Shown here piece after piece: positions 1-46,417 of a stretch of DNA of 46,417 nucleotides (the stretch's first letter is position 1; each line of letters opens with the position of its first letter). The position numbers and the translations under genes are program-made. The notes under the pieces were generated by a model. It searched no databases, was not told the origin of the DNA, and saw only the letters and a program-made list of their open reading frames with translations. Origin of the DNA: an uncultured Oscillospiraceae bacterium (lineage in GTDB: Bacteria; Bacillota; Clostridia; Oscillospirales; Ruminococcaceae); contig CASEAH010000068.1 of assembly GCA_949285935.1 (NCBI GenBank), forward strand, positions 1 through 46,417. Direction: 5' to 3'.

Positions 1-1428
1 CCGGACGGCGCCGGGATCGGTATCCAGGTATTCCAGGCACTCCTCCAGAGGCATGGTGAAGGGATGGTGCATGGCAACCCACTCCCCTGCTTCCTCATCC
101 CACTCAAAGAAGGGGAACTCCACGATCCACAGGAAGTTGAACTTGCTCTTGTCAATGAGGTTCAGCTGACGGCCCAGGGTGTTGCGCAGAGCGCCCAGCA
201 CCGGCAGGGTAACCTTATTTTTGTCAGCGATGATCAGGGCCACGTCTCCCTTGCGGCAGTCCAGCCGCTCCAGAATGGCCTGCATTTCCTCGGCAGTCAT
301 GAACTTGCCAAAGGAACAGGTGGGGGTATCCTCCACAAAGCGGATGAAGGCCAGGCCCTTGGCGCCGATGCCTTTGGCAGCCTCGGTGAGCTTGTCGATC
401 TCCTTGCGGGTGAGGACCGAAGCGGCCCCCTTGGCCACAATGCCCCGCACCGAGCCGCCGTCGGCCACTGCCCCGGAAAAGACGCTGAAGCCGCAGTCCT
501 TCACCAGATCGGACAGGTCGATGAGCTCCATGCCAAAGCGGGTATCGGGCTTGTCGCTGCCGTAGCGGTTCATGGCCTCGGCGTAGGTGAGCCGGGTGAG
601 AGGGGTGGGGACATCCACCTTCAGCACCTCGCCAAAGAGGCGGCGGACATACCCTTCGATCATTTCCAGCACATCGTCTACGTCCACAAAGGACATTTCC
701 AGGTCTACCTGGGTAAATTCAGGCTGGCGGTCGGCCCGCAGGTCCTCGTCCCGGAAGCAGCGGGCCAGCTGGATGTACCGGTCAAAGCCGGAAAGCATCA
801 GCAGCTGCTTGTAGATCTGGGGGGACTGGGGCAGGGCATAAAAGCTTCCGGGATGCACCCGGGAAGGCACCAGGTAATCCCGGGCGCCCTCGGGGGTGGA
901 CTTCATCATCATGGGGGTTTCAATCTCCAGGAAGCCGTTTTCGTAGAAGTACTCCCGGGTCACCCGGGCAATATCGTGACGGAGGATGATGTTTTTCTGG
1001 AGAGCCCGCCGCCGCAGGTCCAGATACCGGTACTTGAGGCGCAGCTCCTCCTTGACGTTGGTGTTGTCGGTGATCTCAAAGGGCGGGGTCTGGGCCTGTC
1101 CCAGGATCCGCAGCTCCGAGACATACACCTCAATGTCCCCGTTGGCCAGATCCTTGTTTACCGATTCCCGGCGGCGCACCACGCCCCGGGCCGCCAGAAC
1201 ATATTCGCTGCGGACGGTCTGGGCCTTCTGGAGCAGCGCCTTGTCGCTGTCCTCGTCCAGGGCCAGCTGGACGATACCGGTGCGGTCCCGCAGGTCGATA
1301 AACACCAGCGTCCCCATATCCCGGATCTTCTGGACCCAGCCGCAGACCACCACTTCCCCGCCCAGCTGCGCCGAGGTGGTCTCGCCGCAGTAGCCGGTCC
1401 TTTTCAGTCCTGCCATACTATCTGCCAT
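1..1428 (-). CDS. aspS: aspartate--tRNA ligase, 3' end outside window
   Basis: Class II aminoacyl-tRNA synthetase that charges tRNA-Asp in the cytoplasm. The visible 476 residues begin MADSMAGLKRTGYCGE. The N-terminal OB-fold anticodon-binding domain has GWVQKIRDMGTLVFIDLRD at about residues 30-50. Motif 2 is FRDEDLRADRQPEFTQ near residue 220, followed by the bacterial-type insertion (GAD) domain from about 290. Bacterial AspRS is normally about 590 residues, so roughly 110 C-terminal residues including motif 3 lie beyond base 1. The ATG at 1428 was chosen over the in-frame ATG at 1416 because GGAGTAGGA lies just upstream of it. It follows hisS in the same direction across a 500-bp repeat-filled gap. 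Identity is very sure; whether it is discriminating or non-discriminating was not resolved. Confidence 0.97.
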   Translation of the reverse strand, partial: MADSMAGLKRTGYCGETTSAQLGGEVVVCGWVQKIRDMGTLVFIDLRDRTGIVQLALDEDSDKALLQKAQTVRSEYVLAARGVVRRRESVNKDLANGDIEVYVSELRILGQAQTPPFEITDNTNVKEELRLKYRYLDLRRRALQKNIILRHDIARVTREYFYENGFLEIETPMMMKSTPEGARDYLVPSRVHPGSFYALPQSPQIYKQLLMLSGFDRYIQLARCFRDEDLRADRQPEFTQVDLEMSFVDVDDVLEMIEGYVRRLFGEVLKVDVPTPLTRLTYAEAMNRYGSDKPDTRFGMELIDLSDLVKDCGFSVFSGAVADGGSVRGIVAKGAASVLTRKEIDKLTEAAKGIGAKGLAFIRFVEDTPTCSFGKFMTAEEMQAILERLDCRKGDVALIIADKNKVTLPVLGALRNTLGRQLNLIDKSKFNFLWIVEFPFFEWDEEAGEWVAMHHPFTMPLEECLEYLDTDPGAVR

Positions 1429-1429
1429 T

Positions 1430-1931
1430 GTTATCCTACTCCCTATTCCAAAGATGGTTGAATCAAATATTCCCTGCCGGGACAAAATTTCCCCAACAGG
1501 CCGGGGGAATGTTTATGCAAATTACAAAGACAGCGGAACCCCCTGTTTCCTCCCGGGTACGCCCCTCCAAGCAGACGGGGCCTGTGAGCCAGTTTTTCGA
1601 GGCAGCTCCGCCCGGGGCCGTGTTGCCAGGCGTTTTTCCCCAACGGATGGGCTTGCTTCAGTAAATCCTTCCGGCAGCTTCGCACCGGGGGTGTTGCCGG
1701 ATGGTTTTTTCCAACAGATGGGGCCTGTCAGCCGGTTTCCCCGGAAGGCTCCGCCCCGAGCTATATTGCCGGATGGTTTCCCAACGGCGGGATACTTCGG
1801 CAAATCCCTCCGGACAACTGCGGCCGGGGATCGTGTTGCCCGGCCCTCCCCCAACAGGCGGAGGGCTTTTCACCAGGCTTCCCCAATGGCGGCATCCGGG
1901 GCCCGCTCCGGGGCAGCATTTCCCGGGTAAC
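1430..1931. repeat. diverged tandem repeat, about 72-bp units, between hisS and aspS
   Basis: The gap between hisS and aspS is largely filled by about six diverged units of roughly 72 bp, with starts visible near 1574, 1646, 1718, 1790 and 1857 and a weaker one near 1497. Recurrent anchors are TTGCCGGATGG, CCCAACRGATGGG and CTCCGCCCCGGG. Units at 1574 and 1718 are more alike than neighbours, as are those at 1646 and 1790, which suggests a 144-bp dimer was duplicated. Reading frames through it are not conserved between units, so it is read as non-coding. Confidence 0.7.
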
Positions 1932-3299
1932 TTATTCCCCGCAGTGGCCGCAGGAGCAGCCGGGTCCGTGGGACTCCCCGCCCTCCAGCCGGTCCATGGC
2001 CTCCTCCAGGTTGGCGTAGGCCGTGTCCATAATGGCTTCGTACATGGCGTCGGCAAAGCCGCCGTCCAGCGGCACCGTCCGGGTCTTGTCGCTGTACATG
2101 CTCTTGAGCACCGCCTGGTTTTTGGCCAGCTCATCATCCCCCAGAACAATGGAGTACTTGGCCCGAAGCTTGTTGGCGTACTTCATCTGGGCCTTGAGGG
2201 AGCGTCCCATGAGGTCGCTCTGGGCGGCAAAGCCCTCGCTGCGCAGCAGGTTGGCCAGCTGGAAGGCCTTGACCGCCGCCGCCGGGCCCATGGAGGCGAT
2301 ATAGACGTCGCAGGTGTTTTCCGGGGGGAAGTCACAGCCCTGGGCCTCCATCACCGAGATGAGCCGTTCCAGGCCCATGGCAAAGCCTACGCCCTCCAGA
2401 TCGGGGCCGCCCAGTTCGGCCAGCAGTCCGCCGTACCGGCCGCCGCCGCCGCAGACCAGGCTCCGGCCTTCCCGGTCGGTGTGTACAAATTCAAAGACGG
2501 TGCGGGTGTAGTAATCCAGCCCCCGGACGATAGAGGGATTTACCTGGTAGGGGATCCCGGAGGCGTCCAGCAGGGTTTTGACCCCGTCAAAGTGCTCCTG
2601 GCAGTCCCCGCAGAGGAAGTCCAGCACCTTGGGCGCGCCCTGAGCGATCACTCCGCAGATGGGGCTCTTGCAGTCCAGAATGCGCATGGGGTTTTTGTCC
2701 AGCCGTTCCAGGCAGGTGGGACAAAGCTTGTCCCGGTACTGCTCAAAGTAGGCCTTGAGGGCCTTGTGGTATTCCGCCCGGCAGGATTTGCAGCCGATGG
2801 AGTTGAGCTCCACATGGATGCCCTCCACCCCCAGGGTCTCATAGGCCTCGTGGACCATGGAGATCAGTTCGCAGTCCGCCGCAGGGGAGGTGGCGCCGTA
2901 CAGCTCCACTCCAAACTGGTGGAACTCCCGGAACCGGCCGCTCTGGGGCTTTTCATACCGGAAGCAGGACAGGACATAGCTCAGCTTCACGGGCAGCGCG
3001 TCCCCCAGCAGGCCGTTCTGGATGGCGGCCCGGCAGAGGCCCGCCGTGCCCTCGGGGCGCAGGGTGATGCTGCGGTCCCCTTTGTCCAGGAAGGTGTACA
3101 TTTCCTTGTTCACCACATCGGTGGTCTCCCCCACCGACCGGTTGAACAGCTCGGTATGCTCAAAGGTGGGCACCCGCAGTTCCCGGAAGCCGAAGAGTTC
3201 AGCGGTGGACAGCAGGGTGTTTTCCACATACCGCCATTTGGATACGTCCCCGGGCAGCAGGTCCTTAGTGCCTCTGGGGGCGGTGGTCAAAAGAGCCAT
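1932..3299 (-). CDS. hisS: histidine--tRNA ligase
   Basis: Charges tRNA-His; class II synthetase of 455 residues, slightly longer than the usual 420-430. Motif 2 is FRYEKPQSGRFREFHQ at about residue 113, the histidine-specific block is IVRGLDYYTRTVFE near 265, and the glycine-rich GGGGRYGGL follows. A Cys-containing insertion (CPTCLERL, then C-x4-C) sits in the middle, as in many Firmicute enzymes. The C-terminus ends in an odd short tail, GPGCSCGHCGE, that could bind a metal or simply be an extension. The start is ATG at 3299, preceded by AGGAGG with good spacing. It is probably transcribed with aspS from the promoter at 3374-3402. Confidence 0.98.
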   Translation of the reverse strand: MALLTTAPRGTKDLLPGDVSKWRYVENTLLSTAELFGFRELRVPTFEHTELFNRSVGETTDVVNKEMYTFLDKGDRSITLRPEGTAGLCRAAIQNGLLGDALPVKLSYVLSCFRYEKPQSGRFREFHQFGVELYGATSPAADCELISMVHEAYETLGVEGIHVELNSIGCKSCRAEYHKALKAYFEQYRDKLCPTCLERLDKNPMRILDCKSPICGVIAQGAPKVLDFLCGDCQEHFDGVKTLLDASGIPYQVNPSIVRGLDYYTRTVFEFVHTDREGRSLVCGGGGRYGGLLAELGGPDLEGVGFAMGLERLISVMEAQGCDFPPENTCDVYIASMGPAAAVKAFQLANLLRSEGFAAQSDLMGRSLKAQMKYANKLRAKYSIVLGDDELAKNQAVLKSMYSDKTRTVPLDGGFADAMYEAIMDTAYANLEEAMDRLEGGESHGPGCSCGHCGE

Positions 3300-3343
3300 G
3301 GGCAGGATTCCTCCTCACAAAAGGTATAAAGCGGCCGCAACGG

Positions 3344-3372
3344 AAAAAGGGGCAGACCGCCTGTCTGTCCCC
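3344..3372 (-). terminator. intrinsic terminator upstream of hisS
   Basis: On the minus strand GGGGACAGAC pairs with GTCTGCCCC (one bulged A, 5-nt loop) and is followed directly by TTTTT. It lies 237 bp after the mgsA stop and 45 bp before the hisS start, so it most likely ends the mre-minD-mgsA transcript. Confidence 0.75.
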
Positions 3373-3373
3373 T

Positions 3374-3402
3374 ATCATAGCACAGAATTTTGCTGTTGTC
3401 TC
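3374..3402 (-). promoter_or_regulatory. candidate SigA promoter for hisS-aspS overlapping the terminator
   Basis: Minus strand -35 GAGACA (3402-3397), 17-nt spacer, -10 TATGAT (3379-3374). The expected start near 3368 falls inside the 5' arm of the terminator hairpin, so a transcript starting here would lack the GGGG half of the stem. No T-box consensus was found in this leader. Confidence 0.5.
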
Positions 3403-3608
3403 TATCTTTTTCCGCCCTTTTTCCTCCGGGAGGGTAACAGAGAGCCATTGCCGGAGGCAAAGCCGTACCGGCAGGGCGTTCCTGGCGCCGGCGGGAGGTA
3501 AAAGCGGGCGGTCACCTTCCGTAAATAAGCGGGCGATCCGTCGCGCAGGCCGGTGGCGGCGCAGCGGACAGGAGCCACATGGTGGAAGAGATGGCGGCGC
3601 AGGCGGGA

Positions 3609-4013
3609 TTATTTCTTGGGGTTGACGATATCCCGCCAATCCAGGTCGCCGTTTTCCAGAGCGTGGATCAAAGCCTCGCCGGTAGCGATGTTGGTGGCCA
3701 TGGGGATATTGTACACGTCGCACAGACGAAGCAGGCTGGCTTCATCCGGCTCGGTGGATTTGGCGTTGATGGGATCCCGGAAAAAGAGCAGCAGGTCGAT
3801 CTCATTGCAGGAAATCCGGGAGGCGATCTGCTGGTCGCCTCCCTGGGAGCCGGCCATAAACCGGACGATATTCAGGCCGGTGGCCTCCGCCACCATTTTG
3901 CCGGTGGTGCCGGTGGCGCAGAGGTTGTGACGGCTGAGGCTGCCGCAATAGGCGATGCAGAACTGGACCATCAGTTCTTTTTTTGCGTCGTGAGCGATGA
4001 GTGCGATGTTCAT
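3609..4013 (-). CDS. mgsA: methylglyoxal synthase
   Basis: Converts dihydroxyacetone phosphate to methylglyoxal and phosphate, a bypass of lower glycolysis used when phosphate is short or sugar phosphates accumulate. The 134-residue product starts [12 protein letters not shown] and has the family blocks [15 protein letters not shown] (with the catalytic Asp of GGDQQ) and FFRDP. It is a compact form without the N- and C-terminal extensions of the E. coli enzyme. The ATG at 4013 is used because an AAAGGAGAG site precedes it; the open frame continues upstream, but that part runs back into minD and looks random. It is the last gene of the mre-mrdA-minD string. Confidence 0.95.
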
Positions 4014-4113
4014 TGGGAACTTCTCTCCTTTCGTCCCTGGCGGAGGGGGGCTCCGCCCTTGCTGTGTTGAAATGTAAATCGGTGTGACGCGGTAGTTTGA
4101 TTGTCCGGGAGGA

Positions 4114-4833
4114 TCAGGACTGGTACAACAGCTCCAGCTCCTCTCCCAGGAGCCTTCCGGCGATGTTGTCCATTTCCTGCCGGGCGGCCGCGCCGCTTTT
4201 GCCGGGGGGCAGGGGCGGCGCATCTTCCCGGGGCAGGGCGCCGATGAGCCGTGCGCCCACCAGGTCGATCACGTCATCCAGATCCCGGATCGCCGGAGAA
4301 GGCATGAAAACCCGGGGGATCATATTGATGATGAGCCGCTGCCGGGTAAGTCCTTCCCCTGCCAAAAAGCCGGAGACCCGGCCTGCGGCCCGCACGGCGG
4401 CTTCCTCGGGGGTAGTCACCAGCAGGGCCAGGCCGCACACCCGGGCCAGCCGGGCAGCCAAAGGCCCGTAACCGGCTCCGCAGTCAAAGATGATATGGTC
4501 AAAGACCTTGCCGGCCTGCCGGCAGAGGGCCTCCAAAGCGGCCTGTGAGGGCAAATAACCGGGATCGGCGGCGGCGGGAAGCAGGCGGATTCCGGTGGGC
4601 CCGTGGACCTGGATGGCATCGGCGGGAGCGCAGCGGCCCTGGGCCACATCGGCAAAATCGAAAACGGTATTGCCTTCCAGCCCCAGCAAAAGATCCAGAC
4701 TGCGGAAGCCCATGTCTCCCTCGGCCAGCAGGACCCGTTTGCCTCGTCGGGCCAGACCGGCGGCGATGCCGGTACAGAGGGTGGATTTTCCCACGCCTCC
4801 CTTGCCTGACGCCACCAAAATGATCTCTGCCAC
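4114..4833 (-). CDS. minD: MinD-family septum-site ATPase
   Basis: P-loop ATPase of the MinD/ParA class, expected to act at the membrane in division-site placement. The 239-residue product has the deviant Walker A GKGGVGKS at residues 10-17, the A' aspartate in [11 protein letters not shown], and Walker B IIFDCGAG. The last 25 residues (from AARQEMDN to ELELLYQS) could form the amphipathic membrane helix of MinD. GTG at 4833 is the start because AGGAGG lies 8 nt before it; an upstream in-frame ATG at 4893 has no ribosome site. MinC and MinE are not in the window. The position after mrdA is conserved in Clostridia. MinD is preferred over a chromosome-partition ParA because of this context. Confidence 0.88.
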
Positions 4834-5099
4834 CGCTGTGTCCTCCTGAAACCAACAATGCTCCCTGCCTCTGTAAAAAACTGGAAGAGGCAAGGAGATA
4901 CCATTACTATTGTATAGTTTAGCACAAAAAGTGCCGCTTTGAAAACCCCTTTTAACCTCAATTCAAACAAATTTCATAGAAAATTTTTGAACCTTTGCCT
5001 CCGCGCCCGTAAGAGGTGTATCTCTATAGAGTCGTCCCGGGCCGGTCATGGATATCTTCGGGTCTACTCCCAGGCACCGGGCAAAAAAGAAGGGGCCGC
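4834..5099. other. intergenic region upstream of minD
   Basis: About 270 bp without a supportable gene. It has an A+T-rich stretch (4905-4995) unlike the rest of the window. On the minus strand TACAAT near 4908-4913 could be a -10 for minD, but no convincing -35 was found. The neighbouring dispersed hairpin element begins near 5100. Confidence 0.5.
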
Positions 5100-5258
5100 C
5101 GCAAAATGAAAATGCAATGGCGGTCTGCACAAAGAATGTGAGACAAACTATGAAAACCGGCCCTCAAAGGAAGCGGTTCTGCTTCTTTGGAGGACCGGTT
5201 TTTGTGCCTTCTTTTTTGGCGAGGCTGTTTTGCAGCAGCTCATTCCAGATTCTGTGCT
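5100..5258. repeat. dispersed hairpin element, copy A
   Basis: Located just 3' of mrdA. It shares with 28540-28690 (opposite strand) the blocks ACAAAGAATGTGAG, AAAGGAAGCGGTTCTGCT and GGCGAGG-TRTTTTGC, and more distantly matches 28105-28262. The core is a long hairpin: AAAACCGGCCCTC pairs with GAGGACCGGTTTT, with an inner AAAGGAAGC/GCTTCTTT stem. T-runs on both sides mean it could end transcription in either direction, here of mrdA. Confidence 0.7.
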
Positions 5259-5275
5259 GCGGCCTCAGGAGACCG

Positions 5276-7333
5276 TCAGGGAAGCAGCTGGCCGGGGTTG
5301 GGAACCTCTTCGGCGGCAGGCTTGCCGAAAAAGTACTGCTCGGCAATGGCCCGGGCCACAGGGGCGCCGGTGTAGCCGTGCCAGCCCTTTTCAATAACCA
5401 CGGCAATGGCGATCTCCGGGTCCTCAGCGGGAATATAGCAGATATAGGTGGAGTTGGGGTAAGCGTGGGTTTCGGGGGTACCGGTCTTGGAGGCCACCGT
5501 GAGGGGGAAGCCGGTCCAGTAGCTGGAGGAGGTGCCCCCCGGCTGGGTAGCCATAATCATGCCGTCCCGGACGATGCGGAAGGCCTCCGGGTCGGCGGGG
5601 ACCTGGTCCACCACCTGGATTTCGGTTTCTTCCACCGTCTCGCTGAAATCGTAGGATTTGATGCTCTTTACCAGATGGGCCTGCATCCGGGTGCCGTTGT
5701 TGGCCAGGGTAGCCACATAATTGGCCATCTGCACAGGGGTAAATTTATGATCCAGCTGGCCGATGGCCGACTGCACCACATAGCCGGGCCCCCATACGTC
5801 TCCGGCGGCCTCCCGGGTGGCGGGAGAGGAAAGCTGTCCGGCGCTTTCCGGCACCTCGATGCCGGTCTTGGAGCCCAGGCCGAAGTGGGCGCTGTACTCG
5901 TTCATTTTTTCGATGCCCAGGCGGTAGCCCAGTTCATAAAAGAAAATATTGCAGGAGACCTGAAGCGCGGTTTTGACATTGCGGGGGCCATGGACTCCCA
6001 GGCACCGGGGGTGATAGTCAGAGAAGCGGGTGTACACGCCGCCGCAATCAATGATGGTGTCCTCCTGGATGAGGCCCTCGGCCAGCCCGGCGATGGAAAC
6101 CGACGGCTTATAGATGGAACCGGCGGAGTATTCCCCCATAAAGGCGCGGTTATACAGGGGGGAAGGGCTCTGGGTGGAAAGCTGGGCAAAGTTCTGATTA
6201 AAGGTGGAGGCGTCGTAGTTGGGATAGGTGGCGGCGGCCAGAATCTCTCCGGTGCCCACCTGAATGGCCACCACGGCGCCGGCGTCCGCTTCCCGTCCCT
6301 CGCCTTCCGGGGCGGTCTTCTGCAGGTTCAGGATGGTTTCCTCCAGAGAGGTCTGGGCCACCTGCTGCAGGTCCCGGTCCAGGGTCAGCACCACCGTGTT
6401 GCCGGGAACCGGCTCCACGGTAATCTCGTCCCCGATCACCTCGCCCTGGGCGTTGAGGGTGATCCGCCGTTCTCCGCTCTGGCCCCGGAGCTGTTCCTCA
6501 AAGGCCTGCTCGATGCCGTCCTTGCCAATGGATTCGTTGCCTTTGTAGCCCTGCTTGTTCTCCTGGCTCCACAGCTTCCCCTCCTCCCGGAGCTGGGCCA
6601 TTTCCTCGGCGTAGATGGGGCCGATGGACCCGATGATATGGGGAGCCAGACTGCCGTTGACATACTCGCGGTTGGTGGACTGGACCACATCCACCCCGGG
6701 GAGCATATAGCCCCGCTCCTGGACGGTGGTGGACACCAGTACCCCTACGTCCTGGGCAAAGGTATAGGTGTTGGCCAGGGAAAAGTCCCGGCGGGCCATT
6801 TCGTACCGCACACCGGCGATCTTCCGCATGGTGGCGGCGTCATATTCCCCCAGGTCATAAAACTTGGCGTCCGCCAGCCAGTGGATGCAATCTTCCGCGG
6901 TGGCGTATTCGTTGACCCCTACATAGCTTTTGAGCCGGGCCACATCCGATTCCCGCCCCTCGATAAATTCAAAGGGCTCCTCCCAGGTAATGGGCAGATT
7001 GTCGATCCAGCTCTGGCCCATGCTTTCCATCAGCTGGATGAGATCGGCGATGACGGGATTGGCCTTGTTGCCGTAGGGCAGAAAGGTCTGATCCAAAATG
7101 ATGTCATAGCTGGCGCGGTTAATGGTAAAGGGGCGTCCGTACCGGTCCACGATCTCGCCCCGGGCGGCGGCCACCGTCTGGGTGGTCACCGAGCCGGCGG
7201 TGGCTTTGCTTTTATAATATTCTCCCTGGGAGATCTGGAGGAGCATCAGCTGGTAAACAAACACGGCCAGCACCAGAAAGATCAACCCTCCCAGCATCAG
7301 ATAACGCTGGAGTTCTTTTTTTTCCATGGTCAT
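5276..7333 (-). CDS. mrdA: penicillin-binding protein 2 (elongasome transpeptidase)
   Basis: Membrane-anchored class B PBP that cross-links peptidoglycan during lateral wall growth, partner of the MreBCD scaffold. The product is 685 residues. There is one N-terminal membrane segment (about 14-35, LMLGGLIFLVLAVFVYQLML), then the PBP dimerisation region, then the transpeptidase with SIYK (nucleophile Ser406, Lys409), SCN and KTG motifs. The start is ATG at 7333, with AGGAGG just upstream; a second ATG two codons later is nearly as good. RodA is not adjacent. Downstream lies a dispersed hairpin element that may act as its terminator. Confidence 0.95.
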   Translation of the reverse strand: MTMEKKELQRYLMLGGLIFLVLAVFVYQLMLLQISQGEYYKSKATAGSVTTQTVAAARGEIVDRYGRPFTINRASYDIILDQTFLPYGNKANPVIADLIQLMESMGQSWIDNLPITWEEPFEFIEGRESDVARLKSYVGVNEYATAEDCIHWLADAKFYDLGEYDAATMRKIAGVRYEMARRDFSLANTYTFAQDVGVLVSTTVQERGYMLPGVDVVQSTNREYVNGSLAPHIIGSIGPIYAEEMAQLREEGKLWSQENKQGYKGNESIGKDGIEQAFEEQLRGQSGERRITLNAQGEVIGDEITVEPVPGNTVVLTLDRDLQQVAQTSLEETILNLQKTAPEGEGREADAGAVVAIQVGTGEILAAATYPNYDASTFNQNFAQLSTQSPSPLYNRAFMGEYSAGSIYKPSVSIAGLAEGLIQEDTIIDCGGVYTRFSDYHPRCLGVHGPRNVKTALQVSCNIFFYELGYRLGIEKMNEYSAHFGLGSKTGIEVPESAGQLSSPATREAAGDVWGPGYVVQSAIGQLDHKFTPVQMANYVATLANNGTRMQAHLVKSIKSYDFSETVEETEIQVVDQVPADPEAFRIVRDGMIMATQPGGTSSSYWTGFPLTVASKTGTPETHAYPNSTYICYIPAEDPEIAIAVVIEKGWHGYTGAPVARAIAEQYFFGKPAAEEVPNPGQLLP

Positions 7334-7431
7334 TCCACCTCCTGTGGGTATGGGACGGGGCCTGGGCAGGCCCGGGTAAAAAAGAAAGTCCGGACCCATG
7401 GCCGGGCCCGGCGGAAACGCCTCCCGGGGCG

Positions 7432-7953
7432 TCAGGTCTGGATTTTTTCCTCAAACACCATACGGATCCGGGTCATAAGGGGATAAAGGAGCAAACCGGT
7501 GGCGGCGGTGTAAAGGCAGAGGGGCAGCACACTGGTGAGGAAAAACAATCCGGCGTCCTCCACCCCCCGGATATAGATCACAAAGAAAAAGCTGATCCCC
7601 CGGATCACCAGCATGGACAAAAAGGTAAAAAGGGCGCAGTTGAGGGCCACCGGCCGCATAAAGGTCTGGACAGCCAGCCCTACGGCCACGCAGCAGACAA
7701 AGAGCATCAGGGCGGTGTACCCCACCTTGTCCGCACCATACAGGTCGCAGAGAAATCCGGCATAGGCTCCAAAAAGCCCTCCGGCCAGCTCCCCTTCCAT
7801 CATGGCCACAATGACCGCCAGAGCTGCCACCGGCATGGGTTTTACCCCACACACCACAAACAGGCCGGGGGTATTCTGCATCACGCACAGGAATACCGCC
7901 AGCAGGCAATATACGCCGTATTTAAAGATGACATACTTGGTTTTGCTGTTCAA
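7432..7953 (-). CDS. mreD: rod shape-determining protein MreD
   Basis: Integral membrane protein of 173 residues with about five hydrophobic segments (YCLLAVFLCVMQ, AALAVIVAMMEG, ALMLFVCCVAVG, FTFLSMLVIRG and a C-terminal one). This matches MreD, which links MreC to the elongation machinery. The start is TTG at 7953 because AAGGAGG lies 6 nt before it and no ATG fits; the open frame upstream is random repeat sequence. It sits between mrdA and mreC in the conserved order, but separated from mreC by nearly 900 bp, which is unusual for this operon. Confidence 0.9.
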   Translation of the reverse strand: MNSKTKYVIFKYGVYCLLAVFLCVMQNTPGLFVVCGVKPMPVAALAVIVAMMEGELAGGLFGAYAGFLCDLYGADKVGYTALMLFVCCVAVGLAVQTFMRPVALNCALFTFLSMLVIRGISFFFVIYIRGVEDAGLFFLTSVLPLCLYTAATGLLLYPLMTRIRMVFEEKIQT

Positions 7954-8381
7954 TGGAGTCCTCCTTGACGGGGCACTGTGGGTGAGGCCCTTTGCAGGCA
8001 CCCGGAAAACCGCCCTGAAACGCCCCGCTCTTCTGCAGGAGGGCAGCCTTCCATGGGATCTCCCAAACCCCTTGGCTCTCCCCTCTCCGGCTTCCGGGAA
8101 AAGCGCTTCCCTGTCCCGTTGGAAAATGAGACCAAAATTCCCGCCTGGGGAAGGTCTGTTTCCTTTCCCGGCGCTCCCCCGCCGGCTCCCAAAAGAGCAA
8201 AAAAATTCCCGGCCTGGTTCAGGATGGGTAGCGGAAACCCGGGGACGATTTATGGCCAAAGGCAAAATCCTTTTCCGGTCATCCGGAAAAAATATCTGTC
8301 CCTTGCGCCCTCACAGACAGTGCCTCACAGGAATCTGTGGAAAGCCACCCTGGCAGCTTCCCGGCTCCGCCACAAAACAAA
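7954..8381. other. mreC-mreD spacer, non-repeat part
   Basis: Roughly 430 bp inside the mre operon with no recognisable gene. Open frames exist on both strands but have no ribosome site, no family resemblance and strong base-composition bias only. An inverted repeat AGGATAAAG/CTTTATCCT spans 8382-8432 at its boundary with the repeat array. Confidence 0.5.
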
Positions 8382-8424
8382 AGGATAAAGTTTTTCAGAA
8401 ACGGGAACCCATTGGGTGCTTTAT

Positions 8425-8780
8425 CCTCTATGGCGCTGCTGCGCGAAAGCAAGGAAAATGCCTCCCTGCCCCTGTTGGGCCTCCTGGCCCCCATCCTGCG
8501 GGAAACGCTGCGTAAAACGGGAATCAGGGCTGTTCCCCGATGGGAACAGCTTCGGTACTTTGGCCTGTTGGGCCTCCTGGCCTGCATTCTGCGGGAAACG
8601 TTGCGTAAAACGGGGCTCAGGACTGTTCCCCCGATGGGAACAGCTTGGGTACTTTGTATCTATGGCGCAGTTTTGTGAAAGAAAGAAAAATGCTTTCCTG
8701 GGCCTGTTGGGCCTCCTGGCCTGCATCCTGCGGGAAAGGCTGCGAAAAACGGGGACCAGGACTGTTCCCCGAAAGCAGAT
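8425..8780. repeat. tandem repeat inside the mre operon, about 93-bp core unit
   Basis: Three copies of a core (GGCCTGTTGGGCCTCCTGG ... CTGTTCCCC), beginning near 8471, 8562 and 8701. A second block, TCTATGGCGC followed by GAAAGnAAGnAAAATG, precedes the first and third copies (near 8428 and 8660). Each of the first two cores ends in a hairpin, CTGTTCCC/GGGAACAG, then TACTTT. Copies differ at about one base in ten, so the duplication is not recent. Confidence 0.8.
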
Positions 8781-8850
8781 AAAGCCTCATTCCACTTTCC
8801 GCCTTTTCCGCCACGGAAGCGGAGGACGGAAAAAGGCCGGAAGCCGCGGG

Positions 8851-9702
8851 TCAGGGGGCTGCCTCCTCCTGACCGCCAAACTGAGTGATAACCAGAACGC
8901 TTTTGGCGCCGGTGATGTCCGCCGCGGGCTTGATGACGGCATACAGGGAAAGGCCGGTGCTTTCGCTGCCGATCTCCTCGATCTCACCGATGACCAGACC
9001 CTTGGGCAGCAGCCCGCCGATGCCGGAGGTGACCACCGGGTCCCCCGCCGCGGCGCCGCTTTCCCGGGGCAGGAAGCCCATTTTGCAGCGGCCGTCCAGG
9101 GCCAGGGCCACGGTGCCGGTGACGATGCCGGTATCCAGGGTACGGCTGTCCACCGCGCCGATATCCACCGATACATCCAGGATGGTGCTCACCTTGGAAT
9201 AGTTTTCGCTGACCTCCTTGACGATGCCGATGAGGCCGTCAGGGGTTACCACCGGATCCCGTACCGACACCCCGTGGCGGGTGCCCACGTCGATGGTGAA
9301 GGAACCAAAGCGGTCGTCAGGGGAACGGCCCACCACGGTGGCAGGCTCAAAAACAAAGTCCTCGTTGCGCTCCTTGATCTCCAGGAATTCCCGCAGCTGT
9401 TCATTTTCATTGCGGTAGGCTTCGTAGTCCACCAGCATTTCGGTCAGGCGGCGGTTTTCCTCCCGCAGGGCATCGTTTTCCGCCTGCAGTTCCGGAGCGT
9501 GCAGGTACACGCCGAAATGCTCGTCCGCCCACCGGGAAACCGAAGCGGTAAACCCCTGGAAGGGGGTCATCACCATGCCCGTCAGGCTGGTGACAAAGGG
9601 CATCAGCCCGCCGGTGTAGATGGACCGGAGCAAAAAGGCGAAGAGCAGGGCAAAAACCGTCAGAAGAATCCTGAACCGGGTGCTCTGGAAAAAATCTTTC
9701 AT
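8851..9702 (-). CDS. mreC: rod shape-determining protein MreC
   Basis: Extracytoplasmic scaffold of the elongasome that contacts PBP2. The 283-residue product has an N-terminal membrane anchor (about 10-27, RILLTVFALLFAFLLRSI) and a coiled coil (about 70-110, rich in ENDALREENRRL and NENEQLREFL). The C-terminal double beta-barrel follows (VVGRSPDDRFGSFTIDVG, VVTPDGLIGIV). Length and order are typical. The ATG at 9702 has GAGGAGA upstream. It lies 41 bp after mreB in the same transcript. Confidence 0.96.
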   Translation of the reverse strand: MKDFFQSTRFRILLTVFALLFAFLLRSIYTGGLMPFVTSLTGMVMTPFQGFTASVSRWADEHFGVYLHAPELQAENDALREENRRLTEMLVDYEAYRNENEQLREFLEIKERNEDFVFEPATVVGRSPDDRFGSFTIDVGTRHGVSVRDPVVTPDGLIGIVKEVSENYSKVSTILDVSVDIGAVDSRTLDTGIVTGTVALALDGRCKMGFLPRESGAAAGDPVVTSGIGGLLPKGLVIGEIEEIGSESTGLSLYAVIKPAADITGAKSVLVITQFGGQEEAAP

Positions 9703-9743
9703 GGGTATTCCGTCTCCTCAGGGGGTGATGGGGCTGAGCGCCT

Positions 9744-10766
9744 TCACCGGCGGCTCTCGAAGAGGGCGGACTTGTGGAGGGTGGGGGACTCCAGGATCTT
9801 GCCGGTGCCCAGGGCCACGCAGTCCAGCGGGTCCTCCGCCACATGGACGGGCATCCCCGTTTCGATGGAGATCAGTTCGGCCAGGCCCTTGAGGAGAGCG
9901 CCGCCGCCGGTGAGGGTGATGCCCCGGTCAATGATGTCGGCGGCCAGCTCGGGAGGCGTCCGCTCCAGGGTCACCCGGACGGCGTCCAGAATCACCAGGA
10001 TGGAATCGGCCAGAGCCTCCCGGATCTCCTTGGGGGTCAGGAAAATATTCTTGGGGAAGCCGTCCACCAGGTTGCGGCCCTTGACCTCCACCGTCTCCTC
10101 GTTTTCGTAAGGGTAGGCGGAGCCGATGCAGATCTTGATGTTTTCGGCGGTACGCTCGCCGATGAGCAGATTATATTTCTTCTTGACATAGGCAATAATG
10201 GACCGGTCAAATTCATCGCCGGCCATCCGGACGCTTTTGGCGGCCACAATGCCGCCCATGGAGATGACCGCCACCTCGCTGGTGCCGCCGCCGATGTCCA
10301 CCACCATGCTGCCGATGGGTTCTTCCACCGGCAGCCCGGCGCCGATGGCCGCGGCCATGGGCTCTTCCACGATGGCTACCTGTTTGGCGCCCGCCCGCTC
10401 GGCGGCCTCCCGCACCGCCCGTTTTTCCACGGCGGTGACGCCCGAGGGGATGCAGACCACCACCCGGGGCTTGGAGAAGGGAGATTTGCCCAGCACCTTC
10501 TGGATAAACAGCTGCAGCATGCTGGCGGTAATGTCAAAATCGGCGATGACGCCGTCCTTCAGGGGGCGGATGGCCACGATGGAGCCGGGGGTACGGCCAA
10601 TGACGTCCTTGGCCTCCTGGCCCACAAACTTGACGGTATCGGTGCGGATATCCACCGCCACCACCGAGGGCTCCCGCATAATAATGCCTTTATCCCGCAT
10701 GTAGATCAGGGTATTGGCGGTACCCAGGTCGATGCCAATATCCTTGGTTCCCATTCCAAACATCAT
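9744..10766 (-). CDS. mreB: actin-like cell-shape protein MreB
   Basis: Bacterial actin homologue that forms membrane-associated filaments guiding cell-wall synthesis. The 340-residue product has phosphate 1 [13 protein letters not shown], phosphate 2 [15 protein letters not shown] and the adenosine loop [10 protein letters not shown], all intact. ATG at 10766 is preferred because GGAG lies 6 nt upstream; a TTG one codon earlier is in frame but not needed. It is the first gene of the mreB-mreC-mreD-mrdA-minD-mgsA string and has a consensus promoter 150 bp upstream. Confidence 0.98.
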
Positions 10767-10912
10767 CAAAAGCTCCTATCCGCCGTCCAACGGCCTTTGA
10801 ATATTCCGCAAAAGCGGGGCGAATCCCCTGGGGACGGGCCGGCTCTCCCGGGAAGGGCTTTCCGGCTGCCTTCTTCCGCCGCGGCAGGGGCGCAAAAAAC
10901 CATTATGCGGTT

Positions 10913-10941
10913 ATTATACCCCATTTTTCCTTCTTCCACAA
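10913..10941 (-). promoter_or_regulatory. SigA promoter of the mre operon
   Basis: Minus strand TTGTGG (10941-10936), exactly 17 nt, TATAAT (10918-10913). Its -35 directly abuts the T-run of the maf terminator, leaving an mreB leader of about 140 nt. Confidence 0.85.
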
Positions 10942-10942
10942 G

Positions 10943-10972
10943 AAAAAGGAGGGAGTCCCGCCCTCCTTTTTT
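10943..10972 (-). terminator. terminator after maf
   Basis: GGAGGGCGGGACTCCCTCC hairpin with A-run before and T-run after, 10 bp downstream of the maf stop. The symmetry would let it work on either strand. Confidence 0.85.
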
Positions 10973-10981
10973 GTTTCAATA

Positions 10982-11557
10982 TTATGAATTTTTTCCCGGC
11001 AGCAGGCCCATCTCCCGCAGGGCCCGCCACACCTCTGCCACCGGGAAGCCCATGACGTTGAAATAATCCCCCTGGATGCCCCGCACCAGCAGGGAGCCCT
11101 GCCCCTGGATGCCGTAGGCCCCGGCCTTGTCCATGGGCTCGCCGGTGGCGGCATACCAGGCGATTTCCTCCCGGGTCAGGGGGTAAAAAGCCACCCGGGT
11201 GGCACAGTGAAAGACCCGCTGTCCGCCGGGGGCCAGAATAGCCACCCCGGTAAAGACGGTATGCTCCTGCCCCGAAAGGTCCCGGAGCATTTCCTCCGCC
11301 TCCCCTTTGTCCCGGGGCTTGCCCAGGATGCGGTCTCCCAGAGCCACCACCGTATCCGATCCGATGACGGCGGCCTGGGGATGGAGCGCCCGCACCGCCT
11401 CTGCCTTGCGCAGGGCCAGCTCCTCCACCGCCCGGTGGGGAGGCGTTCCGGGGGCCAGGGTCTCGTCGGCGTCCGAGGCAGCCACGGTGAAATCTGTGGT
11501 GATTACTGAAAGCAGTTCCCTGCGGCGGGGGGAACCGGAAGCAAGGATCAGTTCCAT
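10982..11557 (-). CDS. maf: Maf-family nucleotide pyrophosphatase
   Basis: House-cleaning hydrolase that removes non-canonical or excess nucleoside triphosphates; Maf overexpression blocks septation in Bacillus. The 191-residue product starts MELILASGSPRRRELL, the family signature, and has the catalytic-site blocks SDTVVAL and KAGAYGIQG. The GDYFNVMGFP segment is the classic C-terminal motif. The ATG at 11557 has GGGAGGG upstream. It lies 14 bp after dut, so the two dNTP-sanitation genes are co-transcribed, just ahead of the mre operon as in many Firmicutes. Confidence 0.95.
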   Translation of the reverse strand: MELILASGSPRRRELLSVITTDFTVAASDADETLAPGTPPHRAVEELALRKAEAVRALHPQAAVIGSDTVVALGDRILGKPRDKGEAEEMLRDLSGQEHTVFTGVAILAPGGQRVFHCATRVAFYPLTREEIAWYAATGEPMDKAGAYGIQGQGSLLVRGIQGDYFNVMGFPVAEVWRALREMGLLPGKNS

Positions 11558-11571
11558 CTTTCCGCCCTCCC

Positions 11572-12012
11572 TCAGCAGCGGCCGGTAGAGCCGAAGCCCC
11601 CCGTGCCCCGCTGGGTCTCGTCCAGTTCCTCCTGCAGCTCCACCGGCGGAGTCAGCACCGGCACCACCAGCATCTGGGCGATCCGCTCCCCCGGCTGTAC
11701 GGTGTAGCCTTCCTCCAGCTGGCAGGTGAGCCCCACCGAGATCTCTCCCCGGTAGTCGCTGTCGATGACCCCCACGGCGTTGGCGGGAACCACCCCGTGG
11801 CGGAAGCCCAGGCCGCTGCGGCCAAAGACCAGCGCCACAGTCCCCGATTCCAGCGCCACCGCCACCCCAGTGGGGATGACGGTGATCTTCCCCCGGGAAA
11901 CCTCCGCCGGCTCTGCGATAGCGGCGGAAAGATCATAACCGGCGCTGCCGTCGGTGGCCCGGCAGGGGGCCTTGGCGTTCTCCCGGAGGAGCTTGACTTT
12001 CAGCTTGTCCAT
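11572..12012 (-). CDS. dut: deoxyuridine 5'-triphosphate nucleotidohydrolase
   Basis: Hydrolyses dUTP to dUMP, keeping uracil out of DNA and feeding thymidylate synthesis. The 146-residue trimeric-type dUTPase has all five motifs: DGSAGYDL (I), GRSGLG (II), GVIDSDYRGEI (III), ERIAQMLV (IV) and RGTGGFGSTG (V). ATG at 12012 is the start, with GAGGTG 8 nt before it. The frame stays open upstream to 12348 through the tandem repeat, but that extension is an artefact of repeat composition. Confidence 0.97.
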   Translation of the reverse strand: MDKLKVKLLRENAKAPCRATDGSAGYDLSAAIAEPAEVSRGKITVIPTGVAVALESGTVALVFGRSGLGFRHGVVPANAVGVIDSDYRGEISVGLTCQLEEGYTVQPGERIAQMLVVPVLTPPVELQEELDETQRGTGGFGSTGRC

Positions 12013-12080
12013 GATAAAAGCACCTCGTTTGTATGTCTTGGATGGTATGCCGCCCTGCTCAGGATGGCCGGGCTTCCCGG

Positions 12081-12390
12081 CCCCGGCCTTTGAGGGGACG
12101 ATCCCGGGGATTTTCCCTAAAATCCGGGAATGCTGTGGCAAATTTTCCCGGTAGTTCTCGTGGAATGTATCAAAGAGATACAGCCCCGGCCTTTGAGGGG
12201 ACGATCCCCGGAATTTTTGCCCCAATCCGGAAATTCCGCGGTAAATTTTCCTGGTGGTTCTTGTGGAATGCATCAAAAAGATACGACCCCGGCCTTTAAG
12301 GGAACGACCCCCGGGACTTTCCCCCAATTTGGGGATGCCCGCCGGCAAATTTCTCCGGTAGTTCTCGTGAAATGTATCAAGGGGATACGC
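12081..12390. repeat. three tandem 103-bp units upstream of dut
   Basis: Units begin at 12081, 12184 and 12287, each opening with CCCCGGCCTTTRAGGG and closing with a block like TGGAATGTATCAAAGAGATA. Unit length is fixed at 103 bp while bases differ at about one in six positions. They fill the gap between the NusG-domain gene and dut and lie in the likely 5' leader of dut. Confidence 0.9.
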
Positions 12391-12412
12391 CCGGGCGCCC
12401 TGTCCCAGCCTG

Positions 12413-12769
12413 TCAGGACTGAGCGGAGACGGTCAGGATCACCTTGTTGGGCAGGCAGGTGGCGATATCCCCGTCCTTCCGGAGAAAACCGGTGTTGACG
12501 CAGATCTTGTCGGGGCAGTCGGAGTGGAGGAAGCGGATGGCGTGGTCCTTGATCTGGAAGGTAATGTCCTTTCCGGTCTTGTCCAGAATGGAGAATTCCT
12601 GGTCCTCCGCTCCCTGGAGATCCACTGTCAGCACCTCCTGGTTATCCAAAGTGACGGTGGCCACGACGGCGCCGTCCCTGTCGGGCCGCAGCAGGCTTCC
12701 GGCGCAGAACAGCGCCCCCACAATCAGTACCGTCCAAAGCAGCTGACGGATATTGGTTTCCTTGTTCAT
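12413..12769 (-). CDS. NusG domain II-containing membrane-anchored protein
   Basis: 118 residues with one N-terminal hydrophobic anchor (about 9-27, LLWTVLIVGALFCAGSL), then a small beta-rich domain matching the NusG_II family (VATVTLDNQEVLTVDL, HSDCPDKICVNTGFL, LPNKVILTV). The two cysteines in CPDKIC are typical of this family. Function is not established; homologues often sit beside RnfG/ApbE or small transporter genes. Here its ATG overlaps the stop of the amylase gene (ATGA), so translation is probably coupled to that gene. An atypical partner for this family. Confidence 0.85.
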   Translation of the reverse strand: MNKETNIRQLLWTVLIVGALFCAGSLLRPDRDGAVVATVTLDNQEVLTVDLQGAEDQEFSILDKTGKDITFQIKDHAIRFLHSDCPDKICVNTGFLRKDGDIATCLPNKVILTVSAQS

Positions 12770-14673
12770 CGGGTGGATCTCCTTCCTTGCTGTCCGTTTT
12801 GACCATAAGTCGGGCCTTCCAGCAGCAGCACCGCCGCCGACCGGGGGCAGAGGCGGACACCGTCCTCCACCCCGCCGGCAGAGAGCAGCAGCCGGGCGTT
12901 TTGCAGTTCCCTGGGCTCCCAGGGGATCTCCCGGGTATCGCTCCCCCGGTTGACGCAGATCAGCAGCCGGTCCTCTCCCAAGCGGCGCAGATAGGTGCAG
13001 GTGTCCCGGTCAAAGGCAACGGGAACAAATTCCCCCTGCCGCAGGGCGGGGCTGTTGCGGCGCAGCCGCCCCAGGATCCGGAAAAACTCCACCAGCCCCT
13101 GGTCCTCCCGGCCCCAGGGGTAGGTCCCCCGGTTGAAGGGGTCGGCATAGCCCACCAGCCCGGCCTCGTCCCCGTAGTAGAGGCAGGGACATCCGGGAAG
13201 GGTGTACTGGATCACCGAGGCCAGCAGGAACAGCTGACGCCCGGCGTAGTAGGTGTTGGCATCCAGGGTGTTGTGCTCCCGCTGCCAGTCCCGGTCATGG
13301 CCCGCCATATCCGGGGCCGCCAGGGCGGTAATGGCCCGGGGCACATCGTGGGTGGACAGGAAATTCATCAGTACGCCCACCACCTGGGGAGGATAATTTT
13401 CCAGCAGGTCCATGACGGCGTTTTCCAGCTCCCGGCCGCCGCCCTCCCGGACAAAACGCAGGATGGCGGTGCGCCAGGGATAGTTCATGACGCTGTCCAG
13501 CTCTTCTCCCATCAGGTACTGCCGCTGTTCCCCGCCGCTGTATTTGGTGGAAGCGTCCTCCCAAACCTCCCCCAGCAGGAGGTTTTCCTCTCCCTCCGCC
13601 TTTACCGCCCGGCGCAGGTCCCGGATGAACCGGTCAGGCAGCTCGTCGGCCACATCCAGGCGGAAGCCGGCGGCACCCGCCCGGAGCCAGGAGCGCACCA
13701 CCCCCTGGGGCCCGCAGATAAATTCCTGGTATTCCGGGCATTCCTCGTTGACGTTGGGCAGCGTCTCAAACCCCCACCAGCTTTGATAGCGGTCGGGCCA
13801 CCGGTCCCAGAGAAACCAGTCATGCCAGGGGCTGTGGGGGTCCCGGTAAGCGCCGCCGGACCCGTACCGGCCCTCCTTGTTGAAATAGACGCTGTCGCTG
13901 CCGGTGTGGTTAAAGACCCCGTCCAGCACCACCCGCATCCCCAGCGCCTCCGCCTGACGGCAAAGCTGCCGGAAGTCCTCTTCCGTCCCCAGCAGGGGAT
14001 CGATGTGCCGGTAGTCGGCGGTATTGTAGCGGTGGTTGGAGTGGGCCTCAAAAATGGGGTTGAGATAAAGCACCTCCACCCCCAGGGAGTGAAGGTAAGG
14101 CAGCTGCTGGGCAATGCCCTGCAGGTCGCCGCCGAAGTAATCATCACAGCGGAAAACCCCGTCCGGACCGGGGCGGTCGTCGGGGGCTTCTTTCCAGTCC
14201 CCGTGGAGCCTCCGGTCGGGGGGAACCCCCTCCTTGGCCTGGCCCGAACAGGCAAAACGGTCGGGAAAGATCTGATAAAAGACCGCCCCTTCCAGGGAAG
14301 CGGGGGTGGAAAATCCGGGACGGAAGACGGTAAGCTGCCACATCCGCCCGCTGTCCCGCAGGGCGGATGCGTCGTCATCCCGGCCCAGCCAAAAGGTCCC
14401 GTCGGCCCCAAAGCACCGGAAACGGTAAAAAAGCAATCCCGGCTCCCGGGGGGTGTACTCACAGGAAAAGATCCGCTCCCCGCCGGGGGCGGCTTCGGGG
14501 GTCATTTCCGCCTCCCAAAAGGGCTCCCCCTCCTTTCCGGGCAGGAACACGGCCAGCCGGGGCGGCCGGACGCAGTCCCGCAGGGGCAGGCAGAGGCGGA
14601 AGGTCACCGGGGTTCCGGCGGCCACGGCCCCGAAGGGATGTTTGTGAAAGGGGTTACGGCTGTTGTAGACCAC
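12766..14673 (-). CDS. GH13 alpha-amylase family glycosidase (neopullulanase/maltogenic type)
   Basis: Hydrolyses alpha-1,4 (possibly alpha-1,6) glucans; no signal peptide, so probably intracellular on maltodextrins or glycogen. The 635-residue product has an N-terminal CBM34-like beta domain (1-120), then the barrel with region I DGVFNHTG, region II GFRLDVADE (nucleophile Asp340), region III LGEVWED (acid Glu369) and region IV STHDVPR (Asp443). A C-terminal beta domain closes it. The spacing matches neopullulanase-like enzymes. GTG at 14673 (MVYNSRNPF) is preferred, with AAGGGTGG upstream; another GTG four codons earlier is possible. With glgP elsewhere in the window it fits glycogen/maltodextrin turnover. 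Confidence 0.9.
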   Translation of the reverse strand: MVYNSRNPFHKHPFGAVAAGTPVTFRLCLPLRDCVRPPRLAVFLPGKEGEPFWEAEMTPEAAPGGERIFSCEYTPREPGLLFYRFRCFGADGTFWLGRDDDASALRDSGRMWQLTVFRPGFSTPASLEGAVFYQIFPDRFACSGQAKEGVPPDRRLHGDWKEAPDDRPGPDGVFRCDDYFGGDLQGIAQQLPYLHSLGVEVLYLNPIFEAHSNHRYNTADYRHIDPLLGTEEDFRQLCRQAEALGMRVVLDGVFNHTGSDSVYFNKEGRYGSGGAYRDPHSPWHDWFLWDRWPDRYQSWWGFETLPNVNEECPEYQEFICGPQGVVRSWLRAGAAGFRLDVADELPDRFIRDLRRAVKAEGEENLLLGEVWEDASTKYSGGEQRQYLMGEELDSVMNYPWRTAILRFVREGGGRELENAVMDLLENYPPQVVGVLMNFLSTHDVPRAITALAAPDMAGHDRDWQREHNTLDANTYYAGRQLFLLASVIQYTLPGCPCLYYGDEAGLVGYADPFNRGTYPWGREDQGLVEFFRILGRLRRNSPALRQGEFVPVAFDRDTCTYLRRLGEDRLLICVNRGSDTREIPWEPRELQNARLLLSAGGVEDGVRLCPRSAAVLLLEGPTYGQNGQQGRRSTR

Positions 14674-14689
14674 AGATGATCCCACCCTT

Positions 14690-14726
14690 AAAAAACATGG
14701 CGGAGCCGCCCCGGAGGGCGGCGTCC
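14690..14726 (-). terminator. terminator-like hairpin after the cyclophilin lipoprotein gene
   Basis: Minus strand GGA-c-GCCGCCC pairs with GGGCGGC-TCC (bulged C), followed 6 nt later by TTTTTT. It overlaps the leader of the amylase gene, so leaky termination could feed the downstream genes. Confidence 0.55.
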
Positions 14727-14728
14727 CG

Positions 14729-15661
14729 TTACTCTTCGATGGTAATGCTCTGGATGACCACGTCTTCCAGAGGTTTGCTGTCGCTTTCGTTCACCGGCAC
14801 CTGGGCGATGGCGTCCACCACGTCCATTCCCTCCACCACCTGGCCAAAGACGGTGTGCTTATAGTCCAGATGCGGGGTGCCGCCCACCTCCATATATTTG
14901 TCAAAGGCGGGTCCGTACTGGGCCTGCATCTTGTCAGAGACGCCGTTTTCCGAAAATTCGGCCAGCAGGTTGTTCAGTTCCCATACCATATATTCCCCGG
15001 CCTCCTGGGAAATACCGGCCTTTTCCTGCAGGCGCAGCTGCCGCTCCAGTTCGTTGTAGGCAAACTGCCAGAAAACACTTTCCCGGTCGGCTTCCTGAGG
15101 CTTCTGCCCGGACTGGACGATAAAGAACTGGCTTCCGTTGGAATCCACGCCGCTGTTGGCCATGGAAAGGGCGCCGCGGAAGTTGTGGAGATTGTCGGAA
15201 AATTCGTCGGCGAAGGGCGCACCGTCCTCAAAGACGCTTTCGCCGCCGGTGCCGTTGCCGTTGGGGTCCCCGCCCTGGATCATAAAGTCGTTGATGACCC
15301 GGTGGAAGGTGAGACCGTCATAATAGCCGTTTTTGGCATGGGTGATAAAGTTTTCCACTGTTTTGGGGGCCTCGTCGGGGAAAAGGACCACCCGGATGTC
15401 CCCCATGGAGGTGTGGATGGTAGCCATGGGCCCCTCATAGTCCTCCCGGAACTGGAGCAGATCCACAGGATCCCGGCGGGAATCCAGATCCTCCAGGGCT
15501 GTGACGTCCACGGCGTCATCGGGGCGGACGGGAGACTGGGACTGGCTCTGGGAAGAGGCGCCGGAGGACTCCTGGGAAGAAGAGCTGCCGGAGCCGGCGG
15601 AACCGCAGGCGGCCAGCAGGCAGAGAGCCAGGGCAGCGGCGGCGATTTTTTGAATTTTCAT
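14729..15661 (-). CDS. secreted cyclophilin-type peptidyl-prolyl isomerase lipoprotein
   Basis: Prolyl isomerase expected to help fold exported proteins outside the membrane. The 310-residue product has a lipoprotein signal ([19 protein letters not shown], lipidated Cys19), then a Ser/Gln-rich linker (about 20-50) and a cyclophilin domain from about 85. Its active-site blocks are [22 protein letters not shown] and SQFFIV. An insertion of about 60 residues (EADRESVF to EVGGTPHLD) interrupts the fold before [15 protein letters not shown] at 15661 is supported by GGAGG upstream. A clear promoter lies at 15733-15761. The cytoplasmic paralogue at 27343 lacks the signal and linker and has a shorter insertion. 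Confidence 0.93.
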
Positions 15662-15732
15662 CTTGAACGTTCCTCCAAAATCTGGTAAAATACAGTTCCG
15701 GCATCTTTGGAGCCGGAAGGGAATACGTTGGT

Positions 15733-15761
15733 AGTATACCAAATTCCCCGTCAAATAACAA
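15733..15761 (-). promoter_or_regulatory. promoter of the cyclophilin lipoprotein gene
   Basis: Minus strand TTGTTA (15761-15756), 17-nt spacer, extended -10 TGGTATACT with TATACT at 15738-15733. Confidence 0.75.
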
Positions 15762-15874
15762 GGACGCTTCCCGTATCATAGCATCTGTCCGGGGCAGGAT
15801 AAAGGAGAAGGCTGTAAACAGGCTGTGACTTTTTTCCCCGGCAGGTGAAGAAGTCATGAAATTTTTTGTCTGTG

Positions 15875-15903
15875 TTGACTTGGGACACAGTTCCGGGTAA
15901 GAT
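15875..15903 (+). promoter_or_regulatory. promoter of the DUF1292 gene
   Basis: TTGACT, 17-nt spacer, TAAGAT; about 70 bp ahead of the start codon and divergent from the lipoprotein promoter. Confidence 0.75.
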
Positions 15904-15978
15904 AAAGAGGAACGGATGCTCGTCCCATTGGCAGCCACACCATAACGACCGGCGCCCGGCGCCGCAGGAGGGATCATC

Positions 15979-16305
15979 ATGGACAACGAGAACGCTTTGG
16001 AAAAGGACGTTATCAGCCTTCTGGACGAGGAGGGCAAGGAGCATGAATTTGAGATCGCCGACGCCGTGGAGATGGACGGACAGGAGTATATGGCCCTGAT
16101 CCCCCTCTACGACCATCCGGAGGACAGCCTGGAGGACAGCGGCGAGCTGGTGATCCTGCGGGTATCCGAGGATCTGGACGAGGACGGCGACCAGTTCCTG
16201 GAAGCCATTGAGGACGAGGAAGAGTACGACCGGGTAGCCGAGCTGTTTATGGGCCGCCTGGAGGAGTACTTCGACTTCGAAGAAGAAGACGAAGAGGAAG
16301 ACTGA
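15979..16305 (+). CDS. DUF1292 (YrzB-like) acidic protein
   Basis: 108-residue, strongly acidic cytoplasmic protein of the DUF1292 family, whose molecular function is unknown. The core MDGQEYMALIPL and ELVILRVSED is the conserved part; the C-terminus ends in a Glu/Asp run (EYFDFEEEDEEED). In many Firmicutes it sits beside yrrK/ruvX and ureB-like genes, but here it is alone. The start ATG at 15979 follows GCAGGAGGG at proper spacing. Its own promoter lies at 15875-15903. Confidence 0.9.
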   Translation: MDNENALEKDVISLLDEEGKEHEFEIADAVEMDGQEYMALIPLYDHPEDSLEDSGELVILRVSEDLDEDGDQFLEAIEDEEEYDRVAELFMGRLEEYFDFEEEDEEED

Positions 16306-16521
16306 TCCGTACAGACAGTTACCCTGCTGTGTGCGTGATTGCCGCTTTATATAATCCAACACTTTTTTAACGGGAACGGAATCTCCAGAGGACGGATTGC
16401 AGACCTCCCGGCTCCGGCCGGACGAAGGGAGCAGGAACTCCCGGGACGTGCCCACCTGTCGTAAAGACGGGTTTTATCTGGCGGTGTAACGGCATTGGCG
16501 GGGTTTCTTTTGCAGACAAAC

Positions 16522-16555
16522 GGGCCGGAGCGGAAAGCTCCGGCCCTCGGTTTAT
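16522..16555 (+). terminator. strong hairpin downstream of DUF1292
   Basis: Perfect 10-bp stem GGGCCGGAGC/GCTCCGGCCC around a GGAAA loop, followed by TCGGTTTAT. It lies 216 bp after the stop codon and the T-run is weak, so termination is likely but not certain. Confidence 0.55.
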
Positions 16556-16686
16556 CTCCCAGTCTGCCATCTTCCGCTCCGGGACTGCAAAAGGTCCCCG
16601 CGCCAGTGTTCCGCAGGGACCGGCAGATGGAGGGCTGGGCGTTGGCGGGAATACGGGGAGCCGCTGCCGGCGTCATACCGGCTCAT

Positions 16687-17115
16687 CTCCCCTTTCCCAT
16701 GGAGCCGCAGGAAAGCGTTTGGGATTGGAACATGATTTTGTCCTAAGGCCCTTCCCAGCCCTCCGCCTCAGGAAAGCCGCTGTTTTCCGGCAGATCCATT
16801 TTACCGGCACGGTGCCCGGGGGCGGGGGAACCGGCGGCTGCAGGCCTGAGGTCGTTTGGGAGAGCGGGCGGAGGAACTCTGCCGCCGGCGTTTATACAAG
16901 CTGAATCTCCCTTTCGTCCGGAGCCGCAGGAAAGCATTGGGGATTGGAACATGATTTTGTCCCCAGGCTTTTCCCGGCCCTCCGCCTCAGGAAAGCCGCT
17001 GCTTTCCGGCAGATCATTTTGCCGGCACGTCGCCCGGGGGCGGGAGAACCGGCGGCTGCAGGCTGGGGCGTGAGAACAGAAATCAAATCTTGGGCGGAGG
17101 CATTTACACAGGCCC
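16687..17115. repeat. two tandem copies of a 219-bp unit, DUF1292-tcdA gap
   Basis: Anchors GGAGCCGCAGGAAAGC at 16701 and 16920, GATTGGAACATGATTTTGTCC, CCTCCGCCTCAGGAAAGCCG and ACCGGCGGCTGCAGGC recur at a 219-bp offset. A shorter echo (TCTTTTGCAGACAAACGG near 16506) resembles sequence near 17122, suggesting a third decayed copy. No conserved reading frame. The whole gap from 16306 to 17375 holds no gene that I can support. Confidence 0.85.
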
Positions 17116-17375
17116 AGCCGCTCCTTTTGCGGGCAGACGGACGGAGAACCGGCAAGGGCCGCCTACCCATCTGGCAGGCTGCCTTTTCCAAAGCATGTGT
17201 ACTGCACCCCCACAGGAAGCTGTAAGGGGCCCAGACCATCTGGCGAGCCCATCCCCTAAACTGTGGCGAGACAGTCGGATACTCATTTCAAAATCCAAAG
17301 CGTGGAGATACCCAGGCGGGAATGAGGGCCCGGCCTGTGCAGCGGAAATTATCCCCAAAGAAGGGAGAAAAAACC

Positions 17376-18104
17376 ATGTGGGAATATCTGGAACGAACAG
17401 CGCTGGTGCTGGGGCAGGAGGCCCTGGAAAAGCTGTCCCGGGCCCGGGTGGCGGTGCTGGGGCTGGGCGGTGTGGGCGGTACGGCGGCGGAAGCTCTTTG
17501 CCGGGCAGGAGTGGGCCGGCTGCTGCTGGTGGATAGCGACCGGGTCTCGCTCAGCAACCTGAACCGTCAGCTGCTGGCTACCCGGCAAACCCTGGATATG
17601 GATAAGACTCAGGCGGCCCGGGAGAGGTTGGCTGCCATTAATCCCCACTGCCAGGTGGAGACTGCCCGGCGCTTTTACCTGCCGGAGGACAGCGCCTTCC
17701 TTTATGACTGGGAGCCTGACTATGTGCTGGATGCGGTGGATACGGTGACGGCCAAGCTTCATCTGGCCCGGGAATGCCAGGACCGGGGGATCCCCCTCAC
17801 CGCCTCTATGGGTACGGGAAACCGGCTGGACCCCTCCCGGCTGCGGCTGGGGGACATCTCCGAAACGGCAGGCAACGGCTGTCCCCTTTGCCGGGTGATG
17901 CGCCGGGAGCTGCGCCGGCAGGGCGTGGACCGGCTGGAAGTTGTCTACTCCCTGGAACTGCCGGCCCGGGGGATTTGCGCCGAGGCGGAAAACGGAAGGC
18001 ACAGTCCGGGAAGCAGTCCCTTTGTCCCCCCTGCGGCTGGGTATCTGCTGGCCTGGGCGTGCGTGGGAGCCCTGGCGGGACTTCGGGAGCGCCGCACACG
18101 CTGA
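17376..18104 (+). CDS. tcdA: tRNA threonylcarbamoyladenosine dehydratase (ThiF/E1-like)
   Basis: ATP-dependent enzyme that dehydrates t6A37 of ANN-decoding tRNAs to the cyclic form ct6A. The 242-residue product has the E1-like nucleotide loop GLGGVGG at about 30-36, the D-x-D-x-V-S-L-S-NLNRQ block, and DAVDTVTAK. C-terminal CPLC resembles the Cys region of TcdA/CsdL. ATG at 17376 is preferred (AAGGGAG upstream) over an earlier in-frame ATG in repeat-like sequence. Other ThiF-family members (MoeB, ThiF) are less likely given the length and lack of thiamine or molybdopterin neighbours. Confidence 0.9.
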   Translation: MWEYLERTALVLGQEALEKLSRARVAVLGLGGVGGTAAEALCRAGVGRLLLVDSDRVSLSNLNRQLLATRQTLDMDKTQAARERLAAINPHCQVETARRFYLPEDSAFLYDWEPDYVLDAVDTVTAKLHLARECQDRGIPLTASMGTGNRLDPSRLRLGDISETAGNGCPLCRVMRRELRRQGVDRLEVVYSLELPARGICAEAENGRHSPGSSPFVPPAAGYLLAWACVGALAGLRERRTR

Positions 18105-18204
18105 AGCGGGAAAGGATGGGAGCAAACCTGTCCCCTGCCCTGCCTTTCTCAAAAGGAATTCCGTGATCCGGGGGCCAATGGCAATGATATATGGACACAA
18201 AAAC

Positions 18205-18226
18205 AAAAAAGCCCGGCGAGCCCGGG
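18205..18226 (-). terminator. minus-strand terminator candidate
   Basis: Minus strand CCCGG-GCTCG-CCGGG then C and TTTTTT. It would stop transcription arriving from the ABC gene side, but lies 545 bp past that gene's stop. Confidence 0.4.
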
Positions 18227-18263
18227 ATGGATCAGCCCAAAACCGGTAAAAGTGTGACTGGGA

Positions 18264-18299
18264 AACGGGGGCGGCAAAGCCGCCCCCGTTCTGTGTTTA
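18264..18299 (+). terminator. terminator after tcdA
   Basis: Perfect 12-bp stem AACGGGGGCGGC/GCCGCCCCCGTT with AAA loop, followed by CTGTGTTTAT. Confidence 0.7.
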
Positions 18300-18770
18300 T
18301 CCATGCCGCCCCGCCGCCTGAAGACCGTGGAAAAGTTGGGATCTGTTGCGGTAGCGGGGAAGGCCGCTGCAGGTCTACACGTTTTAAGGCCTTCCCCTCC
18401 CCAGATAAAAGATTTTTTAAATCATAGAAAACCTTCATTCTCACATATCCGCCGCAAGTGCGCCCCGGGCCCCGGCAATTACCGGAACCCGGGGCACATT
18501 TGTTGGAGAAAAAATGGTGGCTCTTCAGGAAAGATCCTGGCAAAATTTTTTGACTCAGATATTTTACCCAGCGAGCTGTAAATAATCGATCCCCGGCTAT
18601 AGGCCATAAAAATTACCGGCGGGATGGTAGCTGCATCTTGATGGATTTTGGAAAGTGAATGCAGATAAAACAGGATTCGGTATGCCAGGAGACAACTGCC
18701 GGCAGCAGGCCCCAGCCGCCCGAAGCCGCAGAGCGTTGGGTATCCGGGAAGAAAGCGGCCCTGCCTCTTA
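18300..18770. other. convergent intergenic region, tcdA and ABC ATPase
   Basis: About 470 bp without a supportable gene. It contains a long imperfect hairpin at 18458-18497 (CCCCGGG/CCCGGGG stem, outer GTG/CAC) with an inner CCGG/CCGG pairing and no T-run. A permease expected beside the ABC ATPase is not present, even as a recognisable fragment. Confidence 0.5.
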
Positions 18771-19472
18771 TCAGGAAAAGGAGGAAAAATCCGGGCCGGT
18801 ATCCTCCACCACCCGGCCGTCGCTGATGGTGATGACCCGGGGCGCAGCGGCGGCGATGGAGCGGTCGTGGGTGATAAGGATCAGGGTGCGGCCCTCCCGC
18901 CACAGCTCCAGAAGGATGGACATGACCTCTGCTCCCGAGGTCCGGTCCAGGTTGCCGGTAGGCTCATCCGCCAGCAGCAGAGGCGGACGGGGGGCGATGG
19001 CCCGGGCAATGGCCACCCGCTGCTGCTGGCCTCCGGACATCTCGGCGGGGCGGTGATCGGTACGCTGCCCCAATCCCACCCGGTTCAGAGCCTCCAGTGC
19101 CAGACGGCGGCGCTCTTCCCGGGGAACGCCCCGGTAGCGCAGAGGCAGCTCCACGTTTTCCGCAGCGGTAAGGCTGGGGATCAGGTTGAATCCCTGGAAA
19201 ATAAAACCGATTTCCCGGTTGCGGATCCGGGAGAGCCGGTCCTCCCCCAGGGTGGATACCTCCTCTCCGCCGATGCGGCAGCTGCCCGACGTGGCGGTGT
19301 CCAGGCAGCCGATGAGATTCATCAGGGTGGACTTTCCCGATCCCGACTGGCCCACAATGGCGGCAAATTCGCCCCGGCAGATGGTGAGGGAGACCCCGTC
19401 CAGGGCCCGCACCTCATTACTTCCGGGGCGATAAATTTTCGTGATATTTTCCAGACGGATCAGTTCTTCCAC
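18771..19472 (-). CDS. ABC transporter ATP-binding protein, LolD/MacB type, without permease
   Basis: 233-residue ATPase of the MacB/LolD/FtsE-like export class. All motifs are intact: Walker A GQSGSGKST (about 40-48), Q-loop FIFQGFN, signature MSGGQQQR, Walker B LLLADEP, H-loop ITHD. The start is GTG at 19472 (VEELIRLENI), with an AGGG site upstream. Members of this class are normally encoded with a FtsX-like permease and often a periplasmic adaptor; neither is adjacent here. It may serve a permease encoded elsewhere or be left over from a lost operon. It follows the EamA gene by 75 bp. Confidence 0.92.
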   Translation of the reverse strand: MEELIRLENITKIYRPGSNEVRALDGVSLTICRGEFAAIVGQSGSGKSTLMNLIGCLDTATSGSCRIGGEEVSTLGEDRLSRIRNREIGFIFQGFNLIPSLTAAENVELPLRYRGVPREERRRLALEALNRVGLGQRTDHRPAEMSGGQQQRVAIARAIAPRPPLLLADEPTGNLDRTSGAEVMSILLELWREGRTLILITHDRSIAAAAPRVITISDGRVVEDTGPDFSSFS

Positions 19473-19547
19473 GCTTTTCCCTGCCCTTCCTTGCCCTTAC
19501 TGCTTCAGTATGCCCGCATGAGGGGAGGGAATACGCAGTCCTGTGGG

Positions 19548-20495
19548 TCAGGAGGCGTTTTTTGTCTGGGATACGGCAGCTGCCGCTCCGGCGGGGGACC
19601 GGGCCGGAAGCTGGGCCAGCACGATGGCCACAAACATCAGCAGGCAGCCGATGGCCTCCCGCAGGGAAAGCGCCTGTCCCAAAAGCACCCAGCCTGCCAG
19701 GACCGAAAAGACCGATTCCAGGCTCATGGCCAGAGAGGCTATGGTGGGGTCGGTGTTTTTCTGCCCTACGGCCTGCAAAGTATATCCCACGCCGGAGGAG
19801 AGGACGCCGGCATACAGGATGGGGGCCCAGGCGGCGGCCAGATCGGCGGGGGCGGGGCGCTCCCCTGCCAGGAACATGAGGATCAGGGACAGCACACCGC
19901 TGACCATAAACTGGAGGCAGGCCAGGCGGACGCAGTCCACCCGGGGGGAGAAATGGTCCACCAGCAGGATCTGCAGGGAGAAGAAAGCGGCGCACAGGAG
20001 CATGAGGAGGTCGCCTCCGCCGATGGAAAAGCCGTCGGTAATGCAGAGCAGGTACAGGCCTGCCACCGCCAGCGCCACCCCCATCCAGACGCCCCGGCCC
20101 GGACGGTTACCCAGGAAAATTCCGGCCACCGGCACCAGCACGATGTACAGAGCGGTGATGAAACCGGCTTTGCCCACCGTGGTATAGGCGATGCCCATCT
20201 GCTGAGCGCCGGAGGCGGCGCACAAGGCCGCGCCGCACAGGATGCCGCCCATAAGGAGGGTGCGTTTTTCCTCCCGGGTAGCGGGAGCGCTGCTGCGGCC
20301 GCCGTTTTTAACGGCCAGGCGGTCGGTAAGAAGGATAAAGGGGATCAGCACCAGCCCTCCCAGGAAGGACCGGGCGGCGTTGAAGGTAAAGGGGCCCACA
20401 TAGTCCATGCCCACGCTTTGGGCCACAAAGGCGGCGCCCCAGATAATGGCGGTGAGGGACAACATCAGAATGCTTTTACGGTCGCTGGTTTTCAT
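19548..20495 (-). CDS. EamA/DMT-superfamily transporter
   Basis: 315-residue inner membrane protein with about ten hydrophobic segments in two EamA halves. The first has LSLTAIIWGAAFVAQ and ALYIVLVPVAGIFLG; the second has LLMLLCAAFFSLQILLVDH and FSVLAGWVLLGQALS. The family exports amino acids, metabolites or drugs; the substrate cannot be told from sequence. The ATG at 20495 has GGAG at rather long spacing (13 nt). It lies 45 bp after gpsA in the same direction, probably co-transcribed. Confidence 0.93.
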   Translation of the reverse strand: MKTSDRKSILMLSLTAIIWGAAFVAQSVGMDYVGPFTFNAARSFLGGLVLIPFILLTDRLAVKNGGRSSAPATREEKRTLLMGGILCGAALCAASGAQQMGIAYTTVGKAGFITALYIVLVPVAGIFLGNRPGRGVWMGVALAVAGLYLLCITDGFSIGGGDLLMLLCAAFFSLQILLVDHFSPRVDCVRLACLQFMVSGVLSLILMFLAGERPAPADLAAAWAPILYAGVLSSGVGYTLQAVGQKNTDPTIASLAMSLESVFSVLAGWVLLGQALSLREAIGCLLMFVAIVLAQLPARSPAGAAAAVSQTKNAS

Positions 20496-20540
20496 AAAAA
20501 TGCCATTGCTCCTGTCTTGTAAATTTTTTGCGCCGGGAGG

Positions 20541-21506
20541 TCAGAACTCCCGCTTCAGGTCCCGGAGAAAAAGACCGGCCAACACCTCTGCGGGGTCCTG
20601 GCGGTCATAGACGGCGCGGCAGACCGCGTCGCAGATGGGCAGCTCCACCCCATACCGGCGGGAAAGCTCCAGCATGGAACGGGCGGTTGCCACGCCCTCG
20701 GCCAGGCCGCTGAACTTCTGCCCCCGGGCCAGGGCTTCGCCGTAGGCCCGGTTGTGGCTGAAGGGCGAAAAAACGGTGGCCTCGTAATCTCCCAGATGGG
20801 CCAGACCATAGGCGGTGATCTCATTGCCGCCCATGGCCTGGATCAGGCGGGCCACCTCCCGGGCGCCCCGGGCCATCAGCGCGCCCTTGAGGGAAGTACG
20901 GTCCAAACCGTCCAGGACGCCGGCGGCGATGCCCACCACATTTTTGGCGGCGGCGCCCACTTCGTTGCCGATGAGGTCGGTACCGTAATAAAAGCGGATC
21001 AGATCCCCGCCAAAAGTCGCGGCTACCTGCTCCTTAAGACCCTCGTCCAGGCTGTCCACCACCATACAGTTGGGGCGGCCCCGGGTAAAGTCCTGCACAT
21101 GGCCGGGTCCCACCCAAACGGCGCAGGGGGTGCCGGGCAGTTCCTGGGCGGCGATCTGGGTCAGACGGCAGCCGGTGCCTTCTTCCAGTCCCTTCATACA
21201 CAGGATCACAGGGACCGCTTCTTTCTTGAAAGGCCGCAGCTGCCGGAAAAAGCCCCGCAGCTGTTGGGACGAAATGGAAACGATCAGGATCTCCGCCCCT
21301 GCCGCCGCCTGCTCCAGGTCATGGGTAAGGGTCAGCTGGGGCGGGAGGGTGAGAAGGTCGTTGCTCCGGGTCTCCTGCAGCTGCAGCAGCCTGGAAGAAC
21401 CGGGACGACCCCAAAGGGTGACGGTATGGCCCTGGCGGGCAGCATACCAAGCCAGGAAGCTGCCCCACCGGCCGCATCCCAACACCGAAACTTTTTTTGC
21501 GTTCAA
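20541..21506 (-). CDS. gpsA: glycerol-3-phosphate dehydrogenase [NAD(P)+]
   Basis: Reduces dihydroxyacetone phosphate to sn-glycerol-3-phosphate for phospholipid synthesis. The 321-residue product has the Rossmann loop GCGRWGS near residue 10, VSISSQQLR, and the catalytic block NEVGAAAKNVVGIAAG with its lysine, followed by RGAREVARL. TTG at 21506 is the start: GGAG lies 8 nt upstream and the Rossmann strand begins five residues later. In many Firmicutes gpsA follows der and plsY; here der is about 11 kb away and plsY is absent from the window. Confidence 0.95.
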   Translation of the reverse strand: MNAKKVSVLGCGRWGSFLAWYAARQGHTVTLWGRPGSSRLLQLQETRSNDLLTLPPQLTLTHDLEQAAAGAEILIVSISSQQLRGFFRQLRPFKKEAVPVILCMKGLEEGTGCRLTQIAAQELPGTPCAVWVGPGHVQDFTRGRPNCMVVDSLDEGLKEQVAATFGGDLIRFYYGTDLIGNEVGAAAKNVVGIAAGVLDGLDRTSLKGALMARGAREVARLIQAMGGNEITAYGLAHLGDYEATVFSPFSHNRAYGEALARGQKFSGLAEGVATARSMLELSRRYGVELPICDAVCRAVYDRQDPAEVLAGLFLRDLKREF

Positions 21507-21601
21507 ATGACATTCTCCTCTTCTCTTTTGCATTCGGCGCAATCAATATGATACCCCAACAAGAGGCTTTTCACGAACTGGCGCATCAAAAAGCGCATCA
21601 T
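21503..21601 (-). CDS. possible 32-residue protein overlapping the gpsA start
   Basis: Reads MMRFLMRQFVKSLLLGYHI then D-C-A-E-C-K and an acidic end. Its TGA overlaps the gpsA TTG (TTGA). It has a CxxC and a short amphipathic N-terminus, but only a weak GGGA site upstream and no family that I recognise. It might provide translational coupling for gpsA, or be chance. Confidence 0.2.
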   Translation of the reverse strand: MMRFLMRQFVKSLLLGYHIDCAECKREEENVI

Positions 21602-21903
21602 TGGCGCTTCCCGGCATCGCCCAATTTGTCTGTCCGGCCCAAAATCCGCCAGATTCCCGGCCTGCTCCCCAAAGGGGATAAGGGGGGACAAGACAGCAGG
21701 AACCTTGCAGAGCCAAGGAACTGCCGGAACACCATGGGAAAAGAGAAGGCGCGCAGCCGCCGGTTCCTTTCCCACGCCGGGCCCATTGCTTTTTATCCCC
21801 AGACGGTGCGGCCGCTCCCCGGAGCCTGTACGGTCCCGGAAGTTTGCATGGTGCCGGCGGCAGGGAATGCCGCCGAAATTTTGCCGTAAAACGCAGGCCG
21901 AGG
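21602..21903. other. intergenic region between U32 peptidase and gpsA
   Basis: About 300 bp with no gene, terminator or clear promoter that I can support. A GCCGGCGGC-AGGGAAT-GCCGCCG hairpin lies near 21852-21874. Confidence 0.4.
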
Positions 21904-23973
21904 CTATTTCAGCTCCCGGAAGCTGAGCCCCCGGGTCACATCGCCACCCAGGGCCTCCCCTTCCCGCCAGGCCCGGGCCACCCGCAGACAGCCGGCGGCA
22001 TTTTCACCGGTAAAGCGCAGGGTCACATGGTCCAGCCCCCGGAGGGCCTCCTGCTTGTCCCCCAGCCACAGGGGCACCATGTTCAGCAGATGGGAATACT
22101 CCCGTCCCCGGCACCGGATGCCGAAGACATTGCCCCGGCGGTCGGTGATGGTGCTGCTGCCGGGACAATTGCCGCAGCCGGAACCTCCCCGGCCGGGGCA
22201 GTTGCGCAGGGTCATCAAAGGCAGGTAGCCGTAGCCCAAAACGCCCCGGGGCAGGCTGTCTGCCATGGATGCGGCCAGACGGAGGCTGGTCTCAAAGGAG
22301 AGGGTTACATCCCGCAGGCCCAGCTCCCGGCAGAGGGCCAGAGAGCGGCTGTTGAGGACATTGAGGCCCCAATCTCCAGATACCGCCAGCCCCGCCTCCC
22401 TTCCCAGGAGCACAGTGGCCAGATTTCCCGCCAGAAGCCGGGTGATGCCCCGTTCCCGCAGCGTCTCAAGGCTTTGGAAGAAAGCTTCCTCCCGTCGGGG
22501 AAAGACCAGCAGGGGTGCTTCTGCCAGAAGCTTCCCTCCCAGTTTCTCTGCCAAGGCGGGATCGGCCAGGATATCTTCTACTTTTAGTATAATTTCATCA
22601 AAATATTTTAGAGCCTCGGGGGTAAGCTGGTCAGGGGATTCAAAACGTCCCCGCAGCAGCGGCCGGGACGGGGCCTCATGACATGCCAGCTGCGGCAGCT
22701 CCTCTACCCTGCCGCAGGGATGCCCCGGGGTTTGGGAGCGCAGGGCCAGCAGCCTCTCCAGTGCGGCGGCCCGGAGCCGGTTAAGAGCCGACATGGGCAG
22801 CATCAAGCCCGGCTGGATGAAGGTCTCCAGATTTTCCAGAATAAAAGGCGTACCGCCGGTTTTTTCCAGGCTGCGGCGGGCAAGGGCCGCATCGGTGGGT
22901 CGGTTCAGGGCCTCCTGGGGGGTGTCGCCTTCCTCCGTCACCTGACGCGATCCGTCCCGGACCGTGAGCCGGGCGGGATTTCCCCGCTCCATGGTCAGGG
23001 TCATTTCCACCGGGACCCGGCAAAGTTCATGACGGTAAGCTGCCGCCAAACCGGGCAGCACTCCCGCTGCGGCAGCTACATCCTCTTTTCGCCGGTGCCC
23101 GAACATTTCCAGATTCCGCCGATTCTCGTAATAACCAGCTGTAAATCCACTGCGAGAAAATACTGATTGTAAAGTATCCAGATCCGGCCTCTCCCCTGCC
23201 AGGGCCCGGCGGCAGGCAGATACGGCGGCTCCCACATATTCCGGCCGCTTCATCCGCCCTTCAATTTTCAAGGAAGCCACCCCCATGGCAGCCAGTTCTT
23301 CCAGGCGGTCCACCAGGGACAGATCCTTCAGGGACAAAGCATAACTCCGGCCTTTGCTTTTCCAGTCCAGGCGGCAGGGCTGGGCGCACAGCCCCCGGTT
23401 GCCGCTGCGTTCCCCCAGCAGAGAGGAAAGATAGCACAGCCCCGAGACGCTCATGCACAGCGCGCCGTGAACAAAAACCTCCACCTCCAGGGAAGTGCCC
23501 CGGCAGATGGCGGCGATCTCCTCCCGGTCCAGTTCCCGGGCCAGCACCACCCGGGAAAAGCCCAGTTTTTCCAGCATCCGGGCTCCCGCCAGGCTGTGGA
23601 CCGCCATCTGGGTCGAACCGTGGAGAGGCAGTCCGGGACAGAGCTTCCGCGCCATATCCGCTACGCCCAGATCCTGGACGATGATGGCGTCGGCTCCCGC
23701 GGCGGCGATGGAGCGCAGTTCCTCCACCAGCGCGGGGATCTCCGGGTCGGTTACCAGGGTGTTGAGGGTGACATAGACCCGTACTCCCCGCCCGTGACAA
23801 AAGGCCACCGCTTCCGGCAGCCCCAGTTCATCAAAATTTTCGGCATTGCGCCGGGCGTTGAAGCCTTTGGCCCCCAGGTAGACGGCATCCGCCCCCGAGC
23901 GCACCGCGGCTTCCAGCTGTTCGCGCCCTCCCACCGGGGCCAGGACCTCCGGCAGGGCCACGGCCCGGCTCAA
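21904..23973 (-). CDS. U32-family peptidase with DUF3656 C-terminal region
   Basis: Large U32 protein of 689 residues. The N-terminal TIM-barrel-like U32 domain has PEVLAPVGGREQLEAAV, GADAVYLG, QDLGVADMAR and the family signature EVFVHGALCMSVSGLCYLSS. Conserved cysteines follow (GLCAQPCRLDW). A DUF3656-like middle and a second Cys cluster (NCPGRGGSGCGNCPG) come after. U32 proteins were annotated as collagenases, but relatives (RlhA, TrhP, UbiU/V) act in RNA or ubiquinone hydroxylation with Fe-S clusters, so RNA modification is plausible. Its TTG start overlaps the zapA stop (TTGA), indicating coupling. Confidence 0.9.
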   Translation of the reverse strand: MSRAVALPEVLAPVGGREQLEAAVRSGADAVYLGAKGFNARRNAENFDELGLPEAVAFCHGRGVRVYVTLNTLVTDPEIPALVEELRSIAAAGADAIIVQDLGVADMARKLCPGLPLHGSTQMAVHSLAGARMLEKLGFSRVVLARELDREEIAAICRGTSLEVEVFVHGALCMSVSGLCYLSSLLGERSGNRGLCAQPCRLDWKSKGRSYALSLKDLSLVDRLEELAAMGVASLKIEGRMKRPEYVGAAVSACRRALAGERPDLDTLQSVFSRSGFTAGYYENRRNLEMFGHRRKEDVAAAAGVLPGLAAAYRHELCRVPVEMTLTMERGNPARLTVRDGSRQVTEEGDTPQEALNRPTDAALARRSLEKTGGTPFILENLETFIQPGLMLPMSALNRLRAAALERLLALRSQTPGHPCGRVEELPQLACHEAPSRPLLRGRFESPDQLTPEALKYFDEIILKVEDILADPALAEKLGGKLLAEAPLLVFPRREEAFFQSLETLRERGITRLLAGNLATVLLGREAGLAVSGDWGLNVLNSRSLALCRELGLRDVTLSFETSLRLAASMADSLPRGVLGYGYLPLMTLRNCPGRGGSGCGNCPGSSTITDRRGNVFGIRCRGREYSHLLNMVPLWLGDKQEALRGLDHVTLRFTGENAAGCLRVARAWREGEALGGDVTRGLSFRELK

Positions 23974-24317
23974 TGGGTATTCCCTGCCGCCCGCAGCTGC
24001 TCCAGCTCCCGGCGCAGGCGGTCATTTTCCCGGCGGGCCTCCTCCAGCTCCATCCGGGCCCGGGCCGCATCTTCCAGATACTGGGTCAGCTGCTCCCGCA
24101 TCCGGTCGGTGGATTCTTCTCCGGAAGACAGGTCATCCATCAGGTTCAGGGCCAGGACCACAAAGGCGTCCATGGTGGAGAGGTTGGGCCGTCCGTCGAT
24201 GATCTCCTCCAGCTGGCTGTTCAGCTTGGCTTCGATCTCCCGTACCCGGGCCTCGTTGCCGTCGGTGGAAATATAATAGGAGTTTCCCATGACTGTGATT
24301 TTGATCCGGTTTGCCAT
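23970..24317 (-). CDS. zapA: cell division protein ZapA
   Basis: 115-residue protein that cross-links FtsZ protofilaments at the septum. The N-terminal ZapA domain reads NRIKITVMGNSYYISTDG, then EIEAKLNSQL and the helix MDAFVVLALNLMDDL. A long C-terminal coiled coil follows (about 70-110, RARMELEEARRENDRLRREL). ATG at 24317 is used; GGAG lies 13 nt upstream, a little far. The longer open frame upstream reads as random. Coupling to the U32 gene is common in Clostridia. Confidence 0.93.
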   Translation of the reverse strand: MANRIKITVMGNSYYISTDGNEARVREIEAKLNSQLEEIIDGRPNLSTMDAFVVLALNLMDDLSSGEESTDRMREQLTQYLEDAARARMELEEARRENDRLRRELEQLRAAGNTH

Positions 24318-24553
24318 AGCAGAGCGCAGGCTCCTTTCTTCATGATATCCTGACACAGCATCATATACATACACAGCGGCCGATCCTGGCCTGTGGAGGG
24401 AGGACCGGCGTCCGAACCCCCGGGAGAGAGCGGCGCGCCTTTGGCAAAGCGCCGTTATGGGCGAGTAAATGCTCCGGCCCCGGGTTCCAAGCTTTATGAT
24501 ACCAGATAATGCAGGGATAAAAAAGTGGTTTCGTAAATTTTGTTTGAGGGACG

Positions 24554-24582
24554 TTGAAGAATCAGGGGCTTTGGGATATAAT
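24554..24582 (+). promoter_or_regulatory. promoter of glgP
   Basis: TTGAAG, 17-nt spacer, TATAAT; about 85 bp ahead of the glgP start. The rest of the 24318-24672 gap shows no other feature. Confidence 0.8.
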
Positions 24583-24672
24583 AATCTTTGTATGACGCAG
24601 CGGCCGCGGAAACGTTTCCGGCACCGGGAGTCCCGCGTCATTTTCCTTGCAGACGAAGGAAAGGAGCATGTT

Positions 24673-27075
24673 ATGCAACAGCACAAGAGCAAAGAGGAGA
24701 TTCAGGAAGCCATCGGACGCAAGCTGAACGGACAGCTGGGCGTATCTCCCAGACAGGCGTCGGATGAGCAGTTCTATAAAGCGGCGGCCCTGGTGGTCCG
24801 GGACCTGGCGGAAGAGAAGCGCCGGGCTTTTCTGGCCCAGTGCAACGCCACGGGCCGCAAGCAGGTCTACTACCTGTCCATAGAATTCCTCATGGGCAAG
24901 AGCCTGAAAAACTCCCTTTACAACCTGGGGCTGGTGGAGGAGTTCCGGGAGGCTCTGGCCCACTACCGGGTCAAGCTGGAGAACCTCTACCGCTGTGAGC
25001 CGGATCCCGGCCTGGGCAACGGCGGCCTGGGACGGCTGGCAGCCTGCTATCTGGACGGCCTGGCCACCGACGGCTACCTGGCCATGGGCCACAGCATTCT
25101 GTATGAATACGGGATGTTCAAGCAGAGGATCTCCGACGGCTGGCAGAGCGAGCTGCCCGACTACTGGCTTCCCGGCGGGGACGTGTGGCTGGAGGCGGTG
25201 CCGGAGCATACGGTGGAGGTGCGCTTTGGCGGCCAGCTGGATGAAAAGTGGGACAATGGCCACCACATGACCCATCATCGGGGGTACACCACTGTGCTGG
25301 CAGTGCCCTACAATATGTATGTCACCGGGTACGACACCCAGGCGGTGAGCCTGCTGCGTCTGTGGCAGGCCAAGAGCCCCGGCATCGATATGGAGCTGTT
25401 CAACAAGGGCGATTATCTGGGAGCATTCGGCAAAAACTCCTACGCCGAGGTCATCAGCAAGGTGCTGTACCCCAACGACAACCATGTGGAGGGGAAGCTG
25501 CTGCGGCTGCGCCAGCAGTATTTCCTGGTCTGTGCCGCGGTCAGCGACATTTTCCGCCGGCATATGTCCGTTTATGGAACGGTGGACAATTTTGCCGAAA
25601 AAAATGCCATCCACATCAACGACACCCACCCCACCCTGGCAATCCCCGAGCTGATGCGCCTGCTGCTGGATGAGTGCGGCTACAGCTGGGACAAAAGCTG
25701 GGACGTGGTGGTGAATACCTTTGCCTACACCAACCATACCGTTATGGCAGAGGCCCTGGAGCAGTGGGATGTGAACCTGGTCCAAAGCCTGCTGCCCCGG
25801 ATCTACCAGATCATTCAGGAGATCGACCGCCGCCACCAGGCCGCCCTGCGGGAGCGGTACCACCTGACCGAAGGCGAAGTGCGGCGGATGGCCATTATCA
25901 GCGACGGCAAGATCCGCATGGCCTACCTCTGCCTGGTGGGCAGCCACAGCGTCAACGGTGTGGCCGCCATCCATTCCCAGATCATCCGGGATACCATCTT
26001 CCACGATTTTTACAAGATCCAGCCCGGCAAGTTCACCAATGTCACCAACGGTATTGCTTCCCGCCGGTGGCTGATGCAGTCCAACCCCCGTCTCAATGAC
26101 CTGATCAAAGAGCTGATCGGAGACGGCTTCCTCCATGACTTTTCCCAGCTGCGGCGGCTGGACGAATACCGGGAAGACAAAACCGTCCTGGAGCGGCTGG
26201 CCGCCATCAAGGCGGAAAATAAACTGGCTTTTGCCCAGTGGCTGGGGGAGGAGCGGGGGATCGTTCTGGACCCCTCTTCCCTCTTTGACGTCCAGGTCAA
26301 ACGCCTTCACGAGTACAAGCGGCAGCATCTCAACGCCCTCCACATCCTGTGGAGATATCTGGAGTTGAAAGATCATCCCCAGATGGATTTCCAGCCCCGC
26401 ACCTGCCTGTTCGGCGCTAAGGCTGCCCCTGGCTACTACCTGGCCAAGCAGATCATCAAATTTATCTGCGACCTGGCGGAACTGCTGGAGGGAGATCCCG
26501 ACGTCCGCCAGAGGCTGAAGATCGTTTTCCTGGAAGAATACAACGTCACCATGAGCGAACACCTGATGCCTGCCAGCGAGATCTCGGAGCAGATCAGCCT
26601 GGCCGGCACTGAGGCCTCCGGCACCGGCAACATGAAGCTGCAGCTGGGCGGCGCCCTCACCATGGGCACTCTGGACGGCGCCAATGTGGAGATCGCCAAT
26701 GCGGTGGGAGACGAAAATATCTTTATCTTTGGCATGAAAGCTGCGGAGGCGGCGGAATTGAAGGCCCGGGGCTACCGGCCCGGGGACTTTATTGCCGGAA
26801 GCCAGCGGCTGCAGCGGGTCCTGGCCTTCCTGGACGCTCAGGCGGGCCGTTATCCCTCCTTTGGCCAGATCGCCGGCTACCTGCGTACCGCAGACCCCTA
26901 CATGGCCCTGGCGGATTTTGAAAGTTATGTGGAAGCGCAGGAGCGTGCCCAGCGGATCTATGCCGGAGACAACCTGGCCTGGCAGCGGATGAGCCTGAGC
27001 AATGTGGCCGGGTCGGGAATCTTCTGCGCCGACCGTGCCATCCGGGAATATGCCCGGGACATCTGGCATCTGTGA
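24673..27075 (+). CDS. glgP: glycogen/alpha-glucan phosphorylase
   Basis: Phosphorolyses alpha-1,4-glucan ends to glucose-1-phosphate using pyridoxal phosphate. The 800-residue product has the N-terminal block YYLSIEFLMGKSLKNSLYNLG, ALGNGGLGRLAACYLDS-like DPGLGNGGLGRLAACYLDG, and NDTHPTLAIPEL. The PLP site is EASGTGNMK with the Schiff-base lysine at 655. ATG at 24673 is chosen because AAGGAG lies 6 nt upstream; the frame extends further back but reads as random. The last 13 codons are duplicated in degenerate form downstream (see the 100-bp repeat). It has its own consensus promoter. Confidence 0.98.
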   Translation: MQQHKSKEEIQEAIGRKLNGQLGVSPRQASDEQFYKAAALVVRDLAEEKRRAFLAQCNATGRKQVYYLSIEFLMGKSLKNSLYNLGLVEEFREALAHYRVKLENLYRCEPDPGLGNGGLGRLAACYLDGLATDGYLAMGHSILYEYGMFKQRISDGWQSELPDYWLPGGDVWLEAVPEHTVEVRFGGQLDEKWDNGHHMTHHRGYTTVLAVPYNMYVTGYDTQAVSLLRLWQAKSPGIDMELFNKGDYLGAFGKNSYAEVISKVLYPNDNHVEGKLLRLRQQYFLVCAAVSDIFRRHMSVYGTVDNFAEKNAIHINDTHPTLAIPELMRLLLDECGYSWDKSWDVVVNTFAYTNHTVMAEALEQWDVNLVQSLLPRIYQIIQEIDRRHQAALRERYHLTEGEVRRMAIISDGKIRMAYLCLVGSHSVNGVAAIHSQIIRDTIFHDFYKIQPGKFTNVTNGIASRRWLMQSNPRLNDLIKELIGDGFLHDFSQLRRLDEYREDKTVLERLAAIKAENKLAFAQWLGEERGIVLDPSSLFDVQVKRLHEYKRQHLNALHILWRYLELKDHPQMDFQPRTCLFGAKAAPGYYLAKQIIKFICDLAELLEGDPDVRQRLKIVFLEEYNVTMSEHLMPASEISEQISLAGTEASGTGNMKLQLGGALTMGTLDGANVEIANAVGDENIFIFGMKAAEAAELKARGYRPGDFIAGSQRLQRVLAFLDAQAGRYPSFGQIAGYLRTADPYMALADFESYVEAQERAQRIYAGDNLAWQRMSLSNVAGSGIFCADRAIREYARDIWHL

Positions 27076-27297
27076 CCCCGGGCCTGGAAGGAGCCCCGGC
27101 AAAGGCCACCTGGGCGGGGGAGTCAGCATCCCCCCTGCCATCCGGGAAGTTGCCCGGGATAGCTGGCATCTGTGCCCCCTGGGCCTGGAAGAAGCCCCGG
27201 GAAAGGCCGGCTGGGCGGGAGAGGCAGTATCTCCCCTGCCGTCTGGCAACATACCCGGCGCATACGGCAGCGATGATCCGGCATTTTTTAAAAACCC
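27037..27297. repeat. 100-bp tandem duplication starting inside the 3' end of glgP
   Basis: Units begin at 27037, 27137 and 27238, each opening GCCRTCYGG. The first contains the last 12 codons and stop of glgP (IREYARDIWHL) plus 61 bp beyond; the second reads IREVARDSWHL with the stop changed to TGC; the third is partial. Blocks CCTGGAAGRAGCCCCGG and TGGGCGGGRGAG recur in the first two. Confidence 0.9.
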
Positions 27298-27342
27298 GAC
27301 AGAAAAAAGCCGCCTGCGGGCGGCGGAATGGAGAGCAATAAG

Positions 27343-27927
27343 ATGATGAAACAGTTTGACGCCCCCAAAGGGGAAATTGCGGTGATCGAGACCACGATGG
27401 GCACCATGAAGGCCATGTTTTTCCCCGAGGACGCCCCCAAGTGTGTGGAAAACTGGCTGACCCATGCCAAAAACGGCTATTATGACGGCCTGATTTTTCA
27501 CCGGGTCATCAAGGATTTTATGATCCAGACCGGAGACCCGGAAGGCACCGGCATGGGGGGCGAGAGCATCTGGGGCCATGGCATTGCCGATGAGTACTCC
27601 AAGAATCTCTACCACTTCCGGGGTGCGGTGTGCATGGCCAAATCCAGCCTGCCCAACAGCATTGGCAGCCAGTTCTACATCGTCCAGGGTGTAGAGGTGG
27701 GCGCCGATCTGCAGAAGCAGATGCGGGATGGCGGCTGGCCTTCCGAAGCGGTGGAGGCCTATGCCAAAGCGGGCGGATACCCCTATCTGGACCAGCGGTA
27801 TACCGTCATCGGCCAGGTTTTTGAAGGGCTGGAGGTAGTGGAGGCCATTTCCAAGGTACCCACCGGCCGGGCTGACCGTCCCAAGGAGGATGTCAAGATC
27901 CTTTCCATCCGGGTGGAAGAGGTTTGA
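27343..27927 (+). CDS. cytoplasmic cyclophilin-type peptidyl-prolyl isomerase
   Basis: 194-residue cyclophilin without signal peptide, so probably a cytoplasmic folding factor. Active-site blocks are FHRVIKDFMIQTGDPEG, HFRGAVCMAKS and GSQFYIVQG, and it ends YTVIGQVFEGLEVVEAISKV. An insertion of about 35 residues (GADLQKQM to GGYPYLDQ) matches the position of the larger insertion in the lipoprotein paralogue. ATG at 27343 is preferred, with GGAG 9 nt upstream; an ATG at 27328 is in frame. A GCCGCC/GGCGGC hairpin with an A-run lies just before the ribosome site. Confidence 0.93.
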   Translation: MMKQFDAPKGEIAVIETTMGTMKAMFFPEDAPKCVENWLTHAKNGYYDGLIFHRVIKDFMIQTGDPEGTGMGGESIWGHGIADEYSKNLYHFRGAVCMAKSSLPNSIGSQFYIVQGVEVGADLQKQMRDGGWPSEAVEAYAKAGGYPYLDQRYTVIGQVFEGLEVVEAISKVPTGRADRPKEDVKILSIRVEEV

Positions 27928-28104
27928 TCCGCTGAAAATGCGGGAGAAAGTCCCTTGCTGCGGCGGCAGATCCGGGACGGATGAGCCGGAAAAGATTTGG
28001 TGCCGTCCTGGGGTGGGTCCCGATGAAGGAAAACCCGCTGCTTCCCTGTCTTACCGGATGGGGAAAGTGTTTGGAACCATAAGATTTTTAATGTGGGCAA
28101 AAGG

Positions 28105-28262
28105 TATTGCTGAAAAATAACAAGGCAATAGCATTCTGCTCAAAAAATAGAAGCCAAGAACAAAAAATCGGGCTCACAAGAAGTGGTTTTGCTGCTTTTG
28201 AGCCCGATTTTTTATGCATTATTTTTGTGCGGCTATTTTGCAACCGTTCCTTTTTATTTTGC
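28105..28262. repeat. dispersed hairpin element, copy C
   Basis: Hairpin AAAAATCGGGCTCA pairs with TGAGCCCGATTTTT around an AAGAAGTGGTTTTGCTGC-type loop, then TTTTTGTGCGGCTATTTTGC. It has the same layout as copies A and B but different stem bases that still pair. It may terminate the cyclophilin transcript. Confidence 0.6.
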
Positions 28263-28539
28263 TCCGGCCTGGCCGCAAACCCTCTGTCGGCTTTGCGGCA
28301 AAGGACGCGGAAAAGCCTTGGCCGCAGGCAGCAAGTGCAGGCTGTTGGCAGCCATCTTACAAGGACAGCAGACTGCCGTTGAAACGGCGATTGTCTGCTT
28401 GAGGGCCGGAGACAAGAGGCACAAGAGGAAAATTCAGTGTGCCGCGAGACGCTGGTTTGTAGCAGGTGCCTGCAAGGTCCGCCCGGGCGTCGCCTTGGCC
28501 GGTGGGCATGCCGTATCAGACGCCGCTCCGGCAATTATG
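28263..28539. other. segment between two inverted hairpin elements
   Basis: About 280 bp flanked by copies C and B in opposite orientation. No open frame has a ribosome site or recognisable family. Short inverted repeats are present (for example GACTGCCGTT/AACGGCGATTGTCTGC). It could be the body of a small non-autonomous element or a decayed structured RNA. Unrecognised. Confidence 0.35.
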
Positions 28540-28690
28540 ACGGTTCAAAAATGGGACTGCGGCAAAATAACCTCGCCGGAAACAATATACAAAATCGGTC
28601 CAGAAAAAGCAGCAGAACCGCTTCCTTTCGGGGCCGATTTTCTTTGCTTGCCTCACATTCTTTGTACGGATTACCCTTGCATCTTTGTTT
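28540..28690. repeat. dispersed hairpin element, copy B (inverted)
   Basis: Read on the minus strand it matches copy A closely: ACAAAGAATGTGAGGCAA, AAAATCGGCCCCG, AAAGGAAGCGGTTCTGCTGC, GGACCGATTTTG, GGCGAGGTTATTTTGC. It lies 3' of the secreted repeat-protein gene and could be its terminator. Confidence 0.7.
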
Positions 28691-28920
28691 TGTGACAGAC
28701 TCCAAAGAAGGTGCAACTGCCGGAGCAAGGGATGGAGCTTTGAAAAATGATGCAGTTCCTGGAGGATGGCCTATCCTTGGGCCCCGCCTGCACCGGGGCA
28801 GGCCGCAGATTTTTCCGGAGAGCAGAAAAACCGGTGCTTGCTGCCCGTTTACTTCAGGGACCGGAAGCAGCCCAGATACAGGCAGGCTGATTCAAGCTGG
28901 CAGGCTCCCGGTCTGCAAAA

Positions 28921-29484
28921 TCAGGAAAGGCAGGAGCCGTCCCGCAGCCGGTGGCCATTTCCCTGTCCGCCGCCCATGCGGCCGTTGCCCAGCCCAGCGC
29001 CCGTGCCGTCGCAGCGGCCATTGCCGACGCCGTTGCCCAGCCCGGCACCTGTGCCGTCGCAGCGACCGTTGCCAACGCCGTTGCCCAATCCGGCGCCCGT
29101 GCCGTCACAGCAACCGTTGCCAACACTGTTGCCCAATCCGGCGCCTGTGCCGTCACAAAGGGCCTGGCGCTCCTTCATGGCCTCCAAAAGGCTGTCAGCC
29201 TGCTCCTGGGTAAGCTGTCCGTCGGCTACCCGCGCCTCCAGACGTTCCTCACGCAGGGCCAGCATGGCTTCCTGAAATTCCTCCAGTTTGCCGGCACCGG
29301 CGGCGATGGCGCCGCAGCTAAGACCCTCTTCCCGCAGTTCCGCCACCTCCTGGGCCGATTTTCCGGTGACACCGGCCACAGCCTCGGCGGGGGTTTGCCA
29401 TTCCGCGGCCAGGGCGGTGCCGGTGGTGACAGCCAGGGCGGCTGCCAGCAGTCCGGCAGCGGCGATGGTTTTTATGATTTTCAT
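28921..29484 (-). CDS. secreted Gly/Cys-repeat protein, possibly DUF2680/YckD-like
   Basis: 187-residue exported protein. Signal peptide at about 1-26 (KTIAAAGLLAAALAVTTGTALA, cut before AEWQTPAEA), then two helical segments (VTGKSAQEVAELREEGLS; LEARVADGQLTQEQADSLLEAM, reminiscent of DUF2680). The C-terminal half is Gly/Asn-rich with a 16-residue repeat CDGTGAGLGNxVGNGx in three full copies plus a part copy, each starting with Cys. ATG at 29484 has AAGGAG upstream. It is divergent from the two-component operon, with shared putative operator boxes. Function unknown; the Cys-Asp spacing could suit metal binding. Confidence 0.75.
   Translation of the reverse strand: MKIIKTIAAAGLLAAALAVTTGTALAAEWQTPAEAVAGVTGKSAQEVAELREEGLSCGAIAAGAGKLEEFQEAMLALREERLEARVADGQLTQEQADSLLEAMKERQALCDGTGAGLGNSVGNGCCDGTGAGLGNGVGNGRCDGTGAGLGNGVGNGRCDGTGAGLGNGRMGGGQGNGHRLRDGSCLS
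28985..29157 (-). repeat. 48-bp coding tandem repeat
   Basis: Three full units and one partial unit, each encoding CDGTGAGLGN plus six variable residues. Period is exactly 48 bp, so the frame is kept. Confidence 0.9.
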
Positions 29485-29554
29485 GGTCAAAATTGCTCCT
29501 TTCGTGTGTTCCGTCAGGCATGATCCTTCCGGTGACTTTATGGTACCCCTCCTG

Positions 29555-29614
29555 TGTGGCAGTCCTGTGGCAAAATGATAAAATTTTTGGGACAGATTTT
29601 CTCCTTTTGCCACA
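29555..29614. promoter_or_regulatory. candidate response-regulator binding boxes
   Basis: TGTGGCA at 29555 and 29566 are direct repeats with an 11-bp period, the spacing used by OmpR/PhoB-type dimers. A third copy is inverted (TGCCACA, 29608-29614), just before the -35 of the regulator promoter. They lie between the divergent secreted-protein gene and the regulator. Confidence 0.5.
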
Positions 29615-29617
29615 CCG

Positions 29618-29646
29618 TTGCCTTATTCATGGGATATCTTTATAAT
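29618..29646 (+). promoter_or_regulatory. promoter of the two-component operon
   Basis: TTGCCT, 17-nt spacer, TATAAT; about 50 bp before the regulator start. Confidence 0.85.
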
Positions 29647-29694
29647 GAAACCGAATGAAAATCAATCAGAACCGTCTGGATGGAGGAGAAAGAT

Positions 29695-30375
29695 ATGGCC
29701 CTGATGCTCATTGCGGACGATAACCCCCAGCTGCTCAACATCCTGCGCAGCGCAGCCCGGAAAGAAGGTTTTGAGACGGTACTGGCGGAGGATGGCGAAA
29801 AGGCTCTGGAGGAGTTCCGGGCCCGGCGGCCCCAGATCGTCCTGCTGGACGTGATGATGCCCGGCCTGGACGGCTTCCAGGTCTGCCGCGAGATCCGGAA
29901 GGAATCGGATGTGCCGGTGATCATGGTTACCGCCCGGGGGGAGGATTTTGAGAAGATCATGGGACTGGATATCGGGGCGGACGACTATATTGTCAAGCCC
30001 TTTTCCCCGGGAGAGGTGATGGCCCGGGTGCGGGCGGTGCTGCGGCGGGTGGAAAAAACCGGCCCCGGAAAAATCTTGGAAACAGAGGGCCTGCGGATCA
30101 ATCTGGAGGATTACAGCGTCACCGTGGACGGGCATCCCGTGCCTCTTACCAAGCGGGAGGTGGAGATGCTCTGGACCCTGGCGGGAGGACGGAACCGGGC
30201 CTTTACCCGGGAGATGCTGCTGGATCTGCTGTGGGGATATGATTATTACGGCGACCCCCGTACCGTGGATTCCCATGTCAAGCGGCTGCGGGCCAAGCTG
30301 GATGCCTTTCCCCACCCACGATGGGAGATCCGCACCATCCGGGGGGTAGGCTACAAATTTGAGGTGATCTCATGA
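29695..30375 (+). CDS. OmpR/PhoB-family response regulator
   Basis: 226-residue DNA-binding response regulator. The receiver domain (1-120) has the acidic pair ADDN, phosphoacceptor Asp52 in LLDVMMPG, the Thr of VTAR and the Lys of IVKPF. The C-terminal winged helix (130-226) includes LTKREVEMLWTLA, TVDSHVKRLRAKL and TIRGVGYKF. ATG at 29695 is chosen (GGAGGAG upstream) over the in-frame ATG at 29680. Its stop overlaps the kinase start (ATGA), so the two are translated together. Likely targets are its own promoter and the divergent secreted protein. Confidence 0.96.
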   Translation: MALMLIADDNPQLLNILRSAARKEGFETVLAEDGEKALEEFRARRPQIVLLDVMMPGLDGFQVCREIRKESDVPVIMVTARGEDFEKIMGLDIGADDYIVKPFSPGEVMARVRAVLRRVEKTGPGKILETEGLRINLEDYSVTVDGHPVPLTKREVEMLWTLAGGRNRAFTREMLLDLLWGYDYYGDPRTVDSHVKRLRAKLDAFPHPRWEIRTIRGVGYKFEVIS

Positions 30376-31910
30376 AAGGAAAAATCGTATGGCGGCTGGC
30401 AGCCTGTTTTGGGGCTGTGCTGCTGCTGTTTGCGGCGGTGCTGGGAGGAGTGTTCACGGTCCTGTTCCGGGAGCATACCGTGGCCCTCAACCGGGCATCC
30501 ATGGAGGCCCGGGCGGTTTCGGTGGCCGATACCCTGGCCCAGCTGCCGCTTCAGGAGGCGGGGGAGCCTTACGGTGGGGATCCCGGCCAAACGGTTCTGC
30601 CCTCTCAGGGGATGGGCGGCGGAAAGGGCTATGGAGGCGGTTCGGGAGGCGGTAACGGCCTGGGTTATGGGTCCTATCTGCGGTATCTGGACCAGCTGGC
30701 CATGGCGGAGATCTGGGTGGTGGACCAGGACCTGCACCTTCTTACCTACGGTCACGGACAAGCCCCCTCCGATTCTTCCCAGCTTCCCCAAAATGCCGAG
30801 GAAATCGTCCACCGGGTCTTTGAAGGAGAAGTGACCTATGGCGAGGAATTTTCGGGACTGCTGGAAACCCCTTCCCTGACGGTGGGGGCGCCTATCCGCC
30901 GGGGGGAGACCGTCGTGGGAGCCGTGCTCCTGCATTCGCCGGTGAGCGGTGTGGAGGAAGCGGTCCGCCAGGGGTTGTCCCTGCTGGGGGCGGCAGTAGC
31001 GGCGGCCCTGGTGCTGGCAGGCGGGGCGGCGGTGGCTCTTTCCTGCCGGTTCACACGCCCCCTGCGGCAGATGGAGCAGACTGCCCTGCAGCTGTCGGAA
31101 GGCCGCTATGATGTCCGCACCGGCGTCAGGCAGGAGGACGAGATCGGGCGTTTGGCCTGCACCCTGGATCAGCTGGGCCAGCGTCTGGATGAAGCGGAGC
31201 GGCAGCGGGCGGAGCTGGACCGGATGCGGGAGGATTTTGTGGCAAGCGTCTCCCATGAACTGCGCACCCCGGTGGCGGTGCTGCGGGGATCCCTGGAGCT
31301 GCTCCGGGACGGAGCGGTGGAGGACCCGGGAGAAAGAACCGAATACTACGACCAGATGCTTCGGGAAAGCCGGCATCTGGAGCGGCTGGTCAATGATCTG
31401 CTGGATCTGACCCGGCTGCAGGACGCACAGTTCCGGTTGGAGATGGCTCCTCTGGACCTGCGGGAAACGGTGCGGGACGGGGTGCGCTCCCTGCGCCCCG
31501 CAGCAGAGCCGCGGGAAGTGTCCCTGGCGGCGGAACTGCCTGAGGAACCCTGCGTCATCACAGGAGACTATGGCCGGGTACGGCAGCTGCTGGTGATCCT
31601 GCTGGACAATGCCGTCAAGTTTTCCGATCCGGGAGGACAGGTAGAAACAGCGGTAAAAGTGGACTCTGACAAGGTGGTTCTTACTGTCACGGACCATGGA
31701 GTGGGGATTCCTCCGGAGGAACTGCCCCGGATCTTTGACCGGTTCCGAAAGTCCCGGAGCCGCCGCAACCGTACCGGCACCGGTCTGGGACTGGCCATTG
31801 CCCGGGAGATCGCCCAGCGCCACGGCGCGGAGATCCGGGCGGAAAGCGGCGGTGGGACCACCCGGTTTACCGTGGCCTTCCCCGCTGCGGCAGAAAATTC
31901 TGCAGAATGA
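30372..31910 (+). CDS. two-component sensor histidine kinase
   Basis: 512-residue membrane kinase partnered with the upstream regulator. TM1 is at about 8-30 and TM2 at about 200-222 (LLGAAVAAALVLAGGAAVAL), enclosing an external sensor of about 170 residues. A HAMP domain follows (RPLRQMEQTALQL to DEIGRLACTL), then HisKA with phosphoacceptor His295 in SHELRTP. The HATPase domain has LLDNAVKFS (N box), DHGVGIP (G1) and GTGLGLAIA (G2). The sensor holds an odd Gly-rich loop (GMGGGKGYGGGSGGGNGLGY, near residues 80-100). Signal unknown. Topology and motifs are typical. Confidence 0.96.
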   Translation: MKGKIVWRLAACFGAVLLLFAAVLGGVFTVLFREHTVALNRASMEARAVSVADTLAQLPLQEAGEPYGGDPGQTVLPSQGMGGGKGYGGGSGGGNGLGYGSYLRYLDQLAMAEIWVVDQDLHLLTYGHGQAPSDSSQLPQNAEEIVHRVFEGEVTYGEEFSGLLETPSLTVGAPIRRGETVVGAVLLHSPVSGVEEAVRQGLSLLGAAVAAALVLAGGAAVALSCRFTRPLRQMEQTALQLSEGRYDVRTGVRQEDEIGRLACTLDQLGQRLDEAERQRAELDRMREDFVASVSHELRTPVAVLRGSLELLRDGAVEDPGERTEYYDQMLRESRHLERLVNDLLDLTRLQDAQFRLEMAPLDLRETVRDGVRSLRPAAEPREVSLAAELPEEPCVITGDYGRVRQLLVILLDNAVKFSDPGGQVETAVKVDSDKVVLTVTDHGVGIPPEELPRIFDRFRKSRSRRNRTGTGLGLAIAREIAQRHGAEIRAESGGGTTRFTVAFPAAAENSAE

Positions 31911-31983
31911 GGCCCCTCCATTCCTCCAAGGCACGAGAGACAGAAGCCCTGGGACGAGCCGTTTGCAAAAGCCATAAAACCGT

Positions 31984-32030
31984 AAAAATGCCCCGCACCA
32001 TGGACTGGAATCTATGGCGCGGGGCATTTG
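31984..32030 (+). terminator. hairpin terminator after the histidine kinase
   Basis: AAATGCCCCGC pairs perfectly with GCGGGGCATTT, extended by CCAT/ATGG inside. A-run before and TTT after allow function on both strands. Confidence 0.7.
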
Positions 32031-32243
32031 GCTGATTCTGAAAGCCGTCAGTTATACTGTAAAAGGTGATCCATAAAAAGCAGGGCTTTGCTCCAGGCAT
32101 CCTCCCCCATAAGCCCAGAGGGGCGGATTGCAATGACGGAACCCTGACAGGCGGGCAGCCGCTCCTTTACAGCCGTCGGGCCGGGTGACAGGGGTAAGCG
32201 GCTGCATACAGAATGAATCATGCCATAACGATCCAGGTCCGAA

Positions 32244-33563
32244 CTATTCTCCCCGCTCCCGCACCACGATGCGGATGGGGGTGCCGTCCATGGCGAACTG
32301 CTCCCGAATCTGATTTTCCAGATACCGCTGGTAGGAGAAATGGAACAGCTCCGCCTGGTTGCAGAAGCAGACAAAGGTAGGAGGGCGGGTAGAGGCCTGG
32401 GTCATGTAGTAGATCTTCAGCCGTTTGCCCTTGTCGGAGGGGGGCTGCACCCGGGCGGTGGCGTAGGCCAGCAGGTCGTTGAGACGGCCGGTGGAGATAC
32501 GCAGGGAGTTCTTTTCGTTGACCAGGTTGATCAGTTCAAAAAGCTTGTCCACCCGCTGCCCTGTCAGGGCGGAGAGAAAGACAAAAGGCACATAGGACAT
32601 AAAGGAAAAATCGTTTTCCAGCTTCTGGCGGAATTCCTGCATGGTGCGGCCATCCTTTTCCACCGCATCCCATTTGTTCACCGCCACCACGCAGGCCTTT
32701 CCCTGCTGGTGGGCGTAGCCGGCGATCTTGCTGTCCTGCTCGGTAAAGCCCTCGGTGGCGTCAATGACCATGACTGCCACGTCGGCCCGGTCCACCGCCA
32801 TATAAGCCCGGAGGACGCTGTACCGCTCAATGTTCTCCTCCACCTTGCTTTTGCGGCGGATGCCGGCGGTGTCGATGAAGATATACTTGCCAAAAGCGTT
32901 TTCCACAGCGGTGTCGGTGGAATCCCGGGTGGTGCCTGCCATGTTGGAGACAATGACCCGCTCCTCCCCCGCAATGCGGTTGACCAGGGAACTTTTGCCC
33001 ACATTGGGCTTTCCGATGACCGCTACCTTGATGTAGTCCTCGGGGTACTCCTCTTCCCGGTCAAAGTCCAGGTATTCAAAGCAGGCGTCCAGCAGTTCGC
33101 CGGTGCCGTGGCCGTGGACGGAGGAGACGGGGATGGGGTCTCCCAGGCCCAGGTTATAGAACTCGTAAAAATCCGGGGGCACGTCCCCGATGCGGTCGCA
33201 TTTGTTGACGCAGAGGACCACCGGCTTGCCGCTGCGCAGCAGCAGGGCGGCGATGTCGCTGTCGTTGGCGGTGACGCCGGAGCGCAGGTCGGTGACCATA
33301 ATGATGACATCGGCGCTGTCAATGGCGATCTGGGCCTGGGCCCGCATCTTGGCAAGGATCATATCCTCGGTCCGGGGCTCGATGCCGCCGGTATCCACCA
33401 GCATGAATTCCCGGCCCCGCCATTCACAGGGGGCGTCGATCCGGTCCCGGGTACCGCCGGGGGTATCCTCCACAATGGCCAGCCGCTGGCCGATGAGCTT
33501 GTTGAAAAGGGTGGATTTGCCCACATTGGGGCGCCCCACCACCGCAATCAGAGGTTTTGCCAT
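32244..33563 (-). CDS. der: ribosome biogenesis GTPase Der (EngA)
   Basis: Essential double GTPase acting in 50S subunit assembly. The 439-residue product has two G domains. The first has GRPNVGKST (8-16), DTPGG and NKCD; the second has GKPNVGKSS (about 184), DTAGI and NKWD. A C-terminal KH-like domain follows (IYYMTQASTRPPTFVCF, GTPIRIVVR). Start ATG at 33563 with AAAGGAG upstream. The upstream DUF512 gene is a frequent neighbour in Clostridia. plsY, often downstream, is absent. Confidence 0.98.
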   Translation of the reverse strand: MAKPLIAVVGRPNVGKSTLFNKLIGQRLAIVEDTPGGTRDRIDAPCEWRGREFMLVDTGGIEPRTEDMILAKMRAQAQIAIDSADVIIMVTDLRSGVTANDSDIAALLLRSGKPVVLCVNKCDRIGDVPPDFYEFYNLGLGDPIPVSSVHGHGTGELLDACFEYLDFDREEEYPEDYIKVAVIGKPNVGKSSLVNRIAGEERVIVSNMAGTTRDSTDTAVENAFGKYIFIDTAGIRRKSKVEENIERYSVLRAYMAVDRADVAVMVIDATEGFTEQDSKIAGYAHQQGKACVVAVNKWDAVEKDGRTMQEFRQKLENDFSFMSYVPFVFLSALTGQRVDKLFELINLVNEKNSLRISTGRLNDLLAYATARVQPPSDKGKRLKIYYMTQASTRPPTFVCFCNQAELFHFSYQRYLENQIREQFAMDGTPIRIVVRERGE

Positions 33564-33914
33564 GGGCTGTCACTCCTTTCTGTATCAGGATGGACGGTTC
33601 CGGGACAGAATATTGCCGGAAACCGAAAACTTTTATGGATCTTTCAGCGGGAAAGGCGCAGAGTCCGGTAAAAGCGGAGACCGCCATGCTTCCCCAGGTA
33701 CCCCGGAGGGGCGGCTGGGAAAACCAGAGACGAAAGGCGGGCTGCCGGAAGGGCCTGCGGGTCAGAGACGGTTGGGTGCAGAGACGGGGATGAAGAAGTC
33801 AAACTCCTTTTCCCGCCGGTTTCCGCCAGGCTCTGAAAAATTTCCATGCCTTTTTCTCCCATCCTCAGGCCAAAGGCCACAGGTGGAAATTCTGCCACCT
33901 CCTGCTTCTGCCTC

Positions 33915-34300
33915 TTAAAAATATTCAGATGGAAGCATGGAAAGTGATCTTTCCTGTCCCACAGATGGGAGCGGGAGAAGGGCTCCGGGAACTTTTCTCA
34001 TAGCGATTTTTCCCTGTTCCACAGATGGGAGACCCTGGAAAGACCTGCTTCCGGGTCGGGATGTGGGGAATACTTGGCCTTCCATCCCCGCTGTTCCCGG
34101 CAGGGACACCGGGAGACAAAACCCGTTGGCGCACCGGTTATAAACCGGGCATCCCGGGCATTCCCGGCGGGCATGGTGCCAAATCCCGCTCTTCCCCTTA
34201 AAAACATTCAGATGGAAGCATGGAGGGGATTCTTTCCTGTCCCACAGGCTGCAAACCATGGAAAGACCTGCTTCCGGGCCGGGGTGTGGGGAAAATATTC
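33915..34300. repeat. 282-bp duplication between DUF512 gene and der
   Basis: CTTAAAAAYATTCAGATGGAAGCATGG occurs at 33916 and 34198. TTTCCTGTCCCACAG and GGAAAGACCTGCTTCCGGG also recur in both copies, with an extra internal TCCCTGTTCCACAGATGGGA near 34010 in the first. The rest of the 33564-34298 gap shows no gene. Confidence 0.8.
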
Positions 34301-35618
34301 AGCCTTCCGTCCCGTCCCGGCCCAGCATGGCGTCCAGCAGGCAGAATCCGTCCACATCGTGGACCCGCACCGGAACTCCCAGGGCTTCCTCCAGCTGAGG
34401 AAGGGTGGTGTCATCCAGAAAACGGTCCTTTTCATGGCGGAGCATCACCGAGGGCAGCAGCAGATTTTCTCCCAGGTCCCGGTCCTTGAGATGGGCGATG
34501 ATATCGCCTCCGCAGATCAGTCCGCTCACGGTTACCGTATCCCCAAACAGGCGGTTGGGGATGGCGAAGGTCTGGATTTCCAGACCGGGGAATTTTGCCG
34601 ACGCAGCGTCGGCCAGTTCCCGCATCAGGGGCTGGGCCGCCACCCCCGACGCAATGGATACCCGCCGGGACAGGGGCTCCCCCTCCTCCAGGGCCAGGGC
34701 GCTGAAAAATTCCTCCTTCAGCAGGGCCCAGAGCCCCACGCCGTTGTCCAGCTGAGGATAGTCCTCGTAATACTCCGGGCCGGGGATGGGCCGCCCCGCC
34801 TGAAGAAACAGCTCGTCCGAAGCAAAGGCAATGCGGCTGCCGTGCCGCCGGAGCATCTCCTGCCCAAATTCTTCGGCCAGATCCAGGCACCGGCCCGCCT
34901 CTTCCCGGGTCATGGGGCGCAGAGGATACAGCCCCTCCCGGTGGCGGGTCAGCCCCACCGGCACCAGGGCGATGCTCTGGACGCCGGGGGCCAGTTCTCC
35001 CAGATCCCACAGGCTGCGGCGCAGCTCTTCCCCGTCGTTGAGACCGGGGCAGAGCACCAGCTGGGTGTTCAGCTTGATCCCCGCTTCCACCAGCATGGGC
35101 AGGTACCGCAGGGAGGGCCCGGACTGAGGATTCTTCATCATCTGCTCCCGCAGCTGGGGGTTGGTGGTATGGACCGATACATTGATGGGGCTGATATGCA
35201 TTTTGATGATCCGCCGGATCTCCTCCTCCGAAACATTGGTGAGGGTCACATAGCTGCCGAAAAGGAAGGACATGCGGCTGTCGTCATCCTTAAAATACAG
35301 GGTTTCCCGCAAACCGGGGGGAAGCTGGTCCACAAAGCAGAAGACGCACTTGTTTTTGCAGTGGTGCTGCCGGTCCATCAGGTAGGTATCAAATTCCAGA
35401 CCCAGGTCGTCGTACTGCCCTTTATGGATGCGCAGACGCCGGGTCTGACCGCCGGGGCTTTGCAGTTCCAGTTCCAGCCGGGGCTCGGTCATATAAAAGC
35501 GGTAGTCCAGCACGTCGGCAATGGGGTTGCCGCTGATGGAAACCAGAGTCTCGCCGGGGAGGACCCCCGCCCGCCGGGCCGGTGAGCCCGGGTCAACGCT
35601 TTTGATGAGTACCGCCAT
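34299..35618 (-). CDS. DUF512 protein with PDZ and radical-SAM-like region
   Basis: 439-residue protein of the TIGR03279-type family, common in Firmicutes and of unknown substrate. An N-terminal PDZ-like domain (1-60, IKSVDPGSPARRAGVLPGE) is followed by a Cys motif CX3CX2C at Cys87, Cys91 and Cys94 (CKNKCVFCF), as in radical SAM proteins. Next come a TIM-barrel-like middle (SVHTTNPQLRE, LCPGLNDG) and the DUF512 C-terminus (ASDELFLQAG, VSGLICGGDI). ATG at 35618 has AAGGAG upstream. Conserved linkage to der hints at a role in ribosome or RNA metabolism, but that is inference. Confidence 0.92.
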   Translation of the reverse strand: MAVLIKSVDPGSPARRAGVLPGETLVSISGNPIADVLDYRFYMTEPRLELELQSPGGQTRRLRIHKGQYDDLGLEFDTYLMDRQHHCKNKCVFCFVDQLPPGLRETLYFKDDDSRMSFLFGSYVTLTNVSEEEIRRIIKMHISPINVSVHTTNPQLREQMMKNPQSGPSLRYLPMLVEAGIKLNTQLVLCPGLNDGEELRRSLWDLGELAPGVQSIALVPVGLTRHREGLYPLRPMTREEAGRCLDLAEEFGQEMLRRHGSRIAFASDELFLQAGRPIPGPEYYEDYPQLDNGVGLWALLKEEFFSALALEEGEPLSRRVSIASGVAAQPLMRELADAASAKFPGLEIQTFAIPNRLFGDTVTVSGLICGGDIIAHLKDRDLGENLLLPSVMLRHEKDRFLDDTTLPQLEEALGVPVRVHDVDGFCLLDAMLGRDGTEG

Positions 35619-35656
35619 GCCGGTCCGCTCCTTTCCCGGGGCATTCCCCCGCTTTC

Positions 35657-35690
35657 AAAAAAACGGAGGAGGACTTGGCATCCTCCTCCA
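35657..35690 (-). terminator. terminator after rpmF
   Basis: Minus strand GGAGGAGGA pairs with TCCTCCTCC (7-nt loop), then GTTTTTTT. Strong intrinsic terminator 12 bp after the rpmF stop. DUF512 transcription must start inside the remaining 40 bp or depend on read-through. Confidence 0.9.
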
Positions 35691-35702
35691 CTTTCGGTTG
35701 GC

Positions 35703-35888
35703 TTATTCCGCGTCGACCTTGACGACCTCACGGCCCTTGTAGTAACCGCAGTTACCGCAAACGTGGTGGGGCAGCTTCAGCTCGCCGCACTGGGTGCACT
35801 TGCAGAAGTTGGGGACGGGGAGCTTCCAGACATTGGAGCGTCTGGTGTTCTTCCGGGCCTTGGAGCTTTTTCTCTTGGGTACCGCCAT
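35703..35888 (-). CDS. rpmF: 50S ribosomal protein L32
   Basis: 61-residue zinc-type L32 with [18 protein letters not shown] at the N-terminus and two Cys pairs (CTQC and CGNC) forming the zinc ribbon. Length and sequence are standard. AGGAGG precedes the ATG. It is the second gene of the DUF177-rpmF operon, an order conserved widely in bacteria. Confidence 0.98.
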
Positions 35889-35924
35889 CTTTCAGCACCT
35901 CCTTCAGGTTGATCCTTATGATTC

Positions 35925-36422
35925 CTATTCTTCAAAAAACTTGTTCAGGGCGTCCAGCCGCGGATCGCCGCTGGCAGTGGGGCATCCGCACTCCGTCGTG
36001 TTGCGGTCGCAGCCGCACACGGGGCAGAGACCCCGGCAGTCCTCCCGGCACAGGAATTTGGAGGGAAGCTCCAGCAGGATGTCGTTGGTAGCGAGCTCAT
36101 CCAGCTCGACGACGCCCTGAGGGGCCACCACATAGTCGTCCTCCTCCTCATTCTGGAGGGAGCGGACCACCACATGGGTGCTGTGCTGGTCGACCTGTTT
36201 GGTGAAGGGGGTCAGGCAGCGGTCACAGGTGAGGAACAGAGTGAACCGGTAGTCGCAGTCGAGTGAAACCACGCCCGCCCGGTTGCAGGCTCTGGCCGTC
36301 ATCCGTACAGGCTCTCTGAAAGGGGTCACGCCCCGGTACCTGAAAGCACGAAGGTCCACATCTTCCGTTACCACATCGGATTCTCCCTCGCGGTCCAGCA
36401 CCTTGCAAAGATCAAATTTCAA
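35925..36422 (-). CDS. YceD/DUF177 family protein
   Basis: 165-residue protein of the DUF177 (YceD) family, linked to 23S rRNA maturation and always near rpmF. It has the FTLFLTCDRCLTPF block with a CxxC, an acidic LPSKFLC segment, and a Cys-rich C-terminal stretch (CREDCRGLCPVCGC) probably binding metal. TTG at 36422 is the start because GGAGG lies 6 nt upstream and no ATG fits. It has a perfect consensus promoter. Confidence 0.92.
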   Translation of the reverse strand: MKFDLCKVLDREGESDVVTEDVDLRAFRYRGVTPFREPVRMTARACNRAGVVSLDCDYRFTLFLTCDRCLTPFTKQVDQHSTHVVVRSLQNEEEDDYVVAPQGVVELDELATNDILLELPSKFLCREDCRGLCPVCGCDRNTTECGCPTASGDPRLDALNKFFEE

Positions 36423-36523
36423 AGGATCGCCTCCATCCGTCCGACAGAGACAATACGCCGCCGGCTTCCGTCCAGAAGCGCCCCAGGGCATACCAATCCC
36501 CTGGCGCAACTGTCACGGAGAAT

Positions 36524-36552
36524 ATTATATCGTTCCCCACAGCCTTTGTCAA
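36524..36552 (-). promoter_or_regulatory. consensus SigA promoter for DUF177-rpmF
   Basis: TTGACA (36552-36547), 17-nt spacer, TATAAT (36529-36524): a full match to consensus, as expected for a ribosomal-protein operon. Confidence 0.93.
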
Positions 36553-36943
36553 GGCTTTACAGGCGCTTTTCCGGCTTTTTCAGCGGCTTTTTGCCCCGGG
36601 AAGGAAAGACCTGCAGCGATGTCCGCCTCTTTCTTGATTAAGAATGTCCCGCCAGCCCCATACTATGATGACAGATTGGGGATTTTGGCCTGGTTTGAAG
36701 CAGGAACCGGGGCAAGGAGCCATCACTGCTTCATTCCACATCCCCCATGGTTTCCAAGAGGCACTCCATGGGGGAAAGCCGGAGTTTTTCCGTTGAATCC
36801 CCGGCCAGGCCCGGGAGGAAGCCCGGGAAGGGCGGCAAGAGGCCGGAGGGGCTGGTTCCCAATCCCCGCCCGGTTCCGGGAGGGATGCAAAAGCAGAAAG
36901 GCGGGACTTTTTGCCCAATGGGCAGCCCGGTCCCGATTCGAAA
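36553..36943. other. intergenic region before the LCP-like gene
   Basis: About 390 bp with no gene I can support. It is rich in short palindromes (CCCATGG/CCATGGG near 36742 and 36767; TTTTTGCCCAATGGGCAG near 36909). No good -35/-10 pair was found for the downstream gene. Confidence 0.4.
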
Positions 36944-38029
36944 ATGGATCCAAATAAGAGAGGGGGGCCTGCCTTGCGGCGTCAGACTGAGCGCACTCTG
37001 GGGGCTTTTGGAAAATCCTTCGGTATTACCCTGTTTGCCATGCTGGTGGTACTTTCGGCGGTATGCGGGGTCTTTTATCTGCGCACCCGTCTTCCCCGGG
37101 AATCGGAGGAGGAGCTGCCGGTGGTATATCTGCCCCGGAGTGACGACCGGATCACCGTCCTGGTCACCGGCCGGGAGGACGACCGGACCCCTCCCGATCT
37201 TTTTCTGCTGTTGGGCTTTCTTCCCGATCAGGGCCGGATCGCCCTCTGTCTGCTGCCTCCCGCCACCAGTGTGGACTACGGCGGAGAGGCGGCCACACTG
37301 GCCCAGCTGTATCAGAGAGGCGGCTGCCGGTATGTCCAGCAGGCCCTGGCCGCCTGGCTGGAGATTCCGGTGGACCGGTGGGCCGAAGCGGAGGTGGAGG
37401 ATCTGGAACGGATCTTTTCGGTAACCGGGCTGATGGATTACTACCTGCCGGTGGATTTGAACGGACAGGTCCATGGTCGGGAGGTGGTAATGCCCAAGGG
37501 CAACTACCAGCTGGATGGACGCAAGGCGGCGGATATCATGGCATACCCCGCATACAAGGGGGGCGAGGTGGAGCGCAGCGACCGGGCGGCGCTTCTCCTG
37601 TCCCAAATGCTGGGGGAGACCCTCCCGGCATTCCTTACCGACCTGGGGGACAGCCTGATGGCCACGGTACTGGAAACAGTGGATACCGATCTTTCCTGGA
37701 AGGACTATGAGGAGCGGCGCTCGGCAGCGGCCTTTCTGGCCCGGCTGGACCTTCCCGCCACTGCCGTGGCGTATATTGACGGCAGTTTCAGCCGGGACGG
37801 GGCTGTCTTTTACCTCAATCCCGACTGCATTGCCCGGATCCGTGAGATGTATGCCGCGCCGGGGGAACCTCCTCAAACGGAGGGTGACCAGCCCCAGCCA
37901 CCGGGGGGAGAACCCGGAGAGGAACCGGGGGTCTTCCCTGCCGCCCAGCACCCGGAGCAAGAGGCTGCGTCCTCCCAACCGGCCGGGGATACGGCTGGCC
38001 CGGTAGGGCTTTCGGAAGTGATTGAATAA
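36944..38029 (+). CDS. divergent LytR-CpsA-Psr (LCP)-like membrane protein
   Basis: 361 residues with one N-terminal membrane segment (about 24-45, GITLFAMLVVLSAVCGVFYL) and an external domain. It resembles LCP proteins in layout: DLFLLLGFLPDQGRIALCLLPP, then AALAAWLEIPVDRWAEAEVEDLERIF and NYQLDGRKAADIMAYP. The Arg-rich phosphate-binding residues of true LCP transferases are mostly missing (LLPPATSV where R-D-T is expected). The tail from about 310 is Pro/Glu/Gln-rich. ATG at 36944 is a guess, since no ribosome site is clear; 36911 is an alternative. It may be a non-catalytic LCP relative in cell-wall polymer attachment. Confidence 0.6.
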   Translation: MDPNKRGGPALRRQTERTLGAFGKSFGITLFAMLVVLSAVCGVFYLRTRLPRESEEELPVVYLPRSDDRITVLVTGREDDRTPPDLFLLLGFLPDQGRIALCLLPPATSVDYGGEAATLAQLYQRGGCRYVQQALAAWLEIPVDRWAEAEVEDLERIFSVTGLMDYYLPVDLNGQVHGREVVMPKGNYQLDGRKAADIMAYPAYKGGEVERSDRAALLLSQMLGETLPAFLTDLGDSLMATVLETVDTDLSWKDYEERRSAAAFLARLDLPATAVAYIDGSFSRDGAVFYLNPDCIARIREMYAAPGEPPQTEGDQPQPPGGEPGEEPGVFPAAQHPEQEAASSQPAGDTAGPVGLSEVIE

Positions 38030-38379
38030 AGAGATTCCCCCTCCCCATCCACAGAAGACAGACCAGCGAAGAAGGCTCCTCCTGGCAGCAGGCGGGTGCT
38101 CAAGAGGCCGGGAGGCCGCCGGGGACAGGCCCCGGTCCCAAAGTCTGACAGAACATACCGGGCCATGCTGCAAGCCTTGACATTGGACAGAGAGACGGGC
38201 CTTGCTGTGGAGGCAATATGCAGCCACGCAAACGCTCTGACTTCCCATCCGAAGAAAATGAGCCGCTGAAGATACGAAACAGAACCCCCGAGACGGCCGG
38301 AAAGTCCCCATATAGTTTTTATCAGAATCCTTTGAGGCCCGGGAAAAGGCCCGCAAGGGTTTTGTAGAGAGCAAATCAT

Positions 38380-38635
38380 AACCACCGGCCGTGCCGGTGG
38401 TTTGCACAAATCCCCTTGAGGCCTTTTACCAGCCGTGTCCATAGGCTCACAAATTGTACTTCTATTGTATGGAGCGCCCCGCTGCTATTTAAAATAGCGG
38501 TGGGGTGATTCTCTTTGGCCTTGTCCCATCTTTTGCTCTCTGCCTGATGGGTCTGGGAACCGTTCCTCCCTTCCCTGGAATCTGGTTTGGAGGCATAGCG
38601 AAAGCTTTTTGAAACCACCGCCGCAGCCGGTGGTT
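38380..38635. mobile_element. possible IS200/IS605-derived palindrome element
   Basis: Two matching hairpins, AACCACCGGC/GCCGGTGGTT (38380-38402) and AACCACCG/CGGTGGTT (38613-38635), bracket about 210 bp. A third palindrome is in the middle (CTGCTATTTAAAATAGCGG, 38480-38505). IS200/IS605-type elements and their gene-less derivatives carry such subterminal hairpins recognised by TnpA. No TnpA or TnpB open frame is present. The 38030-38379 segment beside it has no supportable gene. Confidence 0.35.
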
Positions 38636-38646
38636 CTCGTTTGCAA

Positions 38647-38684
38647 CCAAAACCGCCCCCCGGCCTTCCGGCTGGGGGGCGGTT
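38647..38684 (-). terminator. terminator after trkH
   Basis: Minus strand AACCGCCCCCCAGCC-GGAA-GGCCGGGGGGCGGTT hairpin followed by TTGGTT; strong stem, 80 bp past the trkH stop. Confidence 0.65.
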
Positions 38685-38764
38685 GACTGTATCAGCAGAA
38701 AAGCAGTACCTGTACCGGCCTGCCGCCCAGGCTTTGGGAGGCGCGGCTGGTTTCTTCCATGGCA

Positions 38765-40135
38765 TCACCCGATGAGGATCTTGCCGTTGGGGAGGACTTC
38801 CCGCCGGCCGGAAGTATGCATGGCCAGGGACACCGCCAGGGACACCGGTCCTACCCGGCCCAGAAACATGGAAAGGATCAGGACCATCCGGGAGGCAGAG
38901 CTGAGCTGGCTGGTAATGCCTGCAGACAGGCCTACGGTACCGAAAGCGGAAACCTCTTCATACACAATGTCAATGGCGTTGGCCTGCTGATCCAGAGCAA
39001 AGTGGATCACCATGGAGGAAAGCACCACCAGGCACAGGGCCAGGAAAAGCAGGGCCAGGGCCTTATAGACGGCCCGGTAATCCACCCGGCGGCCAAAGAT
39101 AACGGTATCGTTTTCTCCCCGCATGACACAGACCACCGTCATGGCTACTACCGCCATGGTGGTGACCTTCACACCGCCGCCGGTTCCGGCAGGGGCCGCG
39201 CCGATAAACATCAGGGCAATGGCAAAGATTTTGGACAGATCGGTCATGGCCGCCTGGTCAATGGCGTTAAATCCGGCGGTACGCACCGTCACCGACTGGA
39301 AAAAGCCGCCCAAAAGCCTCTGGAAAAAAGGCATGCTGCCCAATGTGGCAGGATTGTTCCATTCGGCGGCCACAAAAGCCACCGTACCGGCGGCCAGAAG
39401 CACGCCGGTCATCACCAGAACCACCTTGGTATGAAGTTCCAGATGCCGGGTGCGATGCCAGCGGGCCACATCCCGCCATACCACAAAGCCCAGTCCGCCG
39501 GTGATGATGAGGGCCGATACGGTGAGGAGCACCACCGGATTATCGGCAAAGGTCATGAGAGAGGAGTAGGGGGCCTCGCAGCCCATCAGGTCAAAGCCCG
39601 CGTTGCAGAAGGCCGACACAGAGACAAAGCCGCCCTTGACAGCCGCATCGGGGAAGCCGTACCGGGGCAGGAATGCCAGGGTCAGGATGATGGCGCCCAC
39701 GGCCTCCACCCCAAAGGTAATGGCAAAAATCGTGCGCACCAGAGCCCGCACATCCCCAAAGGAGTCGGTGCTGAGGGATTCCTTGGCCACATCCATTCCC
39801 CGCAGTCCCAGGCGGCGGCCCAGGGCCAGGTTAAAAAAGGTGGCAAAGGTGACCAGACCCAGGCCACCCACCTGGATGAGGGCCAGGATCACCCCCTGGC
39901 CGAAGGGGCTCCAGTACAGATACGTATCCTGAACCACCAGGCCGGTAACGCAGGTGGCCGAGGTGGCGGTAAACAGGGCGTCTCCCAGAGAGGTAACCAC
40001 ACCGGCGCGGGAGCTGACAGGGAGCATCAGCAGCACGGTACCGGAAAGGATTACCAGCAAAAAGCTGACGGTGATGACCCGGGTGGGATTCCCGCTGAGG
40101 AACCGCTGCAGCCGGGAACTGGGTGCGCTGAACAA
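38765..40135 (-). CDS. TrkH/KtrB-family potassium uptake channel subunit
   Basis: Ion-conducting subunit of a Trk/Ktr K+ uptake system; 456 residues with many membrane segments. The four pore-loop glycines are visible: SATCVTGLVV, SAFCNAGFDL, SVTVRTAGFNA and SAFGTVGLSAG. TTG at 40135 is chosen because GGGAGGTGA lies 7 nt upstream, formed by the end of the Nudix gene; the frame remains open upstream inside that gene. The regulatory TrkA partner is probably the plus-strand gene at 45513, so the two subunits are unlinked. Length favours KtrB-like over long TrkH. Confidence 0.93.
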   Translation of the reverse strand: MFSAPSSRLQRFLSGNPTRVITVSFLLVILSGTVLLMLPVSSRAGVVTSLGDALFTATSATCVTGLVVQDTYLYWSPFGQGVILALIQVGGLGLVTFATFFNLALGRRLGLRGMDVAKESLSTDSFGDVRALVRTIFAITFGVEAVGAIILTLAFLPRYGFPDAAVKGGFVSVSAFCNAGFDLMGCEAPYSSLMTFADNPVVLLTVSALIITGGLGFVVWRDVARWHRTRHLELHTKVVLVMTGVLLAAGTVAFVAAEWNNPATLGSMPFFQRLLGGFFQSVTVRTAGFNAIDQAAMTDLSKIFAIALMFIGAAPAGTGGGVKVTTMAVVAMTVVCVMRGENDTVIFGRRVDYRAVYKALALLFLALCLVVLSSMVIHFALDQQANAIDIVYEEVSAFGTVGLSAGITSQLSSASRMVLILSMFLGRVGPVSLAVSLAMHTSGRREVLPNGKILIG

Positions 40136-40142
40136 GGCCTGT

Positions 40143-40592
40143 TCACCTCCCTGCGTCGGCGCTGGGGGCGTCGGCGTCTGTTTTGGGGATGCCCAGGCGC
40201 TTTTTGGCCAGGCGGATGAGCCTTTTGTCATTGGCAAAGGTAACCATATCGGCGGCCTTGTCAATGGGCACCCAATGGACTTCGCTGATTTCTTCTTCCT
40301 GGGGAATCAGGACCTCTCCCATGGCCTTTCCCAGGAAATATACCACTTGCTTGCGAACCCCCGGCTTTGGAAAGTATTCCACACTTTCCCGGAAGCCCTC
40401 CAGCAAACGGATGGTAAGGCCGGTTTCCTCACGGACTTCCCGCAGGGCGGTCTGACGCTCGTTTTCGCCCTGCTCCACATGGCCCTTGGGGAAGGACCAA
40501 TGGCCTCCAAACTTGTGCCGGAGCAGCACCAGGTCGTAGGCCCCTTCATTTTTGCGGAACACCAATGCTCCGCAGGATTTTTCTCTTTTCAT
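40143..40592 (-). CDS. Nudix hydrolase
   Basis: 149-residue Nudix-fold pyrophosphatase. The Nudix box reads GHVEQGENERQTALREVREE followed by TGL, a complete match to GX5EX7REUXEEXGU. The N-terminus (MKREKSCGALVFRKNEG) resembles the diadenosine polyphosphate hydrolase (MutT/Ap4A) class common in Firmicutes; substrate is not proven. ATG at 40592 has AAGGG upstream at 6 nt. Its stop overlaps the ribosome site of the K+ channel gene, so the two are coupled. A candidate promoter is at 40818-40846. Confidence 0.93.
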   Translation of the reverse strand: MKREKSCGALVFRKNEGAYDLVLLRHKFGGHWSFPKGHVEQGENERQTALREVREETGLTIRLLEGFRESVEYFPKPGVRKQVVYFLGKAMGEVLIPQEEEISEVHWVPIDKAADMVTFANDKRLIRLAKKRLGIPKTDADAPSADAGR

Positions 40593-40817
40593 TCCATTCC
40601 CTTCACTTCTGCCGTTCCCGTAAACGGCCATAACACAGCTGCGCCGGTATTTTTGCGCCAGCCGGTTTTCCGGGAGGCCGGAGCCTGCCCGCCGCCGGGG
40701 GCGATAACATCGGCCTTCCCAGGCTCCGGCGGAGAGCGGGAAAGGCGCAGAAGATGACAGCCCGGAGGGGCTGCGGCGGCGGAGCTCGCCCGGCTCCGTC
40801 CGCCTTGTGACATAGTT

Positions 40818-40846
40818 ACTATACCATACTTTGCGGGTAAAATGAA
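40818..40846 (-). promoter_or_regulatory. candidate promoter for the Nudix-TrkH pair
   Basis: Minus strand extended -10 TGGTATAGT (TATAGT at 40823-40818) with a weak -35 TTCATT 17 nt upstream; leaves a leader of about 220 nt with no recognised element. Confidence 0.45.
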
Positions 40847-40894
40847 ACCCCGGGAAAGATTTTTTTCAAAAACCCGGGTGGGCCTTTCCTTTTC

Positions 40895-40923
40895 TTGACA
40901 AACCCCCTCGGCGGCGGTAAAAT
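40895..40923 (+). promoter_or_regulatory. promoter of tRNA-Arg
   Basis: TTGACA, 17-nt spacer, TAAAAT, about 40 bp ahead of the tRNA. Confidence 0.88.
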
Positions 40924-40964
40924 GATACCGTCATGGGCAGGCCCCGCGCCTGCTTTCTTTATCC

Positions 40965-41041
40965 GTCTCCGTAGCTCAGCAGGATAGAGCGTTCGCCTCC
41001 TAAGCGAAAGGCCGTGGGTTCGAATCCCGCCGGGGACGCCA
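40965..41041 (+). tRNA. tRNA-Arg (anticodon CCT)
   Basis: Full cloverleaf: acceptor GTCTCCG/CGGGGAC with one G-T pair, D arm GCTCAGCAGGATAGAGC, anticodon stem TTCGC/GCGAA with loop CTCCTAA (anticodon CCT, reading AGG), T arm with GGTTCGAATCC. CCA is encoded in the gene (41039-41041). Confidence 0.97.
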
Positions 41042-41046
41042 TCATG

Positions 41047-41088
41047 CAGGGCCCCGGGACCAGAGCTGTTCCGGGGCCCCTGTTTTTT
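41047..41088 (+). terminator. terminator of tRNA-Arg
   Basis: CAGGGCCCCGG pairs with CCGGGGCCCCTG, followed by TTTTTT. Confidence 0.9.
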
Positions 41089-41371
41089 GTGTGCCCGCAT
41101 TTGCTGCGGCGGCAGGAGGGCAGATTCAGCCATCCTCCCGCCCTCCGGAGCCGGTTGAGCCATTGGAGGCCTCCGTCCGGAGCATCCGCTGGGAAAGGCC
41201 CGGACGGAATCCTCAATTTAAAGGAAAAGCGGGCGCAAGCTTCCCGGCATGGATGGAGAAAAAGAAGTTTGTCAGCTTTGCCGCCGTCCGTCATGATGTA
41301 TGCCTGGAAAGCGGCCCGGCTTACTGTCTGCCGCTCCAGGCGGAGTTTGTTATAAAGAAAAGAGGTTATGT

Positions 41372-41836
41372 ATGATGCTGGACGTCCACACCCAGGCACC
41401 GGATTTTACCCTTCCCGACAAGGATGGCAATCCGGTGCGGCTTTCCGACTTCCGGGGCAAAAAGGTGATCCTGTATTTTTATCCCAAGGACAACACCCCG
41501 GGCTGCACCCGCCAGGCCTGTGCTTTTGCCGCGGGCTATGAGGAATTTGCAAAGCTTGGCGCCGTGGTCATCGGGGTCAGCCGGGATTCCGCTGCCTCCC
41601 ACCAGAAGTTTGCCCAGAAGCACAGCCTGCCCTTCCTGCTGCTTTCCGACCCGGAGCTTTCGGTGATCCAGGCCTACGGTGTCTGGCAGGAAAAGAAGAT
41701 GTACGGCAAGGTGAGCATGGGAGTGGTGCGCTCCACCTACATCATTGACGAGGAGGGCGTCATCGAAAAGGTCATGCCCAAGGTGAAGCCGGACACCAAC
41801 GCGGCCGAGATCCTGGACTATCTCCGGAGCCGATAA
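41372..41836 (+). CDS. bcp: thioredoxin-dependent peroxiredoxin (BCP/PrxQ type)
   Basis: Reduces hydrogen peroxide and organic hydroperoxides using thioredoxin. The 154-residue product has peroxidatic Cys45 and resolving Cys50 in DNTPGCTRQACAF, the alpha2-type C-x4-C arrangement of PrxQ. VIGVSRDS and FLLLSDPE are also typical. ATG at 41372 is chosen with AGAGG 6 nt upstream. A weak hairpin GGGCA/TGCCC plus TTTTATAT follows the stop (41842-41866). No promoter was assigned. Confidence 0.96.
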   Translation: MMLDVHTQAPDFTLPDKDGNPVRLSDFRGKKVILYFYPKDNTPGCTRQACAFAAGYEEFAKLGAVVIGVSRDSAASHQKFAQKHSLPFLLLSDPELSVIQAYGVWQEKKMYGKVSMGVVRSTYIIDEEGVIEKVMPKVKPDTNAAEILDYLRSR

Positions 41837-41996
41837 CTCCGGGGCAGGCTGTTTTGCCCTTTTATATCCCCCGGCGGCTTTTCCGTTGGGCGCCGGCCGG
41901 AAAGCGGGAAATTTTCCATGGGGCAGCAGGCTGGGAATACCCAGCGATACAGATACAATAAAAAGCCCCGGCGGAGGGCGTTAAGGAGGAAATAAA

Positions 41997-43415
41997 ATGT
42001 TTGATTTGCTGCTGGTAGGCGGTATGGTCATTACGGTGGACAAAAACCACACCATTTGGGACAAGGGATATGTGGCGGTGGAAGGCGACCGCATCGCGGC
42101 GCTGGGCCCCATGGAGGAGCTGGGCGGACAGCTGCCCCAGGCCCGGAGGGTCCTGGATATGACCGGTCATGCTGTGCTGCCCGGTTTGGTAGACGGCCAC
42201 GGCCACGCCGGCCACTGCCTGATCAAGACCCTGGGAGAACACTGCTCCGACTGGGAGAACATGGCCCAGACCATTTACTACTGCTGCACGGATGAGGATT
42301 TCTGGTATGCCGAGGGCGCCCTGGCTGCCGCCGAGCGTCTCAAATTCGGCACCACCACCGGCGTATGCATGGTAGGCAGCACTCCCCGTATCGACAGGAT
42401 CGAACCGGTGGGCGCCAGCCTGGAGGGAGCGGCTTCCACCGGTATCCGGCAGCTGACCGGTATCGGCAGCGCCTATGGCGCTTTCCCCAAGCACGCCCGG
42501 GTGTGGGAAAAGGACGGCAGCGTCCGGGAATACGATGTAACCCCCGAGATGGCCTGGAAGACCACGGAGGAAACGCTGAAAGCCTACAACGGCCGCCATC
42601 CCCGCCAGACCTGCATCGTGGCGCCGGGGCGGATGGGGCTGCGCCCCGACGAAAGCCCCGAGATGAACATCCGGCACAACCGGGAGATGTTCCGCCTGTC
42701 CCAGGAGTACGGCGTGCCCCTGCACAGCCATGCCTTTGCGGGAGACGTCCAGTTTATGTATGACAATACCCCCGAGGTGCTGACCCCGCGGCTGTCCCTG
42801 ACCCACAGCACCGGCTACAGCGACCGGGAGCTGGATATTCTGGCAGAGACAGGAGCCTTTGTTTTCCATGGCCCCACCACCCACAGCAATGTGGTGGGAC
42901 ATTGCCGGGTGATGGAGATGCTGGACCGGGGCGTCAATCTGGCGGTGGTCACCGACGGTACCGCCCCTGACCGCAGCTACGACCTGTGGCGGGATATGAA
43001 GAACGTACAGCTGCTGCAGCGGTTCCGCTTTAAGGACGGGGATCTGCTGCCCTGCGGCAAGGTACTGGAGCTGTGCACCATTGAGCCGGCCCGGGCTTTG
43101 GGGCTGGACCATCTGGTGGGCTCTTTGGAAAAGGGCAAAAAAGCGGACATCATTACCGTGGATGTGATGCAGCCCCATCTGGCTCCCTTTGGAGTGATGC
43201 CGGTGCAGCGGCTGGTATACCATGCCATGGGGCAGGATGTGGACTGGACCATCGTGGACGGCCAGGTGGTCATGGAAAACCGGAAGTTGACCCAGGTTTC
43301 GGAGCAGACGGTGATCCAGCGTGCGGCTGCCGCTTTCGACACCATGATGGAGCGCCTGGGCCGCCGGGATATTGTGGAAAATCCCCGGCTGTACGAGCTG
43401 CGCCAGGGCCAGTAA
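41997..43415 (+). CDS. amidohydrolase-family metal-dependent hydrolase
   Basis: 472-residue amidohydrolase superfamily member close to the chlorohydrolase / S-adenosylhomocysteine-methylthioadenosine deaminase group (AtzA/TrzN/MtaD-like). Metal ligands: HGHAGH (His68, His70), HSHAF near 240, and Asp in VVTDGTAP. C-terminal beta region LEKGKKADIITVD is standard. The substrate cannot be assigned. The segment PLHSHAFAGDVQF replaces the usual HxHxxE, lacking the Glu seen in many deaminases. AAGGAGG before the ATG. A CTGGGAATACCCAG palindrome at 41930-41943 may be an operator. Confidence 0.88.
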   Translation: MFDLLLVGGMVITVDKNHTIWDKGYVAVEGDRIAALGPMEELGGQLPQARRVLDMTGHAVLPGLVDGHGHAGHCLIKTLGEHCSDWENMAQTIYYCCTDEDFWYAEGALAAAERLKFGTTTGVCMVGSTPRIDRIEPVGASLEGAASTGIRQLTGIGSAYGAFPKHARVWEKDGSVREYDVTPEMAWKTTEETLKAYNGRHPRQTCIVAPGRMGLRPDESPEMNIRHNREMFRLSQEYGVPLHSHAFAGDVQFMYDNTPEVLTPRLSLTHSTGYSDRELDILAETGAFVFHGPTTHSNVVGHCRVMEMLDRGVNLAVVTDGTAPDRSYDLWRDMKNVQLLQRFRFKDGDLLPCGKVLELCTIEPARALGLDHLVGSLEKGKKADIITVDVMQPHLAPFGVMPVQRLVYHAMGQDVDWTIVDGQVVMENRKLTQVSEQTVIQRAAAAFDTMMERLGRRDIVENPRLYELRQGQ

Positions 43416-43426
43416 GAGACATTGGA

Positions 43427-43460
43427 GCCGCCGGCGGGAGATCCCTGCCGGCGGCTTTTT
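43427..43460 (+). terminator. terminator after the amidohydrolase
   Basis: GCCGCCGGCGGG pairs with CCTGCCGGCGGC around AGATC, followed by TTTTT. Confidence 0.9.
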
Positions 43461-43596
43461 GTTGGAAGAAAAACCGCTCTTCCTGGAAAGGAAACGGTAC
43501 CTTTTCCTTTTCCCGTGTGGGTACAAAAGCGTACCGCCCCAGAAGAAAAACGGAAACCGGGCAGAAGGGGCCTGTTGGGGTTCAGCCTGGAGAAGG

Positions 43597-43940
43597 ATGC
43601 CTGCTGCCTGGGAGAAGAGGGGCTGGCAGCTTTTGACGGAGGATGGAAACAAAATCCTGTGTGCCCCGGCGGAAAAGGAGAGAATAAGATAAGGCCATAT
43701 TTGGCAGGAACTGACCAACATCACCGATGCCGTGCCGGAGGCTGCCCTTAAGGAGGCGGCAGCCTCCGGCACGATCCAGCGGTACCAATACGGCCAGATG
43801 CCTCCCCGGGTGGAATACGGTATTACCCTCAAAGGGGGTTTTCGGCAGTGCCTGGCTTGCAGAAGAACTGCCGGTGGGCCAACGCTGCTTACAGGGAAGA
43901 AGCCGGCCCCAATCCCCTGCCCGCTACCCCAAATGTGATT
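43597..43940 (+). pseudogene. HxlR-type helix-turn-helix regulator, broken
   Basis: Remains of a small winged-helix regulator of about 110 codons. From 43597 the frame reads LLTEDGNKILCAPAEKERIR, then an in-frame TAA (43690-43692), then ELTNITDAVPEAALKEAAAS and QYGQMPPRVEYGITLKGG. PPRVEY is the hallmark of HxlR wing residues. Near 43848 the match jumps frame to PGLQKNCRWANAAYREEAG, the expected C-terminal helix. Thus one nonsense codon and one frameshift disable it. A GGAGAAGG site precedes the ATG. No intact target gene is apparent next to it. Confidence 0.65.
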
Positions 43941-44007
43941 GCCGCGGCGCACGTCTCCCCTCTCCCCGGGGAAAAATTGAGAGCGAGACGTACTGCCTCT
44001 TCAACAA

Positions 44008-44061
44008 GACCCGAAGATTTCTCCTTCTGCCGGTGCTGCAGGGGTGGAAAATCTTCGGGTC
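44008..44061 (+). other. 13-bp perfect inverted repeat before the SpoIID-domain gene
   Basis: GACCCGAAGATTT (44008-44020) and AAATCTTCGGGTC (44049-44061) flank a 28-nt loop, then CCTGCTTTATAATAG. It could be a terminator for upstream transcription or an operator/leader hairpin for the next gene; TATAAT at 44067-44072 may be a -10, without a clear -35. Confidence 0.55.
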
Positions 44062-44135
44062 CTGCTTTATAATAGAACCGTATTGATATCAGCCCCAGCC
44101 GCGCCGGACCGCCGGCAGGCGGAGAAGGAGAACCC

Positions 44136-45353
44136 ATGAGAAGAAAACTGGCCCTGCTGGTCCTTTGCGCCTGCCTGGTGCTGACCGGAGGATGTGCCGC
44201 CGCAGCCCCGCCGCCGGAGATGATCGCGGCAGTCCATTCACTGGAAGACGAAGCCTCCTCTTCCCAAAAAGAGCCGGATTCCCCATCCTCCCGGGAGGAA
44301 GAGAGCGCCCAAAGCGGATCTTCGGATGCCGGAAGCTCTGCCCCTTCCTCCAGTTCGGCTCCACCCGCTTCTTCCAGCCAGAGTGTGCCGGCTGCCTCTT
44401 CCCCCGCGTCCCAGCCTCCGGCGGACAAGCCTGAGGAAGACCCCGGGAAGGAGGAGCCCCAAGGCAAACCGGAGGATAAACCTGAGAAAGAGCCGGAAGA
44501 CGAACCCGAGGAAGAGCCGGAAGAGGAGCCGGAAGACCGGCCGGAGGAAAAACCCGAAGATGAACCGGAGGAGGAACCCGAATCGGGAGAGACCCTGTCC
44601 ATTACAGCAGGGGGGCGGAAAATCTCAGGGGATGCGCTGGACATTGTATCCCAGGTGGTTATGAACGAAGTGGGAGACAAATGGCCCGAGGAAGCCATCA
44701 AGGCTCAGGCGGTAGCGGTATACACCAATATTTTCCGTCAGAACAGCCAGGGGGTCAGCCCGGCCTTTAATGTCCGGACCCCATCCGCTTCGCTGAAAAA
44801 AACGATTTCCCAGGTAATTGGGGAAATGGTACTTTATGATGGCAAACCGGCCCTCACCACCTTTTTTGCCATCAGCCCGGGGGTTACCGCTTCCTCTGAG
44901 AATGTGTGGGGGGCCAGTTATCCATACCTGACCTCGGTGGACAGCTGGGAGGAAGAGGACTATAAGGATTACGAAAAAACCGTGACCCTCTCCGCTTCGG
45001 AGGTAAAGCGGAAGGTGGAGGCAAAGCTGGATGTGGAGCTGGTGCGGGGCCAGGAGGACGACTGGTTTGAGATCCTGGACTACCATGACGGGGAATTTGT
45101 CCGGAACATCCGGGTGGGCGGCGAGGACGGCGTCACCACCACCGGCCGGAATCTGCGGGAGAACATCCTGGGCCTGCGCTCCACCGCTTTCGATATCCGC
45201 TATGATCCGGGAGCGGAAGCCTTTGAGTTTACCACCCGGGGCTATGGGCATGGCGTGGGGATGAGCCAGGTGGGGGCCTATTACTGCGCCCAGAACGGCT
45301 GGGACTATGTGGAGATCCTGGAATATTACTATTCCGGGGCCTATGTGGAATGA
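44136..45353 (+). CDS. SpoIID/LytB-domain lipoprotein
   Basis: 405-residue exported protein. Lipoprotein signal at 1-20 (ALLVLCACLVLTGGC, Cys20), then a long low-complexity linker to about residue 150: Ser/Ala/Pro-rich first, then Lys/Glu/Asp/Pro repeats such as KPEDEPEEEP. The SpoIID domain follows with VVMNEVGDKWPEEAIKAQAVA, AISPGVTASSENVWG and GYGHGVGMSQVGA, the last holding catalytic-type residues. SpoIID enzymes trim denuded glycan strands during engulfment; this surface lipoprotein with a spacer may act on vegetative or spore wall. ATG at 44136 has AGAAGGAG upstream. Confidence 0.92.
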   Translation: MRRKLALLVLCACLVLTGGCAAAAPPPEMIAAVHSLEDEASSSQKEPDSPSSREEESAQSGSSDAGSSAPSSSSAPPASSSQSVPAASSPASQPPADKPEEDPGKEEPQGKPEDKPEKEPEDEPEEEPEEEPEDRPEEKPEDEPEEEPESGETLSITAGGRKISGDALDIVSQVVMNEVGDKWPEEAIKAQAVAVYTNIFRQNSQGVSPAFNVRTPSASLKKTISQVIGEMVLYDGKPALTTFFAISPGVTASSENVWGASYPYLTSVDSWEEEDYKDYEKTVTLSASEVKRKVEAKLDVELVRGQEDDWFEILDYHDGEFVRNIRVGGEDGVTTTGRNLRENILGLRSTAFDIRYDPGAEAFEFTTRGYGHGVGMSQVGAYYCAQNGWDYVEILEYYYSGAYVE

Positions 45354-45378
45354 TTTGATCCGGACAGTCCCGCGCCAC

Positions 45379-45406
45379 TTGCGGGCGGCGGCCAATATGC
45401 TATAAT
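45379..45406 (+). promoter_or_regulatory. promoter of trkA
   Basis: TTGCGG, 16-nt spacer, extended -10 TGCTATAAT; about 105 bp before the start. Confidence 0.7.
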
Positions 45407-45512
45407 ACCTTTTGGAATGTTTGTCCGGGGCCTTTGCGGAACGCCCGGCGGAACAGATTGTCATGGGAGCGCTGTCCCGTGAGGAGCGGCTCCCGGAAAA
45501 CGGAGTAAAGCT

Positions 45513-46417
45513 ATGAAGATCGTAATTGTCGGTGACGGCAAGGTGGGCTATGCCCTGACCCAAAAGCTGTCCCGGGAAGGCCATGATATTATTGTCATCG
45601 ACAGCAATCCCCAGGTGCTGCAGTCTGTGGAGCTGCTGGATGTGCTGGTGGTCCATGGAAACGGCGCCTCCCTGGAGGTGCAGCAGGAAGCGGACGTGGC
45701 CCACAGCGACCTGCTCATTGCCGCCACCTCAGCGGATGAGATCAATCTTCTCTGCTGTGTGCTGGCCCGGAAGCTGGGGTGCCGGCATACCATTGCCCGG
45801 GTCCGTAACCCCGAGTATACCAAGCAGCTCCAGTTCCTTCGCGAGGAGCTGGGCCTTTCCATGACCATCAACCCGGAGCGGGCCGCGGCGCGGGAGATCT
45901 TTCATCTCATCCAGTTCCCTTCCTTCCTTAAGCGGGATACCTTTGCCAAGGGCCGCGTGGAACTGGTGGAGCTGAAAATCAAGGAAGGAAGCCCCCTGGC
46001 CGGGCGACGGCTGGATCAGCTGGAGCAGGCCACCAAGGTGCGGGTGCTCATCTGCGCCGTGGAACGGGACGGGCAGGTGACCATTCCTGCGGGGCAGTTT
46101 ATGCTGCGGGTGGGAGACAAGATCACCGTCACTGCCGACAATCGGGATCTGGCCCAGCTGATTAAGAATCTGAAGATCGACACCCAGAAGATCCACCATG
46201 TTATGATCATCGGCGGCAGCCGCATCGCCGCCTATCTGGCGGAAGACCTGCTGGCAAGCGGCGTGGCTGTCAAGATCATTGAACAGAAGCCCCAGCGGTG
46301 CGAGGCTCTTTCCGAAGCCCTTCCCCATGCCCTTATCATCAACGGTGACGGCTCCACCCAGGACCTGCTCATGGCCGAAGGCCTGGCTGAAACGGATGCG
46401 GTGATCACCCTCACCGG
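45513..46417 (+). CDS. trkA: Trk system K+ uptake regulator TrkA, 3' end outside window
   Basis: Cytoplasmic NAD(H)-binding gating subunit of Trk K+ channels. The visible 301 residues start MKIVIVGDGKVGYALTQKL, a Rossmann GxGxxG of the first RCK-N domain. The RCK-C domain (VELKIKEGSPLAGRRLDQL) ends near 215, and a second RCK-N begins HHVMIIGGSRIAAYLAEDL. The tandem arrangement is that of full TrkA (about 450 residues), not single-module KtrA; about 150 residues lie beyond the window. GGAG lies 7 nt before the ATG. The likely channel partner is on the opposite strand at 38765-40135. Confidence 0.95.
   Translation, partial: MKIVIVGDGKVGYALTQKLSREGHDIIVIDSNPQVLQSVELLDVLVVHGNGASLEVQQEADVAHSDLLIAATSADEINLLCCVLARKLGCRHTIARVRNPEYTKQLQFLREELGLSMTINPERAAAREIFHLIQFPSFLKRDTFAKGRVELVELKIKEGSPLAGRRLDQLEQATKVRVLICAVERDGQVTIPAGQFMLRVGDKITVTADNRDLAQLIKNLKIDTQKIHHVMIIGGSRIAAYLAEDLLASGVAVKIIEQKPQRCEALSEALPHALIINGDGSTQDLLMAEGLAETDAVITLT

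Follow-up and report, generated by a model that had tools for sequence, protein, structure and literature searches.

Local tandem duplication, by slippage or by unequal exchange, is a well-known process, and close direct repeats and local tandem duplication in bacteria were reportedly treated by Achaz and colleagues in 2002. Dispersed repeats of the REP/BIME or MITE type also sit between genes. Published work also covers variable tandem repeats and bacterial satellites; for the satellites a minimum of four repeats, each of 10-200 nt, is required (Subirana and Messeguer 2019, PMC6749651), and the repeats of Borgs are characterized as recently formed and rapidly evolving, in extrachromosomal elements (PMC9879509). 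The window analysed here, a stretch of 46,417 nucleotides from an assembly of the gut genus Angelakisella, carries diverged direct repeats in six of its 19 gaps of at least 200 bp (Table 1). We propose that each array is very probably what is left of a separate local tandem duplication, or of several, after near-neutral decay.

Table 1. Arrays A1 to A6 and associated features (positions within the window)
Feature	Position	Strand	Surroundings	Repeat structure	Evidence
A1	1566-1840		hisS-aspS spacer 1417-1931	two copies, offset 144	self-BLAST, profile search
A2	8403-8772		gap 7954-8850, mreC to probable mreD	offsets 93 and 233	TRF, self-BLAST, profile search
A3	12078-12396		gap 12013-12412, dut to NusG-domain-II gene	three 103-bp copies	TRF (3.1 copies), self-BLAST, profile search
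6S RNA	16318-16508		upstream of A4		Rfam
A4	16663-17063		downstream of 6S RNA	two ~183-bp copies, offset 218	self-BLAST, 86%
glgP (glycogen phosphorylase)	24592-27075	+	stop at 27075		Pfam PF00343, gene model
A5	27033-27258		starts 43 bp inside glgP, runs into gap	~100 bp unit (offset 100-101)	TRF, self-BLAST, profile search
A6	33893-34313		DUF512-der spacer 33564-34298	two copies, offsets 284 and 223	self-BLAST, profile search
DUF512 / radical-SAM gene	34299-35618	-	last 15 bp within A6 repeat		Pfam PF04459

Self-BLAST recovered the repeats in all six gaps with 71-86% identity and best E values of 2e-9 to 2e-55. A sequence-only reading had claimed six arrays in gaps of 250-1070 bp; alignment and profile search found all of them near the places given, and the array-bearing gaps measure 252-1070 bp. 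A1 does not occupy the whole of 1430-1931 that had been assigned to it. Tandem Repeats Finder (TRF) at score 30 reported A2, A3 and A5 only, A1, A4 and A6 being detected by alignment. The comparison with shuffled controls that had been suggested came out in favour of the real gaps, as a repeat of such kind was present in none of 86 shuffled gaps and in none of 118 gaps in each of three further shuffles. Whole-gap autocorrelation exceeds the shuffle null for A2, A3, A4 and A5, but remains below the null maximum for A1 (z 4.1 vs 4.5) and A6 (3.9 vs 4.0), of which the local alignments are nevertheless significant. A1 is the weakest of the six arrays (E 2e-9, 72% identity); it contains weaker sub-units of 72-75 bp starting at 1601, 1673 and 1748, and its neighbours hisS and aspS are both named by NCBIfam. 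A2 consists of a 93-bp unit with two full copies and a partial one, together with a 138-bp stretch recurring at offset 233, and the probable mreD beside it matches NCBIfam below threshold, with 25.7 bits against a cut-off of 34.85. A5 has two copies and perhaps a degenerate third (E 0.075), and one copy of A6 is longer by ~60 bp. Coding repeats were rejected as a general account, because offsets of 103, 101, 218, 233, 284 and 223 are not multiples of three, although 72, 144 and 93 are.

The arrays are private. Cross-hits among the six, which the sequence-only reading had named as evidence against itself, were absent, and when different window gaps, all of at least 200 bp, were compared with one another, one of 171 pairs matched, through a dispersed element and without involvement of an array. 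In the 2.44 Mb assembly to which the window belongs (89% complete), each array matches itself alone, save for one 34-bp hit of A6 elsewhere: region 1430-1931 around A1 returned only itself, A2 and A4 returned one match each, and region 33893-34298 of A6 returned itself and the 34-bp hit. A3 matches nothing else across 10 genomes of the genus. The matches of A2-A6 in the nine other, partly incomplete Angelakisella genomes are 24-40 bp long among the candidates listed, with the best 40 candidates scored in three genomes for A4 and in five for A5. The claim that the arrays are not one spreading repeat is thus upheld, and such a repeat is ruled out by their privacy.

The sequence-only reading had placed all arrays between genes, which is correct for four of them, while A5 and A6 extend into genes. 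The A5 duplication takes in the final 43 bp of glgP, and the copy of this gene end has no stop codon. Among the candidates listed, the glgP end was matched in three sister genomes (G002, G006 and G009); at the five sites where the A5 copies differ, A. massiliensis (G002) shares the in-gene copy's state at four and the other copy's at none. The donor is clearly recognisable in A5 and is suggested in A6 by the 15 bp at the 3' end of the DUF512 gene; in A1-A4 none was identifiable.

Three of the six array gaps sit within gene pairs whose spacers are shorter in relatives. The hisS-aspS spacer measures 515 bp in the window and 8-201 bp in 64 of 72 readable loci, and none of the 72 carries a repeat. 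This sample held 89 loci, the window's own included and some genomes twice, 72 of them readable in order; the other 17 were uncounted, with one gene outside the stretch or reversed, as the script read a single orientation. A second genome of the window's species was not found, the best other HisRS match having 78% identity. Between the DUF512 gene and der lie 735 bp in the window, compared to -19 to 256 bp in 26 and 643 bp in one of the 27 readable loci (29 in total) of relatives, and a repeat was found in none of these 27. The mreC-mreD spacer has 897 bp vs 236 in G002 and 232 in G006.

What was observed in favour of local duplication is that the arrays are private and directly oriented, that one of them includes a copied gene end, that relatives have shorter spacers and that the copies decay without covariation; this backs the earlier proposal of recurrent local duplication followed by divergence. 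That proposal had come with the remark that no described process does this, which does not hold, since local tandem duplication is well known. DNA that happened to occupy a spacer, sometimes with the end of the neighbouring gene, would have been duplicated in tandem, with slippage during replication or unequal sister-strand exchange as the probable route. Lying outside a working gene, the additional copy would have been tolerated and left to mutational decay, and diverged copies should rarely recombine away and may persist for that reason. The arrays look like the outcome of an ordinary mutation process and drift, not like a new genetic element.

Alternatively, the units could be functional, for example as small structured RNAs or protein-binding sites, with copy number under selection. 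Several arrays do adjoin housekeeping genes, and on both strands the predicted folding of the 93-bp A2 copy is better than that of shuffled sequence (z ~-2.5). Over 18 copy pairs, nine in the window and the others elsewhere in its genome, 521 predicted base pairs were kept where 507 were expected (sd 6), a slight excess, and therefore weak structural constraint may act on the copies. However, the compensatory base changes between copies that mark a structured RNA are not in excess in these pairs (7 observed, 6.9 expected), folding z-scores of the copies are mostly unremarkable, mismatches clump with p < 0.05 in 2 of the 18 pairs only, and no array matches Rfam at the gathering threshold. The substitutions between copies comprise 212 transitions and 90 transversions. 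Considering also the short matches of A2-A6 in the sister genomes, we regard selected functional units as improbable, and the suggested selection for longer spacers or leaders is not borne out either, with three of the six gaps in pairs that have shorter spacers in relatives and with copies that lack covariation and keep base pairs only slightly in excess.

It is similarly improbable, and slightly more so, that the arrays descend in tandem form from dispersed families that were formerly mobile and whose other copies were lost or became unrecognisable. Arrays do form from dispersed elements in this genus, because 9 of 10 arrays sampled in 500 kb of A. massiliensis have matches in 7 to 15 bins, each 1.5 kb long and their own counted, and the window's genome has dispersed families as well. 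In that genome, however, 15 of 15 sampled arrays, the six included, match their own place alone within the sample, for the six the search of the whole assembly agrees except for the 34-bp hit, and the gene end in A5 is cargo hardly expected in an element. Very unlikely is an artefact in which the metagenome assembler joined strain variants of one region in tandem. The genome is indeed a draft of 110 contigs with 3.4% contamination, but the copies differ by ~9-29%, some arrays have three of them, the glgP-end copy has just 43 bp of the gene, and the type-strain assembly of A. massiliensis (6 contigs) has arrays between genes too, although most of these belong to dispersed families.

Local duplication and decay leaves the density of the arrays to be considered, as a uniform duplication rate does not predict strong local clustering. 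In agreement with the claim of an unusual frequency, 6 arrays in the 46 kb window compare with 9 in the 716 kb sampled from the rest of the same genome; here window gaps of at least 200 bp are set against gaps of 150-3000 bp, gaps >3 kb or with N left out, and one of the nine is a 48-bp repeat spaced 696 bp and not strictly tandem. The Poisson probability of the clustering is 3e-5 before correcting for the window having been picked. The window count was taken from Pfam-trained gene calls, because self-trained calling assigned strands wrongly there; it yielded 7 of 25 gaps, and the seventh of these overlaps a repeat within a reading frame. Seven other genera gave 1 array in 132 gaps. A lineage-specific habit, read genus-wide, is upheld insofar as sister genomes have intergenic arrays, but not by the dispersed nature of most A. 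massiliensis arrays or by G001, with 1 array in 60 gaps.

The window has the highest GC among the sampled stretches of its genome, and high GC is a correlate of its ~10x array excess over the rest of the sampled genome. Array gaps are not more GC-rich than others in the rest of this genome (GC 0.512 vs 0.493, p 0.5), but they are in G002 (0.528 vs 0.465, p 0.001). It is conceivable, though rather doubtful, that this GC-rich stretch is a hot spot for duplication, where under a regional mutational regime of replication, recombination or repair tandem duplications of 70-280 bp keep arising in spacers and lengthen even those within conserved gene pairs, about ten times as often as elsewhere in the chromosome. 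An element of 158 bp, specific to the species and with inverted repeats at its ends, occupies ~40 places in the assembly (at least 46 matches, the first look having scored 40 of 53 candidates), with no match in the nine sister genomes. Two copies of this element in the window contradict the notion that the window, with its higher GC, is a stray contig of another species.

The window offers a clean case of bacterial spacer growth, with a gene end copied into a spacer and then decaying, and with wide spacing between genes that lie near each other in relatives. Should the local excess prove real, this segment would be useful for asking what predisposes a stretch of chromosome to small duplications. 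It also advises caution, as intergenic arrays within one genus can arise in two ways, by private duplication or from dispersed families.

Compared to known systems, the diverged units with offsets of 72-284 bp do not resemble the short near-identical repeats and unique spacers of CRISPR arrays. Dispersed families of the REP/BIME or MITE kind are present in the window's genome, but the six arrays lack the several unlinked copies typical of them. With bacterial satellites, as far as their published definition reaches, the arrays share tandem repetition and, in some cases, units <200 bp, but recognisable copies number two to about three per array instead of four or more, and the offsets of A4 and A6 exceed 200 bp (PMC6749651). 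Like the tandem repeats of Borgs, in the features of these given above, they are many, independently formed and partly intergenic, but they are degenerate and lie on a contig of housekeeping genes (PMC9879509). Closest are the close direct repeats left by local tandem duplication: the copies are adjacent and in the same orientation, their sequence is unique in the genome apart from the short A6 hit, and they decay over time, while the window holds them at a far higher density per kilobase than the rest of its own sampled genome.

The six arrays A1 to A6, diverged direct repeats in intergenic gaps of the window, are real, private and locally crowded. When gaps of at least 200 bp were searched for a direct repeat of at least 40 bp at an offset of 40-800 bp (E 1e-6), 6/19 window gaps were positive, while shuffled gaps gave 0/86 and, in three further shuffles, 0/118 each. 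All six tandem arrays proposed by the sequence-only reading are present, and in excess over shuffled controls. As a real-sequence control, different window gaps were compared with each other, and 1 of the 171 pairs matched, via a dispersed element. The best copy-to-copy identity is 71-86% across the arrays; the whole-gap autocorrelation of A1 and A6 fails to exceed the null, and Tandem Repeats Finder left A1, A4 and A6 unreported. Adjoining genes include hisS, aspS, mreC, dut, glgP, der and a DUF512 gene, while mreD next to an array is probable (sub-threshold match). The source genome is a draft with 89% completeness, its 110 contigs adding up to 2.44 Mb; a histidyl-tRNA synthetase search assigns it to Angelakisella, a genus of the order Oscillospirales, and the nearest named record is that of A. 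massiliensis (77% identity).

Arrays were found in 9/254 gaps in the rest of this genome (716 kb readable sample, 39 stretches; Fisher p 2e-4 against the window), with gap limits of 150-3000 bp outside and at least 200 bp inside the window. Six arrays in 46 kb compared to the remaining genome give a Poisson value of 3e-5, or ∼0.002 after multiplication by ∼53 genome windows of equal size, both post-selection statistics since the window was picked for showing arrays. The unusual frequency noted for this short stretch was borne out. Three more arrays within 20 kb in one sampled stretch (L008) and two in another (L166) indicate that clustering extends beyond the window. The same test was positive in 10/180 gaps of A. 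massiliensis (500 kb sample), 1/12 and 1/60 gaps of two other genomes (G006 and G001), 1/132 gaps pooled from seven genomes of other genera and 0/9 gaps from E. coli K-12 (50 kb); coding-stretch controls gave 1/546 (rest of the source genome) and 3/393 (A. massiliensis).

In agreement with the view that no single repeat is spreading, each array matched itself alone in the whole assembly, except for one 34-bp hit of A6. The search with A1 covered its own genome; A2 to A6 gave matches of 24-40 bp, among the matches listed, in nine other Angelakisella genomes (several incomplete). Set against relatives, the hisS-aspS spacer has 515 bp in the window but 8-201 bp in 64 of 72 loci readable in order (89 supplied), the remainder being six at 1.4-3.3 kb and two with a negative artefact value; 0/72 carried a repeat. 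The DUF512-der spacer has 735 bp, compared to -19 to 256 bp in 26 of 27 readable loci (of 29) and 643 bp in one, with a repeat in 0/27. Between mreC and mreD, 897 bp face 236 bp in A. massiliensis and 232 bp in G006. The mreB-maf spacer is a counter-case, being shorter in the window (215 bp vs 670 bp in A. massiliensis).

A5 is the clearest donor case. Its first unit consists of the last 43 bp of glgP and DNA downstream, and the second unit repeats both parts with 83% identity, the stop codon being absent. Among the matches listed, the gene-end portion was matched in three sister genomes, accounting for 3/4 of the A5 sister-genome matches. At the five sites over 40 bp where the copies differ, A. 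massiliensis has the state of the in-gene copy in 4/5 and that of the other copy in 0/5, which together with the gene-end match indicates that a local duplication took in DNA on both sides of the gene end. The window glgP stops two codons before those of A. massiliensis and G006. A6 extends 15 bp into the DUF512 gene end, and one of its copies is ∼60 bp longer, partly resembling a further internal duplication (E 0.002); no donor was seen for A1 to A4.

Among 18 copy pairs of the genome, nine of them from the window, 7 compensatory changes were observed vs 6.9 expected, transitions to transversions were 212:90, and mismatch clumping was below 0.05 in 2/18. At gathering threshold, Rfam found a tRNA and 6S RNA alone in the whole window and none in the arrays. 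Neutral decay fits these copy differences, while weak constraint is possible, kept base pairs being slightly in excess (521 vs 507 expected, sd 6).

Intergenic arrays of two origins occur in Angelakisella. All 15 sampled arrays of the source genome match one or two bins of 1.5 kb, two meaning an array spanning a bin boundary, whereas 9/10 in A. massiliensis match 7-15 bins, counting the bin of the array itself. For the remaining one, matches fall in one bin of A. massiliensis, two of the source genome and one of another genus. An A. massiliensis array upstream of dut belongs to a dispersed family. All ten sampled A. massiliensis arrays lie on contig C5 or on the part of C6 below 0.96 Mb (stretches L064-L068, L184-L203), with 0 arrays in the 12 stretches sampled on C6 at 1.08 Mb and beyond; the GC skew of C6 flips sign near the 1.08 Mb region and again near 2.3 Mb, a pattern noticed post hoc.

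Arrays and other repeats (L numbers denote sampled stretches)
Feature	Location	Remark
A1	window 1566-1840	hisS-aspS
A2	window 8403-8772	mreC-probable mreD
A3	window 12078-12396	near dut
A4	window 16663-17063	downstream of 6S RNA
A5	window 27033-27258	glgP end
A6	window 33893-34313	DUF512-der
158-bp dispersed element	window 5082-5239, 28557-28692	at least 46 matches in the source genome, ∼41 places
Second dispersed intergenic family, ∼260 bp	window 38393-38655; L002 11566-11827; L010 2165-2439	72-77% identity
Further dispersed intergenic families	L082 3563-3820 and 3929-4077; L008 8942-9152	
48-bp and 36-bp tandem repeats	window 28981-29154, 44451-44581	inside predicted reading frames

None of nine other Angelakisella genomes gave a match to the 158-bp element, which is species-specific and MITE-like, without an established target-site duplication. 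Its consensus (22 aligned copies) reads terminal inverted repeats of ∼16 bp and a central hairpin with A-runs and T-runs at its sides, resembling a two-way terminator; a window copy folds at z -5.8. Relatives of the L082 family are also present in A. massiliensis, G004 and G006. The 48-bp and 36-bp repeats are probably protein repeats.

The arrays are best explained by ordinary local tandem duplication and decay; the gene-end copy in A5, the privacy and the decay without compensatory excess uphold the earlier proposal of recurrent local duplication followed by divergence. This account does not extend to the crowding in a GC-rich segment: GC3 of the window genes is 0.78 vs at most 0.76 in other stretches of the genome (at least 9 kb), and spacer GC is 0.59 with and 0.56 without arrays vs at most 0.55. 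Close direct repeats in bacteria were reportedly treated by Achaz et al. in 2002. Among the matches listed, the open-licence literature held no account of Angelakisella intergenic arrays. PMC4060949, PMC2884548 and PMC9879509 are related literature; in PMC6749651, satellites are defined by at least four repeats and are few in most prokaryotes.
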